A stretch of 64,000 nucleotides of DNA from Flavobacteriales bacterium (GTDB lineage Bacteria; Bacteroidota; Bacteroidia; JANQJC01), in the NCBI GenBank assembly GCA_028281825.1, contig JANQJC010000087.1, forward strand, positions 1-64,000, given 5' to 3'. The notes beneath the pieces were generated by a model. That model saw nothing but the letters and a program-made list of their open reading frames with translations. It did no database searches and was not told where the DNA came from. Positions 1-64,000 of this stretch are shown piece after piece. Both the position numbers and the translations under genes were made by a program. Positions within the stretch are counted from its first letter, which is position 1, and each line of letters starts with the position of its first letter.

Positions 1-3000
1 GTAATGGAAACCTGGATGTGAGGGGTGGAAAAGGCGGAGATAGTGATGACAAAGAAGGCGGCGGCGGCGGTGCTGGTGGACGAATAAAGATATTTTACGG
101 GGTTAATAATGGCTTTAGTGGAAATACTAACGCCCAGGGAGGCGCCCAAGGCAATGGTGGACAAAGTGGGCAACAGCCTGGCGCGTCAGGTACTTCAACG
201 GTAAATACCTTTGCCACATACTCTGTAGCAGTAGGCCCTGAAGTAGTGATACCATCTGCAGACTTTACAACGGGTAGTGTGTGTGATGGAGCTCCAGTTA
301 GTTTTACTGACCAATCAACTATCTCACAGGGAAACATAACGGCTTGGTTGTGGGATTTTGGTGATAGCAGCACGTCAGACCAGCAGAATCCAACCCATAC
401 TTATGCTAACGCCAATACATATAATGTGACGCTAACTGTAACCACCAACTCTGGTTGTGTTGCTAGTGTTACCAACCCAGTTACTGTCAATCCGAACCCT
501 GTTGCAGACTTTGATTTCAATAACTCTTGTGTGAATGTTGCGGTAAACTTTACAGATGCATCAACCATATCTTCTGGCACCGTACAATCATGGGACTGGG
601 ATTTTGGAAACGGTTCATCATCTGCCCAACAAAACCCTACCCACACTTATTCGGCAGCAAATGACTATACCGTGAGCCTGATAGTAACCAGTGACCAGGG
701 TTGTACTGATAATATTTCTCAAACGCTTACAGTTAGTCCGAACCCTATTGTCGGCTTTACTGCAACCACTGAATGTGAGGGAACAGCCACTGAATTTACG
801 GATAATTCCAGTGTAACACCTGGCACTATAAACGGTTGGACCTGGGACTTTGGGGATAATGGTACCTCTGACCAGCAAAACCCTACCCACACCTACGGTG
901 GTGCAAATACTTATACCGTTTCACTATCTGTTACCTCGAGTGACGGTTGCACGTCTTCTTCTACCCAAGCGGTTTTTGTAGAACCAACACCCGTGGCGGA
1001 CTTTACGGGAACAGATGTTTGTTTAGGCACTCCTACTACATTTAACAATCTTTCCAACGTTTCAACGGGTACTATCACCGATTATTTATGGGATTTTGAT
1101 GATAATGGAGCAACTTCGGATGTACTCAATCCAACGCATACTTTCTCCACCTCGGGTCCTCATAATGTATCACTTACAGTTACTAGCAGCAGCGGTTGCA
1201 CCAATAGTACTACTATAGCCGTAGAGGTGTTTCCAAACCCAATTGCTGATTTTGATGTGCAAGACGTCTGTGAAAATGCAACATCTGTTTTCACTGACCA
1301 ATCTACCGTTAATGGAAGCAACATCAGTAGCTGGGCTTGGGATTTTGGGGATGGCCAATCATCTAATCAGCAAAACCCTTCACACACTTATGCTGCTCCG
1401 AATACGTACGATGTGACACTCGCGGTGATTACGGCAGATAACTGCCAACACGATACTACAATTTCTACTGTTGTTGAACCAAACCCAACCGCAGACTTCA
1501 CCGTAGCAGATGTGTGTGAATCATTACCCAATGCTTTTAATGATGCTTCCAGTGGTGCCATAAGTACCTGGGCCTGGGATTTCGGGGATTCTCAATCATC
1601 TAATCAGCAAAGCCCTACACACACTTATGCGGCACCCAATACCTATACTGTTGAGCTAATAGTAGCAACAGCGGCTGGATGCGAAGATACCACCAGTAAT
1701 ACCGTTACGGTTTTCCCAGGGGCAACGGCAGCTTTTTCTGCATCTATTGAATGTGAGGGTACGCCGACTGAATTTGCAGATTTATCAACAGCATCGTCTG
1801 GAGGCTCCATCACTAATTGGGCTTGGGATTTTGGGGTAAGTGGCGGTACAAGCGCGCAGCAAAATCCCTCATATACCTACAATAGTTATGGTGATTATAC
1901 AGTTACATTGACGGTTACTACAGCCAATAATTGCACCAGTGTATCAACAGCCCAAGTGCAGGTATATGCGGTCCCTCAAGTTAATTTTTCAGGCATTGAC
2001 GTGTGTTTGAATGAGGTCACTAATTTTACGAATAACTCTAGTATTGGCGATGGGCAAATAGATAGTTGGGCGTGGAGCTTTGGGGACTCCCAAACATCAA
2101 CTGACGCAAGCCCAGGTAATACCTATGCCACAGATGGTAATTATACCGTTCAGCTAATTGCTACTTCAGATAATGGTTGTAGAGATACAGCTACTCAAAC
2201 AGTGTTGGTGTACCCATTGCCTCAAGTCAATTTCTCTAATGACCCCGTTGGAGGTTGCGTTCCGATTGATATTAACTTTACCGACGCATCTACCATATCA
2301 TCAGGTAGCATAGTACAATGGAATTGGTCGGCTGCTGGTTCTGGCCAATCGAGTAATCAAAATCCTTCTTTTACCTACACATCAGCGGGTGTTTATGATG
2401 TAACACTCACGGTAATATCAGACCAGGGATGTGTTTCTACACAAACAGCTTCTGATAAGGTGGTTATCTGGCCTTTGCCATCAGCAGGGTTTTTACATGA
2501 GCCTGTCTCACCTGATATTATCTATCCTGAATTTGAGTTTGAAGATATATCTGTAGATGCGGAGGCATGGGAGTGGGATTTTGGTGACTACTCCGATGGC
2601 TCAGCCGAGCAAAACCCAGTTCACCTCTATCCTGATACAGGAACTTATGAAGTGGCATTGGTCGTTTTTAATGAATTTGGTTGCACAGATACCGTGATAG
2701 AAGAAGTAACCGTGAGGCCTGCGTTTTTAATCTATATTCCAACTGCCTTTACACCCGACGGTGATGGGCTGAATGATACTTTTAAGCCCAAGGGCTTTGG
2801 CTTCCGTGAGTATGAAATGCGTATATACAGCCGTTGGGGCCACCAACTATTTGTAACCAACGACCCTGAAGTCGGTTGGGATGGCACCTATCCTCACACA
2901 GGTGAGCCAGTGATGGATGGTGTATACGTCTATCGAATCATTGCACAGGCAGATTTTGATTACCTAAAAACCTACAACGGCAAGGTAGTTCTTATACGTT

Positions 3001-3002
3001 AG
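1..3002 (+). CDS. PKD-repeat surface protein with T9SS type B sorting domain (5' truncated)
   Basis: This is the C-terminal part of a very large secreted or cell-surface protein. The reading frame is open to the first base (codons from base 3), so the GTG at 18 is not a convincing start and the gene begins outside the window. A Gly-rich stretch is followed by ten PKD-type beta-sandwich repeats of about 80 residues, each marked by a WxWDFG-like core, an NPTHTY-like turn and a closing Gly-Cys; the fourth, eighth and ninth have degenerate cores. The last 90 or so residues (IPTAFTPDGDGLNDTF, then RWG, GWDG and a final Lys-Val-Val-Leu-Ile-Arg) match the gliding-motility-associated C-terminal (CHU_C) domain. 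In this family that domain directs export through the type IX secretion system. PKD repeats usually act as spacers or adhesive modules, so a surface adhesin is likely; any catalytic domain would lie in the missing N-terminus. Confidence 0.9.
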   Translation, partial: NGNLDVRGGKGGDSDDKEGGGGGAGGRIKIFYGVNNGFSGNTNAQGGAQGNGGQSGQQPGASGTSTVNTFATYSVAVGPEVVIPSADFTTGSVCDGAPVSFTDQSTISQGNITAWLWDFGDSSTSDQQNPTHTYANANTYNVTLTVTTNSGCVASVTNPVTVNPNPVADFDFNNSCVNVAVNFTDASTISSGTVQSWDWDFGNGSSSAQQNPTHTYSAANDYTVSLIVTSDQGCTDNISQTLTVSPNPIVGFTATTECEGTATEFTDNSSVTPGTINGWTWDFGDNGTSDQQNPTHTYGGANTYTVSLSVTSSDGCTSSSTQAVFVEPTPVADFTGTDVCLGTPTTFNNLSNVSTGTITDYLWDFDDNGATSDVLNPTHTFSTSGPHNVSLTVTSSSGCTNSTTIAVEVFPNPIADFDVQDVCENATSVFTDQSTVNGSNISSWAWDFGDGQSSNQQNPSHTYAAPNTYDVTLAVITADNCQHDTTISTVVEPNPTADFTVADVCESLPNAFNDASSGAISTWAWDFGDSQSSNQQSPTHTYAAPNTYTVELIVATAAGCEDTTSNTVTVFPGATAAFSASIECEGTPTEFADLSTASSGGSITNWAWDFGVSGGTSAQQNPSYTYNSYGDYTVTLTVTTANNCTSVSTAQVQVYAVPQVNFSGIDVCLNEVTNFTNNSSIGDGQIDSWAWSFGDSQTSTDASPGNTYATDGNYTVQLIATSDNGCRDTATQTVLVYPLPQVNFSNDPVGGCVPIDINFTDASTISSGSIVQWNWSAAGSGQSSNQNPSFTYTSAGVYDVTLTVISDQGCVSTQTASDKVVIWPLPSAGFLHEPVSPDIIYPEFEFEDISVDAEAWEWDFGDYSDGSAEQNPVHLYPDTGTYEVALVVFNEFGCTDTVIEEVTVRPAFLIYIPTAFTPDGDGLNDTFKPKGFGFREYEMRIYSRWGHQLFVTNDPEVGWDGTYPHTGEPVMDGVYVYRIIAQADFDYLKTYNGKVVLIR

Positions 3003-3063
3003 GCTTTTAACGCTTCTTAACGGTATTCTTTCCTGTCCCTCGGTTTTTTATCGAGTATTTTTC

Positions 3064-3071
3064 TACATTTG
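3064..3071 (+). promoter_or_regulatory. Bacteroidota -7 promoter box before lemA
   Basis: TACATTTG matches the Bacteroidota -7 consensus TAnnTTTG exactly and ends 22 bases before the lemA ATG. No clear TTTG -33 element is seen about 20 bases upstream, so this is a half-supported promoter. Confidence 0.4.
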
Positions 3072-3093
3072 AATAAACCAAACTAAGAATTAA

Positions 3094-3666
3094 ATGATAG
3101 CTCTGTGGATATTGTTGGGGATACTTGGTATCATCCTGCTTTGGGGTATTGCCACCTATAATGGACTAATAAACAAGAAAAACGGGGTAGAATATGCCTA
3201 TAGCAGCATTGATGTAATGCTTAAGAAAAGAAGGGATTTAATCCCCAACTTGGTTTCTTCTGTTAAAGAATACATGAGCCATGAAAAAGAGCTACTTACC
3301 AAAGTAACTGAACTTCGCAGCCAAATAATCAAGGCTGAAGAAGGTGGCTCAGAAGAGGAACGGTTCAACCTGGAGAATAAGTTGAGTGGAATGCTGGGTC
3401 AAATAAAAGTGGCGGTTGAAGCCTACCCTGATTTAAAAGCCAATCAGAACTTCTTGCAACTGCAGTCTTCTTTAAACGAGGTTGAGGAGCAAATATCAGC
3501 TTCGCGCAGGGCGTTTAATGGCTCGGTATATGAATTCAATAACGCGATTGAAATGTTTCCGTCCAATATCATAGCTGGTATGATGAACCTCACACGCAAG
3601 GCTTCTTTTGAAATACCCCCAGAGGAACGCGAAAATGTGAACGTGGGCGAAATGTTCAAAGCCTGA
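3094..3666 (+). CDS. lemA: LemA family membrane protein
   Basis: LemA-family proteins are small membrane proteins with one N-terminal helix and a long helical bundle; their biochemical role is not established. Here residues 1-20 form the membrane segment. They are followed by the family signature around NGLINKKNGVEYAYSSIDV and a block of KKRRDLIPNLV, then a charged helical region. The length (190 residues) is normal for the family. The ATG at 3094 places the membrane helix at the very N-terminus as expected. The next gene starts 9 bases after the stop, and LemA plus a DUF3137 protein is a recurrent pair in Bacteroidota, so the two probably act together. Confidence 0.9.
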   Translation: MIALWILLGILGIILLWGIATYNGLINKKNGVEYAYSSIDVMLKKRRDLIPNLVSSVKEYMSHEKELLTKVTELRSQIIKAEEGGSEEERFNLENKLSGMLGQIKVAVEAYPDLKANQNFLQLQSSLNEVEEQISASRRAFNGSVYEFNNAIEMFPSNIIAGMMNLTRKASFEIPPEERENVNVGEMFKA

Positions 3667-3675
3667 TAACCCAAA

Positions 3676-4635
3676 TTGGAGGCACTATCGGAGATTAAGG
3701 CCAGCTTATCAACTGAGCTTGAGGCACTGGAGCAAAATCGCCTCAAGGCCCAAGGTAACATCAGGGTAGCCTTATTTATAGCCATAGGGATATTGGGTAT
3801 TGCAGTGGCTGTGGGTCTTTTTGTCCAATCAATAGAACTTCCTGGAATAGCTTTTATCATTGCTGCTCTTATTTACGGTAGCGTATATTATCTCAAATTC
3901 CAAAAATACAAAGGTGAGTTCAAGCAAAAGGTGTTGCCTGTCATCATCAAATCTATTAATCCTGGGTTGAAATATAACCCTCACGATTGTATCTCCAAGA
4001 GTGCATTCAAAGCCAGTAAAATCTTTCAGAGAAGGGTGGATAGGTACAAAGGGGAAGACTACTTCATTGGCATGGTGGATAAAACCCATGTGGAATTTTC
4101 AGAATTGCATGCGGAGGAAAGACATAAATCCACCGACAGCAAAGGGAGAACGAAGACTACCTATGTCACTATTTTCAAGGGGCTTTTCATGATTGCAGAT
4201 TTCCATAAACACTTTCATGGCCACACTATTGTTTTGCCTGATACAGCAGAAAAAGCATTTGGAGGTTGGTTAGGTAAAAAGTTGCAATCATGGAATGTGA
4301 GCCGCGATGATTTAGTGAATATGGAAGACCCTGAATTTGAAAAGGAGTTTGTGGTTTACAGCGATGACCAAGTAGAGGCACGGTACATTCTCAGTACCAG
4401 CATGATGCGCCGTATTTTAGAATTGAAACACAAGTTCAAATGTGGGATTTACTTATCCTTTCTTGATTCTAAAGTATATATCGCTATCTACTCCAATAAG
4501 AATATGCTAGAACCCAAATTGTCTCAAAGCCTCCTCAATCAGGGCGCCCTTAAACGCTTTTATGATGAGATAAATATTTGTTTGGATATCGTAGAACAAT
4601 TGAACCTGAATACTCGCATCTGGAGCAAGCAGTAG
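3676..4635 (+). CDS. DUF3137 domain membrane protein
   Basis: A 319-residue protein of unknown function. An N-terminal charged helix precedes two adjacent membrane segments (about residues 31-50 and 53-72). A soluble domain follows, with the pattern typical of DUF3137: a GEDYFIGMVDKTHVEFSE-like strand region and a later FKGLFMIADFHKHF block. The reading frame has no ATG near its beginning; an in-frame stop lies just upstream (3667-3669), so the TTG at 3676 is the likely start. It follows lemA after 9 bases, which supports a two-gene operon. The stop lies 3 bases from the end of the convergent TetR gene. Family membership is inferred from motifs and from the lemA neighbour. Confidence 0.8.
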   Translation: MEALSEIKASLSTELEALEQNRLKAQGNIRVALFIAIGILGIAVAVGLFVQSIELPGIAFIIAALIYGSVYYLKFQKYKGEFKQKVLPVIIKSINPGLKYNPHDCISKSAFKASKIFQRRVDRYKGEDYFIGMVDKTHVEFSELHAEERHKSTDSKGRTKTTYVTIFKGLFMIADFHKHFHGHTIVLPDTAEKAFGGWLGKKLQSWNVSRDDLVNMEDPEFEKEFVVYSDDQVEARYILSTSMMRRILELKHKFKCGIYLSFLDSKVYIAIYSNKNMLEPKLSQSLLNQGALKRFYDEINICLDIVEQLNLNTRIWSKQ

Positions 4636-4638
4636 AAT

Positions 4639-5250
4639 TTATTCCTCAAAAAAATCCCTCACAGCCGCTTTCCCCTTTACAGTGGAGTAAGGCTGTAATG
4701 TATGAGCAACTAATCTAAGGTAGTGTTGTATCTGTTTTGGTGCCGTGGTCTCTTTGAAAGAGATAACACACTCAGAAATCCAGAAACGGGAGATAATCCC
4801 AATATGTGAGCCTAGCATGAGCATATCTTCATCACTCAGATTATTCAAGTGCCCATTTTTCGATAGGTTTTTCAGATTGAGTTCAATGGTTGAGAAACGT
4901 TTTTTAGCTGTGGACTTGTAGCGCTCAGCTACCATTGGATTCTGTGTAATAAGATGTACAAAACTTAAACCCAGGCACCTGTATTTCAACTGATTGTAGA
5001 AAGTGGCTTTTAGCATTTCCAAGAAGCTATAAAGCGTTGGATTCGGTAGTTCAAAAAACGTATTTGAATTCAAATCCCTTAGATCCTTGGATAGTTCATT
5101 TACCAAGTGGTCTTTAGTTGGGAAATAATAGGTTACATTACTTACCCTCATGCCCATATCAGCTGCCAGCTCCCTTACACCTACATACTCAATTCCATTT
5201 TCATTGAATAACTCCAGTGCTCTAATCTTGATTTTTTCTTTCGTTTTCAT
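4639..5250 (-). CDS. TetR/AcrR family transcriptional regulator
   Basis: A 203-residue DNA-binding repressor-type protein. The N-terminal TetR helix-turn-helix is clear: residues 6-54 include FNENGIEYVGVRELAADMG and the hallmark TYYFPTKDHL of recognition helix and following turn. The remaining roughly 145 helical residues form a ligand-binding/dimerisation domain that I cannot assign to a ligand. The gene is divergent from the cupin gene at 5307, and a perfect inverted repeat lies between them, 4 bases from this start codon. Autorepression and control of the cupin gene are therefore likely (inference). It is convergent with the DUF3137 gene. Confidence 0.88.
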   Translation of the reverse strand: MKTKEKIKIRALELFNENGIEYVGVRELAADMGMRVSNVTYYFPTKDHLVNELSKDLRDLNSNTFFELPNPTLYSFLEMLKATFYNQLKYRCLGLSFVHLITQNPMVAERYKSTAKKRFSTIELNLKNLSKNGHLNNLSDEDMLMLGSHIGIISRFWISECVISFKETTAPKQIQHYLRLVAHTLQPYSTVKGKAAVRDFFEE

Positions 5251-5254
5251 TTAG

Positions 5255-5275
5255 AATTTGGACAATGTCCAAATT
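5255..5275. promoter_or_regulatory. Inverted-repeat operator, probable TetR site
   Basis: AATTTGGAC-AAT-GTCCAAATT is a perfect 9-base inverted repeat with a 3-base spacer. It lies between the divergent TetR and cupin genes, 4 bases upstream of the TetR ATG. Size and position are those of a TetR-family operator. The right arm overlaps the spacer of the cupin promoter, which would let bound repressor block it. Confidence 0.7.
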
Positions 5276-5288
5276 TATCATAATTTCG
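5257..5288 (+). promoter_or_regulatory. Cupin gene promoter (-33/-7) overlapped by the operator
   Basis: TTTG at 5257-5260 and TAATTTCG at 5281-5288 are separated by 20 bases, which fits the Bacteroidota -33/-7 arrangement (one mismatch to TAnnTTTG). Transcription would start near 5293, just upstream of the ATG at 5307. The -33 element lies inside the inverted repeat. Confidence 0.55.
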
Positions 5289-5306
5289 CTTAAAGCCAAT
5301 TACAAA

Positions 5307-5858
5307 ATGCAAATAAAACTTCCACATACCATTACAAACCCACAGGGTGAGAGGATAACCTTTAAAGAAATAATAAAGGACGATAAAGGCGACAAAGTAT
5401 TGCTATCGGCCAGCTGCGCTCCTGGTGCAGGTCCCGAAATGCACGTACATTTTAAACAAGCCGAGTCCTTAACAGTTGAAAAAGGCAAGCTAACTTATCA
5501 GATTATGGGGCAAGAGCCAGTTGAGATTGGCGCAGGGCAAACCATTTTTTTTGATAAAAAAGTTCCTCATAAGTTTTGGAACGCTAGTAATCAAGAGGTG
5601 GTTTGCAGTGGCTGGGTGCAGCCCGTAAATAGTATAGTATTCTTTCTATCTACATTGTATAATGCGCAAAAAGTATCTGGGAGTGAGCGGCCTGAAGCTT
5701 TTGACGCAGCATATCTTTTGGTGAGGTATAAAAACGAATATGATATGCCCCAAATGCCTGGTTTTGTAAAAAAAGTGATTATGCCCATTACCTATACTAT
5801 CGGTAAGCTAACTGGCAAGTACAAAAAGTTCGCTAATGCTCCTACCCCTCTTGACTAG
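5307..5858 (+). CDS. Cupin domain protein
   Basis: A single-domain cupin of 183 residues. The metal-site motifs are visible: EMHVHFKQAESLTVEKG (His, His and Glu ligands) and later a PHKFWN strand (fourth-type His). The substrate is not evident; related proteins include small-molecule binders and dioxygenases. A longer frame opens at 5265, but that ATG lies inside the inverted repeat and upstream of the predicted transcription start. The ATG at 5307 (MQIKLPHTI) is therefore chosen. The C-terminal 60 residues are helical and basic and extend past the cupin barrel. Control by the divergent TetR regulator is inferred from the shared operator. Confidence 0.8.
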   Translation: MQIKLPHTITNPQGERITFKEIIKDDKGDKVLLSASCAPGAGPEMHVHFKQAESLTVEKGKLTYQIMGQEPVEIGAGQTIFFDKKVPHKFWNASNQEVVCSGWVQPVNSIVFFLSTLYNAQKVSGSERPEAFDAAYLLVRYKNEYDMPQMPGFVKKVIMPITYTIGKLTGKYKKFANAPTPLD

Positions 5859-5864
5859 GGTTTA

Positions 5865-5908
5865 TAAAAACAAAAACCGCGGGAGGTCTTGGGATACCTG
5901 CCCGCGGT
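5865..5908 (-). terminator. Rho-independent terminator of the LytTR gene
   Basis: ACCGCGGG-AGGT (5876-5887) pairs with ACCT-G-CCCGCGGT (5896-5908), a 12-pair stem with a single-base bulge and an 8-base loop. Read on the minus strand the stem is followed by TTTTTGTTTTTAT, so it terminates the LytTR gene and not the cupin gene. Confidence 0.75.
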
Positions 5909-5933
5909 AAAAAACACCTCGACTATTTAACCA

Positions 5934-6359
5934 CTATGAACCCAAGTTTGCCTTAAATTCTTTTTTATAAGCCCTGCCGATTGGCACGGTATATTGAGTT
6001 TTCTCATCACCTACTATAATGCTTGAGCCTCTCACAAAATTGATTTTGTCCATGTTCACGATGTATGACCTGTGAGACCTTACGAAGCTTTCTGGTAGTG
6101 TTTCCACCATGCTTTTCATGGTTGAAAGAGTGATAAACTTGCCAGTAACGGTTTTGATGATAACATAATCACTCAATGCTTTTACAAAAAGGATATCATC
6201 AGTTTTTACCTGAATTAGCTGGTAGTTTGACTTTATAAGTATTGAATTCTTACGACTGGCAGATTCAACGTTTTCAGTCCTTCTATAATTAGCAGATGTA
6301 ATACTGTGTCGCATAATCTTATTTTTTAATCTTGTTTCTTTTTCGTTTTTCATTCTCAC
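5934..6359 (-). CDS. Stand-alone LytTR DNA-binding regulator
   Basis: A 141-residue protein made almost only of a LytTR DNA-binding domain (about residues 42-138). The motif series VKTDDILFVKALSDYVII, FVRSHRSYIVN and VPIGRAYKKEF is the family signature. The usual N-terminal receiver domain of LytTR response regulators is absent; only a basic, low-complexity leader of about 40 residues precedes it. The start is uncertain: the ATG at 6359 is used, but an in-frame ATG 15 codons later is equally possible. No partner kinase is nearby. A strong terminator follows the gene. It probably regulates transcription without direct phosphorylation (inference). Confidence 0.85.
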   Translation of the reverse strand: MRMKNEKETRLKNKIMRHSITSANYRRTENVESASRKNSILIKSNYQLIQVKTDDILFVKALSDYVIIKTVTGKFITLSTMKSMVETLPESFVRSHRSYIVNMDKINFVRGSSIIVGDEKTQYTVPIGRAYKKEFKANLGS

Positions 6360-6539
6360 GGTTTTTGCACCGTTTCTGTGGAATAGTACACGTGGGGTTA
6401 CACCTTAGTTGCTGGTTTTAGACGAATAAGGTCAATTTGTAGACGATTAGACGTATGCCTCATACAGAAAAAGTGATGCGCCCGTCGAAAAAAATGGGGT
6501 ATCCTGTATATAATTTTATACCGTTTGTTAGCGTTTATG

Positions 6540-6547
6540 TAACTTTG
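6540..6547 (+). promoter_or_regulatory. -7 promoter box before the coiled-coil repeat gene
   Basis: TAACTTTG is an exact match to TAnnTTTG, 36 bases before the ATG at 6583. No well-spaced TTTG is present upstream. The 223-base gap before the gene shows nothing else recognisable. Confidence 0.4.
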
Positions 6548-6582
6548 CATCCCCTAAAAACAATAGGTGTCGCCAAGAGAAT

Positions 6583-8406
6583 ATGGTAATTGCCAGCCTT
6601 AGAAATACAGTATTATTGGTTTTAGTAGCCTTGCTGTTGCCAACGCCTATGATGGCGCAGGATGGTGGAAGCCTCTCTTTAATAGGTCATGTGAAGCAGG
6701 ATGGCAAGCCTGTTGAAGGTGCCGAAGTAAAAATTTTCCAGGAAACAGAAAGGCTTAAATACCGCACCACAAATACCTCAGGTGACTTCAAGGCCACACT
6801 CGACTTGGATAAAGAGTATATCTTAAGTGTATCCCGTCCAGGTTCAACTACTAAAACTTTGGCAGTATTGACTGAAGTTCCCGAAAGTCAAAAAGGCAAA
6901 CCCTATGAACAACATGTGGATATTGACCTGACAGTATTAAGGGACAACCCCAAGGGCAAAAAAGTTTGGGAAGAATCAACAGGTAGCGTGCTTTATAAAG
7001 AGAACTTCGGTTTCATGCTGGTAGATCAGGATATAGCAGCTATCAAGCGCGCTAAGGAGTTGGAAAGAAAAAGGCTGGAAGCTTTGGCCAAGGCGCAAGA
7101 AGAAGCTGAAAGAAGAAGATTGGAAGCGGAGAGGCTGGCAAAGGAAAAGCAAGAGCAAGAGCGTTTGAGGCTGCTTGAACTTGGTAAAGAACAGGCCCGA
7201 TTGGATTCCATTGCACAAGCCAAAGAAGATTCATTAGCCGCGGTTCAACTGGCGATTCAAAAAGAAATGGAGCGTAGGGAAAAAGAACGCTTGAGACAAC
7301 AAGAAGATGCTGCATTTCAGGCTAAGTTAGATTCTATTGCCCTTGCAGATTCATTAGCTGCAGATAAACAAAGGAAGGAGCTTGAGAGGCAAGAAGCACT
7401 TAAAAAAGCTGAATTGGAGGCTGCCAAGAGACAACAGTATATAAAAGATTCAATAGCTTCTGCCGAAGCGGCAGAAAGAGAGGCCGAAAGGCTGGCTGCA
7501 CTAAAAGCTAAGGAGCGGGAGAAGTTTCTCGAAGATTCAATAGCTTCTGCTGAGGCGGCAGAAAGAGAGGCTGAAAGATTGGCCGCACTAAAAGCTAAGG
7601 AGCGGGAAAAGTTTCTCGAAGATTCCATAGCTTCTGCTGAAAGAGCGCAAAAGGAAGCAGAGAAACAGGCCCTTGCAGATGCTAAAGCCAGGGAGAAAGC
7701 ACTAAAGGATTCTCTAGATGCTGTTGAGAAAGCTAAACGTGAAGCAGAAAAGCTAGCCATACAACAAGCCAAAGAACGGGAAAAAGCCATTCAGGATTCC
7801 CTGGCTGCTGAAGCTGCCGCCAAAAAAGAGGCCCAACGATTAGCTGCCCAAAAAGCCAAAGAGCGAGAAAAGTTTGTGCAAGACTCTATCGCCGCAGCTA
7901 TAAAGGAACAGAAGCGCCTAGAAGAAGAAGCCCGGATAAAAGCCGCCGAGGAGGCGCGAATAAAAGCTGAAGAAGAGAAACGCGCCCGCGCAGAGGAAGA
8001 ACGCAAGCAACAAGAAGAAGCTGCCCGCAAGGCAAAAGAAGAACAAGAACGTATACTGGCTGAAAAAGCAGAACGTGAGCGCTTAGAGGCGGAGCGTATA
8101 GCTGCCGAAGAAAAAGCCAAAAAGGAGGAAGCTGAGCGTAAGAAAAAAGAAGAAGAAGCCCGTATAGAAGCCTTACGTGCCAGTAATACTTTCATTGAGG
8201 AAGTAAACGAGGAACAAACTAAAACCGTTACCAAGACTATTACAGTGGTAAACGGCGTTAAAAACACCTACATGAAAACAGTGCACAACTGGGGTGGCAT
8301 ATACTGCACCATGAACGGTACTGATATTACCGAAGAGCTATACAACCAACAGCTTAAAGCCGCCCGTGAAGAAATGCCTAAGGGCTACTTTGATAAGAAG
8401 AACTAG
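6583..8406 (+). CDS. Exported coiled-coil repeat protein
   Basis: A 607-residue protein of unknown function. Residues 1-25 are a signal peptide ending ...PMMAQ. Residues 30-120 look like a small Ig/carboxypeptidase-regulatory-like fold (GHVKQDGKPVEGAEVKIF then a TSGDFKATLDL strand), a common N-terminal module in Bacteroidota envelope proteins. Residues 150-530 are an extreme Ala/Glu/Lys/Arg-rich helix, TolA-like in composition, containing at least five tandem 29-residue units that begin with Asp-Ser. A distinct C-terminal segment of about 75 residues (VTKTITVVNGVKNTYMKTVH) ends the protein. A periplasmic rod-like or scaffolding role is plausible but inferred only from composition. The antisense strand also has long open frames, an artefact of the repeats. 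Confidence 0.8.
   Translation: MVIASLRNTVLLVLVALLLPTPMMAQDGGSLSLIGHVKQDGKPVEGAEVKIFQETERLKYRTTNTSGDFKATLDLDKEYILSVSRPGSTTKTLAVLTEVPESQKGKPYEQHVDIDLTVLRDNPKGKKVWEESTGSVLYKENFGFMLVDQDIAAIKRAKELERKRLEALAKAQEEAERRRLEAERLAKEKQEQERLRLLELGKEQARLDSIAQAKEDSLAAVQLAIQKEMERREKERLRQQEDAAFQAKLDSIALADSLAADKQRKELERQEALKKAELEAAKRQQYIKDSIASAEAAEREAERLAALKAKEREKFLEDSIASAEAAEREAERLAALKAKEREKFLEDSIASAERAQKEAEKQALADAKAREKALKDSLDAVEKAKREAEKLAIQQAKEREKAIQDSLAAEAAAKKEAQRLAAQKAKEREKFVQDSIAAAIKEQKRLEEEARIKAAEEARIKAEEEKRARAEEERKQQEEAARKAKEEQERILAEKAERERLEAERIAAEEKAKKEEAERKKKEEEARIEALRASNTFIEEVNEEQTKTVTKTITVVNGVKNTYMKTVHNWGGIYCTMNGTDITEELYNQQLKAAREEMPKGYFDKKN
7447..7881 (+). repeat. Five tandem 87-bp units encoding 29-residue coiled-coil repeats
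   Basis: Units start at 7447, 7534, 7621, 7708 and 7795, each beginning with codons for Asp-Ser and ending in a KEREK/KAREK block. The first two (7447-7620) are almost identical in DNA, which points to recent duplication; the others have diverged. A sixth start (DSIAAA) at 7882 breaks into a shorter pattern. Confidence 0.85.
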
Positions 8407-8472
8407 GCTTTAGAACAAGCCAATTGCTGAAACGCTGCAATTCTAAGTATCATTGTGGCTCATTCCTAACTC

Positions 8473-9627
8473 ATGCGGAAAGCGATATACATTATCCTTT
8501 ACATTGTAACAGTATTCCTTTTTCAGGAGATGGCATTGCGTATCTGTTTTCCGCTACCTGAAGTTACTAACTTCAATCGTAGTGATTTTACCCCAAGGCC
8601 TGATAATATCGAATCGATTAACCCCATTCGTTATGAGAAAAAGACCTTTCAATCTTACCCCGACACGATTTTTAAGTTTGTCCACCGATTGAATGGTTAT
8701 GGCTTCAGGGATAAAGATTGGAGTGTTGAGAAACCAAAACGCAAAAAGCGAATCATGTTTATAGGTGACAGCTTTACAGAGGGCGTTATGGTTTCAGAAG
8801 GTGAAACAATACCTGATGTATTCAATAAACTAGCAGGTGTCGACCAATATGAAACTATGAATATGGGGGTATTGGGTGCCGGCTTGCCGGAGTACTCTCT
8901 TTTAACTGCAAGTGCCGTTCCACTATTCAAGCCCGACTATCTTTTTTTAGTGCTTTTCTCTAATGACATTTCCAGGCGCAAACCTGCACTACCAACTAAT
9001 ATTGAATACACCAAGCGCAACAAATACATCCCAAGGTTACTGGAATTAATTAAGTTGCTTATCAAAGGGGAGCCATTGCCTTTCAGATGGAAAAAGACCA
9101 CTTCTTTAATGCCCTCCACGCCTGATCTTTGGACCTTATATGAAAGCGAAGTCAGCAAACATGCTGACAACGAGTTTGCACAGTATATGAAAGAGGGCAA
9201 CTACAATATTTTTCGTCTTAACTATGTGGCTTCAGAAGAAAAATACTTGAAAGTACATACTGATATGGAGCCTTATTTGGAATGGATTAACAAGTTTGCC
9301 GCCTATCATGGGGCACAACTGGTAGTGTGTTATATACCCAGCAGGCAACAAGTAACTCAATACTATTATCCTTTTGAGCTACCCACCTGCCGCATATTAT
9401 GTCCTGACTCTATGGATTTAACCACACCTGAATATAATATTCACCAAAAGGAATTGAAACGAGCTTGTGATGCTCTCAACATTCAATTTATTGACCTTAC
9501 AGAAATCATTAAAAAAGAAGAAGACAAAGGCAACCACCTTTACTGGGGTTATGACGACCACATGAGAGCCAAAGGCTACCAATTGGTGAGTGAGACGCTT
9601 TTTAGGGAGTGGAGAGGTGGCAGCTGA
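8473..9627 (+). CDS. SGNH/GDSL-like hydrolase family protein
   Basis: A 384-residue protein with an N-terminal membrane or signal helix (residues 4-20) and an SGNH-hydrolase-like domain. The block I motif FIGDSFTEG places the nucleophile at Ser100. Block II is GVLGAG, block III LFSND, and block V is near DDHMRAKGY with His363. Such proteins remove or transfer acyl groups, often acetyl groups on glycans, or act as esterases; the substrate here is unknown. The N-terminal helix suggests periplasmic exposure with a membrane anchor. It follows the coiled-coil gene by 66 bases on the same strand, and may be cotranscribed. A one-mismatch promoter box, TATCATTG, lies at 8449-8456. Confidence 0.8.
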   Translation: MRKAIYIILYIVTVFLFQEMALRICFPLPEVTNFNRSDFTPRPDNIESINPIRYEKKTFQSYPDTIFKFVHRLNGYGFRDKDWSVEKPKRKKRIMFIGDSFTEGVMVSEGETIPDVFNKLAGVDQYETMNMGVLGAGLPEYSLLTASAVPLFKPDYLFLVLFSNDISRRKPALPTNIEYTKRNKYIPRLLELIKLLIKGEPLPFRWKKTTSLMPSTPDLWTLYESEVSKHADNEFAQYMKEGNYNIFRLNYVASEEKYLKVHTDMEPYLEWINKFAAYHGAQLVVCYIPSRQQVTQYYYPFELPTCRILCPDSMDLTTPEYNIHQKELKRACDALNIQFIDLTEIIKKEEDKGNHLYWGYDDHMRAKGYQLVSETLFREWRGGS

Positions 9628-9644
9628 CAGAAGTTAAAACCCGT

Positions 9645-10034
9645 TTATTTGGATTTCTTCTTTAAATCCTCAAGTTTGCCTTGTAACCATTCGGAATCAT
9701 CAGTTTTAATCTGAATGATTTGGTCTAGTGATAATTTTGTGTTGGACATCAAACTATACCTAACTGATTCATCCACATCAGCTTTTAATAAGTTAAAGAT
9801 TTTCTCATTAATTTTTCGTTTTCTTGCGATGGCGCATCTCACAGTTATGTCTTCATCAGTTGCAAGAAATTCAAGTATTTCTATTGAGATGGTCTTATTA
9901 AGTATTACCCAAACTTTATATTCTGGGTATCTATCAATTACATCATGCCATACTGAAATATCTGCAACATCATGAGTGGCCCTTTGGTCGTTTGAGTTTC
10001 GAAGTTTGATGAATTCGTCAGCAGATTTAATCAT
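9645..10034 (-). CDS. Small helical-repeat (LRV/HEAT-like) protein
   Basis: A 129-residue protein of unknown function. Residues 45-125 hold about three helical repeats of the type ILEFLATDEDITVRCAIARK, then IFNLLKADVDESVRYSLMSN, then a degenerate third. This pattern (Leu-Ala-x-Asp-x-Asp followed by Val-Arg) is that of leucine-rich-repeat-variant or HEAT-like repeats, usually protein-binding. No signal peptide is present. It lies 39 bases downstream of the toxin gene on the same strand, so it may be cotranscribed with the toxin-antitoxin pair, but it is not a usual member of such modules. Confidence 0.65.
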   Translation of the reverse strand: MIKSADEFIKLRNSNDQRATHDVADISVWHDVIDRYPEYKVWVILNKTISIEILEFLATDEDITVRCAIARKRKINEKIFNLLKADVDESVRYSLMSNTKLSLDQIIQIKTDDSEWLQGKLEDLKKKSK

Positions 10035-10073
10035 TGGGAAGAGTTTAATAAGCCAAATTCGGTTTCAACCAAA

Positions 10074-10382
10074 TTAGCCTTCTAACAATTCTAACAACTT
10101 CTTTGGATCTTGTCTATTGTCCCAAAAGGCAGTAATAATTATTTGTGTTGGAGAAAATTTATAATAAATGCTAAAATGACCCATCGCAGATTCTCTTGTG
10201 TCAGGAAATTCTGCCTCTTTAAAACCTTTGGGGTGTTTGGCTATTGTGGATGTTTGTCTTGAAATAAGCTTGATAAGCTTTTCTGAATAGGCACTTGAGC
10301 CATTTCTTTTGGTCCAGTAGAGAAGAATTAGCCGACGTTGCTTTTTGGCGGTTTCAGTCCAAACTATTGTTCTCTCAGCCAC
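10074..10382 (-). CDS. RelE/ParE family toxin
   Basis: A 102-residue type II toxin-like protein. The N-terminal VWTETAKKQRR helix, the central AKHPKGFKEAEFPDTRES segment and the C-terminal strands FSIYYKFSPTQIIITAFWDNRQDPKKL follow the RelE/ParE fold. Members either cleave mRNA on the ribosome or inhibit gyrase; the sequence alone does not say which. The gene overlaps the upstream antitoxin gene by 19 bases, the standard arrangement for such pairs. Confidence 0.85.
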   Translation of the reverse strand: MAERTIVWTETAKKQRRLILLYWTKRNGSSAYSEKLIKLISRQTSTIAKHPKGFKEAEFPDTRESAMGHFSIYYKFSPTQIIITAFWDNRQDPKKLLELLEG

Positions 10383-10606
10383 TTTAAGTCTTCTTTGTCC
10401 AAAGTGCCTTGGTCAATCAAATTACCATTAGCAATATCCTGCTCACTCATTTCAAGCATTAAAACTTGTTCTTCAGTAAGCCTTACCTTATCAGAATTGC
10501 CAGTGTTGCCTTGTACCAATTGGTTTAAAGCGGATAAGTATTCTTTATTAGTAATTGTTAATAGCTTATCAATTATGCTATTTCTAATATTGTCAATTGA
10601 AGCCAT
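10364..10606 (-). CDS. Antitoxin of the RelE/ParE pair
   Basis: An 80-residue protein whose C-terminal part (LTEEQVLMLEMSEQDIANG and DQGTLDKEDLKWL) resembles antitoxins that precede RelE/ParE toxins in Bacteroidota. The N-terminal half is helical and may dimerise or bind DNA, though no clear helix-turn-helix or ribbon-helix-helix is visible. It would neutralise the toxin encoded by the overlapping downstream gene and autoregulate the operon (family knowledge). It starts 49 bases after the metH stop. Confidence 0.75.
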   Translation of the reverse strand: MASIDNIRNSIIDKLLTITNKEYLSALNQLVQGNTGNSDKVRLTEEQVLMLEMSEQDIANGNLIDQGTLDKEDLKWLREQ

Positions 10607-10655
10607 GTTGAATTCTATTTACTTCAAATATCGTGAATTTTTGCCTCATATTGCA

Positions 10656-13340
10656 TCAATACCCCAAATTAGGGCTCATCCACCTTTCCACTTGTTCAAT
10701 GCTCATGCCTTTGCGCTTGGCGTAATCTTCCACTTGGTCTTTGGTAATTTTTCCCAAGCCAAAATACTTGCTCTCTGGGTGGGCAAAATACAAACCAGAA
10801 ACCGAGGCGGCAGGCATCATTGCAAGGCTTTCGGTCAAAGTAATACTAGCTTTATCTGCATTTAATAGTTTAAAGATAGTTGGCTTTTCAGTATGGTCGG
10901 GGCAAGCTGGGTAGCCAGGTGCTGGGCGTATGCCACGGTATTTTTCCTTAATCAATTCGTCGTTACTCAAATCCTCATTAGGCTCGTAGCCCCAAAATTC
11001 TTTGCGTACACGTTCGTGCATCCTTTCGGCAAAGGCTTCAGCAAGGCGGTCGGCAAGGGCTTTTAGCAAAATACTATTGTAATCGTCGTGGTCTTCTTCA
11101 AACTTTTTTATCCACTTTTCAATACCCACACCAGCAGTTACTGCAAATGCACCAACGTAGTCTTCCAATCCGGTTTCCCTTGGTGCTACATAGTCTGCTA
11201 AGGCAATATTAGAGGCTGTGGCGGCTTTCTTGGTTTGCTGCCTCAGGCTGTGTAATGTCTCTAACTTGGTTTTCCTGCTTTCATCAGTAAACAGCACTAT
11301 ATCATCCCCTTCGGCATTGGCAGGCCATATGCCTATCACAGCATTAGCAGTCAACCATTTTTCACCCACGATGCGCTTTAATAGCTTTTGTGCGTCATCG
11401 TATAGCTTTTTGGCTTCAACTCCTACTACTTCATCTTCTAGTATCTTGGGGAATTTACCTGCCAACTCCCAGGTCTGGAAGAAAGGTGTCCAGTCGATGT
11501 AATCCACTAATTCAGCCAATGGATACTCCTCAAATACTTTTGTTCCCAAGAACTTAGGCTTGGCAATATCTTCCGCCTTCCATTCAATCGGGAATTTATT
11601 CGCCCTCGCATCCTCAATACTTAAGAATTCCTTTTGCCCATGTTTCTTCTCATGGTAGTCGCGCAACTTCTGGTATTCCTGCCTGATGTCTTCAACAAAA
11701 ACGCCTTTTCTCTCCTTACTCAACAAGCTTTCCACTACCGTTACAGAGCGAGAGGCATCCAATACATGCACTGCCTGCCCTTTCTTGTAGTGTTGCTCAA
11801 TTTTCACAGCAGTATGTACTCTGGAAGTAGTTGCCCCACCAATTAATAGGGGAACTTCAAATCCACCTCGTTCCATTTCTTTGGCTACATATACCATTTC
11901 ATCCAATGATGGGGTAATCAAGCCACTCAAACCAATTACGTCTACATTCTCGGCTTTGGCTGTTTCTAATATCTTCTCGCAAGGCACCATCACACCCATA
12001 TCTACAACTTCGTAATTGTTGCAACCCAACACAACGCCAACTATATTCTTCCCGATATCATGCACATCACCTTTCACAGTAGCCATGAGCACCTTACCAT
12101 TGGTTTTAGTTCCCTCTGATTTTTCGGCTTCTATATACGGTGTCAAATAAGCCACTGATTTTTTCATTACCCTGGCGCTCTTTACCACTTGTGGTAAGAA
12201 CATCTTACCAGAACCAAATAGGTCACCCACAATGTTCATTCCACTCATCAATGGGCCCTCAATTACCTCAATAGGGCGGTCATATTTCAGGCGGGCTTCC
12301 TCCGTATCAGCATCTATATAATCCACAATACCTTTTACTAGGGCATGGCTTAATCTTTCTTCTACTGTTCCTTTTCGCCACTCTTCATCTGCTACCTTAG
12401 ACTTTTCAGCACCCACAAAGGTTTCCGCAAAGCTCAAAAGCCTTTCAGTTGCATCATCCCTGCGGTTAAGTAAAACATCTTCCACACGCTCCAAAAGGTC
12501 TTTTGGTATTTCCTCATAAACCTCTAACATACTTGGGTTCACGATACCCATATCCATACCATGCTTAATACCATGATACAGGAAAGCAGAATGCATGGCC
12601 TCACGTACCGCATTGTTCCCACGAAAAGAAAACGAAACGTTACTCACACCCCCACTTACTTTCGCACCAGGTAGATTCTCCTTTATCCATTTAGTGGCAC
12701 GGAAAAAGTCAACCGCATTATTATTGTGTTCTTCAATACCAGTAGCAACGGGGAATATATTCGGGTCAAAAATGATATCCTGCGGCGGGAATTTCACCAC
12801 ATTCACCAATATGTCATAAGAGCGTTTGCATATCTCTATACGCCTATCATAGCTATCAGCCTGGCCTTTTTCATCAAAAGCCATCACAATCACAGCCGCA
12901 CCATACATCTTCACTTTCTTGGCTTGGCGAATAAACTCTTCTTCACCCGCTTTTAGGCTAATGGAGTTCACCACAGGCTTACCCTGAACGCACTTTAATC
13001 CAGCCTCAATTATTTCCCACTTACTGGAGTCTATCATCACTGGTATGCGGGCTATCTCAGGCTCGCTCGCCATCAGATTAAGGAACTTCACCATTGCCTT
13101 TTCGCCATCCAACATCCCTTCATCCATATTTACATCGATGATTTGGGCGCCACCTCGTACTTGGTCTAATGCCACTGATAGGGCTTCTTCGTAGTTTTCC
13201 TCCTTTATCAGGCGAAGGAACTTTCTGGAACCAGTCACATTAGTCCGCTCACCCACATTCACGAAATTCGTTTCTGGGGTAATCACCAATGGCTCAAGGC
13301 CACTTAATTTTAAAGGAGGAAGATGATGTATGTTGCTCAT
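10656..13340 (-). CDS. metH: Cobalamin-dependent methionine synthase, C-terminal subunit
   Basis: This protein carries the methyltetrahydrofolate, cobalamin and reactivation modules of methionine synthase; it works with the homocysteine module encoded just upstream. The 894 residues run as pterin-binding domain (about 20-285, [14 protein letters not shown]), cobalamin cap (about 310-405), B12-binding Rossmann domain (about 415-550, GDVHDIGKN with the cobalt-ligand His427) and SAM-binding activation domain (about 575-890, [15 protein letters not shown]). The ATG directly follows the upstream TAA with no gap, so the pair is translationally coupled. The usual single-chain enzyme is about 1230 residues, equal to the sum of these two proteins. 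A SAM-I riboswitch precedes the operon. Confidence 0.95.
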
Positions 13341-14354
13341 TTAAACTTCTGCTAATTTCTGTAATGGCCTGGGTTGGTATTGGGCGGAAACTTCCGCTAT
13401 TGCCTTGATATGGCCTGGAGTAGTGCCACAACAACCACCTATTATATTGATGAGGCCTTCATCTAAAAACTCTTTGATTTGCTCCTGCATCTGTTCAGGG
13501 GTTTCGTCGTATTCACCAAACTCGTTAGGTAAGCCTGCGTTAGGGTGGGCGCTCACAAGATAGTCAGCCTTCTTGTCCAAAGTTTGCAAATAAGGGCGCA
13601 ATTGCCTTGCCCCTAAGGCGCAATTCAAGCCTACACTTAATAATGGGAAGTGAGAGACAGACACCAAAAACGCTTCCGTTGTTTGCCCTGAAAGCGTCCT
13701 GCCGCTGGCATCAGTTATAGTACCCGAAACCATCACGGGAACATCCTGCCCTACTTCATCCATCAATTCATACACTGCAAATAATGCGGCTTTGGCATTA
13801 AGGGTATCAAATATCGTTTCAATCAGGAAAATATCCACTCCGCCATCTAATAAGGCTTGGGCTTGGTGCTTATAGGCTTCCTTCAATTGGTCGAAATTAA
13901 TAGCCCTATACCCTGGGTCGTTTACGTCAGGGGAGAGAGAAGCAGTTCTATTAGTCGGCCCTATCGAGCCTGCTACAAATCTCGGCTTGTCAGGGTTTTT
14001 GGTAGTAAACACATCTGCTACTTCCCTGGCAATTTTTGCCGACTCAAAATTGAGGTCATATACTGTTTGCTCGTCCAACTCATAATCTGCCTGGGCAATG
14101 GTGGTAGAACTAAAAGTGTTGGTCTCAGCAATATCAGCACCAGCTTCGTAATACTCCCTGTGTATATCTTTGATGATATCAGGACGAGTAATACTCAGCA
14201 AATCATTATTGCCTTTCAGTGGCAAAGAGTGGTCTTTAAACCTTTCCCCGCGGAAATCTTCTTCCTCCAATTTATAGCGCTGTATCATGGTGCCCATAGC
14301 TCCATCCAGCACCAGGATGCGTTTTTCTAACTCCTTTTTAATGTCTTTTTTCAT
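13341..14354 (-). CDS. metH: Methionine synthase, homocysteine-binding N-terminal subunit
   Basis: A 337-residue homocysteine S-methyltransferase domain that activates homocysteine thiolate on zinc for methylation. It begins [10 protein letters not shown] and carries the expected zinc ligands Cys245 (GLNCALGAR), Cys308 and Cys309 ([10 protein letters not shown]). It equals the first module of single-chain MetH. The stop codon abuts the start codon of the second subunit, so the break falls exactly at a domain linker; it is a natural gene split known in Bacteroidota, not a frameshift. The gene is preceded by a riboswitch-controlled terminator, so expression should fall when SAM is plentiful. 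Confidence 0.95.
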
Positions 14355-14372
14355 TTTCTAATTTTTTGGTTA

Positions 14373-14387
14373 AACGATATTATCGTT
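14373..14387. repeat. Short inverted repeat in the metH leader
   Basis: AACGATA-T-TATCGTT is a 7-base perfect inverted repeat with a one-base centre. It lies between the riboswitch terminator and the metH start. It may be a small hairpin near the ribosome-binding region or chance. Confidence 0.3.
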
Positions 14388-14388
14388 C

Positions 14389-14425
14389 CAAAAAAAAACC
14401 CTCCTGCTTTTAAGCAGAAGGGTTA
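14389..14425 (-). terminator. Riboswitch expression-platform terminator before metH
   Basis: On the minus strand CCCTTCTGCTT, a short loop and AAGCAGGAGGG form an 11-pair stem (one G-U pair), followed by nine or more T residues. It lies between the SAM-I aptamer and metH, the arrangement of a transcription-terminating riboswitch. Confidence 0.85.
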
Positions 14426-14460
14426 AGAATATGTTGTTTCAAATTTGATACTTAATCCAT

Positions 14461-14580
14461 CTCTGCTTATCTGCACTCATTTTCATGAGCAAGGAATTGG
14501 CACCTTTTCATCCCCTTGCAGGGCTTGAGAGGTTGCCAAGACGTCGTAGGGCCTGTCCCTCGGTCTTTCTCGATAAGAAG
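14461..14580 (-). promoter_or_regulatory. SAM-I (S-box) riboswitch aptamer
   Basis: Read on the minus strand, the conserved blocks of the S-box aptamer appear in order: CTTATCGAG at the 5' side of P1, GAGGGACAGGCCC, GGCAACC, GGTGCCAATTCC, a P4 hairpin CTCAT-GAAA-ATGAG and a closing GATAAG that pairs with CTTATC. A terminator follows about 35 bases downstream, then metH. Binding of S-adenosylmethionine to this RNA is known to promote termination, which fits control of methionine synthesis. Confidence 0.93.
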
Positions 14581-14600
14581 AATTTTTTAAAGAACTGGTG

Positions 14601-14608
14601 CAAAGATA
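14601..14608 (-). promoter_or_regulatory. -7 promoter box for the metH riboswitch transcript
   Basis: CAAAGATA on the plus strand reads TATCTTTG on the minus strand, an exact TAnnTTTG match. It lies about 20 bases upstream of the first aptamer base, where a start site for the riboswitch RNA is expected. Confidence 0.55.
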
Positions 14609-14657
14609 GTTAATAATCCTCGAAAGAAAAAATAAGTGGGTATTGCATTATAGTATG

Positions 14658-16259
14658 TTATTTTGAGAGATTATCAATCTTCTCATCCATATTCTCAATG
14701 ATTGCATTGATTAAGAATTCTTCTAATTGGTTGAATTCTTCTTTTGATGGGATTTGATGATATATTTTTTGACATTTATTTTCAAGTATTCCACAGTTTA
14801 ACTTAATATCATATCTCTCATAAAAAAACTCGGTTTGAATGTAAGTATGTATATCGAAGGCCTTTGTTCCTGCTTTTTTAAAACCTTGCAATACTATTCC
14901 TACTCCTAAGCTTCGCACATCATCTTTTATTAATGCTAAATCAAAGTCAGCTTGGTTATGGAAAGGGTTTCCAGATCCATTAATATAGACTACTTTCTCG
15001 TGAGAGATAAATAGAGAAAGTAGTTCATTATCTATTAGTGACTGATAAATTCGTTCATAGTATGGCAATAAAAACAAGGAATAGATTTCTCTTACGGCTT
15101 CTATAGTTTTTGGCTGTGCTTCTCCTAAAGAGAGTTTGCTAATCTTCCTTTTTAAAGATGTTAGTTTTTTTTCAAATGAACTTTCATGTTCTTTTAATTC
15201 TTCATCTATGCGTTGTTCAAGTTCTTCTATGGAGGGAAATTCGCTTTTAATATCTTCGGGTAATCTTTCTGCAATCTTATATTCCGCAATTCCAATAGGT
15301 TTTGATGTGTCTCTCAGAGAATATTCTGCAACAACTTTATTCTTAGTCTTACATAAGATTAGTCCAATTGTAGGTTCATCAAAACGCCCTTTCAATTGAT
15401 CATCTGCCAAACCCATATATAGGTTCATTTTACTTACGTATTCAGGTTCAAAGTCGCCTATTTTGAGTTCAATGATAATATATCTTCTAAGCTTGGTATG
15501 ATAAAATAATAAGTCGACAAAAAATTCCTTACCATCAACTTCAAATCTTTTTTGTTGCGCCATGAAAGCGAAGCCATCACCTAGCTCTAATAATAAGTTT
15601 TTGATTTGACTTATCAATGCTTTTTCTAAGTCTCGTTCTCTTGCTTGTTCGCTAAGCATTATAAAGTCTAGGTGATAAGGATCCTTAAATAATTGAACCG
15701 CCAATTCGGATTCATCAGTAGGTAAAGTCTTATCAAAGTTATTTGTAAGTTTTCCTTGTCTTTTATGCAAACCACTTTCGATCTGGTGAATTAGGACGTC
15801 TCTTGTCCACCCATTTTTTAAAGTCTCTTGTGCATAAAAGAGCCTAGAGCTAGTTTCTTTTAGTTTGTCTAATAGGATACAATTATGACCCCATGGTAAT
15901 TGTGCAACGCTCTGTTGCACAAATTCGAAAGATTCAGGGTTTTTGGATTGTGCAACACTCTGTTGCACAACTACGAAATGAGGGTAGGCTTCTGCAAAAG
16001 CCCTCATATATTTAATATTTCTGAGTGAGAGTCCCTTCATATCAGGAAACTCTAGCTTAAGGTCGGAGGCTAGCCTCTCTATTACTTTAGTTCCCCACCC
16101 CTCTTGTTCTTGCTGTTGGAGGATAACATTACCTATTTCCCAATAAACAGATATTAACTCATAATTAACGGCTAAAGTTGCTTTTAATCGGGCATACCTG
16201 ATTTTTTCTTTCAGGCTCTGCAAGGTTTCAAAATAACTTTTATCCAATTCAGAAGCCAT
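14658..16259 (-). CDS. DUF1016 (YhcG-like) PD-(D/E)XK nuclease with C-terminal extension
   Basis: A 533-residue protein. Residues 5-170 match the DUF1016 N-terminal domain (VYWEIGNVI, GLSLRNIKYMRAFAEAYP, QLPWGHN). Residues 185-345 form the PD-(D/E)XK nuclease domain, with the acidic residue Asp249 in EFFVDLLFYH and Glu264-x-Lys266 in IIIELKIGD. The family is widespread and poorly characterised; a role in DNA processing or defence is possible. Typical members stop near residue 350; here about 165 more residues (367-533) follow that I do not recognise, with a coiled stretch at the junction. An internal 16-residue duplication places two copies of VQQSVAQ at 98-104 and 114-120. No methylase or other restriction gene is adjacent. 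Confidence 0.8.
   Translation of the reverse strand: MASELDKSYFETLQSLKEKIRYARLKATLAVNYELISVYWEIGNVILQQQEQEGWGTKVIERLASDLKLEFPDMKGLSLRNIKYMRAFAEAYPHFVVVQQSVAQSKNPESFEFVQQSVAQLPWGHNCILLDKLKETSSRLFYAQETLKNGWTRDVLIHQIESGLHKRQGKLTNNFDKTLPTDESELAVQLFKDPYHLDFIMLSEQARERDLEKALISQIKNLLLELGDGFAFMAQQKRFEVDGKEFFVDLLFYHTKLRRYIIIELKIGDFEPEYVSKMNLYMGLADDQLKGRFDEPTIGLILCKTKNKVVAEYSLRDTSKPIGIAEYKIAERLPEDIKSEFPSIEELEQRIDEELKEHESSFEKKLTSLKRKISKLSLGEAQPKTIEAVREIYSLFLLPYYERIYQSLIDNELLSLFISHEKVVYINGSGNPFHNQADFDLALIKDDVRSLGVGIVLQGFKKAGTKAFDIHTYIQTEFFYERYDIKLNCGILENKCQKIYHQIPSKEEFNQLEEFLINAIIENMDEKIDNLSK
15900..15970. repeat. Two in-frame palindromic elements 48 bp apart
   Basis: TTGTGCAAC-NCTCT-GTTGCACAA occurs at 15900-15922 and 15948-15970, each a perfect 9-base inverted repeat with a 5-base loop, differing at one base. 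Both fall in the DUF1016 gene and encode the same VQQSVAQ motif, in frame because 48 is a multiple of three. Confidence 0.85.
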
Positions 16260-16288
16260 AATTACGGGGTTGAATTATTGAAAGTCAC

Positions 16289-16318
16289 CCTCCCCTTGGG
16301 GAGGCTAGGCGGAGCCTC
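16289..16318. repeat. GC-rich intergenic hairpin after the E2 gene
   Basis: CCTCCCC-TT-GGGGAGG (16289-16304) is a perfect 7-base inverted repeat, and an overlapping GAGGCT/AGCCTC pair (16301-16306 with 16313-16318) reaches the E2 stop codon. No T-run follows on either strand, so it is not a standard terminator. It may be an intergenic repeat of the genome; copy number cannot be seen here. Confidence 0.4.
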
Positions 16319-17586
16319 TATAACCCCAACAACACTTCCTCTGGGCTCTTGCTGCCAAATATCAATCTTACAGGGTTCTCCAGCATTTCCTTCACTTTGT
16401 ATAGGAAACCTACAGACTCCTTACCATCAATAATTCTGTGGTCGTAGGAAAGGGCAACGAACATCACTGGCCTAATCTCTACCTTGCCATCCACAGCCAC
16501 TGGCCTTTCTACTATATTGTGCATACCCAATATAGCGCTTTGCGGTGGGTTTAGGATAGGGGTAGAAAGCATGCTACCAAACACCCCACCATTGGTGATG
16601 GTAAAGGTGCCGCCACTCATATCGTCGAGTGAAAGCTTACCATCCCTTGCTTTAAGGGCTAAAGTTTTGATGCCTGACTCAATCTCAGCCAAGGACATGG
16701 TTTCTGCATTTCTCAATACGGGCACCATCAAGCCTTTTGGGGTGCTTACTGCAATACCTATGTCAGCATAATTATGGTAAATAATTTCATTGCCATCTAT
16801 CTGGGCATTTACCGCAGGGAAATGGTTCAAGGCCTCAGTTACCGCCTTGGTAAAGAAGCTCATGAAACCTACACTTACACCGTGTGTCTCTTTGAATTTC
16901 TCTTTGTAGGCATTACGTATTTTTATAATGGCACTCATGTCCACCTCGTTAAAAGTAGTCAACATGGCAGTCTCATTCTTCACAGAAACAAGCCTTTCAG
17001 AGAGCTTGCGCCTTAGCATACTCATCTTTTGCCTGTCTGTATCGCGTGTGCCGCCCCAACCTGATAGGCTGCCACTATCAATGCCACCAGCTATATAATC
17101 CAACACATCACCTTTAGTAATGCGGCCATCTTTGCCGGTGCCCTTTACTTTATTGGCACTCACACCGTTTTCGTCCATTAGCTTCTTAGCAGCTATGGAT
17201 GGATGTCCATTAGCATAGCTATCACCAGCCTTTGCTTCTTCTTTCTTTGGCGCTTCCTTAGTAGCTGTCTCAACTGCCGGTTTAGCTTCTGGTGTGGCAG
17301 ATGCTTGTGCAGCTTCTTTCTTTTCCTCTTTCTTGCCTGCTGGTGCTTCAGCGTCAGTATCTATGGTACAAATTACGTCACCAACGGCAACAACTTCACC
17401 TGCTTCTACCTTTATTACGACAGCTCCCGCTTCTTCCGCATTAATCGTAAGGGTGGCTTTATCTGAATCGATTTCACAGAGTTCTTCGTCTTTTTCAACG
17501 TAGTCACCTTCTGATACTAGCCAATTGGCAATTTCTACTTCTGTGATTGATTCACCTGGGCTAGGAACTTTTACTTCTACTATCAT
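16318..17586 (-). CDS. sucB: 2-oxoglutarate dehydrogenase E2, dihydrolipoyl succinyltransferase
   Basis: The E2 core of the 2-oxoglutarate dehydrogenase complex transfers the succinyl group from lipoate to CoA in the TCA cycle. The 422 residues show one N-terminal lipoyl domain (Lys43 in EIDSDKATL is the lipoylation site), an Ala/Lys/Glu-rich linker (about 78-125), an E3/E1-binding domain (about 128-165, [10 protein letters not shown]) and the catalytic domain, with His383 and Asp387 in [11 protein letters not shown]. The length is normal. It follows the E1 gene by 31 bases on the same strand, so the two form an operon; the E3 (lipoamide dehydrogenase) gene is not in the window. Confidence 0.96.
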
Positions 17587-17617
17587 CTTTAGTATTGAGT
17601 ATTAGGACTTTTATTGG

Positions 17618-20347
17618 TTAAGCTTCAACTTTTGCTTTTTCAAAAACTTGCTCAATTATAGAGCGTTGGTTGGCACTATGCCTGGCTGGTGAGCCTGTTG
17701 CTGGTGTGCCCGATGCTGGCCTTGAGATAACGGCCAACTGCACCCTTCTGTACAATCTCACAACTAGTGGCCATGCACCCATATTCTCAGGCTCTTCCTG
17801 CACCCATAACCAACGCTTGGCATTCTTATATTTTCTGATGGCGTTATCCAATTGTGTTTTTGGCAATGGGAATAACTGCTCAACCCTCACGATAGCAACA
17901 TCTTCAGCACCATTTTTCTCTTGCTCCTCAATCAGGTCATAATATAGTTTACCAGAGCAGAACACCAGTTTTTCTACCTTATCAGGGTTGGCTTTAGGGT
18001 CGTCAATCACCTCTTGAAAACGCCCATCAGCTAAATCTTCCAATGTGGATACGCACTTGGAGTGCCTCAATAAACTCTTAGGAGTAAAAATAATCAATGG
18101 CTTACGGAAATTTCTGTGCAGTTGTCTTCTCAACACGTGAAAGAAGTTGGCTGGAGTAGTGCAATTCACTACCTGCATGTTATAATCAGCGCATAATGAA
18201 AGAAAACGCTCTATCCTCCCACTTGAGTGCTCAGCACCCATGCCTTCATAGCCATGAGGCAAGTACATCACCAAGCCGTTCATGGCCTTCCATTTTTCTT
18301 CGCTACAGCACAGGTATTGGTCTACAATTATTTGGGCGCCATTGTAAAAGTCTCCAAACTGCGCTTCCCATATAGTCAAACCTTTAGGCATACCAAAGGC
18401 ATAACCATAATCAAAACCTAACACGCCATATTCTGATAATGGTGAGTTGTATACTTGAAACTTAGCTTGTTTCGGCCGAATGTGGTTAAGTGGTATATAT
18501 TCTTCTTCACTCTCTTCTCCGGTGAGCAATGCATGGCGGTGAGAAAAAGTGCCCCTCTCAGAGTCCTGCCCGCTCAATCGAATAGGGTGGTTTTCCAAAA
18601 GAAGGGAGCCATAGGCCAATAGTTCAGCCATTCCCCAATCCAATGAGTTGTTATCGAAGACCATGGCTTTTCTGTCCTTCAATATCTTCACCATTTTGCG
18701 GAAAAACTTGCTGCCATCAGGCACTGAAGTGATTTTATCCGTAATTTCCTTTAAAGTCTTTTTATTAACTCCGGTCTTTGGTGATGTTTCAAAGTCTTCG
18801 GGGGTAGACTTCTGAAATCCCTGCCAGGTATGCTCAAGAAAAGCGGTAATATGGGCTTTCTCTATCTGTTTTGACTCATCGAGGCGCTCCTGCAACATCT
18901 GGTTGAAGCTCTCTTCCATTTCCTTCACCAAACCAGCTTCCACTAAACCTTCAGCCAATAGTTTTTGGTTGTATATCTCTAGTGGATTAGGATGCTTCTC
19001 GATGGTCTTATACAACTTAGGCTGAGTGAAGCGAGGCTCATCACCTTCATTGTGTCCGTACTTGCGGTAGCACAATAGGTCTATAAATACATCCCTTTGG
19101 AAGGTTTGACGGAATTCCATTGCCATCAATACAGTGTGAACGACAGCTTCCACATCATCCCCATTCACGTGAAACACTGGCGATAATGTTACTTTGGCTA
19201 CATCCGTGCAATAGATGCTAGACCTGCCATCGATATAGTTGGTGGTGAAACCTACTTGGTTATTGATAACGATATGCACAGTACCTCCGGCATTATAACC
19301 CTCCAGGTTGGCCATTTGCACCAACTCATATACCACACCTTGGCCTGCGATAGCAGCGTCACCGTGAATTATGATAGGGCAAAGCTTTGTGAAATTACGT
19401 TCAAACTTGCGGTCAAGCTTAGCCCGAGAAATACCTAAGGCAACAGGCCCAACCGACTCCAGATGCGAAGGGTTGGGGCATAGGTTCAATTTTACTTTTT
19501 TGCCACTATCAGTATTCTCTACGGATGTATAACCCAAATGGTATTTCACATCACCTTCAATAGTATCGTCGTCATAATCCTTGCCTTCAAACTCTGAGAA
19601 GATATCCTTATATGTTTTATTGAAGATATTGGCCAACACATTCAACCTTCCTCTATGGGCCATGCCCATCACAAATTCTTCCACACCCAGGTCGGCACCT
19701 TTTTCAACAACGGCATCCAATGCAGGGATAAGTGATTCAGCGCCTTCAAGTGAAAACCTCTTTTGTCCAGTAAACTTTTTACCTAAGAAACTTTCAAAAA
19801 CAACAGCCTGGTTCAGCTTATGAAGTATGTGCTTCTTTTCCTCAAGTGAAAATTTTGGGGTATTCTTTTCTGTTTCCAATTTTTTCACAAACCAATCAAC
19901 CACCTCTGGCTTCCGGATGTACATAAACTCACTACCTATAGCTTGGCAATAAGTTTGTTCTAAATGCGAGATAATATCCTTAAGCTTTGATGGCCCAATA
20001 CCCAAAAGTGTCCCAGAATGAAAAGTGGTCTCCAGGTCTTCTTTGCCCAACTCAAAATTTTCGATATCGAGAGTAGGCTCATATTTCCTTCTTTCTCTTA
20101 CAGGGTTCGTCTTTGTGAAAAGGTGACCTGTTTTCCTGTAACCATTAATCAGGTTGATTACATTAAACTCCTTTTGGAATGATTCAGGCATTTCACCTGC
20201 GCTCTCATAATTCTTGAGGGCAAACTCAAAGCCTTCAAAAAACTTTTGCCAAGTTTCTTCTACTGAATAGGGGTCTTGCAAATACTGCTGGTACAAGGTT
20301 TCTACCGTACCAATATCTACATTGCTGAGGTATGTATGTTTATCCAT
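17618..20347 (-). CDS. sucA: 2-oxoglutarate dehydrogenase E1
   Basis: A thiamine-diphosphate enzyme that decarboxylates 2-oxoglutarate and passes the succinyl group to E2. The 909 residues are typical of the family. Visible motifs are the N-terminal YLSNVDIGTVETLYQQYLQDP helix region split around residues 6-26, the active-site MAHRGRLNVL, the cofactor-binding stretch GDAAIAGQGVVYE to NNQVGFTT, and the late HGYEGMGAEHSSGRIERF block of the transketolase-like pyrimidine domain. The gene is first in an E1-E2 operon, and a TAACTTTG box lies 26 bases upstream of its ATG. Confidence 0.96.
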   Translation of the reverse strand: MDKHTYLSNVDIGTVETLYQQYLQDPYSVEETWQKFFEGFEFALKNYESAGEMPESFQKEFNVINLINGYRKTGHLFTKTNPVRERRKYEPTLDIENFELGKEDLETTFHSGTLLGIGPSKLKDIISHLEQTYCQAIGSEFMYIRKPEVVDWFVKKLETEKNTPKFSLEEKKHILHKLNQAVVFESFLGKKFTGQKRFSLEGAESLIPALDAVVEKGADLGVEEFVMGMAHRGRLNVLANIFNKTYKDIFSEFEGKDYDDDTIEGDVKYHLGYTSVENTDSGKKVKLNLCPNPSHLESVGPVALGISRAKLDRKFERNFTKLCPIIIHGDAAIAGQGVVYELVQMANLEGYNAGGTVHIVINNQVGFTTNYIDGRSSIYCTDVAKVTLSPVFHVNGDDVEAVVHTVLMAMEFRQTFQRDVFIDLLCYRKYGHNEGDEPRFTQPKLYKTIEKHPNPLEIYNQKLLAEGLVEAGLVKEMEESFNQMLQERLDESKQIEKAHITAFLEHTWQGFQKSTPEDFETSPKTGVNKKTLKEITDKITSVPDGSKFFRKMVKILKDRKAMVFDNNSLDWGMAELLAYGSLLLENHPIRLSGQDSERGTFSHRHALLTGEESEEEYIPLNHIRPKQAKFQVYNSPLSEYGVLGFDYGYAFGMPKGLTIWEAQFGDFYNGAQIIVDQYLCCSEEKWKAMNGLVMYLPHGYEGMGAEHSSGRIERFLSLCADYNMQVVNCTTPANFFHVLRRQLHRNFRKPLIIFTPKSLLRHSKCVSTLEDLADGRFQEVIDDPKANPDKVEKLVFCSGKLYYDLIEEQEKNGAEDVAIVRVEQLFPLPKTQLDNAIRKYKNAKRWLWVQEEPENMGAWPLVVRLYRRVQLAVISRPASGTPATGSPARHSANQRSIIEQVFEKAKVEA

Positions 20348-20372
20348 GCTGCACTAAGGCGATTATCGAATG

Positions 20373-20380
20373 CAAAGTTA
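20373..20380 (-). promoter_or_regulatory. -7 promoter box of the sucA-sucB operon
   Basis: CAAAGTTA on the plus strand reads TAACTTTG on the minus strand, an exact TAnnTTTG match 25 bases upstream of the sucA start. A clear -33 element is not seen. Confidence 0.45.
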
Positions 20381-20498
20381 AGATTTTATGAATTGTTTTA
20401 AAGTACTTAACACTCCTTTTTTACTAATGTTCATGGCAATCCAGCGCTCGTTTAACATACATTAACTTTCTCATTGTCAGCACTAATTGCCTAATTTC

Positions 20499-20506
20499 TA
20501 TCTTTG
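20499..20506 (+). promoter_or_regulatory. -7 promoter box of the M16 peptidase gene
   Basis: TATCTTTG matches TAnnTTTG exactly. An ATTG at 20473-20476 lies 22 bases upstream as a possible weak -33 element. Transcription would begin near 20511, downstream of which the first ATG is 20542. Confidence 0.5.
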
Positions 20507-20541
20507 GCCTTCGTTAATTGCATATAGTAAACCAACTAAAT

Positions 20542-23406
20542 ATGAAAAAAGTAGCATTTTTTGCAGCACTTGCAGCTCTACTATCAGCTTGTACTGAAGT
20601 GGAGAAAAAGCAAACCGAATTTGGCACTAAGCTGATTGAAAAAGTTGAGAAAACTGGGGATGAAATCGTTATCCCTTACCAAAAATGGGAATTACCTAAT
20701 GGCCTTACACTGGTTATTCATGAAGACCATTCAGACCCAATTGTTCATGTTGATGTTACGTATCACGTTGGGTCGGCCCGTGAGCAATTAGGCCGCTCTG
20801 GTTTTGCTCACTTTTATGAGCACATGATGTTTCAGGGTTCAGATCACGTAGCTGACGAGGAACACATAAAAACCATAAGCGCGGCTGGTGGGCAAATGAA
20901 CGGCACAACAAATAGCGACCGTACCAATTACTTTGAAACGCTTCCTTCAAATCAATTAGAAGTAGCGCTTTGGTTAGAGGCCGACAGGATGGGTTATTTC
21001 TTAGATGCAGTAACACAAGAGAAATTTGAAATACAAAGGGCTACTGTTAAAAATGAAAGAGGCCAAAACTATGATAACCGACCTTATGGTTTAGTGAGAG
21101 AGAAAGTGGGTCAGGCGCTGTATCCTTATGGCCACCCTTATTCTTGGTCTACTATCGGTTATATTGATGAATTGAACCGCGCTACACTGGACGATTTGAA
21201 AAACTTCTTCCTGCGTTGGTATGGCCCGAATAACGCTACATTAACTGTAGCAGGCGATGTAAACCCTGAAGAAGTAATCGCTATGACGGAGAAATATTTC
21301 GGCCCAATACATCGAGGGCCAGAGGTGGAGGACGTAACTCTGGAAAAAGTGACCTTGGATGAAGATCGCTATATTTCTTATGAGGATAACATCCGTTTCC
21401 CATTAATTCGATTTGCTTTCCCAACGGTGCCCAACAGGCACCCTGATGAAGCTCCATTAGATGTACTATCAGAAATTATGGGTGGTAGCAAGTCTTCTAT
21501 ATTCTACCAGAAGTTTATCAAACCTCAGATTGCTATTAATGCACAAGTATCACATCCTTGCCAAGAATTAGCTGGACAGTTTGAGTTTACTGTATTGCCG
21601 TTTCCAGGTAAAACTTTGGCTGAAATGGAAAGTATGATTCGAGAGGTTATCGATGGATTTGAGAATTATGAAATCTCTGATGATGACCTACAGCGTTTCA
21701 AATCTCAGATTGAAGTGCAAACCATTCAACAGATATCAAGTGTGAGCGGGAAAGCCAGCATGCTCGCAATGTGGGAGACGTTTGAAGGCAACCCCAACTA
21801 CATAGGTAAGGACTTAGAGAGATACAAAAACGTTACCAAAGAAGATGTAATGAGGGTTTATAATCAATACATCAAAGGTCAAAACGCTGTAGTGTTAAGT
21901 GTTTATCCTAAAGGCCAACCAGAATTAAAAGCTCAGGAAGATAACTTCACACCTGTATTGACTGACTCTACCTATAAGGCAGACGACAGCCAATTTGCTG
22001 ACTTGCGTTATGTGAAAGGTGAAGACAATTTTGATAGAAGTATCAAGCCTACACCAAGTGAAAACCCAAGCATTAAGCTACCTGACTATTGGACGCAAAA
22101 CTTTGACAATGGACTTGAAGTGATTGGCGTTAAGAATGACGAAGTGCCAACATTTGCATTAAGACTTGCTATTAAAGCAGGCCATAGGTTTGAAGACCCT
22201 GCTAAAGCTGGTGTGGCATCCTTAACGGCTTCTCTATTAACCGAATCAACAGAGAAGTATACTACAGAAGAGCTTCACAACAAATTAGATGTGTTGGGTA
22301 GTAGTATCAGTGCCAGTGCCAATAGCGAGGAGATTATTGTGAACATTACAGGATTGAAAAAGAATCTGGATGAAACTTTAGAACTGGCGCAAGAAGTTTT
22401 GTTCCGTCCAAAATTTTCAGTAGATGACTTCAATAGGCTGAAGAACCAACAATTGGAACAAATAGCCAATCAGGTTACTGAACCAACTGTAATTGCCAAC
22501 AACACTTTCAAGAAGGTACTATATGGTGATGACCATATAATGGCTATCCCAACCATTGGAACTATGGAGTCAGTATCTTCAATCGATTTGGCGGACGTAA
22601 CTACATTCTATGAAAACCACTTGGTGCCAAATGTTTCAAGGCTTGTGGTAGTAGGTGATGTAGATGAAACAGAAATAGTTGCAAAACTGGATTTCATGAA
22701 GTCGTGGGAGCAAAAAGAAGTTACTTTCCAAGAGGAAGCGGCTTTGCCTGCTCTTGACCAAACCAAGATATACTTGGTGAACAAAACTGGTGCCCCACAA
22801 TCTGAAATTAGGATTGGATACATGGCTTTGCCTTATGATGCCACAGGTGAGTACTACAAGGCTAAGTTGATGAACTTCCCACTGGGTGGTGCTTTCAATA
22901 GTCGAATCAACCTGAACCTGCGTGAAGATAAAGGTTGGACTTACGGAACCCATTCCTATTTCAGCGGCTCAAACTTTGTTGGCCCATTCACCACTGGTGG
23001 GGGTATTAAAGGAAGTGCTACTGACAGTGCTGTAGTTGAATACATGAAAGAATTCAAGAATTATGCTGATAATGGTGTTACTGATGAAGAATTGAGTTTT
23101 GTGAAAAGCTCATTAGGTCAAAGTGATGCTTTGAAATATGAGACTAATAGTCAAAAAGCTAGTTTCATTGACCAAATTCTTAAGTATGACCTTGAGGGTA
23201 ACTTCATTGAAAAGCAAAACACCATCCTAGCCAATATTACTAAGGATGAGATAAATGCTCTTGCCAAAAAACACCTGCCTTACGATAAAATGGCAATAAT
23301 TGTGGTTGGTGATAAAGAAAGCATTTACCCTGGTTTATCTAAGCTGAACTATGAAATAGTGAACATGAACTTGGGAGATGAGCTTGAAGCAATGAAGAGG
23401 AATTAA
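20542..23406 (+). CDS. M16 family zinc metallopeptidase lipoprotein
   Basis: A 954-residue envelope protease of the pitrilysin/insulinase (M16) family. MKKVAFFAALAALLSAC is a lipoprotein signal with the lipidated Cys at 17. The zinc motif HFYEH is at residues 90-94 (His90, Glu93, His94), with Glu172 as the likely third ligand. The C-terminal half (from about residue 500) is a second M16 domain without the motif, as is usual, so one chain forms the whole clam-shell. A longer frame could begin at the TTG at 20518, but the ATG at 20542 gives the proper lipoprotein signal. It likely degrades or processes peptides at the periplasm or outer membrane; substrates are unknown. Confidence 0.92.
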   Translation: MKKVAFFAALAALLSACTEVEKKQTEFGTKLIEKVEKTGDEIVIPYQKWELPNGLTLVIHEDHSDPIVHVDVTYHVGSAREQLGRSGFAHFYEHMMFQGSDHVADEEHIKTISAAGGQMNGTTNSDRTNYFETLPSNQLEVALWLEADRMGYFLDAVTQEKFEIQRATVKNERGQNYDNRPYGLVREKVGQALYPYGHPYSWSTIGYIDELNRATLDDLKNFFLRWYGPNNATLTVAGDVNPEEVIAMTEKYFGPIHRGPEVEDVTLEKVTLDEDRYISYEDNIRFPLIRFAFPTVPNRHPDEAPLDVLSEIMGGSKSSIFYQKFIKPQIAINAQVSHPCQELAGQFEFTVLPFPGKTLAEMESMIREVIDGFENYEISDDDLQRFKSQIEVQTIQQISSVSGKASMLAMWETFEGNPNYIGKDLERYKNVTKEDVMRVYNQYIKGQNAVVLSVYPKGQPELKAQEDNFTPVLTDSTYKADDSQFADLRYVKGEDNFDRSIKPTPSENPSIKLPDYWTQNFDNGLEVIGVKNDEVPTFALRLAIKAGHRFEDPAKAGVASLTASLLTESTEKYTTEELHNKLDVLGSSISASANSEEIIVNITGLKKNLDETLELAQEVLFRPKFSVDDFNRLKNQQLEQIANQVTEPTVIANNTFKKVLYGDDHIMAIPTIGTMESVSSIDLADVTTFYENHLVPNVSRLVVVGDVDETEIVAKLDFMKSWEQKEVTFQEEAALPALDQTKIYLVNKTGAPQSEIRIGYMALPYDATGEYYKAKLMNFPLGGAFNSRINLNLREDKGWTYGTHSYFSGSNFVGPFTTGGGIKGSATDSAVVEYMKEFKNYADNGVTDEELSFVKSSLGQSDALKYETNSQKASFIDQILKYDLEGNFIEKQNTILANITKDEINALAKKHLPYDKMAIIVVGDKESIYPGLSKLNYEIVNMNLGDELEAMKRN

Positions 23407-23428
23407 GAATTGAAATAAATTAGTAGGT

Positions 23429-23468
23429 TGAAGGCCATGAAGCAAACGCTTCATGGCCTTCAGCTTTT
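23429..23468. terminator. Bidirectional terminator between the M16 peptidase and tadA genes
   Basis: TGAAGGCCATGAAGC and GCTTCATGGCCTTCA form a perfect 15-base stem with an AAAC loop (23429-23462) between two convergent genes. GCTTTTAT follows on the plus strand. The U-run is weak, but stem strength and position fit a shared terminator. Confidence 0.75.
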
Positions 23469-23473
23469 ATAGC

Positions 23474-23920
23474 CTATCTCTTAGCAGAGAAAAAATCTTT
23501 GAGCAAGGCAGCACACTCTTCTGACAAAACTCCACCATACACTTCCGTTTTGGGGTGCATTATTTTTTTGCCAATATTGGTAAAGCCTTTGTTTTTGTCA
23601 AATGCCCCGTAAACCAACTTACCCAATTGAGCCCACTGGATGGCACCAGCGCACATCACACACGGTTCAAGGGTAACATACAAAGTGCATTCATTAAGGT
23701 ACTTGCCTCCAAGCGAATTTGCTGCGGCTGTTATCACTTGCATTTCTGCATGGGCTGTTACGTCATTTAGCCTTTCAGTAAGGTTGTGGGCCCTGGCTAT
23801 TATCTGGTTTTGACAAACAACAACAGCACCTACTGGTATCTCATCCATATCAAAAGATTTTTGCGCCTCTTTGAGGGCTTCTTTCATGTAGTGCTCGTTA
23901 GTAAAAACAGATAGCGTCAT
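23474..23920 (-). CDS. tadA: tRNA-specific adenosine deaminase
   Basis: This zinc deaminase converts the wobble adenosine of tRNA-Arg to inosine. The 148 residues carry the catalytic HAE at 57-59 (Glu59 as proton shuttle) and the zinc cysteines Cys87 and Cys90 in PCVMCAGAIQ. The GAV segment and the N-terminal MKEALKEAQKS helix fit TadA better than other cytidine-deaminase-fold enzymes. The gene is convergent with the M16 gene across a shared terminator. It is divergent from aspS with about 105 bases between them. Confidence 0.92.
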   Translation of the reverse strand: MTLSVFTNEHYMKEALKEAQKSFDMDEIPVGAVVVCQNQIIARAHNLTERLNDVTAHAEMQVITAAANSLGGKYLNECTLYVTLEPCVMCAGAIQWAQLGKLVYGAFDKNKGFTNIGKKIMHPKTEVYGGVLSEECAALLKDFFSAKR

Positions 23921-24025
23921 GGCGGTAAAAGTAGCTAAAGAAAAAGACTTGAGATATATCTGTATTAATGCTTCTTTTCGCCTGAATTATTCCTAATTTC
24001 GCAGCCTTAAAACAGTCTTGATACA

Positions 24026-25795
24026 ATGCTACGTACACACAATTGCGGAGAGTTAAATCTGAATGATACAGGTAAACAAGTTACACTATGTGGATGGCTG
24101 CAAAAGTCGCGAGACTTAGGTGGCATGAATTTCGTCGACCTTCGAGACCGCTATGGCATTACCCAGCTAGCTTTCAATATGGAAACCAATGCCGCATTGT
24201 ATGAGCAAGCTCGTGAACTGGGGAGAGAATATGTTATTCAGGTGAAGGGCACGGTGGCAGAGCGCAGTAACAAAAACCTTAAGATACCAACAGGTGAGAT
24301 AGAGATTCTAGTTTCTGAATTGAATGTGCTTAACCCTGCAAAAACCCCTCCTTTTACCATTGAGGAAAATACAGATGGTGGTGAGGAGTTGAGGATGAAG
24401 TATCGCTACCTGGATTTGAGAAGGCAGAACGTTAGGAAGAACTTCGTTTTAAGACACAAGCTTGCCATTGAGACAAGAAAATACATGGACTCAATCGACT
24501 TTTTAGAAGTTGAAACTCCAGTATTAATCAAGTCAACTCCTGAAGGCGCAAGGGATTTCGTAGTGCCATCAAGGGTACATGCTGGTGAGTTCTATGCCTT
24601 GCCACAATCACCTCAAACCTTCAAGCAACTCCTGATGGTTTCAGGCTTTGATAAATACTACCAAATAGTGAAATGCTTCCGTGACGAGGACTTACGAGCT
24701 GACCGCCAGCCTGAGTTTACACAGATTGATTGTGAAATGAGTTTCGTAGAACGTGAAGACATTCTGAATACTTTCGAAGGATTGGTTAAACACCTATTCA
24801 AGACAGTTAAAGATGTTGAACTAGGTGAACTGCCCAGAATGACTTATACTGATGCTATGAAAGATTACGGTTCAGATAAGCCGGATACTCGTTTTGGTAT
24901 GAAGTTCAAGGAATTGAATGACTTAGCCCAGGGCAAGGGTTTTGTGGTATTTGATAGTGTAGAGTTGGTGGTTGGTGTCAATGCTGAAGGTTGCGCAGAA
25001 TACTCACGCAAGCAAATAGATGAACTAACTGATTTTGTAAAGAGGCCGCAAATAGGGGCTAAAGGGCTAGTGTATGTTAAATGTAATGAAGATGGCAGCT
25101 TTAAGTCTTCAGTAGATAAGTTCTACAGTGAGGAAGATTTGAAAGCATGGGCTGAAAAGTTCGATGCCAAACCAGGTGATTTGCTTTTGATACTGGCAGG
25201 TGAGACTAATCATACCCGCAAAGCCTTGAATGAACTAAGGTTGGAAATGGGTACAAGGCTGGGCTTGCGCAATGCCAATGTCTTCTCTCCACTCTGGGTG
25301 GTTGATTTTCCATTGTTGGAATGGGATGAGGATTCACAACGCTATTTTGCCATGCACCACCCATTTACTTCGCCAGTGAAGGAGGATTTGCACCTATTAG
25401 AAACGGAACCAGGCAAAATAAGGGCTAATGCCTATGATATGGTTGTAAACGGTGTAGAGTTGGGTGGTGGCTCTATTAGGATACACAATAAAGAGACCCA
25501 AGCTAAAATGTTTGACATATTGGGTTTCAGTAAAGAAGAGGCTCAAGAGCAGTTTGGCTTTTTGATGAACGCTTTTGAATATGGTGCGCCACCGCATGGT
25601 GGTATTGCTTTTGGTTTTGATAGGTTATGTGCCATTTTTGGTGGTTCAGACTCAATTCGCGATTTCATCGCTTTCCCAAAGAATAATGCCGGAAGAGATG
25701 TAATGATAGACACGCCTTCTATGATATCAGAAGAACAATTGAAAGAGCTAAGTATCCAGGTAGAAAAAGACGAAAAAAAGCCGGTGAATGAGTAG
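24026..25795 (+). CDS. aspS: Aspartyl-tRNA synthetase
   Basis: A class II synthetase that charges tRNA-Asp. The 589 residues fit the bacterial-type enzyme: an N-terminal OB-fold anticodon domain (about 1-105), a catalytic core with motif 2 ([18 protein letters not shown]) and motif 3 ([16 protein letters not shown] near residue 530), and the bacterial-specific insertion domain (about 290-410). The start [10 protein letters not shown] is the usual N-terminus. A variant -7 box, TAATTTCG, lies at 23994-24001. The next gene, wecB, begins 63 bases after the stop and has its own promoter box. Confidence 0.97.
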
Positions 25796-25831
25796 AGTGT
25801 TGGTTATTATTTTAAATGCCAATGTTTTTCC

Positions 25832-25839
25832 TACTTTTG
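25832..25839 (+). promoter_or_regulatory. -7 promoter box at the head of the polysaccharide operon
   Basis: TACTTTTG is an exact TAnnTTTG match 20 bases before the wecB GTG. No TTTG is present at the expected -33 position. It is the first promoter-like box upstream of the polysaccharide genes, so it may drive the run of closely packed genes to 43438. Confidence 0.45.
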
Positions 25840-25858
25840 CAGCCGCATAAGCAATAGA

Positions 25859-26971
25859 GTGAAAAAAGTACTTGTAGTATTTGGTACCAGGCCAGAAGCC
25901 ATTAAAATGGCTCCTTTAGTAAAGCAGCTGAAGAAATATCCCGATGATTTTCTTACAAAAGTTTGCGTGACTTCGCAACACAGGCAAATGCTTGACCAAG
26001 TGCTTGAGTTTTTTGACCTAACGCCTGATTACGATCTTGATTTAATGAAGCCAGGTCAAAACCTCTATGGCTTAACGGCAGCCATCGTAACTGGCATGAA
26101 GGATGTACTAGAGGATTTCAAGCCTGACTTCGTATTTGTTCATGGGGATACAACAACTACTATGGCGGCTTCTTTAGCGGCTTATTACAGTGGAGCCAAA
26201 GTTTGCCATGTTGAAGCCGGTTTACGCACACACAACAAGTGGGCACCATTTCCTGAGGAAATGAACCGCTCTATTACAGGTAGGTTAACAGATATACATT
26301 ATGCTCCTACAGAAAAGGCGAAGCAAAACCTTTTGAAAGAGAATGTTGCCGAGGGAAACATAGTAGTTACAGGAAACACGGTAATAGATGCCTTGCTAGA
26401 AAGTGTGGAGCGGGTTAAATCCAGTGAAAATGATATTATAGTTGGACTAAAAGGAAAGCTAAATGGTAAGCCTTTGGTTTTGGTAACAGGCCATAGGAGG
26501 GAAAACTTCGGTGATGGTTTTCTTAACATTTGTAAGGCCTTGGCCAATATAGCATCAGAAAATGATGTACAGGTAGTTTATCCAGTGCATTTAAATCCGA
26601 ATGTACAAAAGCCTGTTTACCAGATACTGAACAATAACGAGAATATATTACTCATTGACCCACTGCCATATGAAGCCTTTGTATGGTTGATGGATAAAGC
26701 GTACTTGATTATTACTGATAGCGGTGGCGTACAGGAAGAAGCACCAAGCTTAGGCAAACCAGTATTGGTGATGCGTGAAGTAACTGAAAGGCCAGAAGCC
26801 GTTGAAGCAGGTACTGTGATACTAGTGGGGACAGACAAAGAAAAAATAGTAAAAGAAACCGAACACCTATTAGGCGATAGCCAGCGATATGAAGCTATGA
26901 GCAAATTACACAACCCATATGGAGATGGTAAAGCGACGGAGCGTATTGTTGAGCATTTGCGAGGGTACTAA
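25859..26971 (+). CDS. wecB: UDP-N-acetylglucosamine 2-epimerase (non-hydrolysing)
   Basis: Interconverts UDP-GlcNAc and UDP-ManNAc in the cytoplasm. The 370 residues begin [20 protein letters not shown], the family hallmark, and contain [28 protein letters not shown] and the nucleotide-binding [15 protein letters not shown] block. It starts at a GTG; no ATG lies near. It is the first gene of the polysaccharide operon and is followed after 6 bases by wecC, so the pair makes UDP-ManNAc and then UDP-ManNAcA. The enterobacterial-common-antigen gene names are used for the enzymes only; the rest of the locus is not ECA-like. Confidence 0.95.
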
Positions 26972-26977
26972 AAAGAA

Positions 26978-28189
26978 ATGCAGGAAAGAATGAAAGTAGT
27001 AATGATGGGTTTGGGCTATATAGGCCTGCCTACTGCCGCTTTGATGGCTGCGAGAGGATTACAAGTGCATGGTGTAGATGTTAATCCTGATGTAGTAAGC
27101 ACAATAAACAAAGGGAAAATCCATATAGTTGAGCCAGACTTGGATGGTTTGGTACATCATGTGGTAAGCGATGGCACCTTAAAAGCTGACACGGCACCAG
27201 TAAAAGCAGAAGCTTACCTGATAGCTGTGCCAACACCATTTGTCGGCAACTATGAACCAGATTTAAAATATGTGGATAGTGCCACTGACATGATATCTCC
27301 ATATTTGGAGGAAGGTGCCCTTGTAATTCTTGAATCAACTAGCCCAGTTGGCACAACTGAAAGAATGGCTGACAGGATTTATGCTTCTCGCCCTGAGTTG
27401 AAAGGTAAGATACATGTTGCTTACTGTCCTGAAAGGGTATTGCCCGGTAACGTAATACACGAGTTGGAAAACAATGACCGTTCTATAGGTGGTATTGACC
27501 CTGAAGCTACAGAAAAAGCAATTGAGTTTTACGCACATTTTGTAAAGGGGCAGTTGCATGCGACCAATGCCCGCACCGCTGAGATGTGTAAATTGGTTGA
27601 AAACTCATATAGAGATACCAACATTGCTTTTGCCAATGAGCTCTCAATGATATGTGAGAAGGCTGGTATTAGTGTTTGGGAGCTTATCAAACTGGCAAAC
27701 AAACACCCAAGGGTAAACATCCTTGTTCCTGGCACAGGGGTGGGTGGCCACTGTATAGCAGTTGATCCGTGGTTTATCGTGAATGACTTCCCTGAAGAGG
27801 CTAAGATTATCCGTACAGCACGTGAGGTAAACAACTACAAAACAGAATGGGTTATAGAAAGGGTGGTGAATACTGCATTGCAGTTTGAGTTGGACAATGG
27901 TAAAAAACCTAAAGTGGCCTGCATGGGTCTGGCTTTTAAGCCAGATATTGACGATTTGAGAGAATCACCAGCTATACATGTAGTAGATGCCTTGAACGAA
28001 AGAGGTCTAGACTTGATGGTCATTGAACCTAATATTGAAGCACACAATAAATACACCCTCAATACTACCGAAGAGGGCTTGGAAAAGGCTAACATTATAG
28101 TATTTTTGGTAGGGCATAGAGACTTCAAAAAACTTGAGCTAATAGAAAGTAAACAGTATATGGACTTCTGCGGTGTACTTGAAGCCTAA
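26978..28189 (+). CDS. wecC: UDP-N-acetyl-D-mannosamine dehydrogenase
   Basis: Oxidises UDP-ManNAc to UDP-N-acetylmannosaminuronic acid with NAD+. The 403 residues show the N-terminal NAD motif GLGYIGLPTAALMAARG, the middle block STSPVGTTERM and the catalytic Cys259 in GTGVGGHCIAVDPWF. Homologous UDP-GlcNAc 6-dehydrogenases are similar, but the adjacent 2-epimerase supports ManNAcA. The ATG at 26990 (MKVVMMGLG) is an alternative start. The product gives the polymer a uronic acid, hence negative charge. Confidence 0.92.
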   Translation: MQERMKVVMMGLGYIGLPTAALMAARGLQVHGVDVNPDVVSTINKGKIHIVEPDLDGLVHHVVSDGTLKADTAPVKAEAYLIAVPTPFVGNYEPDLKYVDSATDMISPYLEEGALVILESTSPVGTTERMADRIYASRPELKGKIHVAYCPERVLPGNVIHELENNDRSIGGIDPEATEKAIEFYAHFVKGQLHATNARTAEMCKLVENSYRDTNIAFANELSMICEKAGISVWELIKLANKHPRVNILVPGTGVGGHCIAVDPWFIVNDFPEEAKIIRTAREVNNYKTEWVIERVVNTALQFELDNGKKPKVACMGLAFKPDIDDLRESPAIHVVDALNERGLDLMVIEPNIEAHNKYTLNTTEEGLEKANIIVFLVGHRDFKKLELIESKQYMDFCGVLEA

Positions 28190-28197
28190 ACACGCAT

Positions 28198-28968
28198 ATG
28201 AAAAAAGTCATCAAATATTTATTTTTGGTAGTCCTTTCTTTGGGGTTGTTAGTCTCCTGCACCTCACAAAAAAAGATTACTTATTTTCAGCCAATTTCCG
28301 ATTCTACTGATAATGAAGTCGCTACAATAGTTAATCCGTATAAGGAGGTTGTGCAAAAGGGGGATATTCTCTCAATCAAGGTGAATAGTTTGAGTCCTGA
28401 AGCTAGTCAGTTTTTTAATCCTTATACTCCAACTACCAGAACAACTACCGAAATAACCACAGAAGGCTATCAGGTGGATAATGAAGGCAATATTGAGTTG
28501 CCCTTGGTAGGCACTATACCAGTGGAAGGGATGTCATTCTCGGAAATAAAAAAGAAACTAAAAGTTGAACTGGAAAAGTATCTTCAAAACCCAACGGTTA
28601 GTATTAGGTTCCTTAATTTTCGTGTGACTGTTTTAGGTGAAGTAAACAGACCAGGTGTATTGCCAATTACAACTGGTCGGGTATCACTTCCAGAAGCTCT
28701 GGCTTTGGCAGGAGACCTCACAATTTTCGGTAAAAGAGATAATATCTTACTCATTCGGGAGATAGGACAAAAAAGGGAGTTTGTGAGAATAGATATCAAC
28801 AACAGGGAGTTTTTTGCTTCAAACTATTACTATTTGCAAAACAATGATGTAATATATGTTGAGCCAGGTAAAAACAAGAAAATCAATGCAGATACATTCT
28901 TCAAGATTGCACCTTGGATAGTGAGTGTAGCTATCTACACCTTCCTAATAATAAGAACAGTGAATTAA
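28198..28968 (+). CDS. Polysaccharide export lipoprotein (Wza-like, SLBB)
   Basis: A 256-residue outer-membrane polysaccharide export protein. Residues 1-21 are a lipoprotein signal ending LLVSC (Cys21). A polysaccharide export domain (about 55-130, VQKGDILSIKVNSLSPEA) and an SLBB domain (about 140-215, VTVLGEVNRPGVLPI) follow. A C-terminal hydrophobic helix (about 235-253) is probably a membrane segment; the chain is shorter than E. coli Wza, as is common in Bacteroidota. It sits directly before the chain-length/tyrosine-kinase gene, 6 bases apart, the usual partner in Wzx/Wzy export. Confidence 0.9.
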   Translation: MKKVIKYLFLVVLSLGLLVSCTSQKKITYFQPISDSTDNEVATIVNPYKEVVQKGDILSIKVNSLSPEASQFFNPYTPTTRTTTEITTEGYQVDNEGNIELPLVGTIPVEGMSFSEIKKKLKVELEKYLQNPTVSIRFLNFRVTVLGEVNRPGVLPITTGRVSLPEALALAGDLTIFGKRDNILLIREIGQKREFVRIDINNREFFASNYYYLQNNDVIYVEPGKNKKINADTFFKIAPWIVSVAIYTFLIIRTVN

Positions 28969-28974
28969 GCACTC

Positions 28975-31389
28975 GTGGAACAAAAGAAATCAATAAGCCT
29001 CCAAGAGGAAATAGATATTAAATTTTTGGCAGCCTTGTTTCTAAGGTACAAATGGTTATTCGCCATTTGTATGATTTTAGCCGTTGCAGGAGGAGTTGCT
29101 TTCCTAAAGTACTCCACGCATTACTACAAGGTTTCTTCTTCAGTAATCGTATCGCCAGATAATAATATGGCAACAGCTGACGTGGTTGAAGACTTGATTG
29201 GCCTTGGCTCTGAGGCTAATGTTGAGAATGAGATTGAGATACTTCACTCAAGAAGGATAATAGGTAAGGCATTGAATAACCTTGATTTCGGTATTTCCTA
29301 CTACGGTGATGGCAAAATCAAGAATAATGAGTTGTATAAGAGAACCCCTATTGTTTTAATAAGCGACTCTATCAATCAGTTCGCTTCTCAAGAGCTATCG
29401 GCTCGAATTACCTTACTCTCTAATAACGATTTCAAAATAGAGGTATTGGATAATAATGAAGTGCCTTTGCTGACTGAAAAAAAAGCGTTTGGAGAGTTTT
29501 TCAAATTTGGCAATATCAATGTAATGTGTGATAAAACGCCAAGGTTCACCGAGCTTTCAAGTGCCACTGAGATGGCTAATCGCATTTACCTGCTTAAGTT
29601 CTATTCAGATAACGACTTAATTAACTATTACCAAGATAAGCTGGATATCAAAGTGTCGTCTAAAAACGCTTCTGTACTTAGTCTTAGCCTTATTGAGGCT
29701 GTTCCTGAGAAAGGAAAAGACTTTTTGCAAGAATTGATGGACAGCTATATGCAGTATCAAATTGAGCAAAAAAACCTGCTTGCTGAAAACTCCATTCGAT
29801 TTATTGATCAGCAAATAAGCCTGATATCTGATGAGCTTTATAAGATTGAACAGGCAATACTTTCCTACAAATCATCAAAAGGGATAACCAGCCTTACTTC
29901 AGAGGCACAGATGTTTGCTGAGAGCCTTAAAGATGTGAATAATGATCTTGCTGAAGTAAATATGAAGCTGGGTTTTGTGACTAACCTTGAAAACTATGTA
30001 AAGAAGAACTCAAGTTTTGAGAATGTATCACCAGCCAGCTTTGGTATTGAGGACCCATTACTTACTAGTCTCATCATTAAACTTTCTACACTTGAATCAG
30101 AAAAATTGAAGTACAAGGGGATTACTAAATCAGATAATCCTATCGTAGCCTCCATCAATGAGCAAATCAGTTATGTAAAGCAAAGTTTGTTGGAAAACAT
30201 AACCAGCATCAAGTCTAGTCTTGAGATATACAAGAAGAACATTACTGATAATCTCACAGCACAAGAAGCCAGGGTAAAAACATTGCCCGAAGTTGAATAC
30301 CAATTAGTGGTTTTACAGAGGCAAAGGGCGATAAAGGAACAGTTGTACAACTACTTGCTGCAGAAAAAATCTGAGAACGCTATTCTCTTGGCTTCAACGG
30401 TTTCTGATAATAAGATACTGGATGATGCTGTTTCTTCTAAGCAGCGGGTTAAGCCTAAAACAACCGTCATCCTTTTTTACTCCCTGGTTTTAGGCTTACT
30501 TTTCCCATGTGTGGTGGTTGTTCTCAGAGAATCGCTTAACTCAAGAATTAAATCTGTTACTGATGTTGAGAATAATGCGAATGTTCCTGTTATTGGTATC
30601 ATTCCTAATAACGCAGGTAATAACCCACATGTGCTAATTGAAAAGCCGAAATCTCCTGTTTCTGAAGCCTTTAGGTTAATTAGGACGAACCTGCGTTATA
30701 TCAACCCCGACAACGACCAGAAGACCTATTTGATTACTTCTACAATTGGCTCAGAGGGTAAGTCGTTTTGTGCGTCTAATATTGCGTTATCTTTTTCACT
30801 TCTCAATAAGAAGACGTTACTTCTGGGTTTGGACCTTCGCAAGCCAAAGCTGTTTGGTGATTTTGGTTATGATAATACTAAAGGTCTTACATCATACTTG
30901 GCAGGTTCTTCAAATATGGAAGATGTTATCGTTCCATCTAAGAAGTCTGAATACCTTGATATAGTTTTTTCTGGCCCTATACCAGTTAACCCCGCTGAAT
31001 TGATTTTATCAAAAAGGTTAGAGGACTTCATGGCTTTTGCCAAAGAGAAATATGAGTTTATAATTATTGATACTCCACCGGTTGGTTTGGTGGCTGATGC
31101 CATTCTTTTGGCAAAGTACTGCTCAGCTTGTATCTATGTGGTGAGGGAAGGTTATTCTGATAAGGCATCGCTCAAGTTATTAAACCAACTAAATGACGAG
31201 AATAAGTTCCCAGGCTTGTCTGTATTGGTTAACTATGCTACTAATAGGTCTGGAAGTTACGGTGGTTATCAATATGGCTATGGCTACGGTTATGGTTATA
31301 AGAGTGACTATTACGAATTTGATAAAGAAGAAACACTGATTGCGAGAACCAGTAAAGGTTTCCGTAAACTATTTAAGCGCAAGAATTAA
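28975..31389 (+). CDS. Chain-length regulator and BY-kinase (Wzc-like)
   Basis: An inner-membrane polysaccharide co-polymerase fused to a bacterial tyrosine kinase; it controls polymer length and export. The 804 residues show a first membrane helix (about 28-46), a periplasmic Wzz domain with long coiled coils, a second helix (about 500-518), then the cytoplasmic kinase. The kinase has Walker A GSEGKS (about 591-596), Walker A' LLLGLDLRKPKL and Walker B FIIIDTPP (about 695). The C-terminal tail from about 761 is strikingly Tyr/Gly-rich (YGYGYGYGYKSDYYE) and would be the autophosphorylation cluster. It starts at a GTG. No partner phosphatase gene is seen in the window. Confidence 0.93.
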   Translation: MEQKKSISLQEEIDIKFLAALFLRYKWLFAICMILAVAGGVAFLKYSTHYYKVSSSVIVSPDNNMATADVVEDLIGLGSEANVENEIEILHSRRIIGKALNNLDFGISYYGDGKIKNNELYKRTPIVLISDSINQFASQELSARITLLSNNDFKIEVLDNNEVPLLTEKKAFGEFFKFGNINVMCDKTPRFTELSSATEMANRIYLLKFYSDNDLINYYQDKLDIKVSSKNASVLSLSLIEAVPEKGKDFLQELMDSYMQYQIEQKNLLAENSIRFIDQQISLISDELYKIEQAILSYKSSKGITSLTSEAQMFAESLKDVNNDLAEVNMKLGFVTNLENYVKKNSSFENVSPASFGIEDPLLTSLIIKLSTLESEKLKYKGITKSDNPIVASINEQISYVKQSLLENITSIKSSLEIYKKNITDNLTAQEARVKTLPEVEYQLVVLQRQRAIKEQLYNYLLQKKSENAILLASTVSDNKILDDAVSSKQRVKPKTTVILFYSLVLGLLFPCVVVVLRESLNSRIKSVTDVENNANVPVIGIIPNNAGNNPHVLIEKPKSPVSEAFRLIRTNLRYINPDNDQKTYLITSTIGSEGKSFCASNIALSFSLLNKKTLLLGLDLRKPKLFGDFGYDNTKGLTSYLAGSSNMEDVIVPSKKSEYLDIVFSGPIPVNPAELILSKRLEDFMAFAKEKYEFIIIDTPPVGLVADAILLAKYCSACIYVVREGYSDKASLKLLNQLNDENKFPGLSVLVNYATNRSGSYGGYQYGYGYGYGYKSDYYEFDKEETLIARTSKGFRKLFKRKN

Positions 31390-31427
31390 GCGCTACTGGT
31401 GTTAAATTCTTTTTAAGAGAAGCTTTC

Positions 31428-32762
31428 ATGTTAAAGAAGATACTTTCTTTTGGTGGTGTGGAAGCATTGGCAAAAGGCACCAACTGGCTTGCCCTTAGCC
31501 TTTTACCCATTCTTTTACCTGTAAATGAATATGCCAAAATTGGGCTTCTTGTTGCAGTTCAGGGGTTTTTAAACCTATTCTTTACAGCTGGGCAGGATAA
31601 GTTCATCTTCAGGTTTTATAAAGGACCAAAGAAAGAAAGGGTACACTTTAATATTCTCCTATTCCTATTCCTACTTGGGTTAACAGCTACTGTATTATGC
31701 GGGTCTTTTTTGTTGTTTAGCGGAAGGGCTGAAATCTTCAGTTTGGATCCAATTCTCGTATTTGGAATTATATGGGGAATGGTGCTTTTCTCAAGTAATA
31801 AAATCAGCCTATCGATTATTCGGCTGCGTTCCAACGTGAGGGAGTACGGTATCAATAGGTTGGTATATCAGTTTTCTCTCTTAATAATATTGTCCATAGT
31901 GGCTTATATCACTCGTATGAGTTTCTCATATGTAGTTGCGATGATTGGCGCTGCATTAATCATACTCAGTTTAGAGTATAGAGCTGGGCTGCTTAAACTA
32001 AAACCAGACTTCTCGCTTACAAAACGGTATCTCAAAATACTATTTCTGTGGGGATTGCCATTCATACTTCATTCGGCCTCAAAATCGGTTTTAATGTTTG
32101 TAGACCGCTTTTTGATAGAACAATATGGTGGTACCTATGATTTGGGTATTTATACTTTTGCCTATCAAATAGGGCAATCCATGTCCTTCCTTTTTTTCGC
32201 TCTTAACGTATATTTTGAGCCAATATATTACAAAGACAAAGGTGAAGGTATACTTACTCGATTCTTTCTTACCTCAAATACACTGGCAGCATTATTCCTT
32301 ATCGGAATTGTAGTGCTTCTTCCATTTGTAGTCACTCGTTTTTATCCTGCAGATTATATCAACTCACTTGATTATGTGCTGGGACTGGGGTGTTCATTTC
32401 TATTAAACCTATATTACATAGGCTATGCAAATAGATTGGTGAAACATAAGAAGGTTAAGTTTTTGGCAACTTCAACCTTTATAGCTGCCAGTACAAATCT
32501 TATTCTCAATTTTATATTGATACCCAAGCTAGGCATCAAAGGCGCCGTATTAACTAACTGGATTAGTTATGCCTTGTTGTCATATATATCTGGGTTCTTT
32601 TTCCGAAGAAGTATACTGCCAGATAAGCATCTAACTATAAGCCTTATAGTTACTGCTACACTATTGTTCGTGCCAATGAGTAACTTAGCAGCCTGTTTGA
32701 TACTGTTTGGGTATGTATCTATAAATGTCGCCGGTATCTATTATATGAGAAAAGCTAAATGA
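31428..32762 (+). CDS. Polysaccharide flippase (Wzx-like)
   Basis: A 444-residue protein almost wholly of membrane helices (about twelve), with the layout of the MOP-family flippases that turn undecaprenyl-linked repeat units to the periplasmic side. The N-terminal LSFGGVEALAKGTNWLALSLLPILL-type helix start and the SVLMFVDRFLIEQYGG segment are typical of Wzx/oligosaccharide flippase proteins. Its place between the export/kinase genes and a polymerase-like gene supports the role. Substrate specificity cannot be read from sequence. It overlaps the next gene by 4 bases (ATGA). Confidence 0.85.
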   Translation: MLKKILSFGGVEALAKGTNWLALSLLPILLPVNEYAKIGLLVAVQGFLNLFFTAGQDKFIFRFYKGPKKERVHFNILLFLFLLGLTATVLCGSFLLFSGRAEIFSLDPILVFGIIWGMVLFSSNKISLSIIRLRSNVREYGINRLVYQFSLLIILSIVAYITRMSFSYVVAMIGAALIILSLEYRAGLLKLKPDFSLTKRYLKILFLWGLPFILHSASKSVLMFVDRFLIEQYGGTYDLGIYTFAYQIGQSMSFLFFALNVYFEPIYYKDKGEGILTRFFLTSNTLAALFLIGIVVLLPFVVTRFYPADYINSLDYVLGLGCSFLLNLYYIGYANRLVKHKKVKFLATSTFIAASTNLILNFILIPKLGIKGAVLTNWISYALLSYISGFFFRRSILPDKHLTISLIVTATLLFVPMSNLAACLILFGYVSINVAGIYYMRKAK

Positions 32763-34144
32763 GACTAAAAACAAATAGGCTTATAATTAACATATTACTG
32801 GTGTTTTCAACATTATTGTTTTATGTCCATGGGGATAGTTACTTAGCCAAGTACGTTTTCATTCTGCAATTTTTTCTTTTCGCGCTATTTGGGCTCGTTT
32901 TTCCAAGAAAAATACTGTACTTTTTTTCACCCTCTTTTATTACCACAGCCTATATCTGCATTAATATGGCCATTGGCCTGTATGCATTCGAAAACGGGCT
33001 TATTTATAAACAGGTAATAGTTGCTTCTTATATCAATGACGAGGTTATACTTAGAGCCAGTTTAATGTTTTTTGTAGCCAACATTATCGTCTTCAATACC
33101 TTTAGGAATAGGATAAATAGTATAGATAGTGAAATGAGAAAGAAGGCTCACCAGTTTCAACTATCCAGAAACCAGGTTATTAAGTTCTTTATAATTATAC
33201 CTGTTCTGTTTGCGGTTGATATAGTCTCAGACAAGCTGGGCACCCAAGGTGGAATATTCACCATACCTGTTACGGTTTCTATACTTTATCTCTCTTATCT
33301 ATTGTCTCGTTCTCAAGAAAAGGGCCGGTGGATTTTTTACCCAATCATTATTCTCATCTCGCTTTTTCTTCAATTTGACTCTAAGAGAGAAGTGGTATTT
33401 CTTATTGGTGGTATCTTTATTATTGAGTCAATAAGTACTGTGCAGTTGCGCAGATTGAGTTCTACCCGGCTTTTTTTTACAGTTGTTGTTTTGGGTATAG
33501 CTGCCTTTTATCTCATTATAGCCATGTCAATTACCCGAGGCTTTGGGTATTATGGCGTGAAAAACCCGATTGAAGCACTCTCATACGTTGATGATTACAT
33601 ATCAGATGAGAATAATATACGTCTGGTGTTAAACAACATTGAAGCTACTACGGTATTTTTTCATTCTTATAACGCAATCGATATGTTTCTCACTAGAGAA
33701 GCACCAATGCTTTATGGAAAGACGTTCATTAAGATTGCATTCTTCCCCTTTCCTCGAAGTGTGCTGCCCATTAAGCCAAATAGCATCATTCATGAATATA
33801 CATATAGATATGACCCCTATTTAAGAGAAGAAGGTAGGTCAGTTGCGGTTTCATTATATCCAGAGTACTTTTGGAACTTCGATTGGTTGGGAGTCCTTGT
33901 ATTGTTTGGGGTGTTCTTTCTATTCAATGAAGCGTATTTCTATGGTATTAACTCCTATTTTGAGGGCAACATACAAATAGCAGTGATGGGAGTGTTTCTT
34001 ATAGCCTACTTTGTGGGGTACTTGCGAGGTTCAGGTATTGACCTATTCTTGCTATACCTGCTCATTGCATTCGGAACTATAAAACTACTCTACTACTTAA
34101 TAGGATCAAACAAGCTATATATTGAAGAAGATACCAATACTTGA
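32759..34144 (+). CDS. Oligosaccharide repeat-unit polymerase (Wzy-like)
   Basis: A 461-residue membrane protein with about twelve hydrophobic segments and one long hydrophilic loop (about residues 255-380, containing REAPMLYGKTF and LPIKPNSIIHEYTY). That layout is typical of Wzy polymerases, which are poorly conserved in sequence; the loop motifs recall the O-antigen polymerase family in which an ARG or PRS-type motif precedes a conserved ENE/NSI region. The assignment rests on topology and on position next to the flippase. It would join repeat units in the periplasm. It overlaps the acyltransferase gene by 23 bases. Confidence 0.7.
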   Translation: MRLKTNRLIINILLVFSTLLFYVHGDSYLAKYVFILQFFLFALFGLVFPRKILYFFSPSFITTAYICINMAIGLYAFENGLIYKQVIVASYINDEVILRASLMFFVANIIVFNTFRNRINSIDSEMRKKAHQFQLSRNQVIKFFIIIPVLFAVDIVSDKLGTQGGIFTIPVTVSILYLSYLLSRSQEKGRWIFYPIIILISLFLQFDSKREVVFLIGGIFIIESISTVQLRRLSSTRLFFTVVVLGIAAFYLIIAMSITRGFGYYGVKNPIEALSYVDDYISDENNIRLVLNNIEATTVFFHSYNAIDMFLTREAPMLYGKTFIKIAFFPFPRSVLPIKPNSIIHEYTYRYDPYLREEGRSVAVSLYPEYFWNFDWLGVLVLFGVFFLFNEAYFYGINSYFEGNIQIAVMGVFLIAYFVGYLRGSGIDLFLLYLLIAFGTIKLLYYLIGSNKLYIEEDTNT

Positions 34145-35174
34145 TGGATTGAGGGGAGTAGCGGCCTTATTGGTACTTTGGGCGCACTTTCCGCTTATCG
34201 CCGGTAGTAGTATATTCAAATACTTCCACTTAGCCTCAAAAGCCACTTATGCAGGATATGTGGGTGTGGATATTTTTTTCGCACTAAGCGGATTTTTGAT
34301 TACCCGGATTTTGCTGTTTGAAAAGCAGGAGGGGAAACTAAGTTTCAAGGTGTTTTACATCAAAAGGGCACTTAGGATATTTCCGATATACTACATCTGT
34401 ATTCTTTTAGTTGGGCTCATTATATCCTGGGACAAGATGGGGTGGTGCGCTGCATACTTATCAAATTATTACTTTGCCTTTGACCTTACCGAAAACTCCA
34501 TGCGTCACACTTGGTCATTGTGTGTAGAAGAGCACTACTACCTGTTTTGGCCTTTGTTGATATCATTCACTAATCAAAAAACGGCAAAGACATTAATTGG
34601 ATGGGTAATACCAGCAATAGCTATTATATCAGCAGCTTTATCGCTTGTATACTTAGACAATGGCCCTGATTTAGTGAATAAAGCATCACACCATAGGATG
34701 TTGACACTTGCCTTAGGCTCATTTATTGCGTATAAGGAAAATAGTATATTACAAATGAAGAGACAATATCTGTTGATTGCGGTTACACTAAGCGGCTGCA
34801 TTTTAGTGTTTGGACGCTTGGCCTTATCACAGGACGCCAAAGTTTTTGCACGTTTTTTGAGCTCAAGTGTATTTAGTGTCTCTCTGCTTATACTGCTTAT
34901 ACAAAGCTCAATGAGTGATGGGAAAAATGTGGTGAAAGGCTTTTTGAACAGCGGTATAATGAAGTTTTTTGGTAAGATAAGTTATGGTTTGTACCTGTTT
35001 CACCAACCTGTGTTGTACTATTTGGGGGTATCGCATATGCATGAAGATGTCAAAGTTTCATTACCATATGCAATTTTACTATTAGTTTTGTGCGTCGGTA
35101 TCCCAACGGTCTCTTTTTACGTAGTAGAAAACCCGTTGTTGAAACTGAAGAAAAAATATTCAGTAATTAAGTAA
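34122..35174 (+). CDS. Acyltransferase 3 (OafA-like) membrane protein
   Basis: A 350-residue integral membrane acyltransferase. The family start motif PILDGLRGVAALLVLWAHFP lies at the very N-terminus, and TWSLCVEEHYYLFWP is the second hallmark; about ten membrane helices are visible. Such proteins O-acetylate or otherwise acylate surface polysaccharides. The start is a TTG at 34122, inside the end of the polymerase gene; it is needed to keep the LDGLRG motif. The stop codon and the next start overlap (TAATG). The likely role is acetylation of the polymer from this locus. Confidence 0.88.
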   Translation: MKKIPILDGLRGVAALLVLWAHFPLIAGSSIFKYFHLASKATYAGYVGVDIFFALSGFLITRILLFEKQEGKLSFKVFYIKRALRIFPIYYICILLVGLIISWDKMGWCAAYLSNYYFAFDLTENSMRHTWSLCVEEHYYLFWPLLISFTNQKTAKTLIGWVIPAIAIISAALSLVYLDNGPDLVNKASHHRMLTLALGSFIAYKENSILQMKRQYLLIAVTLSGCILVFGRLALSQDAKVFARFLSSSVFSVSLLILLIQSSMSDGKNVVKGFLNSGIMKFFGKISYGLYLFHQPVLYYLGVSHMHEDVKVSLPYAILLLVLCVGIPTVSFYVVENPLLKLKKKYSVIK

Positions 35175-36328
35175 TGAAGTCAGTACTATACGTACTCCCC
35201 AGAAGGGATTATTTTTCAAGAGGTGACCGAGGTAGTGTTACCCATGCAATGGGTATAATAAATGGCCTTACGGCCAATGACATTAAGGTATTTGTAGTAG
35301 CAGGCGATGGCTTTGAAAAATATAAGCCTAGACTTGTGAATGGGAATAACGTAGAGTATATTGAACATAAAGCAACCTCATTTAGGTGGCTTTGGTTAGT
35401 TGGTTTGTATTTCAAGGTAATGAGCACTATTGCCACTCATAAAATACCAATCGTCATCATTCGGTATAGCATCTCGCTTCCATTGTTCCAGTATATTATC
35501 AATTTGGGAGTTAGGGCCAGAGGTAAGAAAATGGTTCTAGAAGTCAATTCCTTGCTTGCCAATTATTCTGACTTAAAGGGCATTAAGCGATTCTTCAAGC
35601 CCTTATTAATACTTGTCGAGCCAATGATTGTCAAGTCTTTCAAATACTATTACGTAGTAAGCAAAGGCTTGGCTGATTTTATGATTAATAATGACTATAA
35701 GGGTAAAATGATAATAGTGCCCAATGCATCAGATATTGTGCCTAAAGCAGTTAAGGAACGCAAAGAAAGCCAGGTGCGTATGGTGTATCTGGGCAGCCTT
35801 AAATTCTACTATGATTTGTACCAGCTTATAGATGCTTTTGTTGAGCTGAAGGAAAGAGATTTTGAGGGTATATCAGAGCTTGCCTTTTATGGTCACGGCC
35901 CTGAGACAAAGGAGTTGAAAATATACGCCAGAGGAAGAAAAGATATAGTTTTTTATGGTGAGTATGACAACTCTAAGGTAAGTGAGCTAATCAATCCCAC
36001 CAGCGACATTTTAATGCTTCCTTACAAAGATGGTACTGTAGCAAACTTTGGTTCTCCAACCAAGTTGTTTGAGTATATGGCCCTTAAGGCTCCGGTAATC
36101 TCTTCAAACGTTGGGCAATTGGATGAGTTTGTGGTTGATGGAGTTAATGGTTTAAAGTATCATTATTACGACAAACAAGAGCTAATGGACAAGATTGAGC
36201 AATTAGCTCAAAATCCTGAATTGCGGGCCAAGTTGGCACATAATGCGTATAATGACCTTATGACCAAACATACCTGGAAATCAAGGATGGAGTATTTATA
36301 CACCCAAATTATAGCGGTGGATGCTTAA
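35174..36328 (+). CDS. Glycosyltransferase family 4 protein
   Basis: A 384-residue GT-B glycosyltransferase. The C-terminal donor-binding part has VYLGSLKFYYDLYQLIDAF and the GT4 signature PTKLFEYMALKAPVISSN, and ends in a family-typical helix. Donor and acceptor cannot be assigned. Translational coupling to the acyltransferase is indicated by the 1-base overlap. It would add one sugar of the repeat unit on the cytoplasmic face of the membrane. Confidence 0.9.
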   Translation: MKSVLYVLPRRDYFSRGDRGSVTHAMGIINGLTANDIKVFVVAGDGFEKYKPRLVNGNNVEYIEHKATSFRWLWLVGLYFKVMSTIATHKIPIVIIRYSISLPLFQYIINLGVRARGKKMVLEVNSLLANYSDLKGIKRFFKPLLILVEPMIVKSFKYYYVVSKGLADFMINNDYKGKMIIVPNASDIVPKAVKERKESQVRMVYLGSLKFYYDLYQLIDAFVELKERDFEGISELAFYGHGPETKELKIYARGRKDIVFYGEYDNSKVSELINPTSDILMLPYKDGTVANFGSPTKLFEYMALKAPVISSNVGQLDEFVVDGVNGLKYHYYDKQELMDKIEQLAQNPELRAKLAHNAYNDLMTKHTWKSRMEYLYTQIIAVDA

Positions 36329-37271
36329 TGAACTTTTATACTATTACCACCGACAAAAATGGATGCTTCGCCCTGACTTGCTGTACCTGAGTAAGTTAGA
36401 GAATATAATGATTGATAGGCCAATCTTTATAGTTGGCTTGCAAGGTGGCGGTGGAACATTTTTGAGCCGTATTTTTCGCAGGATAGAGGGAGTAGTAACA
36501 CTTTCTGGCAATCACAAGTACTTTACAGGTGCAGATGAAATGCAATCAGCACTAGGACCTTTTTTGCCACAACAGTATTCAGGGATATTACACAAATACC
36601 CCAAAAGCAATAATTTTGGCCACAGGCGGGGCTGGAGTTATGCTTGTGATGAATTGCTTCCTTTTCATAAATATGATGAGTGGGACTATAAGGAAGACCA
36701 GGGTGCTGGCTTTAGGCATGCTATTAAAGTTTGTATCAAGATAAATGGCAAAAGTGGCAAACCACATAGGTTTATTGATAAGTCACAGAGTTATGCACTC
36801 AAAATACCTATCATGCGAAAGGCATTGGAAGGCTCATTACCTAAGTTTATAGGCATTGTGCGTAATCCTTATGTGATGTGCTGGAGAGCTGCCAGCATGA
36901 AAACAGCCTTAGCGTTTGAGAAACAAAATATTGAGCACAAGCTCTTGATAGCTACCCAGCATTGGAATAATACGGTGAGGTGTTTAATTGAGAATGAGGG
37001 TCAGGCAGACTTTAGACTTTACAAAGTGGAAGAGATACTAGAACAGTTTGAAGAGAAGGTATATGAAATTGCCCGGTTTGCTGAGGTGGATTTAAAGGAG
37101 GAACATTTTCCAAAGGCTTCGGATGTATTGCCAGCAGGTTCTAAAAGACAAGAGCGTTGGTATCCTGTTCAAAGGGAAATAAATAATAAATATTTAGAGA
37201 AAGTTCCTGCAAAGGCAAAGGAGATTATCTTGAATCAATGCGGAGATTATATAGAGCGTTTTGGCTACTAA
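36321..37271 (+). CDS. Sulfotransferase-like protein (first of two)
   Basis: A 316-residue protein with the two PAPS-contact signatures of sulfotransferases: a 5'-phosphosulfate loop IVGLQGGGGTFLSRIF (about 36-51) and a 3'-phosphate-binding stretch FIGIVRNPYVMCWRAAS (about 176-192). The loop is Gly-rich where the usual form is GxxRSGTS, so it belongs to a divergent subfamily. Between the two lies an unusual stretch rich in His and aromatic residues (KYPKSNNFGHRRGWSYACDE). There is no signal peptide, in line with cytoplasmic use of PAPS. It overlaps the preceding and following genes by 8 and at most 11 bases. A role in sulfating the polysaccharide repeat unit is inferred. Confidence 0.75.
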   Translation: MLNELLYYYHRQKWMLRPDLLYLSKLENIMIDRPIFIVGLQGGGGTFLSRIFRRIEGVVTLSGNHKYFTGADEMQSALGPFLPQQYSGILHKYPKSNNFGHRRGWSYACDELLPFHKYDEWDYKEDQGAGFRHAIKVCIKINGKSGKPHRFIDKSQSYALKIPIMRKALEGSLPKFIGIVRNPYVMCWRAASMKTALAFEKQNIEHKLLIATQHWNNTVRCLIENEGQADFRLYKVEEILEQFEEKVYEIARFAEVDLKEEHFPKASDVLPAGSKRQERWYPVQREINNKYLEKVPAKAKEIILNQCGDYIERFGY

Positions 37272-37275
37272 GGAG

Positions 37276-38199
37276 ATGAAAGACGTGATATTTATCGTAG
37301 GTGTGGGCCGTTCAGGCACTAGCCTTTTACAAAGTTTCCTAAATGCCCATCCTGACATCGCTTTTACTCCTGAAACTCAATTCGTAAGAAAGTACTTAGC
37401 GAAGGCATCCCTCAAAGCCAAGATAGAAGCTAATTCTGCATCTTTTTTTATTGACCTGCTCAAGCAGGATAAAGAATTTGCTCGTGCTAGTACCCAGCCT
37501 GAGAAGATTATCTCAGGGAGAAAGGTAAATGTGGTGGAGACTTATAAGGCCTTTTTAAATAACTACGCATCGGCAAAAAACAAAACTATAGCCGGAGACA
37601 AAGACCCACGCAATCTTGACCTAATAAAAACACTTTATCAGTACTTTCCTCAAGGAAAAGTAATTCACATTATTCGCGACCCAAGAGATGTTGTCTCTTC
37701 AAGGATGAAAGCTGATTGGTCCAGCAAAACACCTTTTATACTTCATCCTTTGATGTATAACGCTCAATTCCATCGCGGAAGAAAAATAGGGAAGAAATGT
37801 TATAAGGAGAACTATTTTGAGATAAACTACGAGACACTTATCTCTGACCCTGAAGATTCTTTGAAAGGGATTTGTGACTTTTTTGGGGTCAACTTTGAAT
37901 CAGCCATGCTCAACTTCTCTGAGTCATCAAAAGAGTTGGTTTCAGAAGCTGAAATGCAGTGGAAGAAAGAAACATTAGGCCCATTACTTTCAAAAAACAG
38001 TGGCAAGTGGCGTAAAACACTTAGCCCAAGTCAGATATACTACATTCAAACGCTTTGTAGCTCAGTTCTAGAAGAGTTTGGTTATGAACCAGATAAAATT
38101 TCCCCTTCAATAATAACTCGCATTTCGGCAGTGAGCATGAGGATTGTTTCGGTAATTTTTTCAGTTTTGTATCCACTAAGGATAAAATACTTGCTGTAA
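37276..38199 (+). CDS. Sulfotransferase (second of two)
   Basis: A clear member of the sulfotransferase family. The PAPS 5' loop FIVGVGRSGTSLLQSFLNAH sits near the N-terminus and the 3'-phosphate site IIRDPRDVVSSRM about 125 residues later. Length is 307 residues from the ATG at 37276. A frame open from a TTG at 37261 would overlap the preceding gene; the ATG directly begins MKDVIFIVGVG, the usual spacing to the loop. A C-terminal hydrophobic stretch (SMRIVSVIFSVLYPL) could associate with the membrane. Its target is probably a sugar of the polymer made here, since the neighbours are glycan genes; a small-molecule target cannot be excluded. Confidence 0.85.
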   Translation: MKDVIFIVGVGRSGTSLLQSFLNAHPDIAFTPETQFVRKYLAKASLKAKIEANSASFFIDLLKQDKEFARASTQPEKIISGRKVNVVETYKAFLNNYASAKNKTIAGDKDPRNLDLIKTLYQYFPQGKVIHIIRDPRDVVSSRMKADWSSKTPFILHPLMYNAQFHRGRKIGKKCYKENYFEINYETLISDPEDSLKGICDFFGVNFESAMLNFSESSKELVSEAEMQWKKETLGPLLSKNSGKWRKTLSPSQIYYIQTLCSSVLEEFGYEPDKISPSIITRISAVSMRIVSVIFSVLYPLRIKYLL

Positions 38200-39243
38200 A
38201 TGTTTTCTGCTGTAAGAGGTGTACGACCAGTTTTTCTCGAAAAAGGAGACCTATACCTTTCTAAAGGTTTTAGAATAGCCAAGGCTAACACAGATCATCC
38301 TGAGAAGTATGATATTATTTCCAGGTATGGAGGGTTGAAAGAAAGCCTTATATCTACTTCGCCTTTGGCAACTCGTATGTTGAGAGAAGGGATACATTTC
38401 TTCCTCCCTATGCCTAATGGACATCTTTTGATGGTGAGAAATAAACTTCTATTTAAGAAAGGAGGCGGCAATTACAAAGTTGTAATGGATATTTTTAAGG
38501 GAAGCAGACCCCTTAATATTTGTAAGGCAAGCAATGGCAGCCTTTATTTTGGAGAATACTTTTCTAACTCAGATAGAGGCGAAGTGAAGATATTTACATC
38601 CATTGACGGTGAAAATTGGGATGCGGCTTACACTTTTAAGTCGGGCACTATTCGTCATGTACATGGTATTTATGAAGATAGTTTCCGTAACGGCTTATGG
38701 GTTTTGACTGGAGATTCAGATGATGAGTCGGCGCTATGGTTCACTAATGATGGCTTCAAGACATTAACCCCATTGGGTAGGGGCAGCCAAAGAGCAAGGG
38801 CTGTTGGGATTATCCCTACTGAAAAAGGTATCATAGTTCCTATGGATAGCCCCCATCAGGTGAATTATATCCAGCTTTTTGAGCCTGAAACAGAGAAATT
38901 TACGGATTTAGCGCAGATAGGTGGTAGTGCTTTCCACGCCCAAAAATATGGGGATATCCACTTAGTGACCACCGTTACAGAACCTAGTCCAGTGAATATC
39001 ACCAATGCAGCTTACTTATATGGAAGCTTGGATGGTGAAAACTGGAAGTTGATAGAAGCTTTCAGGAGGGATATTTTCCCAGTTAAATACCAGAATTACA
39101 CCCGCTATTCTGAGATAGAGCTTTTGCCTTTTGATGAGAATACTTCAAAGTATATTTTTGCATATGCAAGGGCAGTCGCGAAGTATGACAACTGTATGCT
39201 TTGCTTTGATAAAGAAAAACTGCGCGCCCAAATAACAGGCTAA
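38200..39243 (+). CDS. Asp-box (BNR) beta-propeller-like protein
   Basis: A 347-residue protein that I cannot name. It carries Asp-box turns of the BNR/sialidase type: TSIDGENWDAAYTF, FTNDGFKTLTPLG and GSLDGENWKLIEAF, each fitting S/T-x-D-x-G-x-x-W or a near form. This predicts a beta-propeller. It has no signal peptide or membrane helix, so it appears cytoplasmic. The gene starts directly after the second sulfotransferase stop and its stop overlaps the start of the heparinase-like gene (TAATG), so it is tightly coupled to glycan modification. It may bind or act on the nascent glycan; no catalytic residues are recognisable. Confidence 0.6.
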   Translation: MFSAVRGVRPVFLEKGDLYLSKGFRIAKANTDHPEKYDIISRYGGLKESLISTSPLATRMLREGIHFFLPMPNGHLLMVRNKLLFKKGGGNYKVVMDIFKGSRPLNICKASNGSLYFGEYFSNSDRGEVKIFTSIDGENWDAAYTFKSGTIRHVHGIYEDSFRNGLWVLTGDSDDESALWFTNDGFKTLTPLGRGSQRARAVGIIPTEKGIIVPMDSPHQVNYIQLFEPETEKFTDLAQIGGSAFHAQKYGDIHLVTTVTEPSPVNITNAAYLYGSLDGENWKLIEAFRRDIFPVKYQNYTRYSEIELLPFDENTSKYIFAYARAVAKYDNCMLCFDKEKLRAQITG

Positions 39244-40793
39244 TGAAAAAACTACTGCTGTATTACAACACCCTTAAATACCTGCGGTGGCAGCAAGTGT
39301 TTTACAAACTGAAATACACGCTATTCAAACCTTCCAAAAAAATAAGCCCTCCTTCTAGCATTCAAACACATTTTGTGAAGGGTGATTTCTTGCCATTCAA
39401 TGGTGCCAGCGCAGATGGACAAACTTTTCAAATACTCAATAAAGAGGCAAAGTTTGATGACAAAATTAATTGGGACTACTCAGAAAACGGTAAGCTTTGG
39501 ACATATAATCTGAATTATTTTGACTACCTGAACAGCCCTGAATTAAGTATAGAACTTGGGCTAAAACTGATTGCAGACTACTGCACTTCAACTACAAAAA
39601 ATGGCAATGAGCCTTATCCAACTTCACTCAGGGGGATTAATTGGATTAAATTTATATCCCAGCACAAGATTGAGGACGGAACCATCAATAAACGATTGTA
39701 CGTTGACTACACGAGGCTTTGCCAACGTCCAGAGTATCACATCATGGGTAATCACTTATTGGAGAATGGAATTTCATTGCTGTTCGGAGCCTTCTTTTTC
39801 AAGGATGGCAAGTTCTTTTCCAAAGCCAATGAGATAATAACCAATGAATTAAAGGAAGAAATCCTGCAAGATGGCGGGCATTATGAGTTAAGTCCCATGT
39901 ACCATTCTATAATCTTGCAACGATTACTTGATTGCGTAGTACTCTTAAAGAACAATCAAGTATTTGAAACACAAGATAGTTTGCTAATTCTAGTAAGAGA
40001 CAAGGTGGGTAAAATGATATCGTGGTTACAAAAAGTGACCTTTTCAAATGGAGATATCCCTCTTGTGAATGATGCAGCTATGGGAATGGCTCCCATAGCA
40101 AAAGAGCTACTACACTTCGGAGAAAGACTGAAGATAAAATCAATTGTACTTCCCTTAAATGATAGTGGCTATAGAAAGTTAAACTCAGAAGAATTAGAAG
40201 TTTTGATTGACGTGGGTCAAATTGGCCCCGACTATATTCCAGGTCATGCTCATGCAGATACATTTAATTTCATCCTTTACCATCAAAGTAGACCTATTAT
40301 AGTTGATACTGGTGTTTCAACTTACAATATTGGCCCACAGAGAGATTTGGAAAGAAGCACGTCAGCACATAACACAGTGGTTATGAAAAACCAAGATAGT
40401 TCAGAAGTGTGGGCTGGTTTTAGAGTAGCTAAAAGGGCTAAGACCAAAATACTAGCTGACACCCCAAGTAAAGTAGTGGCCACTCATGATGGTTACTCAA
40501 GATTTGGAATAACTCATCTGCGTGAGTTTGAGATTACTACTGAAACATTTACTGTTAAAGATGATATTGGTAAAGATAACGGGATATCTTATTTACACTT
40601 TAGTCATGATATAAACCCTGAGTTGAAAGAAGAGAAAATAATAGCAGGTAGTGTAGAGATTGAGATACCTAATGTTGAAAAGATTGAAATTCAGCCTTAC
40701 ATGCAAGGTTTGGAGTTCAACAAACAAGTAGAAGCAAAAAAAGCCGTAATCTTTTTCAAAGGGCAGATAACTATTACCTTTGCGCCGAAATGA
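39243..40793 (+). CDS. Heparinase II/III-family protein without signal peptide
   Basis: A 516-residue protein of the heparinase II/III-like polysaccharide lyase superfamily. An alpha/alpha-toroid part (about 60-300) carries Asn170-His171 in HIMGNHLLENG and Tyr214/Tyr220-His221 in GGHYELSPMYH. A beta-sheet part carries GHAHADTFNF (His335, His337, Asp339), then a TSAHNTVVM block. These are the expected catalytic and metal-site motifs. Lyases of this family are normally exported, yet the N-terminus (MKKLLLYYNTLKYLRWQQVF) is basic and amphipathic with no signal peptide. Related folds include dermatan sulfate epimerase, so a uronyl C5-epimerase or an intracellular lyase are both possible. Coupled by a 4-base overlap to the PL6-like gene. 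Confidence 0.82.
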   Translation: MKKLLLYYNTLKYLRWQQVFYKLKYTLFKPSKKISPPSSIQTHFVKGDFLPFNGASADGQTFQILNKEAKFDDKINWDYSENGKLWTYNLNYFDYLNSPELSIELGLKLIADYCTSTTKNGNEPYPTSLRGINWIKFISQHKIEDGTINKRLYVDYTRLCQRPEYHIMGNHLLENGISLLFGAFFFKDGKFFSKANEIITNELKEEILQDGGHYELSPMYHSIILQRLLDCVVLLKNNQVFETQDSLLILVRDKVGKMISWLQKVTFSNGDIPLVNDAAMGMAPIAKELLHFGERLKIKSIVLPLNDSGYRKLNSEELEVLIDVGQIGPDYIPGHAHADTFNFILYHQSRPIIVDTGVSTYNIGPQRDLERSTSAHNTVVMKNQDSSEVWAGFRVAKRAKTKILADTPSKVVATHDGYSRFGITHLREFEITTETFTVKDDIGKDNGISYLHFSHDINPELKEEKIIAGSVEIEIPNVEKIEIQPYMQGLEFNKQVEAKKAVIFFKGQITITFAPK

Positions 40794-42214
40794 GAAATGC
40801 TTCTTGGTTAGCGCTTTTTGTGATGTCCTTTTTCTTGTCCTGTGGGGGAAGTACAACTCCAGTTGGTGACGGAAAAGGATTGGTGCAAAGTGAGGAGACA
40901 GAAGAGAAACTTACTAAAGAGGAAAGCACCGAACAACAAACCCCGAATATAGAAGAAGCTAAGCCCCAAGGTACTATGAGGTTGCCAAGTGATACCATTT
41001 TTTTGGAGGATGGTATCATAGATGGATATGAACTCAAAATCACAAAAAGCGGAAGCGAAGAAAGACCACTGGTGCTAAGTGCAAGGCATCCAGGTAAAAC
41101 AGTGATAACAGGTAACGTGAGGATTGAAATTTCAGGGTCTTACGTTCATGTTGTTGACCTTATTTTTAAGAATGTTCAATCGGTTGGAAAATATGTTGAT
41201 GTTATCAAGTTCACGGGCAATAGGAACAAACTAAGTAATTGTATCATATACAATACAGACAACTTTAAGAGTGAAAAAACCTATTACTGGGTTACTATTG
41301 ATGGAAAACGTAATGAAGTAAGAGGCAATTCATTTGTTGGAAAAAGCAATAAAGGGCCGCTGGTATATGTAGTTGCCGAAGACGCCAGAAATGGACATCA
41401 CGATATTTCCCAAAACCTTTTTGCAAGGATAAAACCATTGGGTGAGAATGGACTTTCGACAATACGTATCGGACTGAAATCTACAGAACCTGTAAGTTCA
41501 TTTACTACTGTAATGGGCAACGTTTTCCATAACTGTGACGGCGAAATTGAACTGATTAGCAGTAAAGCTAGCAATAACAGCTTTATAAATAACCTGGTTT
41601 ATGAGTCAAGGGGTGGATTGACCCTGCGTTGGGGTAATGATTGCAAAGTGGATGGCAACCAGTTTATATCCAAGAAAAATACCTCTATTGGGGTTCGGGT
41701 GGCAGGTAGTGGACATGAAATAAAAAATAACACTTTCAAGTTAGTGGGAGGCCCAAATGCTGCCGCCATTGTTTTGATGACAGGAAGCAAAAATACTGAA
41801 TGCGGATATCAACCTGCGAGAGATATCAGTATCCATGACAACGAATTCCATAATAATTCTGATTGGAAGATATTAGAGCAAGTGAATTGTGATGCAGGGC
41901 CTCAGTTTTTAGCTAAGGATAACTTTAAATTCAAGAATGGTCAACCTAAAGGTAAGGGCAGCGACTACTCCGTTGAAAGAAAGGTGGTGAGTACTAAGAG
42001 AAAGGGCAATAGCAAAATCTTGAAGGAAATTTATGTGATGAAGGCTCTTGAAGGTGAAGGAGAAAAGGAGAGCACCCCAAAAGTACAAATGCCAGATTTA
42101 AGCATAAGAACCAGGCTAGAGAGTAATGAAGGGTTTATTACTAGTTGGGTGCGCGCTTCTCACAGGATTAATAATGCGAAAGTTGGCTCAACTATAAAAG
42201 TTTCTAGCTTATAA
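40790..42214 (+). CDS. PL6-like (chondroitinase B/alginate lyase family) lipoprotein
   Basis: A 474-residue lipoprotein (lipobox FFLSC, Cys18) followed by an acidic linker and a parallel beta-helix of polysaccharide lyase family 6 type. The family core is visible: GEIELISSKASNN and ESRGGLTLRWGN, giving the catalytic pair Lys259 and Arg280 with the same 21-residue spacing as in chondroitinase B. The Arg-His-Gly seen in most members is Arg-Trp281-Gly here, so substrate contacts may differ. About 80 C-terminal residues after the helix are basic and unassigned. Anchored on the envelope, it could trim, release or remodel the polymer made by this locus (inference). Confidence 0.78.
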   Translation: MRNASWLALFVMSFFLSCGGSTTPVGDGKGLVQSEETEEKLTKEESTEQQTPNIEEAKPQGTMRLPSDTIFLEDGIIDGYELKITKSGSEERPLVLSARHPGKTVITGNVRIEISGSYVHVVDLIFKNVQSVGKYVDVIKFTGNRNKLSNCIIYNTDNFKSEKTYYWVTIDGKRNEVRGNSFVGKSNKGPLVYVVAEDARNGHHDISQNLFARIKPLGENGLSTIRIGLKSTEPVSSFTTVMGNVFHNCDGEIELISSKASNNSFINNLVYESRGGLTLRWGNDCKVDGNQFISKKNTSIGVRVAGSGHEIKNNTFKLVGGPNAAAIVLMTGSKNTECGYQPARDISIHDNEFHNNSDWKILEQVNCDAGPQFLAKDNFKFKNGQPKGKGSDYSVERKVVSTKRKGNSKILKEIYVMKALEGEGEKESTPKVQMPDLSIRTRLESNEGFITSWVRASHRINNAKVGSTIKVSSL

Positions 42215-42229
42215 TAGCAGACAGACGAT

Positions 42230-43438
42230 ATGCGGATTTTATATTTCTACCAGTTTTTTTCAACGCCCAAGGGCTCGTGGGGCACTCGTGTTTATGAGTT
42301 TGCTAAAGAGTGGGTGGAAAAGGGTCACGAAGTTACGGTGGTTACCAGTGTATTTGTGAAGTCTGATTTAAAGGCCGAGAAACTGATTGAAACCCAATAT
42401 TTCGACGATATTAAAGTAAAGGTGATTAACATCACCATGGACAACCGGCAAAGTATATTGAAAAGGATATGGACCTTTATGGCCTATGCCTTTCTTTCTT
42501 GTTGGTATGCCTTAACACTCAAAGCCGATGTTGTTGTAGCTTCTTCGGGGCCGATTACGGTTGGATTGCCAGGATTGGTCGCAAGATACTTGAGAGGTAG
42601 AAAATTGGTTTTTGAGGTAAGAGACCTTTGGCCAGAAGGGGCTATAGAATTAGGTGTAATTAAAAACCCAATCATCAAATCACTGTCACTTTGGTTTGAG
42701 AAAACATGTTATAGGGCTTCAGAACATGTCATTTGCCTTTCACCTGGAATGAAAACCCACATTGAAACCAAACATATAGGGGTGAAAGCAACTAGCGTAA
42801 CCAATGCAGCTAATGTTGAACTTTTCTCAACGTCACAGCCATTCCCAAAAGATGAAAAAGCTCTACAACCAAAGAAATATGCCATTTATACAGGTAATAT
42901 CGGAGAAGTGAATAATAGCTACTGGCTCTATAATGCAGCTGTTAAATTGAAAAAACTGGGTAGAAACGATATTAAAATTGTGCTGGTGGGCGAAGGGCAG
43001 CAGAGGATAGAATTACAAGAGTTAGCCAAGCAAAATGGTATAGACAATTTTATCCATAAAGGCCTAATGCCAAAAGAGGACTTGATACCTTATATACAAC
43101 ATGCAATGGTTTCAATGGTACCACTCAAAGGAACTCCCGTTTTGGATACTTCATCTCCGAACAAGCTATTTGAATCAATAGCAGCTGGTATTCCAGTTAT
43201 TCAAAATACCCAAGGCTGGATAAAAGATTTTCTGGAGGAGCACAAGATTGGCTATACCTTAAACCCTAATGACCCATTGCAATTGGCCGAGAAACTTATT
43301 TGGGTGGATGAAAACCCTGAAGAAATGAAGAGTATGGGAGAAGTAGCAGCTGAAGTGGCAAAAAAAAACTTTGATAAAACATACCTAGCTGATAAAATGT
43401 TGAATTGCCTTGAATCTGTTGCTAATGGCAAGAAATAG
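42230..43438 (+). CDS. Glycosyltransferase family 4 protein (WbuB-like)
   Basis: A 402-residue GT-B enzyme. The N-terminal domain opens MRILYFYQFFSTPKGSWGTR and contains FEVRDLWPEGAIELGV, a stretch typical of WbuB-like GT4 enzymes. The donor domain has YTGNIGEVN, VGEGQQRIELQELA and SPNKLFESIAAGIPVI. WbuB-like enzymes often add the second sugar to the lipid carrier, commonly an N-acetylated amino sugar; the donor here is unproven, though UDP-ManNAcA is made by the same operon. It is separated from the PL6-like gene by 15 bases. Confidence 0.9.
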   Translation: MRILYFYQFFSTPKGSWGTRVYEFAKEWVEKGHEVTVVTSVFVKSDLKAEKLIETQYFDDIKVKVINITMDNRQSILKRIWTFMAYAFLSCWYALTLKADVVVASSGPITVGLPGLVARYLRGRKLVFEVRDLWPEGAIELGVIKNPIIKSLSLWFEKTCYRASEHVICLSPGMKTHIETKHIGVKATSVTNAANVELFSTSQPFPKDEKALQPKKYAIYTGNIGEVNNSYWLYNAAVKLKKLGRNDIKIVLVGEGQQRIELQELAKQNGIDNFIHKGLMPKEDLIPYIQHAMVSMVPLKGTPVLDTSSPNKLFESIAAGIPVIQNTQGWIKDFLEEHKIGYTLNPNDPLQLAEKLIWVDENPEEMKSMGEVAAEVAKKNFDKTYLADKMLNCLESVANGKK

Positions 43439-43491
43439 ATTTGTTGTTTATAAAAAAATCCACAAGGTATATTTCATAGTATCGGAATAGT

Positions 43492-43499
43492 TAATTTTG
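43492..43499 (+). promoter_or_regulatory. -7 promoter box before the priming transferase gene
   Basis: TAATTTTG is an exact TAnnTTTG match, 25 bases before the ATG at 43524, in an 85-base gap. No -33 element with right spacing is seen. The priming transferase may have its own promoter within the locus. Confidence 0.45.
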
Positions 43500-43523
43500 A
43501 GCGGTTGAGAACCTGACCGATTA

Positions 43524-44945
43524 ATGGGAGCACCTAACATAAATAACTCCACTTCTTCTGCTTTTTATATCAGTAAATCTGAAAGAAAAAGATTGCTGAT
43601 GCTATTCGACTTGGTGTTACTAGTGGTGCTGTGCTTCACATTGCTTTTTGGCCTTAGAAATGGTGAGTTTAAATATTTGCCCAATCTCCTTTTATTAAAC
43701 ATCATCCTCTATTATGTGATTGCTCGCCTAACGGGCTTGTTTGATGACAGGTATTACGCATCCTGGAAAGCGATACTAGTTCGTTCTTTCATCACGTTTC
43801 TAATCCATTTTACCATGTTTTATGGTATTATGGGTATAGATTTCGATATCTTTAAAATGAAGGCCTTTGGAATGGCCATGGCACCCTTTCTCGGGTTTTA
43901 CATCATCAGTTATTTCATCAAGCTAGCATATAGGGCTTTAGTATTCTTAAAGCTTAAAAAGAACATTTTAATAGTGGGGGCCGGCAAATCAGGTGTTTTG
44001 ATAGCTGATTGCTTGATGGAAAACAAAAGGGTACAAAAAGACAGAACTTTCAATATTGTAGGGTTTATTGATGATAATAAAGAGGAAGACTACACCTATA
44101 GGGGAATAAAAGTGATTGGAAAAACGAATGATATAGACCATATCGTTGAAAAACATGGTGTGAAGGAAGTAGTTTTCGCAATCCAGAATACCAAAGGTGT
44201 ATCTGATGAGCTATTCAATAAACTACTGCTCTTCATTGAAAGTGGGATTGAGGTAAGTAATACCTTCAATAAGTATGAGGAATTGATGCAAAGGCTGCCA
44301 ATTGAGAAAGTGGGTAAAGACTTTTACCATTTCTTTCCTTTTGCCAAGACAAATAGCAGTATTTTTTATCTATCTATCAGCAGGATAATAGAGATAGTGT
44401 TAAGCATTATAGGCTTGTTTATCATGTTTTTGTTTATCCCACCTATCTTTATCGCTAACCTGATTTTTGCACCAGGCCCATTGTTCTATTCTCAGAAAAG
44501 GGTTGGTTTGTACGGCAAGGAGTTTAACTTGAGCAAGTTCCGCTCTATGGTAGTAGATGCTGAAAAAGGGGGTGCTAAGTGGGCAGATAAGAATGATAGC
44601 CGGACTACTAAAATCGGGGCGCTTTTGCGCAAAACCAGAATTGATGAATTGCCCCAATTTTTTGCAGTACTCAAAGGAGATATGGGACTAATTGGCCCTA
44701 GGCCAGAAAGAAAAGTTTTTGTTGACCAATTAAAAAAAGAGATACCTTTTTTTGAGGCCAGACACTTTATTAAGCCTGGGATTACTGGTTGGGCCCAAGT
44801 AATGTACAAATACGGAAACTCTACCAATGACAGCCTTATCAAGTTAAAGTATGACTTGTACTACATCAAAAATCGTTCTATAGCGCTTGATATCCAGATA
44901 ATTATAAAAACGATTTTCACGGTAATCAATTACAAAGGGCAGTAA
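43524..44945 (+). CDS. Undecaprenyl-phosphate sugar phosphotransferase (priming transferase)
   Basis: A 473-residue membrane enzyme of the WcaJ/WbaP polyprenyl glycosylphosphotransferase type that starts repeat-unit synthesis by moving a sugar-1-phosphate to undecaprenyl phosphate. Four N-terminal membrane helices (about 20-145) precede a Rossmann-like CoA-binding domain (KKNILIVGAGKSGVLIADCL). A re-entrant or membrane helix follows, then the catalytic bacterial sugar transferase domain (FSQKRVGLYGKEF has the motif SQKRVG; KFRSMVVDAE; the Asp-Glu dyad in RIDELPQF near 374; GLIGPRPE). Length and order are standard. The transferred sugar is not predictable with confidence. Confidence 0.93.
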   Translation: MGAPNINNSTSSAFYISKSERKRLLMLFDLVLLVVLCFTLLFGLRNGEFKYLPNLLLLNIILYYVIARLTGLFDDRYYASWKAILVRSFITFLIHFTMFYGIMGIDFDIFKMKAFGMAMAPFLGFYIISYFIKLAYRALVFLKLKKNILIVGAGKSGVLIADCLMENKRVQKDRTFNIVGFIDDNKEEDYTYRGIKVIGKTNDIDHIVEKHGVKEVVFAIQNTKGVSDELFNKLLLFIESGIEVSNTFNKYEELMQRLPIEKVGKDFYHFFPFAKTNSSIFYLSISRIIEIVLSIIGLFIMFLFIPPIFIANLIFAPGPLFYSQKRVGLYGKEFNLSKFRSMVVDAEKGGAKWADKNDSRTTKIGALLRKTRIDELPQFFAVLKGDMGLIGPRPERKVFVDQLKKEIPFFEARHFIKPGITGWAQVMYKYGNSTNDSLIKLKYDLYYIKNRSIALDIQIIIKTIFTVINYKGQ

Positions 44946-44946
44946 C

Positions 44947-45996
44947 TTAATTTACTTTGTAAAAGCTTTTGTACCAATCCACAAAATTTCCGACACCCTG
45001 TTTGAGGTCGTAACTTGGGGAGTAACCAAAATCTTCTTTCAAGGCATCAACGTTAGCATAAGTGATGGGAACATCACCAGGCTGAATAGGCATATAGTTA
45101 ATGTTCGCCTTCTTTCCCAGCTTTTCTTCAATGGCATGAATAAAATCCATTAAAGGAACAGGATTGTTATTTCCTATGTTGTAGACCTTATAAGGCGCCA
45201 CTGAGCTTGCTGGGTTTGGAGCGTCTCCCTTCCATGAAGAATTGCTTTGTGCTGGCCTTATCACTACACGGCTAATACCTTCTGTTATATCATCCACATA
45301 GGTGAAATCACGTTTCATATCCCCGTGATTGAATACGTCGATGGTTTCGTCGTTCAAAATAGCCTTGGTAAACAAGAAAATAGCCATGTCAGGCCTTCCC
45401 CAAGGCCCGTACACTACAAAAAAACGCAAACCCGTAACTGGTATTTGATATAAATGGCTGTAAGCATGGGCCATCAGTTCATTGCTCTTTTTGCTAGCTG
45501 CATAAAGGGAAATAGGATGGTCTACATTATCAGAAACAGAAAAGGGGATGCTCTCATTCAACCCGTAAACGCTGGAACTGCTAGCATATACCAAGTGCTT
45601 AACAGGATACTGTCTGCAAGCTTCCAAAACATTGAAGAAGCCATTCACATTATTACCCATGTAGGCATTCGGTTTAATCACTGAATACCTAACACCAGCC
45701 TGAGCTGCCAAATGAACTACATAATCAAATTGGTAAGTTTTAAAAAGGTTAAGCAAGCCATCGTGGTCTTGGATGTCGAGCTTTACAAAAGTGAAATTGG
45801 TTTTACCCTCAATGGAATGATTTTCAACGGGATTGGTGTCAACTCCTAGCTCTTTCAAACGAGCCAATTTCAACGCAGGGTCATAGTAATCATTCAGGTT
45901 ATCGATACCCACAACTTCATGACCATCATCTAGCAATCTGGCTGCCGTATGCATCCCAATAAATCCTGCACAACCTGTTACCAGAACTTTTGCCAC
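44947..45996 (-). CDS. NAD-dependent epimerase, probable UDP-glucuronate 4-epimerase
   Basis: An extended short-chain dehydrogenase of 349 residues. It opens VAKVLVTGCAGFIGMHTAARL with the NAD motif, has ASSSSVYG, the catalytic YAASKK (YxxxK) and RFFVVYGPWGRPDMA, a block characteristic of UDP-glucuronate 4-epimerases (CapI/GAE type). It would interconvert UDP-GlcA and UDP-GalA. The frame extends up to an ATG at 46098, but that would add 34 residues without family support and overlap the divergent gene at 46092; the GTG at 45996 is therefore chosen. It is convergent with the priming transferase, one base apart, and likely feeds the same polymer. No UDP-glucose dehydrogenase is in the window. 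Confidence 0.87.
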   Translation of the reverse strand: MAKVLVTGCAGFIGMHTAARLLDDGHEVVGIDNLNDYYDPALKLARLKELGVDTNPVENHSIEGKTNFTFVKLDIQDHDGLLNLFKTYQFDYVVHLAAQAGVRYSVIKPNAYMGNNVNGFFNVLEACRQYPVKHLVYASSSSVYGLNESIPFSVSDNVDHPISLYAASKKSNELMAHAYSHLYQIPVTGLRFFVVYGPWGRPDMAIFLFTKAILNDETIDVFNHGDMKRDFTYVDDITEGISRVVIRPAQSNSSWKGDAPNPASSVAPYKVYNIGNNNPVPLMDFIHAIEEKLGKKANINYMPIQPGDVPITYANVDALKEDFGYSPSYDLKQGVGNFVDWYKSFYKVN

Positions 45997-46076
45997 TTGA
46001 TAGAATTGACCTGAGGTGATTAATTGCCCAAAAGTAAGCCTTTTAGTGAGATAGCAAATTAATCGTTTCTCTTGAT

Positions 46077-46084
46077 TACTTTTG
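46077..46084 (+). promoter_or_regulatory. -7 promoter box very close to the first RemB/Wzi-like gene
   Basis: TACTTTTG is an exact TAnnTTTG match ending 7 bases before the ATG at 46092. If used, the transcript would be nearly leaderless. A clear -33 box is not seen. Confidence 0.4.
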
Positions 46085-46091
46085 TAATTGG

Positions 46092-47696
46092 ATGGCAAGG
46101 CTATACCTAATTATTTTATTGGTTGTATTTGTTGGTTCTGTTTCAAGTGCTCAACAGATGTATTTGCCATTTGTACATACCCAATACTACACCTTTGAGG
46201 ACTCACTTTACCGTTTGGGCACAGATTTTCATACTTCCATCAAACCATATCGAGAGGCTCAAGTGAGGGAATATACCAATCCTGATAGCTTGGATAGGTT
46301 TGGATATAATAATGGAAGATTTGCTAATACGTGGTTTGGGCGTAGGATATTTAAGCAGCACGCCGTATGGCTCGACTCAGGCAAGTTTCAATTGTTTCTT
46401 GACCCGGCTTTTAATCTTGAAACGGGGCAAGACAGGGCAACCGATAGTAGCGCCTATATAAACACAAGAGGGGTTCAGATAGGCGGTAACATTGGGAAAA
46501 AAGTGTCTTTCTATTCCGCATTTTATGAGAACCAGTCTAAGTATGCACCCTATGTAAATGATTATGTGAATGAAAATGATGTGGTGCCTGGACAGGGCAG
46601 GGTAAAGGAGTTTAAGGGCAATGCCTTTGATTTTTCTAATGCTGAAGGTTATATCTCATACGCTCCCTCTAGCCATTTTGCCTTCCAATTTGGACATGGT
46701 AAAAATTTTATAGGGGACGGCTATCGCTCATTGCTTTTATCAGACTATGGCTTCAACTATCCCTTTTTTAAGGTAACGGCCAACTTCTGGAAAATACAGT
46801 ACACGAGTATTTGGTCTTCTTTTTTGGACATTAGAAACAGACCTGTAGTCTATGAAGCGGGCTTTCCAAAAAAATGGGCTCATTTCAGTTACTTAAGTTA
46901 CAACATTCACAAGCGAGTAAGTCTAGGCCTCTTTGAAGGAATTATTTGGCGAGACAGATATCCAAGTGGCAGTTCAGCGCTTAACTTAGGTTTTGCAAAC
47001 CCGGTGATATTTACTCATTCCATTTTTAGTGGCTTAGACAGGAGTAATAATGCTGTGATAGGTGCCAACCTAAAAGTGAACGTTCTTAAAACCACTTGTA
47101 TTTATGGGCAATTGGTGGTAGATGATTTTAAGTTCGGAAAGCGCGGGAATGGTTACTACAAGAATAGGACAGGGTATCAGGTTGGCTTCAAAAGCTACAA
47201 TCTGTTTAAAATAGACAACCTGTTTGTGCAGGGCGAATATAATACAGTAAGACCCTATACTTATTCCCATACTAATTCAGTTCAGGCTTATGGGCATTTT
47301 AATGAACCACTAGCGCATCCATTCGGAGCAAACTTTAGGGAGATGGTTGGAATTTTGGCTTATCGATTTAGGGACATATCTGTTCAAATAAAAACAGTGA
47401 GCGCTACTATTGGAATGGACATGACTGGATTTAATTTTGGGCATGACATTTTTCATGAAAATACAGACTTGGAGGGTACTGTAGGGTCAAGTGGTAATTA
47501 CACGGGTCAGGGGGCTGAAATGAAGGTGGTGGTTAATGATGTGAGACTAGGTTACCTAATTAATCCTGTGAGCAATCTGAACTTATTCCTCGGGTATACT
47601 GGCAGAAAAGCAACGCTTTCAGGCGTGGAGAGCAATACTTCATATGTGTATTTAGGTTTCAGGACTGATTTACGAAACTTCTATTACGATTTTTAA
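46092..47696 (+). CDS. RemB/Wzi-family outer-membrane protein (first paralogue)
   Basis: A 534-residue protein with a signal peptide (about residues 1-20, ending SVSSAQQ) and many alternating amphipathic strands rich in aromatic residues, as in outer-membrane beta-barrels. The central FQFGHGKNFIGDGYRSLLLSD segment (quoted in part: GHGKNFIGDGYRSLLLSD) and FNEPLAHPFGANFRE match the capsule assembly Wzi family, whose Bacteroidota members are often annotated as gliding motility protein RemB. It ends in DLRNFYYDF, with the terminal Phe usual for barrels. It could anchor or organise the surface polysaccharide, or take part in gliding. The stop overlaps the start of its paralogue (TAATG). Confidence 0.75.
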   Translation: MARLYLIILLVVFVGSVSSAQQMYLPFVHTQYYTFEDSLYRLGTDFHTSIKPYREAQVREYTNPDSLDRFGYNNGRFANTWFGRRIFKQHAVWLDSGKFQLFLDPAFNLETGQDRATDSSAYINTRGVQIGGNIGKKVSFYSAFYENQSKYAPYVNDYVNENDVVPGQGRVKEFKGNAFDFSNAEGYISYAPSSHFAFQFGHGKNFIGDGYRSLLLSDYGFNYPFFKVTANFWKIQYTSIWSSFLDIRNRPVVYEAGFPKKWAHFSYLSYNIHKRVSLGLFEGIIWRDRYPSGSSALNLGFANPVIFTHSIFSGLDRSNNAVIGANLKVNVLKTTCIYGQLVVDDFKFGKRGNGYYKNRTGYQVGFKSYNLFKIDNLFVQGEYNTVRPYTYSHTNSVQAYGHFNEPLAHPFGANFREMVGILAYRFRDISVQIKTVSATIGMDMTGFNFGHDIFHENTDLEGTVGSSGNYTGQGAEMKVVVNDVRLGYLINPVSNLNLFLGYTGRKATLSGVESNTSYVYLGFRTDLRNFYYDF

Positions 47697-49333
47697 TGCA
47701 GTGGGATATTAAACATATCAGCACTATGGCAATGCTTATGGGTATTGTTAATACAATATTAGGTCAATCAGCAAGAATCGATCAGTCTAGTGTTTACGAA
47801 AGAATGGTGGAGCATTACATCTATACAGAAGGAGAGAATACACATACTTCTATTCGCCCCTGGTTGCGCAGTGATATTAAGAAACAAGATTGGGATAGCC
47901 TTTCCAGCAGGTATAAGTATGTAGGCGATTCAAGAGCTTTGAAGGAGATAATGAATGAGCCTTTCGTTCAGCTTAACTTAAAGAAGCTAAATGTGATCCT
48001 TAATCCTGAATTTGATTTAACAAGTTGGGGTAATGTATCAGGTGGTAGTGGTGCCTTTGAACAGACTTTAGGCTTTAATTTTAATGCTGCATTAAGTAAA
48101 AAATTATCAGGAAACTTTAGAATGAGGTTTTCGAACTCTAAATTTCCCTTATTTATCATGAGAAAGATAAATACAAATAATGTAGTGCCTGGCCAAGGGT
48201 ATGCGAACCGCTTTAATACGAATGAATACCAATATTCAAACGCTGCGGGGTATATCTCCTATACACCTAATAAGTATTTTAACCTGCAAATAGGGCAGGG
48301 AAAAAACGCCATTGGTGACGGGTATCGCTCACTTTTGCTTTCAAATCATGCGAATAACTATGGTTATGCAAGGGTGACTACTAGCATCTGGAAACTGAAA
48401 TATGTAAACCTATTTACCTCATTCAAAGATATCAGAGGTTCTGGCGGAGACAGGGGGCTTTTTACCCAAAAGTATAGTAGTATCCACTATTTGGATTGGA
48501 ACATTTCTAAATCAGTTTCAATTGGTTTATTTGAAGCAGTTGTGTGGCAGGGGGAAGATACTTCTGGTGTAAGAGGCTTTGATGTAAATTATTTGAACCC
48601 CATTGTCTTCTTTCGGCCAGTGGAGTTTTCTTTGGGTTCGCCAGACAATGTGCTATTGGGTATCAATGGAAAAATTAGGTTCTTGAAGCGTAATTTTCTT
48701 TATGGACAGTTGCTATTGGATGAATTTGTCCTTTCAGAAGTTACCGCAGACATCAAGCACTTTCTTGGCAGAGGAGACAGCACACAATCAGGTTGGTGGG
48801 CAAATAAGCAAGCCATACAGGCAGGTATCAAAGGGTATGAGCCTTTCAAATTCAAGGGCTTCTTTTATCAGGCCGAGTTAAACTTTGTGCGCCCTTATAC
48901 CTACACACATATTACCATTAACCAGAACTACGGACACTTTAATGAACCATTAGCCCATCCATTAGGAGCCAACTTAGTTGAGAAGCTGGCGAGGATGAGT
49001 TATCAAAATGGTAGATTTTATGCAGAAGCCAAGTTGATACAGTTGACCTATGGGGAAGACACTTCGGCTACAAGTGTGAGCTTTGGGCAGAATATTTTCC
49101 GTTCTTATCTGGATAGAAAAGGCGAATACGAAAACAGAGTACTACAAGGTATTAGAACTAATTTAATGCATGGGGAACTGACGGTCGCCTATATACTAAA
49201 TGCCCAGATGAATCTTCGTTTGGAAGCGGGGATAATTGTAAGAAGAGAAAGTAATGCCTTCAGGACCTCAAAGGAGAACTATTTTAAGTTGGGATTAAAA
49301 ACCACCATACCTGATTATTTCTACGATTACTAG
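47696..49333 (+). CDS. RemB/Wzi-family outer-membrane protein (second paralogue)
   Basis: A 545-residue paralogue of the gene directly upstream. Shared features are the motif GQGKNAIGDGYRSLLLSNHA, VVPGQGYANRFN-type loop, GHFNEPLAHPLGANLVE and the C-terminal aromatic end (IPDYFYDY). A signal peptide covers about residues 1-23 (ending ILGQ). The pair clearly arose by tandem duplication but has diverged strongly at the DNA level, so it is old. The two are translationally coupled and may form a hetero-complex in the outer membrane. The following SprE-like gene suggests a link with gliding or the T9SS. Confidence 0.75.
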   Translation: MQWDIKHISTMAMLMGIVNTILGQSARIDQSSVYERMVEHYIYTEGENTHTSIRPWLRSDIKKQDWDSLSSRYKYVGDSRALKEIMNEPFVQLNLKKLNVILNPEFDLTSWGNVSGGSGAFEQTLGFNFNAALSKKLSGNFRMRFSNSKFPLFIMRKINTNNVVPGQGYANRFNTNEYQYSNAAGYISYTPNKYFNLQIGQGKNAIGDGYRSLLLSNHANNYGYARVTTSIWKLKYVNLFTSFKDIRGSGGDRGLFTQKYSSIHYLDWNISKSVSIGLFEAVVWQGEDTSGVRGFDVNYLNPIVFFRPVEFSLGSPDNVLLGINGKIRFLKRNFLYGQLLLDEFVLSEVTADIKHFLGRGDSTQSGWWANKQAIQAGIKGYEPFKFKGFFYQAELNFVRPYTYTHITINQNYGHFNEPLAHPLGANLVEKLARMSYQNGRFYAEAKLIQLTYGEDTSATSVSFGQNIFRSYLDRKGEYENRVLQGIRTNLMHGELTVAYILNAQMNLRLEAGIIVRRESNAFRTSKENYFKLGLKTTIPDYFYDY

Positions 49334-49372
49334 TAAAACTTTGTGATAGCAGTCGTATCCCAAAAAATAAAA

Positions 49373-49380
49373 TATTTTTG
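49373..49380 (+). promoter_or_regulatory. -7 promoter box before the SprE-like gene
   Basis: TATTTTTG is an exact TAnnTTTG match. It lies downstream of a GTG at 49343 that could open the sprE frame, and 34 bases before the TTG at 49415, which supports the later start. Confidence 0.4.
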
Positions 49381-49414
49381 TCGTAAATTAGTTATAGACC
49401 CACTGGGGCGTATT

Positions 49415-52039
49415 TTGAACTATTCAAATAATCATAAACCTTACTCAATCATCCTCTTTTTTTTGGGGCTGATATTGTTTTTGGCTGGCTGTTCTGTGAA
49501 GAAGAATAACTTCTTTACACGCAACTACCATAGCATTACCACTCATTACAATGGCTGGTTTAATGGTAATGAATCCTTAAAAGAGGGTGTTGCCAGTTTG
49601 GAAACTGCTCACCAGGACGATTATACTAAGGTTTTGAGTGTTTACAAATATGGCACTCCTGAAAACTCAAAATCTATATACCCTCAAATGGATAAGGCGA
49701 TTTTGAAGGCCTCGACCCAGATACAGAAGCACTCTATGCTTATCAAAAGTAAAGAGTACAACCGCTGGGTAGATGATTCATATTTGCTTATTGGAAAAGC
49801 CCATTTTTATAAGCGTGACCACTATCCGGCGTTAGAGATGTTTCAGTATGTATACAAGCAATACCCGCAAAGCAAATCCAAATTTTATGCACTTTTATGG
49901 TTGGTGAGAACCTATGGAGAGCTAGGCCGATTTAAAGACGGGCAGGGTATTATTGACATTCTGGAGAATGAAAAAGGAATGCCTAAGAAAATAGTAGGTG
50001 AATATGCATTAGTGCAATCAGACTTTTTCATCAAGCAGGAGGAATACGGAAAAGCTGCCGACCAACTAATTAAAGCCATTGCCAACATCAAAGACAAAAG
50101 GAGAAGAACACGCTATACCTATATACTGGCCCAGCTATATGAAAAGATGGGCGACAAAAGCAAAGCATTTTTCTATTACAACCAGGTGCTGAAAAAGAAC
50201 CCCACCTATGAGATGGAGTTTAACGCCAAGATTAACCTTGCCTTGCAATATGATGCAGCAACAGCGGATGGCGGGAGCCTGAAAAAGGAGCTTATCAAGA
50301 TGTCAAAAGATGATAAAAACATCGACTATTTGGATAGGATATACTTTGCACTTGCCGAGATTGAACTTGCTGAAGGAAATAGGGATAAGGCTAAGGAGTA
50401 TTTCCAGGGCTCAGTGAAATACAGCACCACCAATACGCGACAAAAAGGGATATCATACCTAAGATTGGGCGAGTTGTTTTTTGAAGACCCTGACTATATG
50501 AAGGCTGAAGCATATTATGATAGTGCTCTTACTTTTATATCGGATGATTACGAGAATTATGAAGCGATACAAAACATGAGGAAAAGCCTTGGCGATTTAG
50601 TGAAGAACCTCAATACTATAGCTTTTCAAGATAGTGTATTGAGGCTTGGAAATATGTCAGAGACGGAGCTTAACTTGTATGTAGATGACATTATTGCCAA
50701 AGTGATTGAGGAAGAAGAGCGCCAGAAGTTTGAGGAAGAAAACAATCAAAACAATAATCCTTTTCAGCAAAATCAGCAGACTACAACCAACAACCAGGGT
50801 TCAGGAGGCCAATGGTATTTCTACAATACTGGCGCGCTGAGTTTTGGATATTCAGAATTTCGGAAACTATGGGGCAATCGCCAACTTGAAGACCATTGGA
50901 GGCGTAGCAATAAGGAGAGTATTGATATTGAAGTGTTTGACGAAGAAGAAGGTCTCGCGGGAGAAGATTCAGTTTTGGCTGATAATAAGTCAAGAGAATA
51001 CTACTTGAAAGACATACCGAAAACAGAAGCTGAGAAAGATAGCGCACACAAGCAAATAATTGATGCCTTCTTTAACCTAGGTATGATATACAGCGAGCAG
51101 ATTGGTGATAAGCCACGGTCTATTGAGGCTTTTGAAGAGCTCATTAAGCGATATCCAAGCAATGAGTACAAAGCATCGGCCTGTTATCAATTATACAGGC
51201 TTCACACTTCACGAGGTAATAATGAAAAGGCGAATTATTACAAAAACCTCATAATCAAAGAATTTCCTGAAACTGAATACGCCAAAATACTACTTGACCC
51301 AGATTACTTTAAGAAGCTACAAGCTCAAATGGGCCAAATAGGAGAGCTGTATGAGCAAGCTTATAATGCCTTTAATGATGCGGAATATTTTAAAGTGATT
51401 CAAATTGCTGATAATGCCATAAAGGCTTATCCGGGAAATAAGATGTTGGGAAGGTTTGACTACCTCAAGGTTTTATGTATTGGAAGAACAGAGCGTGTTC
51501 CTGATTTCAAAGTAGCACTTGAAGAATTTATAAAAAAGTATCCTGAAGATGATATGACCGAGGAAGCTCAGAGAACGTTAGCCTACATTGCTGAAATGAC
51601 AGGAGAAACAGAGATTTTAGAGGCCCTTGAGCCAAAAAAAGAAGAACCCAAGAAAGACCCGGCTCCTTATGTATATAAAGACAAAGGAACCCATCGCTAT
51701 GTGGCGATAGTGTCCCAGGAAGAGTTTAAACTGAACGAATTTAAATTAAAGCTGTCCAATTTTAACCAGGAATTTTTCGGGCTGATAACACTCAGGGTTA
51801 AAACCTCACTTTTGGGGCCTAAAGAGCACTTAGTATACGTAGAGACTTTTGTTGATGAAGCAAAGGCTATGGATTATTATGCTACCATCAAGCAAAATCA
51901 AGATGTATTTGAAGGAATTGAGAAAGCAAACTACCAGCACTTTGTGATTTCAAGCGCTAACTTCCCGATATTCTATCAGTTTAAGGATGTTGATGAATAC
52001 TTGGAGTTCTTTCAGGATAATTACCTTAAGAAACAGTAA
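49415..52039 (+). CDS. sprE: SprE/PorW-like TPR lipoprotein of the type IX secretion system
   Basis: A roughly 874-residue lipoprotein. After the signal (IILFFLGLILFLAGC, then SVKKNNFFTRNYH) come tetratricopeptide repeats through residues 100-700, interrupted by an Asn/Gln-rich linker (about 455-480), and a C-terminal domain. SprE/PorW is needed for T9SS secretion and gliding in this phylum (family knowledge); motifs such as THYNGWFNGNESLKEG are characteristic. The frame is open from a GTG at 49343, but that puts 49 residues before the lipidated Cys. The TTG at 49415 gives a normal 26-residue signal and lies after a -7 box, so it is preferred. The PKD protein at the window start would be a client of this system. 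Confidence 0.82.
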   Translation: MNYSNNHKPYSIILFFLGLILFLAGCSVKKNNFFTRNYHSITTHYNGWFNGNESLKEGVASLETAHQDDYTKVLSVYKYGTPENSKSIYPQMDKAILKASTQIQKHSMLIKSKEYNRWVDDSYLLIGKAHFYKRDHYPALEMFQYVYKQYPQSKSKFYALLWLVRTYGELGRFKDGQGIIDILENEKGMPKKIVGEYALVQSDFFIKQEEYGKAADQLIKAIANIKDKRRRTRYTYILAQLYEKMGDKSKAFFYYNQVLKKNPTYEMEFNAKINLALQYDAATADGGSLKKELIKMSKDDKNIDYLDRIYFALAEIELAEGNRDKAKEYFQGSVKYSTTNTRQKGISYLRLGELFFEDPDYMKAEAYYDSALTFISDDYENYEAIQNMRKSLGDLVKNLNTIAFQDSVLRLGNMSETELNLYVDDIIAKVIEEEERQKFEEENNQNNNPFQQNQQTTTNNQGSGGQWYFYNTGALSFGYSEFRKLWGNRQLEDHWRRSNKESIDIEVFDEEEGLAGEDSVLADNKSREYYLKDIPKTEAEKDSAHKQIIDAFFNLGMIYSEQIGDKPRSIEAFEELIKRYPSNEYKASACYQLYRLHTSRGNNEKANYYKNLIIKEFPETEYAKILLDPDYFKKLQAQMGQIGELYEQAYNAFNDAEYFKVIQIADNAIKAYPGNKMLGRFDYLKVLCIGRTERVPDFKVALEEFIKKYPEDDMTEEAQRTLAYIAEMTGETEILEALEPKKEEPKKDPAPYVYKDKGTHRYVAIVSQEEFKLNEFKLKLSNFNQEFFGLITLRVKTSLLGPKEHLVYVETFVDEAKAMDYYATIKQNQDVFEGIEKANYQHFVISSANFPIFYQFKDVDEYLEFFQDNYLKKQ

Positions 52040-52047
52040 AGCACTTT

Positions 52048-52947
52048 TTACTGATTATCACAGAAGTGTTTTAAGGTATAGTAGTTAAAGCTCCTGCCAT
52101 CCCATCTTTTCTTTTCTATCCCATTTTCAATCCAGGCAAATTTTGGAAATCTACCGTCACTTAATTTGAAATAGGCTTCGTTGCTGAGCACTTCATGATC
52201 AAAATCATGTCTGGCAAAATTTAAAAAGTTTTGAGCGTCTTCTTCAGTACCTTGAAAACAGATAAAGAAGTTTGGAAAATTATCCCATCTTTTTTGTGAG
52301 ATGGCTACTTTTTGTGCCCCAAAAAGGCAATAGGGGCAACTTGTGCTGAAAAATCCCACAATCACCTTATCAGAAGCCATTTCTTGAAACACCGGGCTTT
52401 CAACTAAGGAAGTATCAAATGGCTTTTCGTTATATTCAGCCACATCCATTAGGTTGTCGGGGAATATAGCGTTTAGAATAAAAGGTAATGCAATCAATGC
52501 CAAACCAATTATATGTCTCAACCATTTAAATCTGATATCTGCATTTTTCGGTTTCAGAAGCATAAATACAGATACTCCCGTGACGTAAACTATTGCAATT
52601 ATAGAGAGGGTGGTGTTGTAGCGAATGATATCAGTATAGCTTTTATAGATAATAATGTTCTCCGCAAGCGTTCCCCAGGCTAAGTCAAATATGTGGAGTG
52701 CCATTAAAAGCAGCGCTAGCTTTGGCAATATGTTTTTAGGGTTCAGGTTAAGCACTAAAAAAGTACCAGCCATAAACTTGAGACCCACAACCAGCCTTGC
52801 AATAACAGGAGCTACATACCAATTGCCAATGCATTGCTCTACTAGCCGATACTCAAACGTTTCAATTGTATATAGGTTTTTATAGCCCCAGTATATCAGC
52901 ACTAACCCGCATACCGCTTGAATGATATATCTTAAAACTCTTACCAT
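52048..52947 (-). CDS. MauE/DoxX-like membrane protein fused to a thioredoxin-like domain
   Basis: A 299-residue protein. Four membrane helices of the MauE/DoxX type (about residues 5-22, 50-66, 74-93 and 110-130) and a fifth helix (about 144-162) are followed by a thioredoxin-fold domain facing the periplasm. The redox motif is CPYC, with Cys204 and Cys207, within GFFSTSCPYCLFGAQKV. MauE-type proteins supply or accept electrons for disulfide chemistry, so a membrane thiol oxidoreductase is likely. The gene is convergent with sprE, 8 bases apart. Target proteins are unknown. Confidence 0.78.
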   Translation of the reverse strand: MVRVLRYIIQAVCGLVLIYWGYKNLYTIETFEYRLVEQCIGNWYVAPVIARLVVGLKFMAGTFLVLNLNPKNILPKLALLLMALHIFDLAWGTLAENIIIYKSYTDIIRYNTTLSIIAIVYVTGVSVFMLLKPKNADIRFKWLRHIIGLALIALPFILNAIFPDNLMDVAEYNEKPFDTSLVESPVFQEMASDKVIVGFFSTSCPYCLFGAQKVAISQKRWDNFPNFFICFQGTEEDAQNFLNFARHDFDHEVLSNEAYFKLSDGRFPKFAWIENGIEKKRWDGRSFNYYTLKHFCDNQ

Positions 52948-52987
52948 TGATTAGCCTTTATGAGTAGGCAAAAGTAGATTTTTGTGA

Positions 52988-53018
52988 ATAAAAAAAGCCG
53001 CTCAATTGAGCGGCTTTT
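52988..53018 (-). terminator. Terminator of the small lipoprotein gene
   Basis: GCCGCTCAA-TTGAGCGGC is a perfect 9-base inverted repeat with no extra loop bases (so the effective loop is AATT), flanked by A and T runs. On the minus strand it is followed by seven or more T residues, 20 bases after the stop of the small lipoprotein gene. Confidence 0.8.
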
Positions 53019-53037
53019 ATTTCAAGTTGTGAGTGAA

Positions 53038-53223
53038 TTACTTCAATTCGCAAACACCACCAGAACCATCTTCACACCACTCTTCAGCGTCAGCTTTTTT
53101 CTTAAACTCAGCAGTAGTTGATGTAGTAGTACCAAGCACTGTACACTCACAAGTGTACTCTTTTTTACATGATGTAGCACCGATTATACCTGCTACAGCA
53201 AGGATTGCAAGAACTTTTTTCAT
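53038..53223 (-). CDS. Small cysteine-rich lipoprotein
   Basis: A 61-residue protein that I cannot assign to a function. MKKVLAILAVAGIIGATSC is a lipoprotein signal with lipidated Cys19, leaving a mature peptide of 43 residues. That peptide has four further cysteines (25, 27, 50 and 58), likely forming two disulfides, a Thr-rich loop and a helical FKKKADAEEWCEDG segment. The gene is genuine: it has a clear signal, a strong terminator downstream and an isolated position. Similar tiny lipoproteins are common in Bacteroidota. The upstream gap (53224-53330) contains no clear promoter box. Confidence 0.75.
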   Translation of the reverse strand: MKKVLAILAVAGIIGATSCKKEYTCECTVLGTTTSTTAEFKKKADAEEWCEDGSGGVCELK

Positions 53224-53330
53224 AGGTAAAAGTTTTTTAATTAATTAATGAATAATGTTAAAATTCGCAGCTAAGATATAAATTTTTCACATAACCACAA
53301 TCCTACTGTCGTTAATGAATTATGAACAAC

Positions 53331-55820
53331 TTATTCTTGATAATAAACTCGCTTAACTCGTCTTGAGACACTGGTAAGTACTTCATAGGGTATGGTTTCC
53401 ATTACTTTGGCAAACTCATCGATTGGATACTCATTGCCAAATACAATCACTTCATCACCTTCTTTGCAATGTATATTAGTGATATCAATCATGCACATAT
53501 CCATACAAACATTGCCCACAATCGGTGCCTCTTGGCCAGCAACTATCAATTTGCCTTTTCTGTTGCCATGCTTTCTGCTTAGTCCATCCGCATATCCAAT
53601 CGGAATAGTGGCTATAGTTAGGTCTTTTTGTGCAATCTCGGCTCTATTATAACCTATGCTTTCACCCGCTGGTATTTGATTAATCTGCGAAATGGAGCTT
53701 TTTAGTGTGCTCACATTCATCAATTTATGTTGCTCACTTTCATTAACTCCAATACCGTATAAGCCTATACCAAGCCGTACCATATCAAATTGCGCATCTG
53801 GAAAGCGACTAATACCAGCAGAATTAAGAATATGACGTAATATTTTGTAGTTAAAGAATGAAGTAATTTGCTCACTCATCTGCCTAAACAGCTGGATTTG
53901 TTGTCTACTAAAGCTATCAAACTCTGGAGCATCACTGGCAGCCAAGTGAGAAAAAACAGAACGAATTGAAAGATTCTGATTGTTTTTTATTCTAATCATT
54001 AACTCATTCAACTCATTTTTTTGAAAACCAAGCCTGTGCATACCTGTATCCAGTTTGATATGAATCGGAAATGGTTTTTCTAGACTGGCGGTATTTCTTT
54101 TCACAGCTTCAGCAAACAACTCAAAAACCCGCATATTAAAAATCTCTGGCTCAAGGTTGTAATGTATCATTGAGTCATAGCTTTGCACTTCTGGGTTCAT
54201 TACCATGATTGGCACCGTAATGCCTGATTTCCGTAACTCTATACCTTCGTCAGCATAGGCTACAGCTAAATAGTCAATCCTCTGAAACTGCAAAACATTA
54301 GCTATTTCATGACTGCCACTACCGTATGAAAAGGCTTTAACCATTCCCATTACCTTAGTGGTTGGTAATAATTGTGATTTGTAGTAGTTAAGATTATTCA
54401 CTAATGCGTTTAGGTCAATTTCAAGGACTGTTTCATGGGTTTTCTGTTGTAATACCTTGTTGATGTCCTCAAAGCCAAACATACGGGCACCTTTTAACAG
54501 GATAACCTCATTATTGAAAATGGAATGGTCATATTTTTCAAGAAAATCTTGCGTGGAGTTGTAAAAACTTTTGTCTATCCTGAACTTCTCTGCCTGGCTT
54601 GATATGGCTTCTCCAATTCCTATTAACCGATCTACCTTCTTTTTTTGGAGCAGTTCTGCCACTTCGGTATAGAGGCTTTCCACATCCTTACCACTCTGCA
54701 ATATATCAGAAAGAATAATGGTTTTTTTTGGATGTTGTTTCTGCTGTTCCAGAAAGTCAAGGGCAATTTGTAATGAACCAAGATCTGAGTTATAGCTATC
54801 GTTGATTACAGAGCAATGGTTAATACCTTCTTTTAACTCCAATCGCATAGCAACAGGACTTAAAAATTTTATTCTTTCAGCAATTTTCTCGTTTTCATAC
54901 CCCAGATGCAACATTACCAACCAGCAATTGATGGCATTTTCAATAGAGGCTTCATCAGTAAAAGGAATAACTATTCTTATAAAGGTGTTCTTACAAACCC
55001 CTTGTATTTCAGTTTCATGTGCACCCTTAGTTATGCGCCCTATTTGCAAATCAGCACGGGTTTTCTTTGACCATGTAATGAATTTAGTGTTTTTAAGATT
55101 ATTTGACTGTCTTATTGCTTCATCTAGTACAAGGTAGTCTCGGCAATACAAAAGGTACTCGGTATGTACAAAGAGCTTAAGTTTTTCTTTCGCTTTCTGT
55201 TGGTGGTTGTCAAAGTTTTCGTCGTGGGGGAGGCCGAGATTGGTAAACAAGCCGATGGTTGGTTTGATGACTTTTTCCAAGTTAAACATTTCATCGGGCT
55301 TTGATATACCTGCTTCAAAAATGGCCAATTCATGGTTCGAATTCATTTGCCATACTGATAGGGGAACACCCACCTGAGAATTGAAGCTTTTCGGGCTTCT
55401 TACAATGTTCTTATCTTCACGCAAGAGTTGATACAGCCACTCTTTTGTTATGGTTTTACCATTGCTACCTGTGATACCAATTACCGGTGCCTGAAATTTA
55501 GCCCTGTGCTTAGCGGATAACAATTGCAAGGCCGCCAATGTATCTTCAACAAGAATAAAATTACCTTTTTCAAGTAGAGCGCTATTTTCAGGCTTTTGTG
55601 AGACGATAAAGCTGGTGACACCGCTATTCAGCAATTCTTCAATATAAATATGTCCATCATGGCGTTCACCCTTAATGGCAAAGAAGATTACATGTTCAGT
55701 ACCACTTAACTTGCGGCTATCAATAAGAAGGGTTTTAATAATGGTTTGGCCATTTCCAGCGATTGTAGTCCCTCCAATCGCTGAAGCGATATCGTCTATT
55801 GTATATTGTCCTGTGCTCAT
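53331..55820 (-). CDS. Bifunctional MurF ligase / alanine racemase
   Basis: A natural fusion known in Bacteroidota of two peptidoglycan enzymes. Residues 1 to about 455 are MurF, which adds D-Ala-D-Ala to the UDP-MurNAc tripeptide: ATP loop GITGSNGKTITKEW, later EAGISKPDEM and NDSYNSDLGS. Residues about 460-829 are a PLP-dependent alanine racemase: Lys495 in MVKAFSYGSGS is the PLP lysine, GYNRAEIAQ carries the second catalytic Tyr, and IPIGYADGLSR follows. The order is MurF first, then Alr. It starts 6 bases after the tdk stop, so the two genes form an operon. The product couples D-Ala supply to its use. Confidence 0.95.
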   Translation of the reverse strand: MSTGQYTIDDIASAIGGTTIAGNGQTIIKTLLIDSRKLSGTEHVIFFAIKGERHDGHIYIEELLNSGVTSFIVSQKPENSALLEKGNFILVEDTLAALQLLSAKHRAKFQAPVIGITGSNGKTITKEWLYQLLREDKNIVRSPKSFNSQVGVPLSVWQMNSNHELAIFEAGISKPDEMFNLEKVIKPTIGLFTNLGLPHDENFDNHQQKAKEKLKLFVHTEYLLYCRDYLVLDEAIRQSNNLKNTKFITWSKKTRADLQIGRITKGAHETEIQGVCKNTFIRIVIPFTDEASIENAINCWLVMLHLGYENEKIAERIKFLSPVAMRLELKEGINHCSVINDSYNSDLGSLQIALDFLEQQKQHPKKTIILSDILQSGKDVESLYTEVAELLQKKKVDRLIGIGEAISSQAEKFRIDKSFYNSTQDFLEKYDHSIFNNEVILLKGARMFGFEDINKVLQQKTHETVLEIDLNALVNNLNYYKSQLLPTTKVMGMVKAFSYGSGSHEIANVLQFQRIDYLAVAYADEGIELRKSGITVPIMVMNPEVQSYDSMIHYNLEPEIFNMRVFELFAEAVKRNTASLEKPFPIHIKLDTGMHRLGFQKNELNELMIRIKNNQNLSIRSVFSHLAASDAPEFDSFSRQQIQLFRQMSEQITSFFNYKILRHILNSAGISRFPDAQFDMVRLGIGLYGIGVNESEQHKLMNVSTLKSSISQINQIPAGESIGYNRAEIAQKDLTIATIPIGYADGLSRKHGNRKGKLIVAGQEAPIVGNVCMDMCMIDITNIHCKEGDEVIVFGNEYPIDEFAKVMETIPYEVLTSVSRRVKRVYYQE

Positions 55821-55826
55821 ACTCCC

Positions 55827-56402
55827 CTATCCTTGCATTTCATTAAAACAGCTTCTACAAAGTGGCTCATATTCTGATGTTTCACCCAGCAAAACAAGTG
55901 ATTCTCCTTCAGCCAGGCGGTGAGAGTGATTGGCCAAGTTACCACACTTCACACATATGGCATGTACTTTGGTGACGTATTCCGCAATTGCCAAAAGAGC
56001 TGGGACAGGCCCAAATGGCTTGCCTTTAAAGTCCATATCAAGGCCAGCTACTATTACCCGTATGCCCTTATTGGCTAGTTGGTTACACACATTAGGTAAC
56101 TCACTATCAAAAAATTGGGCTTCGTCAATACCTACTACATCTATATCGTTTGCCAATATTAAAATATTGGATGATGCAGGCACAGGAGTTGACATTATTT
56201 CATTGGAGTCATGAGAAACCACTTTTTCCTCGTCATATCTTCTATCTACATCAGGCTTAAAAATTTCAATCTTTTGCTTGGCAAGTTGGGCTCTCTTAAG
56301 CCTGCGTATCAACTCCTCTGTTTTTCCTGAAAACATGGAGCCACAAATAACCTCAATCCAACCCCGCCTTCGGGAATAATCTACCGGGTCTTCTATAAAC
56401 AT
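55827..56402 (-). CDS. tdk: Thymidine kinase
   Basis: Phosphorylates thymidine to dTMP in nucleotide salvage. The 191 residues show the P-loop [15 protein letters not shown] (residues 21-28 for the loop), the Walker-B-like [12 protein letters not shown], the lasso [16 protein letters not shown] and the zinc cysteines in CVKCG and CRSC. Length and N-terminus ([15 protein letters not shown]) are typical of type II bacterial thymidine kinases. It is the upstream gene of the tdk-murF/alr operon. Confidence 0.95.
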
Positions 56403-56526
56403 ATGGCTCCTTCGATACTAAATATTTAAATTCGTCGAAACTTGAGGTCATAAAAGCCACCAAATACTTTTTGATTGTTTAATCGAAAAGATTTAACATG
56501 ATTGTAACAGTGACAAATACAAAACT

Positions 56527-56540
56527 ACGCAAATTTGCGT
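56527..56540. promoter_or_regulatory. Perfect 14-bp palindrome, possible operator
   Basis: ACGCAAATTTGCGT is a perfect 14-base palindrome 27 bases upstream of the ATG at 56568 in the 165-base gap between tdk and the next gene. Position suits an operator or a regulator site; no regulator is identified. Confidence 0.4.
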
Positions 56541-56567
56541 TTCAAGAATTGAGGGAAAACACAACCA

Positions 56568-57203
56568 ATGAAAAGAGAAGAGATAGCAAAAGCACTTGAA
56601 AAGCTACACCAAAAGGTAAGTTCAAGCCAAAACCCATCTAAGCTGGAAATTGATATTTTGAAAGATGATGTCAAGGAACTGTATAATAAGGTGCTAGAAT
56701 GGGAGAAAGACAATCAACCTGTTGAGGCTGCCCAATCTGCAGAAATGCACGTAGTACAGCCAGAGGAAGTAGAGCAGCAGGAGCCTCCAGTAACTGTAAA
56801 AGAGCCTAAGCAGGCGGTTGATGAACCTACCACCCCACCAATTGCTGTGGAACCTGTGCTAGAAGAGTCAGAAAAAACGCCCGAACAGATTGATAAAAAA
56901 GAAACTTCTGTTGCTGACAAAATGGAAACAAAGGAGGACAATAGCCTTGCTGGTAAATGGAACAAAAATCCTATCAGTGACTTGAAAAGTGCCATTGGCT
57001 TGAATGATAAGTTTTCTTTTATTCATTCTTTATTTGATGGCAAGGTGGATAATTATAATGAAGCGATTGAGAAATTAAATACCTCTGATGGCAAAGAAGC
57101 TGCAACACAGTATCTTAATTTTTTAAGCAGTGAATACTCATGGAATATTGAAAGTGAGGAGTATCTAAAATTAAAGGATTTTATAAGTAGAAGATTCACT
57201 TAG
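56568..57203 (+). CDS. Conserved hypothetical protein with acidic linker
   Basis: A 211-residue protein of unknown function without signal peptide or membrane helix. Residues 1-45 are a charged coiled-coil-like helix (KALEKLHQKV, LKDDVKELYNKVLEW). Residues 48-130 are a Pro/Glu/Val-rich disordered linker. Residues 135-211 form a compact helical C-terminal domain (ISDLKSAIGLNDKFSFIHSLF, then ATQYLNFLSSEY). I recall this C-terminal pattern as widespread in Bacteroidota proteins of unknown role; that is memory, not shown here. A terminator follows 21 bases after the stop, so it is a single-gene unit. Confidence 0.75.
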   Translation: MKREEIAKALEKLHQKVSSSQNPSKLEIDILKDDVKELYNKVLEWEKDNQPVEAAQSAEMHVVQPEEVEQQEPPVTVKEPKQAVDEPTTPPIAVEPVLEESEKTPEQIDKKETSVADKMETKEDNSLAGKWNKNPISDLKSAIGLNDKFSFIHSLFDGKVDNYNEAIEKLNTSDGKEAATQYLNFLSSEYSWNIESEEYLKLKDFISRRFT

Positions 57204-57224
57204 AAGAATGTAAAAAGAGATGAT

Positions 57225-57258
57225 AGCCCCATTGATAAACCACCAATGGGGCTTTTTT
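57225..57258 (+). terminator. Terminator of the hypothetical gene
   Basis: AGCCCCATTG (57225-57234) and CAATGGGGCT (57244-57253) form a perfect 10-base stem with a 9-base loop, followed by TTTTTA. Confidence 0.85.
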
Positions 57259-57311
57259 ATGCCCAAGCCTATTTGTTATCAAATGATAATTTTTAGCTGA
57301 AATCGTCATCA

Positions 57312-57319
57312 TAGTTTTG
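57312..57319 (+). promoter_or_regulatory. -7 promoter box of the S74 repeat protein gene
   Basis: TAGTTTTG is an exact TAnnTTTG match, 25 bases before the ATG at 57344. No correctly spaced TTTG is seen upstream. Confidence 0.45.
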
Positions 57320-57343
57320 CTTTGAAACCAAATCCTCAAAACC

Positions 57344-60300
57344 ATGAAGACAAATTTTTTAGTTTTTTTAAGTACGTTTATTTTGTGTACAACCTCTGTG
57401 TTTGCACAGGCACCAAAATCATTTAATTATCAAGGAGTAGCTCGCGATGCAAGCGGGCAAATTCTCGGCGATAAAAGCATCAACCTCAAAATAAGCATAC
57501 TCTCAGAGGGTAATTTGAGCGAACCTGTATATATTGAAGAACATCAGGTTAAGACTAATAAACTTGGCCTTTTCTCTCTAAAAATAGGTCAGGGTCTGGC
57601 TCTTTTAGGTGATATGGAAGATATTGAATGGGGTTCATCCGCTCATTATGTTTCAACTGAAATGGATGTGGATAATAATGGGCACTTTGCCTTAATGGGA
57701 ACTGCGCCCCTGTTATCAGTACCTTATGCCTTGTATGCTGAGAAGGCAGGCTCTTCAGGAGATGAGTATCGCAGTATTGACTTTAGTGGAGCCTTTGGAC
57801 AAACCATCCGCCATAACGGCAATGATTGGGAGGCATCTTCGAATATTTACAACACAAGCAATAATGTAGGTGTTGGAACTACCAGCCCATCAGAAAAACT
57901 GGATGTAAATGGCAACATTAAGATTGGTGCAACCAACCAAATCGTGATAGGAAACAATCGTGGTCTTGCGGTGGACGCCAGTAGAAACATCATGCAGGGT
58001 AACCAGACTGGTTTTTCACTTACCAGTGGCTCAAACAACAACTTTATGGGCCACCAGGCAGGCAAAGCTAATACCAGCGGAAACAATAATAGTTTTATCG
58101 GTTATCAATCAGGTCTTGCGAATACTACTGGTAGTGCCAATAGTTTCTATGGCTATAAAGCCGGTGGCTTGAACACTACAGGTAGTAATAACTTTTATAG
58201 CGGTTTGCAAGCTGGTTATGGCTCAACAACTGGTATCAATAATATCGCCATTGGTACTAAAGCAGGTTTTAGTATTGGTGGTGCTAATGATAACACTTTT
58301 GTTGGTCGTGAAGCAGGATTGAATACTACTAATAACAGAAACACATTTATTGGTAAGAGTGCTGGTGATGCGAATACTTCAGGGGCTGAAAATACCTACA
58401 TAGGATATAATAGTGACGGTGCGGATACACTAGTAAATGCCACAGCTATTGGTGCAAATGCCACTGTAAACACAAGTAACAGCCTAGTGCTAGGTAATAA
58501 TGCCAATGTGGGAATTGGTAGTAGCTCTCCTGTAACTAGATTGGATGTAACAGGCAACATTCGCATGGTAGATGGCAACCAGCAGGCTGGGTTTATACTT
58601 ACATCTGATACAGGTGGCATCATGTCTTGGACTAATCCTCTTAGCCTTCAAAACTCAGCGTGGATTGCTATGAATACCAGCGTTCGCACTAATCCAACAT
58701 TAGTTGATCCTGATTATGATTTTGTATTTGGGTCAACTCATTTAGATTATAATGGTGATACCACCTATGCTGAGCGATTCTTTTTTGACAAAAGCAAGGG
58801 GGCATTTAGAGCAGGTGCTGCTATTGGCACTCAATGGGATGATACTTTAAGGGGTGATAACTCTATAGCACTGGGCTTTGATGTAACTGGTTCAGGAGAT
58901 TACAGTGTAGCAATAGGTGACCGTTCGCGCGGAACAGCAGAAGGAGCTATGGCATTAGGGCACCAGGCTTACTCAAATGGAGCCTACAGCTATACTTTTG
59001 GTAATGATGTGCAGGCTTGGGCTGATAGTGCTTTTGCAATTGGTACCAGAAATAAGGCTTTTGGAAGAAACAGTTTCGCAATAGGTGTGGGAGTACGTGC
59101 TAATGCGAAGAACAGTGTGGCAGTGGGCTTTGATGCGCAGGCCGATTCTTCAGGTTCTATTTCATTGGGTGATGGAACGGTTTCAAGTGGTATCAATAGT
59201 TTGGTAATGGGTTTTAGCTCGGCTGCGTCAGAAGAAAATAGTATAGCTATTGGGCGTGAGAGTTTTGCTACTGCGCAAAGTAGCATTGCTTTTGGAGATG
59301 CCACTCTGGCGAGTGGATATAAATCTTTCGCAACTGGCTTTGCTTCAGAAGCACGTGGTGACCATTCAACAGTATTAGGGAACGATGCTATTGCTGAGGG
59401 AGATAGTGCTATAGCAGTGGGACACAGTGTATCAACAGATGGTAGGGGAGCCGTAGCTTTAGGTTCATATTTATTGGCACCATCTGCTTACGAAACTGTA
59501 TTAGGTCGATTCAATACCTTCTATATTGCAGGCAATGATACTATATGGCAAGCGGGGGATAGACTATTAACTGTTGGCAATGGGACATCAGAAAGTTCAC
59601 GCTCTGATGCAATGGTAATATTGAAAAATGGCAGAATGGGTATTGGTACCAGCAGCCCTTCAGCTAATGTTGAAATAAGCTCTGGTAATACTCCTACTAT
59701 CAGGCTTGACCAAGATGGAACGGGTTTTCCTGCACAAAAATGGGAAATGGGCGGTAACGAAGTGGGGTTTTACATAAAGGACGTAACAAACTTTCATAGC
59801 CTGCCATTTAGGGTGTTTACTGAAGCTCCCTCAAACTCTCTTCTGGTTGCTGGAAGCGGTAATGTGGGTATTGGAACCAATGATCCAATTGGCAAACTTC
59901 ATGTAGTTGGCTCTATCCGTATGGTTGATGGCAATCAAGCCACCGGGCGTATTCCTGTGTCGAGCGCAAGTGGAGTTATGACATGGACTGACCCAAGCAC
60001 CATTACAACCACAGATGATGGAGATTGGGAGTTTAATGGAAATCATCTATATAATGGTAATAGTGGCAACGTAGGTATTGGTACTTCAAGCCCAACGGGC
60101 AATTTGGAAGTAAGCTCTAATGATAACCCATCTATCAGGCTTGACCAAGATGGAACAGGTTTCCCTGCGCAGAAATGGGAAATGAGTGGAAATGAGGTTT
60201 ACTTCAATATCAGAGACGTTACCAATGGAAATAAGATACCCTTTAGGTTGCATACCAATGCAGCAACCAACACGCTAGTTGTAACTGAAGCGGGCAATAT

Positions 60301-61942
60301 TGGAGTAGGTTCCACTGCAGCCTCTGCCAAGCTAGATGTTTCGGGGGCTATAAGAATGCAAGATGGCAATGAGGCCGCAGGATACATTCCTGTGAGTGAT
60401 GCTAGCGGTGTGATGACCTGGACTGACCCAAGCACTATAACAGATGGAGACTGGACAGTTAGTGGTAGTGACCTTTATTCAGCGGTGGCTGGTAATGTGG
60501 GCATAGGTACAATATCGCCCGAAGCAAGATTGCATACGTATTCAGACACTCTTGGTGAAGCTAGTGGCATTAAGATTACTCAAGGGGTAAGTAATTCTGT
60601 TATCTATCAAAACTCCAACAGTGACCTTATACTGAGAAAATCTAACCAAACAGATCAACTAGTATTGGATAGTGGAGGCAACATAGGTATTGGAACCAGC
60701 TCACCTACTGGTAAACTACATATTTTTAGTTCTACCAATCCATTTGTAAAAATTGGTTCAGATGCAGGTTCTACGCTATACCTGGATAGAGGTGCCGTAA
60801 GTAATGAGGCTTCCCTTACGTTTCAAACAGCTGGTGTAGATAAATGGGCAGTAGGTATGGATAATCTGCCTGCGGCTAACCAAACAGATTTTACCATTAA
60901 AACAACCAATAATAGCGATGCCGAATTTGTGATAAAAGAAAGTGGTCATATAGGTATCGCAACTATTGCTCCTGCTACTACCCTGGACGTAAATGGAACT
61001 GTTTCAATGTCTAATCTTGCTGTGCATGACCAAGCAGCAGGCTCAAATGTTATTCAGTTTCAGGGAACTGCAGATACAGATACCTGGATTAATTTCAGGA
61101 GGGGTGGTGGTGCTCCTACTGGTAGGTCAGGTGCTATGTTTTCATCTTTTGGTAGCGCACATTATTTCATGCACCATAATGGAAGCAATCTAATTATTGC
61201 CCATTCCACTGAAGTTTCAGAAACTCCTGATGTTGATAATGCCACTGCACTTTTTGCACTTAAAGCAGATGGTAACTTAGGCTTGGGGTCAACCAACCCA
61301 CAGCAAAAACTAGATGTAACAGGTTCTATCAGGATGAACGATGGTAATCAGCAGGCTGGTTATACAATATACTCTGATGCTGATGGTAAAATGCAATGGA
61401 TACCCCCGAGTATATTGGCAAATGGCAGGTGGACTATTAATGGTAATAACATTTATAGTGCTAATACTGGTAATGTGGGTATCAACTCGTCATCACCAAC
61501 TGCAAAGTTGGAAGTAATAGGTACTGCCGCTAAAACTGGTGGCGGCTCTTGGGCGGTATCTTCTGATAGAAGATTGAAGAAAGATATTCAAACCTATAAC
61601 CAGGGATTGGATAAGATATTGGCTATCAACCCTGTTACATTCCATTACAATGAGAAGTCTGGTTATGATACTGAGCCTGAATATGTAGGCGTGATAGCAC
61701 AAGAGTTGCAAAAAGTGGCTCCTGATATGGTGAGCACTTTTGAGCAAAATGGGATGAAATACTTAAGAGTTGACAACTCAGCCATGACCTATATGTTGAT
61801 TAATGCTGTGAAGGAACAACAGCAAATAATTGAAGAACAAAAAGTAGAAAACGAAAAGCTCCGCGAAGATTTAGAGTTGGAAAACCAGGCACTCAAAACG
61901 CGCTTGGAGGCACTTGAAAGATTGCTCACTTCACAAAAGTGA
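57344..61942 (+). CDS. Giant repeat protein with C-terminal S74 self-cleaving chaperone domain
   Basis: A 1532-residue exported protein. A signal peptide (about 1-21, ending SVFAQ) precedes a beta-rich N-terminal domain (SFNYQGVARDASGQILGD). Then come about 15-residue repeats of the kind NNNSFIGYQSGLANTTG (about 220-345) and a stretch of YadA-head-like repeats (about 500-720) of the type S-x-A-I-G-x-x-A-x-A. Eleven VGIGTSSP-type modules are spread along the chain, six or so followed by an IRMVDGNQ-like turn. The last 127 residues are a peptidase S74 intramolecular chaperone domain (SSDRRLKKDI, with the Ser-Lys pair), ending in a coiled coil. In phage tailspikes this domain assembles a trimer and then cuts itself off. 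No T9SS sorting domain is present. A trimeric surface fibre is the best guess. Confidence 0.85.
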   Translation: MKTNFLVFLSTFILCTTSVFAQAPKSFNYQGVARDASGQILGDKSINLKISILSEGNLSEPVYIEEHQVKTNKLGLFSLKIGQGLALLGDMEDIEWGSSAHYVSTEMDVDNNGHFALMGTAPLLSVPYALYAEKAGSSGDEYRSIDFSGAFGQTIRHNGNDWEASSNIYNTSNNVGVGTTSPSEKLDVNGNIKIGATNQIVIGNNRGLAVDASRNIMQGNQTGFSLTSGSNNNFMGHQAGKANTSGNNNSFIGYQSGLANTTGSANSFYGYKAGGLNTTGSNNFYSGLQAGYGSTTGINNIAIGTKAGFSIGGANDNTFVGREAGLNTTNNRNTFIGKSAGDANTSGAENTYIGYNSDGADTLVNATAIGANATVNTSNSLVLGNNANVGIGSSSPVTRLDVTGNIRMVDGNQQAGFILTSDTGGIMSWTNPLSLQNSAWIAMNTSVRTNPTLVDPDYDFVFGSTHLDYNGDTTYAERFFFDKSKGAFRAGAAIGTQWDDTLRGDNSIALGFDVTGSGDYSVAIGDRSRGTAEGAMALGHQAYSNGAYSYTFGNDVQAWADSAFAIGTRNKAFGRNSFAIGVGVRANAKNSVAVGFDAQADSSGSISLGDGTVSSGINSLVMGFSSAASEENSIAIGRESFATAQSSIAFGDATLASGYKSFATGFASEARGDHSTVLGNDAIAEGDSAIAVGHSVSTDGRGAVALGSYLLAPSAYETVLGRFNTFYIAGNDTIWQAGDRLLTVGNGTSESSRSDAMVILKNGRMGIGTSSPSANVEISSGNTPTIRLDQDGTGFPAQKWEMGGNEVGFYIKDVTNFHSLPFRVFTEAPSNSLLVAGSGNVGIGTNDPIGKLHVVGSIRMVDGNQATGRIPVSSASGVMTWTDPSTITTTDDGDWEFNGNHLYNGNSGNVGIGTSSPTGNLEVSSNDNPSIRLDQDGTGFPAQKWEMSGNEVYFNIRDVTNGNKIPFRLHTNAATNTLVVTEAGNIGVGSTAASAKLDVSGAIRMQDGNEAAGYIPVSDASGVMTWTDPSTITDGDWTVSGSDLYSAVAGNVGIGTISPEARLHTYSDTLGEASGIKITQGVSNSVIYQNSNSDLILRKSNQTDQLVLDSGGNIGIGTSSPTGKLHIFSSTNPFVKIGSDAGSTLYLDRGAVSNEASLTFQTAGVDKWAVGMDNLPAANQTDFTIKTTNNSDAEFVIKESGHIGIATIAPATTLDVNGTVSMSNLAVHDQAAGSNVIQFQGTADTDTWINFRRGGGAPTGRSGAMFSSFGSAHYFMHHNGSNLIIAHSTEVSETPDVDNATALFALKADGNLGLGSTNPQQKLDVTGSIRMNDGNQQAGYTIYSDADGKMQWIPPSILANGRWTINGNNIYSANTGNVGINSSSPTAKLEVIGTAAKTGGGSWAVSSDRRLKKDIQTYNQGLDKILAINPVTFHYNEKSGYDTEPEYVGVIAQELQKVAPDMVSTFEQNGMKYLRVDNSAMTYMLINAVKEQQQIIEEQKVENEKLREDLELENQALKTRLEALERLLTSQK

Positions 61943-61991
61943 TAAAAGTCTGTTGGCTTTCTTTCTGAGGATAGATTGGTTTTGCCAACTT

Positions 61992-62030
61992 GGCCCCGCC
62001 GGTAGGAGGAACTGTGCGGGGCTTTTATTC
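61992..62030 (+). terminator. Terminator of the S74 repeat protein gene
   Basis: GCCCCGC (61993-61999) and GCGGGGC (62016-62022) form a 7-base G/C stem, followed by TTTTATTCTTT on the plus strand. It overlaps the end of the convergent gene by a few bases. Confidence 0.7.
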
Positions 62031-62888
62031 TTTATACCCTTTAGGAGTAATTTTTCCTTTGCTTGTCTGGGCTTCCTCGTTTTCTTTCTCACGACCGAAT
62101 ATAGTCTCAAATATTTGGCCTGCTAATTCAGAAAAGTTACCACTGATGATTTTGTTGATGTCTTTCACATCAGACGAAAAAGTAAAAGAGGCAATTCCGC
62201 CATCTACCAGCTTTGAGTTTTGGTCGTAAAAGGCGTAGTGTACGTTACAGTTTCTTTTAAAACCACCATAGGCAAAACCTGAGGCATTACTCATATCATT
62301 CTTTATCTCAAACTGGCTAATGAAAAGAAACAGGTCTGCTTCGTATTTTTCAGCCAGGTAGCGGATGGTTTCAGTCTTTTTTATTACAGGCATCATAAAT
62401 TTACCCGTAATGTCTCCAGAGGCTCCTAATTGTCCTTTAGGGTTTTTCTTTTCCTTATTTGATGTTGTTTCAAAAAAGGAATTTTCCTTTTTATCATCGT
62501 CCTTTTTCGGAATATCTTCATACCTATACTTAACAGCTGAGAAAGCTTCGTAAAGGTCGGGTAGTATCAGTGTATCCCTGAAATTAAAGGCCAGGGCTTT
62601 ATAGCGCAATTTAGAGCCTGCAGAAAGGCTTATCATTAAGCCATCGCGAAAACGGGCCTTAATGGTATGGTGGTCTTTTACAGCGCTGCCTTGGGCAATA
62701 TCCCTATCAGCATCAGATAAATACAATTTATCCTCAAAAGGGATAATAAGTACAGATTTATAAAGAGGAGTAAATTCTTTTTTTGATGGCTCACCTTTTA
62801 CACCGTTACCATTAAGAATAGTTTGATTAAAGCCTTGCAGGCTTAATAAGCTAAAGAGAAGCGCAACAGAAATTCTCAGGATAATCAC
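62025..62888 (-). CDS. Exported conserved hypothetical protein
   Basis: A 287-residue protein of unknown function. An N-terminal signal peptide (about 1-22, LRISVALLFSLLSLQGF) is followed by a soluble alpha/beta domain. It opens with a strand KSVLIIPFEDKLYLSDADRD and holds a Lys/Asp/Glu-rich insert (about 125-160). A later strand-helix pattern (YLAEKYEADLFLFISQFEIK) recalls the CsgG/TolB-N-like folds used by envelope proteins, but this is only a weak resemblance. It starts 4 bases after the RseP stop and is likely cotranscribed with it. Confidence 0.7.
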   Translation of the reverse strand: MIILRISVALLFSLLSLQGFNQTILNGNGVKGEPSKKEFTPLYKSVLIIPFEDKLYLSDADRDIAQGSAVKDHHTIKARFRDGLMISLSAGSKLRYKALAFNFRDTLILPDLYEAFSAVKYRYEDIPKKDDDKKENSFFETTSNKEKKNPKGQLGASGDITGKFMMPVIKKTETIRYLAEKYEADLFLFISQFEIKNDMSNASGFAYGGFKRNCNVHYAFYDQNSKLVDGGIASFTFSSDVKDINKIISGNFSELAGQIFETIFGREKENEEAQTSKGKITPKGYKE

Positions 62889-62892
62889 TGTT

Positions 62893-64000
62893 CTACTGTG
62901 CGAAATAGTTTTTCACTTCTCGTATCACATCGTTGCCGTTAACGAAAAGCATCAGGGTTAATAAAATTGCAATGCCCACATAAGTGCTCCACTCCATTAC
63001 TTTCTCGCTAGGCTTTTTACCACTTATCATCTCATAAAGCAAAAACATTACGTGACCACCGTCAAGGGCAGGGATAGGTAGGATATTCATTAATGCCAAT
63101 ACCAATGATAGGAAAGCGGTGATATTCCAGAAGAACTCCCATTCCCATTCTGATGGGAATATCTTAGCAATGGTGATAAAACCACCTAATTTTTCATAGC
63201 CTTTATCAAGTACAAAGAGCAATTTGATTTGCTTTATATAATTATTGAGTGTTTCGTAGGCTTTCTCCATGCCACGTGGGATGGAAGCCAAAAAGCTATA
63301 CTCAATAGTATTCATTTCAAAGCCTAGCTCTTCATAATCGCCCAATGGGGCTATCCCCAGCAGGCCGCTTTCAGGAACGGTAACTTTTATTCTTTCTTCT
63401 TTATCATCACGGATAATATTTACCAGTATGGCGTCGCCTTTGTAACTCTGTAAAGCATCTTTAAACTGGTCGAAAAAAAGAATAGTGGAGTCGTTAATAC
63501 CTACTATCCTATCCCTTTTCTTTAAGCCGGCAGCCTTAGCCTCCGACTCTTTGGCAAATTGAGCGATAACGAATGGTATCCTTGGGGTTATCATCCTCTT
63601 GGAGTTGACCATCTTATCTTTCATACCAGTAGGTACTGCTAATTCCATATTCTCACCATCGCGTTCAATTTGGATGGTAGAGACATCATCTAAAATAAGC
63701 TTAAGTGGTATTTGATTAAAGTTGTCAATTTCTTGGTTGTCAAGGCTTAGGATTTTGTCACCGCTATTAAGCCCAAGCTCTATGGCAGTTGAGTCGGCCA
63801 CGATACCATATTTGGCATTTTTTGCCGGCAGGTATTGTTCACCATAGATATATACTACACAAGCATAGATTATCACTCCCAGTATGAGGTTTACGGTTAC
63901 TCCGCCAATCATGACGATGAGCCTTTGCCAAGCAGGTTTTGAACGAAACTCCCAAGGTTGTGGGGGCTGTTTCATTTGCTCCTTATCCATGCTCTCATCA
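62893..64000 (-). CDS. rseP: RseP-like site-2 protease, PDZ and C-terminal part (5' end outside window)
   Basis: A membrane-embedded zinc protease that cuts anti-sigma factors and signal peptide remnants within the membrane. The reading frame stays open to the window end (Asp-Glu-Ser precedes the Met at 63990), so that Met is internal. Visible are a membrane helix (RLIVMIGGVTVNLILGVIIY), two PDZ domains (about residues 50-120 and 130-215 of the visible part), and the second zinc/active-site segment NILPIPALDGGHVMFLLYE, followed by a last membrane helix. The HExxH zinc motif belongs to the missing N-terminus. Visible length is 369 codons; full-length members are about 440 residues. Confidence 0.9.
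   Translation of the reverse strand, partial: DESMDKEQMKQPPQPWEFRSKPAWQRLIVMIGGVTVNLILGVIIYACVVYIYGEQYLPAKNAKYGIVADSTAIELGLNSGDKILSLDNQEIDNFNQIPLKLILDDVSTIQIERDGENMELAVPTGMKDKMVNSKRMITPRIPFVIAQFAKESEAKAAGLKKRDRIVGINDSTILFFDQFKDALQSYKGDAILVNIIRDDKEERIKVTVPESGLLGIAPLGDYEELGFEMNTIEYSFLASIPRGMEKAYETLNNYIKQIKLLFVLDKGYEKLGGFITIAKIFPSEWEWEFFWNITAFLSLVLALMNILPIPALDGGHVMFLLYEMISGKKPSEKVMEWSTYVGIAILLTLMLFVNGNDVIREVKNYFAQ

Follow-up and report, generated by a model that had tools for sequence, protein, structure and literature searches.

The window, a stretch of 64,000 nucleotides on one contig (C23) of the 4.02 Mb draft genome of a Flavobacteriales bacterium, carries a compact set of genes for the assembly and export of a polysaccharide (Table 1). 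A 40-genome search for relatives of this bacterium returned none closer than the class. The genes from 25859 to 44945 all lie on the plus strand in a nearly gapless run, most of them separated by a few bases or overlapping, with larger gaps of approximately 40 bases ahead of the flippase gene and approximately 85 bases ahead of the last gene, which encodes the initiating transferase. The original prediction had described one nearly gapless run of genes; its last member, the epimerase-like gene, is encoded on the opposite strand and probably starts at a GTG codon near position 45993. The predicted gene content and positions were confirmed by family profiles and coordinates, apart from the omission of a pair of probable outer-membrane beta-barrels, relatives of which adjoin the HEP and GT4b genes in eight loci of one family. 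Further downstream the window encodes a Mur ligase-alanine racemase fusion protein (53331-55820) and a 1532-aa protein (57344-61942) that combines YadA head repeats with an S74 endosialidase-type chaperone domain at its C-terminus.

Table 1. Genes of the polysaccharide locus and its flank, in window coordinates
Feature	Position	Strand	Basis
wecB, non-hydrolysing UDP-GlcNAc 2-epimerase	25859-26971	+	TIGR00236 505.6 bits, cut-off 210
wecC, UDP-ManNAc dehydrogenase (yields UDP-ManNAcA)	26978-28189	+	PRK11064 549.5 bits, cut-off 459
Wza-like polysaccharide export protein (Poly_export and SLBB)	28198-28968	+	Pfam 68.8 bits
Wzc-like chain-length protein with tyrosine kinase domain	28975-31389	+	Wzz, GNVR and eps_fam above cut-off
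Wzx-type flippase	31428-32762	+	Polysacc_synt 35.3 bits, cut-off 28.2
Candidate Wzy polymerase	32759-34144	+	About 10 hydrophobic segments; adjoins Wzx
Membrane O-acyltransferase (Acyl_transf_3)	34122-35174	+	111 bits
GT4 glycosyltransferase a	35174-36328	+	Glycos_transf_1 72 bits
ST1, divergent sulfotransferase	36321-37271	+	Sulfotransfer_3 30.5 bits
ST2, PAPS-dependent sulfotransferase, member of conserved cassette	37261-38199	+	Sulfotransfer_3 118 bits
PROP, cytosolic beta-propeller, family unnamed	38200-39243	+	Model pLDDT 91, pTM 0.91; propeller fold matches; synteny
HEP, signal-less heparinase II/III-fold protein	39243-40793	+	Hepar_II_III_C 145 bits
PL6-family lipoprotein	40790-42214	+	Chondroitinas_B 203 bits; PDB PL6 matches
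GT4 glycosyltransferase b (GT4b, WcaI-like), usual HEP neighbour	42230-43438	+	Pfam cut-off passed; synteny
Initiating polyprenyl glycosylphosphotransferase	43524-44945	+	Bac_transf 206 bits; TIGR03025 331 bits, cut-off 296
UDP-glucuronate 4-epimerase-like SDR	44947-46098	-	Best PDB match 5u4q 447 bits; 6zl6 151 bits
Outer-membrane beta-barrel a, probable	46092-47696	+	Relatives beside HEP-GT4b
Outer-membrane beta-barrel b, probable, paralogue of a	47696-49333	+	Relatives beside HEP-GT4b

The locus has the initiating transferase, flippase, chain-length and export proteins of a Wzx/Wzy-dependent system, and the Wza/SLBB protein, the Wzc-type kinase, the flippase, the Acyl_transf_3 protein, both GT4 enzymes and the Bac_transf protein all score above their Pfam cut-offs. 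The candidate Wzy polymerase, a multi-pass membrane protein, matched no family in the Pfam scan. Together with the genes for UDP-ManNAcA, this set supports the Wzx/Wzy export of a sulfated uronic-acid polymer that had been predicted, and the locus would join a known kind, the bacterial sulfated EPS loci. Judged from the genes alone, the product is very probably an acidic, sulfated Wzx/Wzy polysaccharide, which need not be a glycosaminoglycan in the strict sense of a repeating uronate-hexosamine disaccharide. The host genome probably also supplies a UDP-glucose dehydrogenase, since a gene on contig C127 matches the TuaD model with 550 bits, below the cut-off of 700. Polysaccharide-degrading loci are the typical setting of heparinase-fold and PL6 genes, and the PL6 relatives inspected do sit in such loci, which might point to the breakdown of host or algal glycosaminoglycan or alginate; but Wzx, Wzc, Wza, the initiating transferase, the glycosyltransferases and the nucleotide-sugar genes form a single run, neither a SusC/D pair nor a sulfatase was recognised among the locus proteins scanned with Pfam, and HEP carries no export signal. 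A degradation locus is thus rejected by gene content and is highly improbable.

ST2 combines the Sulfotransfer_3 domain with the 5'-PSB and 3'-PB motifs of PAPS-dependent sulfotransferases, and its motifs GVGRSGTSLL and IRDPRDVVSS are kept in the cassette copies aligned, whereas the match of ST1 to the same domain is real but weak, just above the cut-off of 27 bits. The host genome encodes both PAPS synthesis and PAP removal, with CysN, CysD, CysC and CysQ together on contig C102, and two further sulfotransferases besides ST1 and ST2. PAPS supply is not decisive as proof of sulfation, because a CysH candidate exists on contig C13 and PAPS therefore need not be devoted to this purpose. In locus L043 of the Bacteroidetes genome RI_431 (G038), CysQ-like, CysC and CysD/CysN-like genes share a locus with ST2, PROP and HEP, as does a 587-aa sulfate-transporter-like gene, named from its N-terminus only. 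Two clusters elsewhere in the class (L124 and L125, in genomes G045 and G083) each hold several sulfotransferase plus acyltransferase genes and are possibly other sulfation loci.

Five modification genes (ST1, ST2, PROP, HEP and PL6) had been expected to travel together, and a co-occurrence analysis gave a split outcome in which three do and two do not. ST2 and PROP are adjacent in seven loci, namely the window, L043, L044 in Chromatiaceae CTD079, L045-L047 in Neomarinimicrobiota (L045 and L046 being nearly alike) and L142 in genome G465, which span Bacteroidota, Gammaproteobacteria and Neomarinimicrobiota. HEP follows directly in six of the seven, while in L044 it is found 4.3 kb further on with an integrase-type gene in between. 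Across six of these loci the pairwise identities of ST2 correlate with those of PROP (r = 0.95) and of HEP (r = 0.78), values that are descriptive only since the sequences are related; GT4b is less similar, at 18-26% to the window copy. PROP is rare, occurring in 3 of 247 class genomes (single-sequence search), in 7 of 396 phylum genomes (alignment search) and in 15 loci of the genome collection. HEP occurs in 17 of the 247 class genomes, including all three with PROP, a coincidence with a chance of 3e-4 by hypergeometric count. No relatives of ST1 were found in the 247 class genomes, and with the PL6 relatives confined, where inspected, to degradation-type loci, ST1 and PL6 are private to the window locus in the samples searched. 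A single co-inherited five-gene system is rejected on these grounds.

HEP accompanies uronate polysaccharide loci more widely, in most cases with no sulfotransferase present: most HEP loci inspected hold no ST2 relative, and HEP is followed there by a GT4 gene, frequently together with wecBC, a WecB-like gene or a bi-domain oxidoreductase. One example of this last, recurrent neighbour (zinc dehydrogenase plus GFO/IDH) lies at 12707-14833 in L038. The association with UDP-ManNAcA or WecB-like genes extends to plasmids, with HEP accompanied by wecC, wecB and one GT4 gene in Parabacteroides, and the HEP-GT4 pair and wecBC flanked by IS26 copies in Escherichia coli. L128 (NZ_CP147102.1, 59073-78458), on an E. 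coli conjugative plasmid, is a mobile surface-polysaccharide cluster with the order wecB-wecC-polymerase-GT-HEP-GT4 between two IS26 elements. The wide distribution of HEP and GT4 in uronate loci that lack a sulfotransferase, enterobacterial plasmids included, would suit an acidic capsule or O-antigen-like polymer that is not glycosaminoglycan-like, in which sulfate is minor or the sulfotransferases serve another acceptor such as lipid or protein; bacterial sulfotransferases also modify lipo-oligosaccharides, for example Nod factor (PMC8205485). This is nevertheless unlikely, as the position of ST2 next to PROP-HEP is fixed in different phyla, and one locus holds the three genes together with PAPS genes.

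PROP has no Pfam family match and no signal peptide was seen, but its model is a confident beta-propeller and the sequence has three Asp-box-like motifs. Searches of the PDB by sequence or fold returned generic propellers only and did not reveal its identity. Distant PROP genes adjoin AAC(3)-like acetyltransferases in L053-L055, NodU-like carbamoyltransferases in L050 and L052, and a polysaccharide deacetylase in L048, and on a Segatella plasmid AAC(3) is encoded two genes upstream of PROP. The PROP family thus seems to accompany glycan-modifying enzymes, and the protein looks like a partner of such enzymes.

The structure model of HEP (pLDDT 87) has the alpha/alpha toroid and beta-sandwich of the heparinase II/III fold. 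Sequence inspection and hydropathy, used in place of a dedicated predictor, indicate that the N-terminus is not hydrophobic and hence signal-less. Residues N170, Y220 and H335 are invariant in an alignment of 18 proteins, and their counterparts in Pedobacter heparinase III are the catalytic residues N240, Y294 and H424. The fold search placed PL12 HepC at the top, followed by PL33, PL17 and human dermatan sulfate epimerase 1 (6hzn, E 1e-10). Sequence identity is 15-16% to HepC-type entries and 10% to the epimerase, and unlike either of these HEP is signal-less and encoded in a biosynthetic locus. Members of the heparinase fold are mostly lyases, and epimerase and lyase are inseparable by sequence, because the catalytic residues are common to both.

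A clue to the activity comes from L143 (genome G420), where wecB, GT, PROP, PF06662 and GT4b genes follow one another on one strand. The PF06662 protein (D-glucuronyl C5-epimerase family, 132.9 bits) occupies the exact place of HEP between PROP and GT4b. We take this as a putative non-orthologous replacement of HEP, of which, with the propeller present, there is one case; the two belong to different Pfam families and their functional equivalence is presumed. PF06662 genes also adjoin GT4 genes in several further EPS-like loci. The host genome has a PF06662 family protein of its own, with a lipoprotein-like start, on contig C91 (89103-89651; L189 of genome G000), away from the polysaccharide locus. 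HEP could also be a true lyase for quality control or recycling. ST2 and PROP would then decorate the polymer, and HEP would cut stalled or mis-assembled lipid-linked chains that contain uronate in the cytosol; it has the fold and the catalytic residues of a PL12 lyase, and the locus holds an apparently active PL6 lyase as well. However, Wzx/Wzy assembly offers little long polymer to a cytosolic lyase, many of the loci that retain HEP showed no PL6 relative, and at L143 its place is taken by a PF06662 protein. We consider this recycling scheme, like lyase activity of HEP in any form, rather unlikely. The PF06662 gene in the HEP slot is the best hint to the activity of HEP and favours a putative cytosolic C5-epimerase role on the lipid-linked repeat over depolymerisation. 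The epimerase possibility raised for a lyase-fold protein in the original prediction thus gains support from synteny; we give C5-epimerase an even chance, with other roles sharing what epimerase and lyase leave.

The PL6 protein has the family domain, a lipoprotein-like start, the Lys/Arg catalytic pair and the acidic metal ligands of a PL6 lyase. Residues E252, E254, K259 and R280 are kept with the spacing of E243, E245, K250 and R271 in chondroitinase B, and its closest solved relatives in the PDB are alginate PL6 lyases. Known catalytic residues are hence intact in both HEP and PL6, and the lyase-fold proteins of the original prediction are supported. It is plausible that PL6 is a trimming or clearing enzyme local to the host genome.

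From these components a pathway can be proposed. The initiating transferase and the GT4 enzymes would use UDP-ManNAcA, and probably UDP-GlcA/GalA, to assemble a lipid-linked repeat. HEP would act on this repeat at the cytosolic face, probably by C5 epimerisation of a uronate as in dermatan sulfate epimerase, and ST2 (and ST1) would transfer sulfate to it from PAPS, still in the cytosol, with PROP as the partner of a modifying enzyme. Wzx would then flip the repeat unit, Wzy polymerise it and Wzc/Wza export the product, which the PL6 lipoprotein, outside the cytosol, may trim or clear much like AlgL in the case of alginate. The full assignment, a sulfated uronic-acid exopolysaccharide or capsule made by Wzx/Wzy with HEP as C5-epimerase, ST2 as sulfotransferase, PROP as partner and PL6 as trimming enzyme, is the one that we cautiously favour. 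The resemblance to alginate biosynthesis lies in a uronate polymer with its own epimerase (AlgG) and lyase (AlgL). Alginate biosynthesis is synthase-dependent, with periplasmic epimerisation and protein folds other than those encoded in the window.

The closest described systems share parts of this arrangement. The synechan xss cluster of Synechocystis likewise serves a sulfated EPS of the Wzx/Wzy type and includes two sulfotransferases, but it is located on a cyanobacterial plasmid, no heparinase is mentioned, and PROP, PL6 and UDP-ManNAcA genes are absent from the quoted gene list (PMC8205485). In Pontiella, for which a sulfated polymer was measured, a PF13469 sulfotransferase lies within a putative EPS cluster for glycosaminoglycan-like sulfated exopolymers; this organism belongs to the Kiritimatiellae, its set of glycosyltransferases differs and a heparinase gene is unmentioned (PMC7356697). 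A sulfated-polysaccharide region in a cyanobacterial MAG from Shark Bay mats reportedly includes heparinase and mannose dehydrogenase genes; it is not treated there as a module, no propeller was seen in the passages considered, and it is an unexplored precedent for the combination (PMC9723792). No published description of the ST2-PROP-HEP module was found in the mainly open-access literature searched, which on heparinase genes in O-antigen/EPS biosynthesis also yielded nearly nothing beyond the Shark Bay report.

As a broader and tentative possibility, ST2-PROP-HEP could be a horizontally spread module whose product would be uronate repeats that are sulfated and C5-epimerised in the cytosol while still on the lipid carrier. 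HEP would then be a new class of heparinase-fold prokaryotic uronyl C5-epimerase and PROP a new accessory family for glycan-modifying enzymes, and bacteria would have a counterpart of their own to dermatan/heparan sulfate modification. The synechan authors knew of no sulfotransferase genes in any other bacterial EPS cluster (PMC8205485), and the Pontiella authors state that prokaryotes are not known to encode glycosaminoglycan-active sulfotransferases (PMC7356697); a three-gene module that crosses phyla provides a handle on both statements. It also gives a testable role to signal-less proteins in capsule and O-antigen-type loci that are annotated as 'heparinase' or 'alginate lyase family'. Should HEP indeed be an epimerase, such annotations are misleading, and the enzymes that bear them could help to make sulfated polysaccharides.

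Follow-up and report, generated by a model that had tools for sequence, protein, structure and literature searches.

The window analysed here, a stretch of 64,000 nucleotides from a Flavobacteriales bacterium, contains a polysaccharide biosynthesis operon, in which a gene for a heparinase II/III-fold protein, here called HEP, is embedded. The first-pass annotation of this DNA asked whether such a protein, situated among biosynthetic genes, is a uronyl epimerase or an intracellular lyase. A lyase and an epimerase of this fold start alike, abstraction of the C5 proton being the first half-reaction of both.

The operon and its heparinase-fold gene

HEP codes for 516 amino acids. Its ATG start lies within the sequence TAATG, overlapping the stop codon of the preceding gene, and the gene 3' of it begins 4 bases before its end, overlapping the HEP stop. 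Translational coupling to a biosynthetic operon, claimed at first reading, is thus borne out by the TAATG junction and by the annotation of the neighbouring genes:

25859..26971, + strand: WecB, UDP-GlcNAc 2-epimerase (equivalog, 505.6 bits versus cut-off 210)
26978..28189, + strand: WecC, UDP-ManNAc 6-dehydrogenase, supplying UDP-D-ManNAcA (equivalog, 549.5 bits versus cut-off 459)
28198..28968, + strand: Wza-type polysaccharide export protein
28975..31389, + strand: Wzc-type co-polymerase/tyrosine kinase
31428..32762, + strand: Wzx-type flippase
32759..34144, + strand: candidate Wzy polymerase (no Pfam match; proposed from its position, the usual Wzy place)
34122..35174, + strand: acyltransferase family 3
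35174..36328, + strand: GT4 glycosyltransferase
36321..37271, + strand: sulfotransferase
37261..38199, + strand: sulfotransferase; in another locus (L050) its homologue precedes HEP by two genes
38200..39243, + strand: beta-propeller protein that matches no Pfam family, its gene coupled to HEP
39243..40793, + strand: HEP, heparinase II/III-fold protein, proposed uronyl C5-epimerase (open reading frame, Pfam, tree, structural model, fold search)
40790..42214, + strand: protein of the PL6 family (chondroitinase B/alginate lyase) with a lipoprotein-type signal, overlapping the HEP stop
42230..43438, + strand: GT4 glycosyltransferase, homologous to the one usually found at +1 from HEP
43524..44945, + strand: polyprenyl glycosylphosphotransferase, initiating the repeat unit
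44947..46098, - strand: NDP-sugar epimerase/dehydratase (GalE-like)

This cluster is expected to produce, by the Wzx/Wzy route, a sulfated polymer derived from ManNAcA. The fold search with the beta-propeller protein matches generic propellers only. Its homologue adjoins HEP in L050, where the gene order sulfotransferase-propeller-HEP-GT4 is that of the window, and lies near HEP in four Campylobacterota loci. In the PL6-type protein the family motifs ISxK and LxxR retain their Lys and Arg. PL6 enzymes act on polymers containing L-uronic acids, and the overlap of a PL6 gene with HEP therefore fits an epimerase.

HEP belongs to the heparinase II/III-like Pfam families, scoring above the curated cut-offs for both PF07940 (145.1 versus 24 bits) and PF16889 (41.7 versus 22 bits). 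Its scores against the curated heparinase III (HepC, PL12) equivalogs NF045573 and NF045572 stay below the cut-offs (42 bits versus 700 and 39.4 versus 600, respectively). No other PF07940 protein is encoded in the genome; with this single gene and its biosynthetic neighbours, a degradative context for HEP can be rejected.

N-terminus, fold and putative active site

The absence of a signal peptide, noticed in the first-pass annotation, was confirmed. The N-terminal hydropathy maximum of HEP (10-residue window) is 0.63, compared with 2.2-3.0 in secreted PF07940 proteins of the same class, which mostly carry clear hydrophobic leaders, and in 96 of 97 HEP proteins it stays below 2.2, the single exception having an uncertain start. 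The open frame (526 amino acids) extends just 10 codons beyond the ATG on its 5' side, too few to hold a signal peptide, and an alternative start with one is rejected; a cleavable signal at such a start had been named beforehand as an observation that would refute the idea put forward at first reading, and none is present at any start. PL12 heparinase III (HepC), in contrast, possesses a signal peptide for secretion. In HEP its place is taken by another element:

39243..39323, + strand: basic helical hairpin, residues 1-27, with conserved motif YxxTxKYLKxxQIxYRxYY

According to the alignment and the model, residues 1-40 comprise two short helices with the conserved motif. Their net charge ranges from +5 to +13 among 64 aligned HEP members (median +9), whereas the background of other 40-residue stretches averages -0.8. 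The protein of the window combines the YxxTxKYLKxxQ motif with lack of a signal, as does the cytoplasmic HEP clade. Such a basic hairpin would suit a protein that touches the inner membrane from the cytoplasmic side. We are highly confident that the role of HEP is cytoplasmic and biosynthetic.

The AlphaFold2 model of HEP (mean pLDDT 92.6, pTM 0.93) finds its best solved folds in PL12 heparinase III, followed by PL33 and PL17 (Foldseek). Matches to PL12 heparinase III (PDB 4MMH, 5JMF and 4FNV) have E values from 4e-20 to 5e-18 and TM scores by query of 0.56-0.66 at about 15% identity, and the two share the motifs GNH, SPxYH, H..D and HNT. HEP proteins are nevertheless shorter (515-560 amino acids), His337 of HEP is Gln in PL12 heparinase III, and HEP lies in a biosynthetic operon whereas PL12 heparinase III serves degradation. 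The putative active site consists of the following residues:

39750..39755, + strand: Asn170-His171 (GNH), putative charge neutraliser pair, invariant, aligned with GNH of heparinase III
39900..39902, + strand: Tyr220, putative catalytic base/acid, invariant
40245..40253, + strand: His335-Ala-His337, putative second catalytic His and candidate metal ligand, both His invariant
40305..40307, + strand: Asp355, candidate metal ligand, replaced by Asn in 11 of 52 sequences
40323..40325, + strand: Tyr361, candidate second tyrosine of a double-Tyr motif, invariant
40368..40370, + strand: His376, candidate metal ligand, invariant

All 52 members of the HEP clade share Asn170, His171, Tyr220, His335, His337, Asp339, Tyr361 and His376. 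The set of catalytic-type residues named at first reading thus largely stands (Asn170, His171, Tyr220, His335, His337), except for Tyr214, which is not conserved and is replaced by Phe in most homologues.

The first-pass annotation had also pointed to dermatan sulfate epimerase. Human dermatan sulfate epimerase 1 (DS-epi1), a proven C5 epimerase, has a related (alpha/alpha)n + beta-sheet fold and an arrangement of His, Tyr, Tyr and HxH comparable to HEP (PMC8006597); unlike HEP, it acts on polymer in the Golgi. Dermatan sulfate epimerase was found neither among Foldseek matches of HEP (E up to 0.001) nor among its profile matches (up to E 1), and is not the closest relative of HEP. Assignment of HEP to dermatan sulfate epimerase proper (EC 5.1.3.19) is supported by neither search.

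Distribution and gene partners of the family

Full-length relatives of HEP with 37-46% identity are present in 25 of 395 Bacteroidia genomes, that of the window included, a count that leaves out two further matches from a distant clade. A scan of 84,980 species, one genome each, confirmed at least 572 relatives, and the best among those listed come from Bacteroidota, Campylobacterota and others. In Gammaproteobacteria 43 of 369 genomes match HEP (E up to 1e-8); close matches, with E below 1e-50, make up about 20 of these, and most others represent a longer sister clade. Relatives are found on alphaproteobacterial and haloarchaeal plasmids as well. In a FastTree phylogeny of 73 sequences, 52 HEP proteins group together with moderate support (0.78), and another clade without signal peptides, its proteins about 650 amino acids long (support 0.925), stands apart from them. 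Secreted lyases are likewise placed apart from HEP; a position among secreted degradative lyases, named in advance as counter-evidence, is not seen.

Gene partners were counted in 53 HEP loci with at least 7 kb on each side. A GT4 glycosyltransferase of one family is present in all 53 and is the gene directly downstream of HEP in 49; in the window it is at +2, the PL6 gene being inserted between the two. Haloarchaea retain the GT4-HEP pair. Either true WecC or a bi-domain oxidoreductase, composed of zinc alcohol dehydrogenase and Gfo/Idh/MocA domains, occurs in 43 of the 53 loci, and in Gammaproteobacteria the oxidoreductase is again usually located directly upstream of HEP. In the genome of the window this oxidoreductase was not found, only short generic homologues.

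WecB and WecC adjoin HEP or lie near it in the window, in Parabacteroides, Citrobacter, Campylobacterota and a gammaproteobacterium, and in two E. coli loci. Compact wecB-wecC and HEP-GT4 clusters are carried by an E. coli IncC plasmid, within a segment flanked by IS26, by an E. coli galF-gnd locus and by Citrobacter; the cluster of Parabacteroides contains the oxidoreductase too. Of 80 sampled Bacteroidia genomes, 26 contain HEP and 54 do not; true WecC was detected in 6 of the former and in none of the latter (Fisher P 8e-4), a test that overstates independence, as five of the six carriers belong to one taxonomic family. Many HEP loci have no WecC, and because several long contigs show no sugar dehydrogenase near HEP, the idea that one is needed beside every HEP was rejected. 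Both observations count against the reading favoured below.

Two published proteins resemble HEP, HepP of Pseudomonas aeruginosa PA14 and VV0358 of Vibrio vulnificus YJ016, both tied to the HEP clade by annotation and gene order only. Like HEP, VV0358 is a pfam07940 protein; it lies near the capsule cluster and has a zinc-dehydrogenase neighbour. In-frame deletion of VV0358 abolishes the capsule, as does that of the adjoining VV0357 ("zinc-binding dehydrogenase"); VV0358 was proposed as a lyase by its authors (PMC6037467). This requirement for capsule suggests, by analogy, a biosynthetic role for HEP. HepP and ZbdP of PA14 have the same two domain architectures as HEP and the oxidoreductase, and PSORTb found no export signal in HepP (PMC5732420). 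Heparinase II/III domains, absence of an export signal and a place in a polysaccharide cluster, here that of the O-antigen, are features which HepP shares with HEP; HepP is preceded by a zinc-dehydrogenase + Gfo/Idh/MocA protein, which the window lacks. The genes hepP and zbdP (PA14_23430 and PA14_23420) were listed as ORF_11 and ORF_10 of O-antigen biosynthesis (PMC1794565). The 2017 study that described HepP as a virulence-related heparinase, with a pellicle and biofilm defect of the mutant, nowhere uses the words O-antigen, LPS or lipopolysaccharide in its text (PMC5732420). The phenotypes of the hepP mutant could stem from an O-antigen defect.

Proposed reaction and its alternatives

The reading that we favour, with somewhat better than even confidence, is that HEP is a cytoplasmic uronyl C5-epimerase, probably working at the membrane surface, that acts on lipid-linked repeat units of a Wzx/Wzy pathway. 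As first suggested for this locus, a heparinase-fold epimerase of this kind is the best explanation of the gene contexts and the published mutants, with the epimerase chemistry itself put forward conditionally. From the same evidence we infer epimerisation rather than elimination, a lipid-linked rather than a nucleotide-linked substrate, ManNAcA as the residue acted on, and the role of the bi-domain oxidoreductase. Conservation across the clade of the N-terminal motif, its basic character and the lack of a signal speaks for this reading, as do the separate position in the tree, the invariant catalytic-type residues and the recurrent gene partners.

In the proposed pathway, WecB and WecC would produce UDP-D-ManNAcA, and a glycosyltransferase would put D-ManNAcA onto the growing undecaprenyl-diphosphate-linked repeat unit. 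HEP would then abstract the C5 proton by Tyr220 with His335/Tyr361, while Asn170/His171 would hold the enolate, and C5 would regain a proton, now on the opposite face, so that L-GulNAcA is formed; sulfation, flipping and polymerisation of the repeat unit would follow. In relatives with an adjoining bi-domain oxidoreductase, a second inversion, at C3, would yield L-GalNAcA from the same residue. These predictions follow from stereochemistry: inversion of D-manno at C5 gives L-gulo, and inversion at both C3 and C5 gives L-galacto, L-GalNAcA being the 3,5-epimer of D-ManNAcA. WecB, WecC and HEP together would therefore make L-GulNAcA, and L-GalNAcA where an oxidoreductase acting at C3 is added. 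The earlier annotation spoke of a uronic acid in general; a uronic acid it still is, and the WecB/WecC partners make 2-acetamido-mannuronic acid the likely one. That HEP of the window converts D-ManNAcA to L-GulNAcA is proposed tentatively, at slightly under even chances.

The predicted residues occur in known polymers. The L-GalNAcA predicted for HEP with oxidoreductase matches the PA14 O-antigen repeat, 4)-alpha-L-GalNAcA-(1-3)-alpha-D-QuiNAc-(1-3)-alpha-L-Rha (PMC2997053). V. cholerae VPS contains L-GulNAcA, the product proposed for the window, and its discoverers derived it from D-ManNAcA via C5 inversion (PMC3901696); the responsible C5-epimerase was called unknown in a 2015 review (PMC4432689). 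Epimerisation of a lipid-linked uronate is possible in prokaryotes, as Agl32 of Halobacterium salinarum C5-epimerises a uronic acid in a lipid-linked oligosaccharide, in the way proposed for HEP; Agl32 differs in its structure, in converting GlcA to IdoA and in serving archaeal N-glycosylation (PMC13308652). The novelty for a Wzx/Wzy pathway that was claimed at first reading is fair for the heparinase fold, the lipid-linked uronyl C5-epimerase as such having its precedent in Agl32.

One point against the proposed pathway concerns anomeric configuration. GT4 enzymes are expected to retain it, so that a retaining GT4 partner would give alpha-D-ManNAcA and hence beta-L-GulNAcA, as opposed to the alpha-L residue known in VPS. 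The alpha-L products of PA14 and VPS do not simply follow from a retaining GT4, and another transferase may load the uronate.

The main competitor, to which we grant a minor though real chance, is an intracellular lyase for quality control or recycling, which would cut uronate-containing chains, lipid-linked or cytoplasmic, whose synthesis has aborted or stalled. The nearest folds of HEP, PL12, PL33 and PL17 and not DS-epi1, are all lyases with the same residues, which suggests such an activity at the expense of an epimerase, and so does the reported clearing of heparin on a protamine plate by recombinant HepP (PMC5732420). A recycling enzyme should, however, be dispensable, yet deletion of VV0358 abolishes the capsule (PMC6037467), and the tight pairing of HEP with one GT4 and one oxidoreductase would be left unexplained. 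Wzy polymers are made in the periplasm, hence few long chains would be available to a lyase in the cytoplasm.

Less probable still is epimerisation of a nucleotide sugar, UDP-ManNAcA to UDP-L-GulNAcA, or UDP-L-GalNAcA with the oxidoreductase, followed by transfer of the finished L-sugar by the adjoining GT4. Dedicated transferases for L-sugars are common, and HEP pairs with GT4 and with sugar-nucleotide genes; against this, the characterised members of the fold known to us act on polymers or oligosaccharides, and the basic N-terminal hairpin suggests work at the membrane surface. Very improbable is a HEP exported non-classically to degrade or trim the own capsule or host glycans, for which the adjoining PL6 lipoprotein gene and the description of HepP as a virulence-related heparinase could speak: export signals are missing in HepP and in 96 of 97 clade members, the N-terminus is basic, the tree sets the clade apart from secreted members, and hepP is an O-antigen gene. 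Lost or altered chemistry, with HEP as a scaffold or a catalyst of another reaction on the repeat unit, is equally improbable, for although no activity is proven for the HEP clade, its catalytic-type residues are fully invariant in 52 sequences from bacteria and archaea.

Returning to the C5-epimerase reading, what is new here is the HEP family, its gene partners, the specific substrate proposal and the reinterpretation of HepP and VV0358; the literature searched, mostly non-subscription, yielded no prior assignment of a heparinase-fold C5-epimerase to exopolysaccharide or O-antigen biosynthesis. In its broadest form the proposal is again tentative and falls somewhat short of even odds: a large bacterial and archaeal heparinase-fold family would make L-GulNAcA, or L-GalNAcA with the oxidoreductase, from D-ManNAcA on undecaprenyl-linked units, and would include HepP, VV0358 and possibly the C5-epimerase of V. 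cholerae VPS, while the polymer of the window would be of a sulfated L-guluronate type, turned over by PL6. Important bacteria have amino-uronic acids of L configuration in their biofilm and capsule polymers. Should the proposal hold, the name heparinase or alginate lyase now given to hundreds of genes would be wrong, two virulence "heparinases" of the literature would become builders of polysaccharide, and polymer composition would be partly predictable from gene content, HEP with WecB/WecC indicating L-GulNAcA and HEP with the oxidoreductase L-GalNAcA.

Products encoded around HEP

The neighbourhood of HEP, the cytoplasmic heparinase II/III-fold protein proposed to be a uronyl C5-epimerase, encodes in the window:

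38200-39243, beta-propeller protein adjoining HEP, 347 aa long
40790-42214, PL6-type (chondroitinase B/alginate lyase) protein within the polymer operon, with a lipoprotein-type leader at its N-terminus
46092-47696 and 47696-49333, two tandem paralogous proteins of 534 aa and 545 aa, both with leader-like N-termini

The beta-propeller protein matched no Pfam family, and no signal peptide was seen in it. Its gene also adjoins HEP in L050, a locus repeating the order sulfotransferase-propeller-HEP-GT4 (GT4, glycosyltransferase), and is found near HEP in four Campylobacterota loci. The PL6-type protein retains the Lys and Arg catalytic motifs and carries Trp in place of His in its LRH motif; it is probably an exported lyase acting on the organism's own polymer. 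The tandem paralogues have no Pfam match, and their homologues lie 3-4 genes past HEP in Flavobacteriales loci. They are perhaps outer-membrane barrels for capsule assembly.

Proteins in other loci

Two polysaccharide loci each have a GH123-like gene a short way upstream of HEP:

L042, 6849-8963, and L043, 5447-7612, GH123-like proteins of ~705-720 aa

This is a further degradative-fold protein within a biosynthesis operon.

Signal-less heparinase-fold proteins of ~650 aa form a sister clade (loci L055, L056, L241, L244, L245 and L247), share an N-terminal RLRxMSxxE motif and are encoded in clusters with a nucleotide-sugar dehydrogenase and GT4. They are possibly parallel epimerases with a different uronic acid as substrate.

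A plasmid-borne HEP cluster

The conjugative IncC E. coli plasmid pCRE10.2 (L137) carries a small cluster, wecB-wecC-flippase-wzy-GT-HEP-GT4, with IS26 on both flanks; wecB and wecC serve UDP-D-ManNAcA supply. Five E. coli plasmids share the identical HEP gene. The wecB-to-GT4 segment is a mobile surface-polysaccharide cluster.
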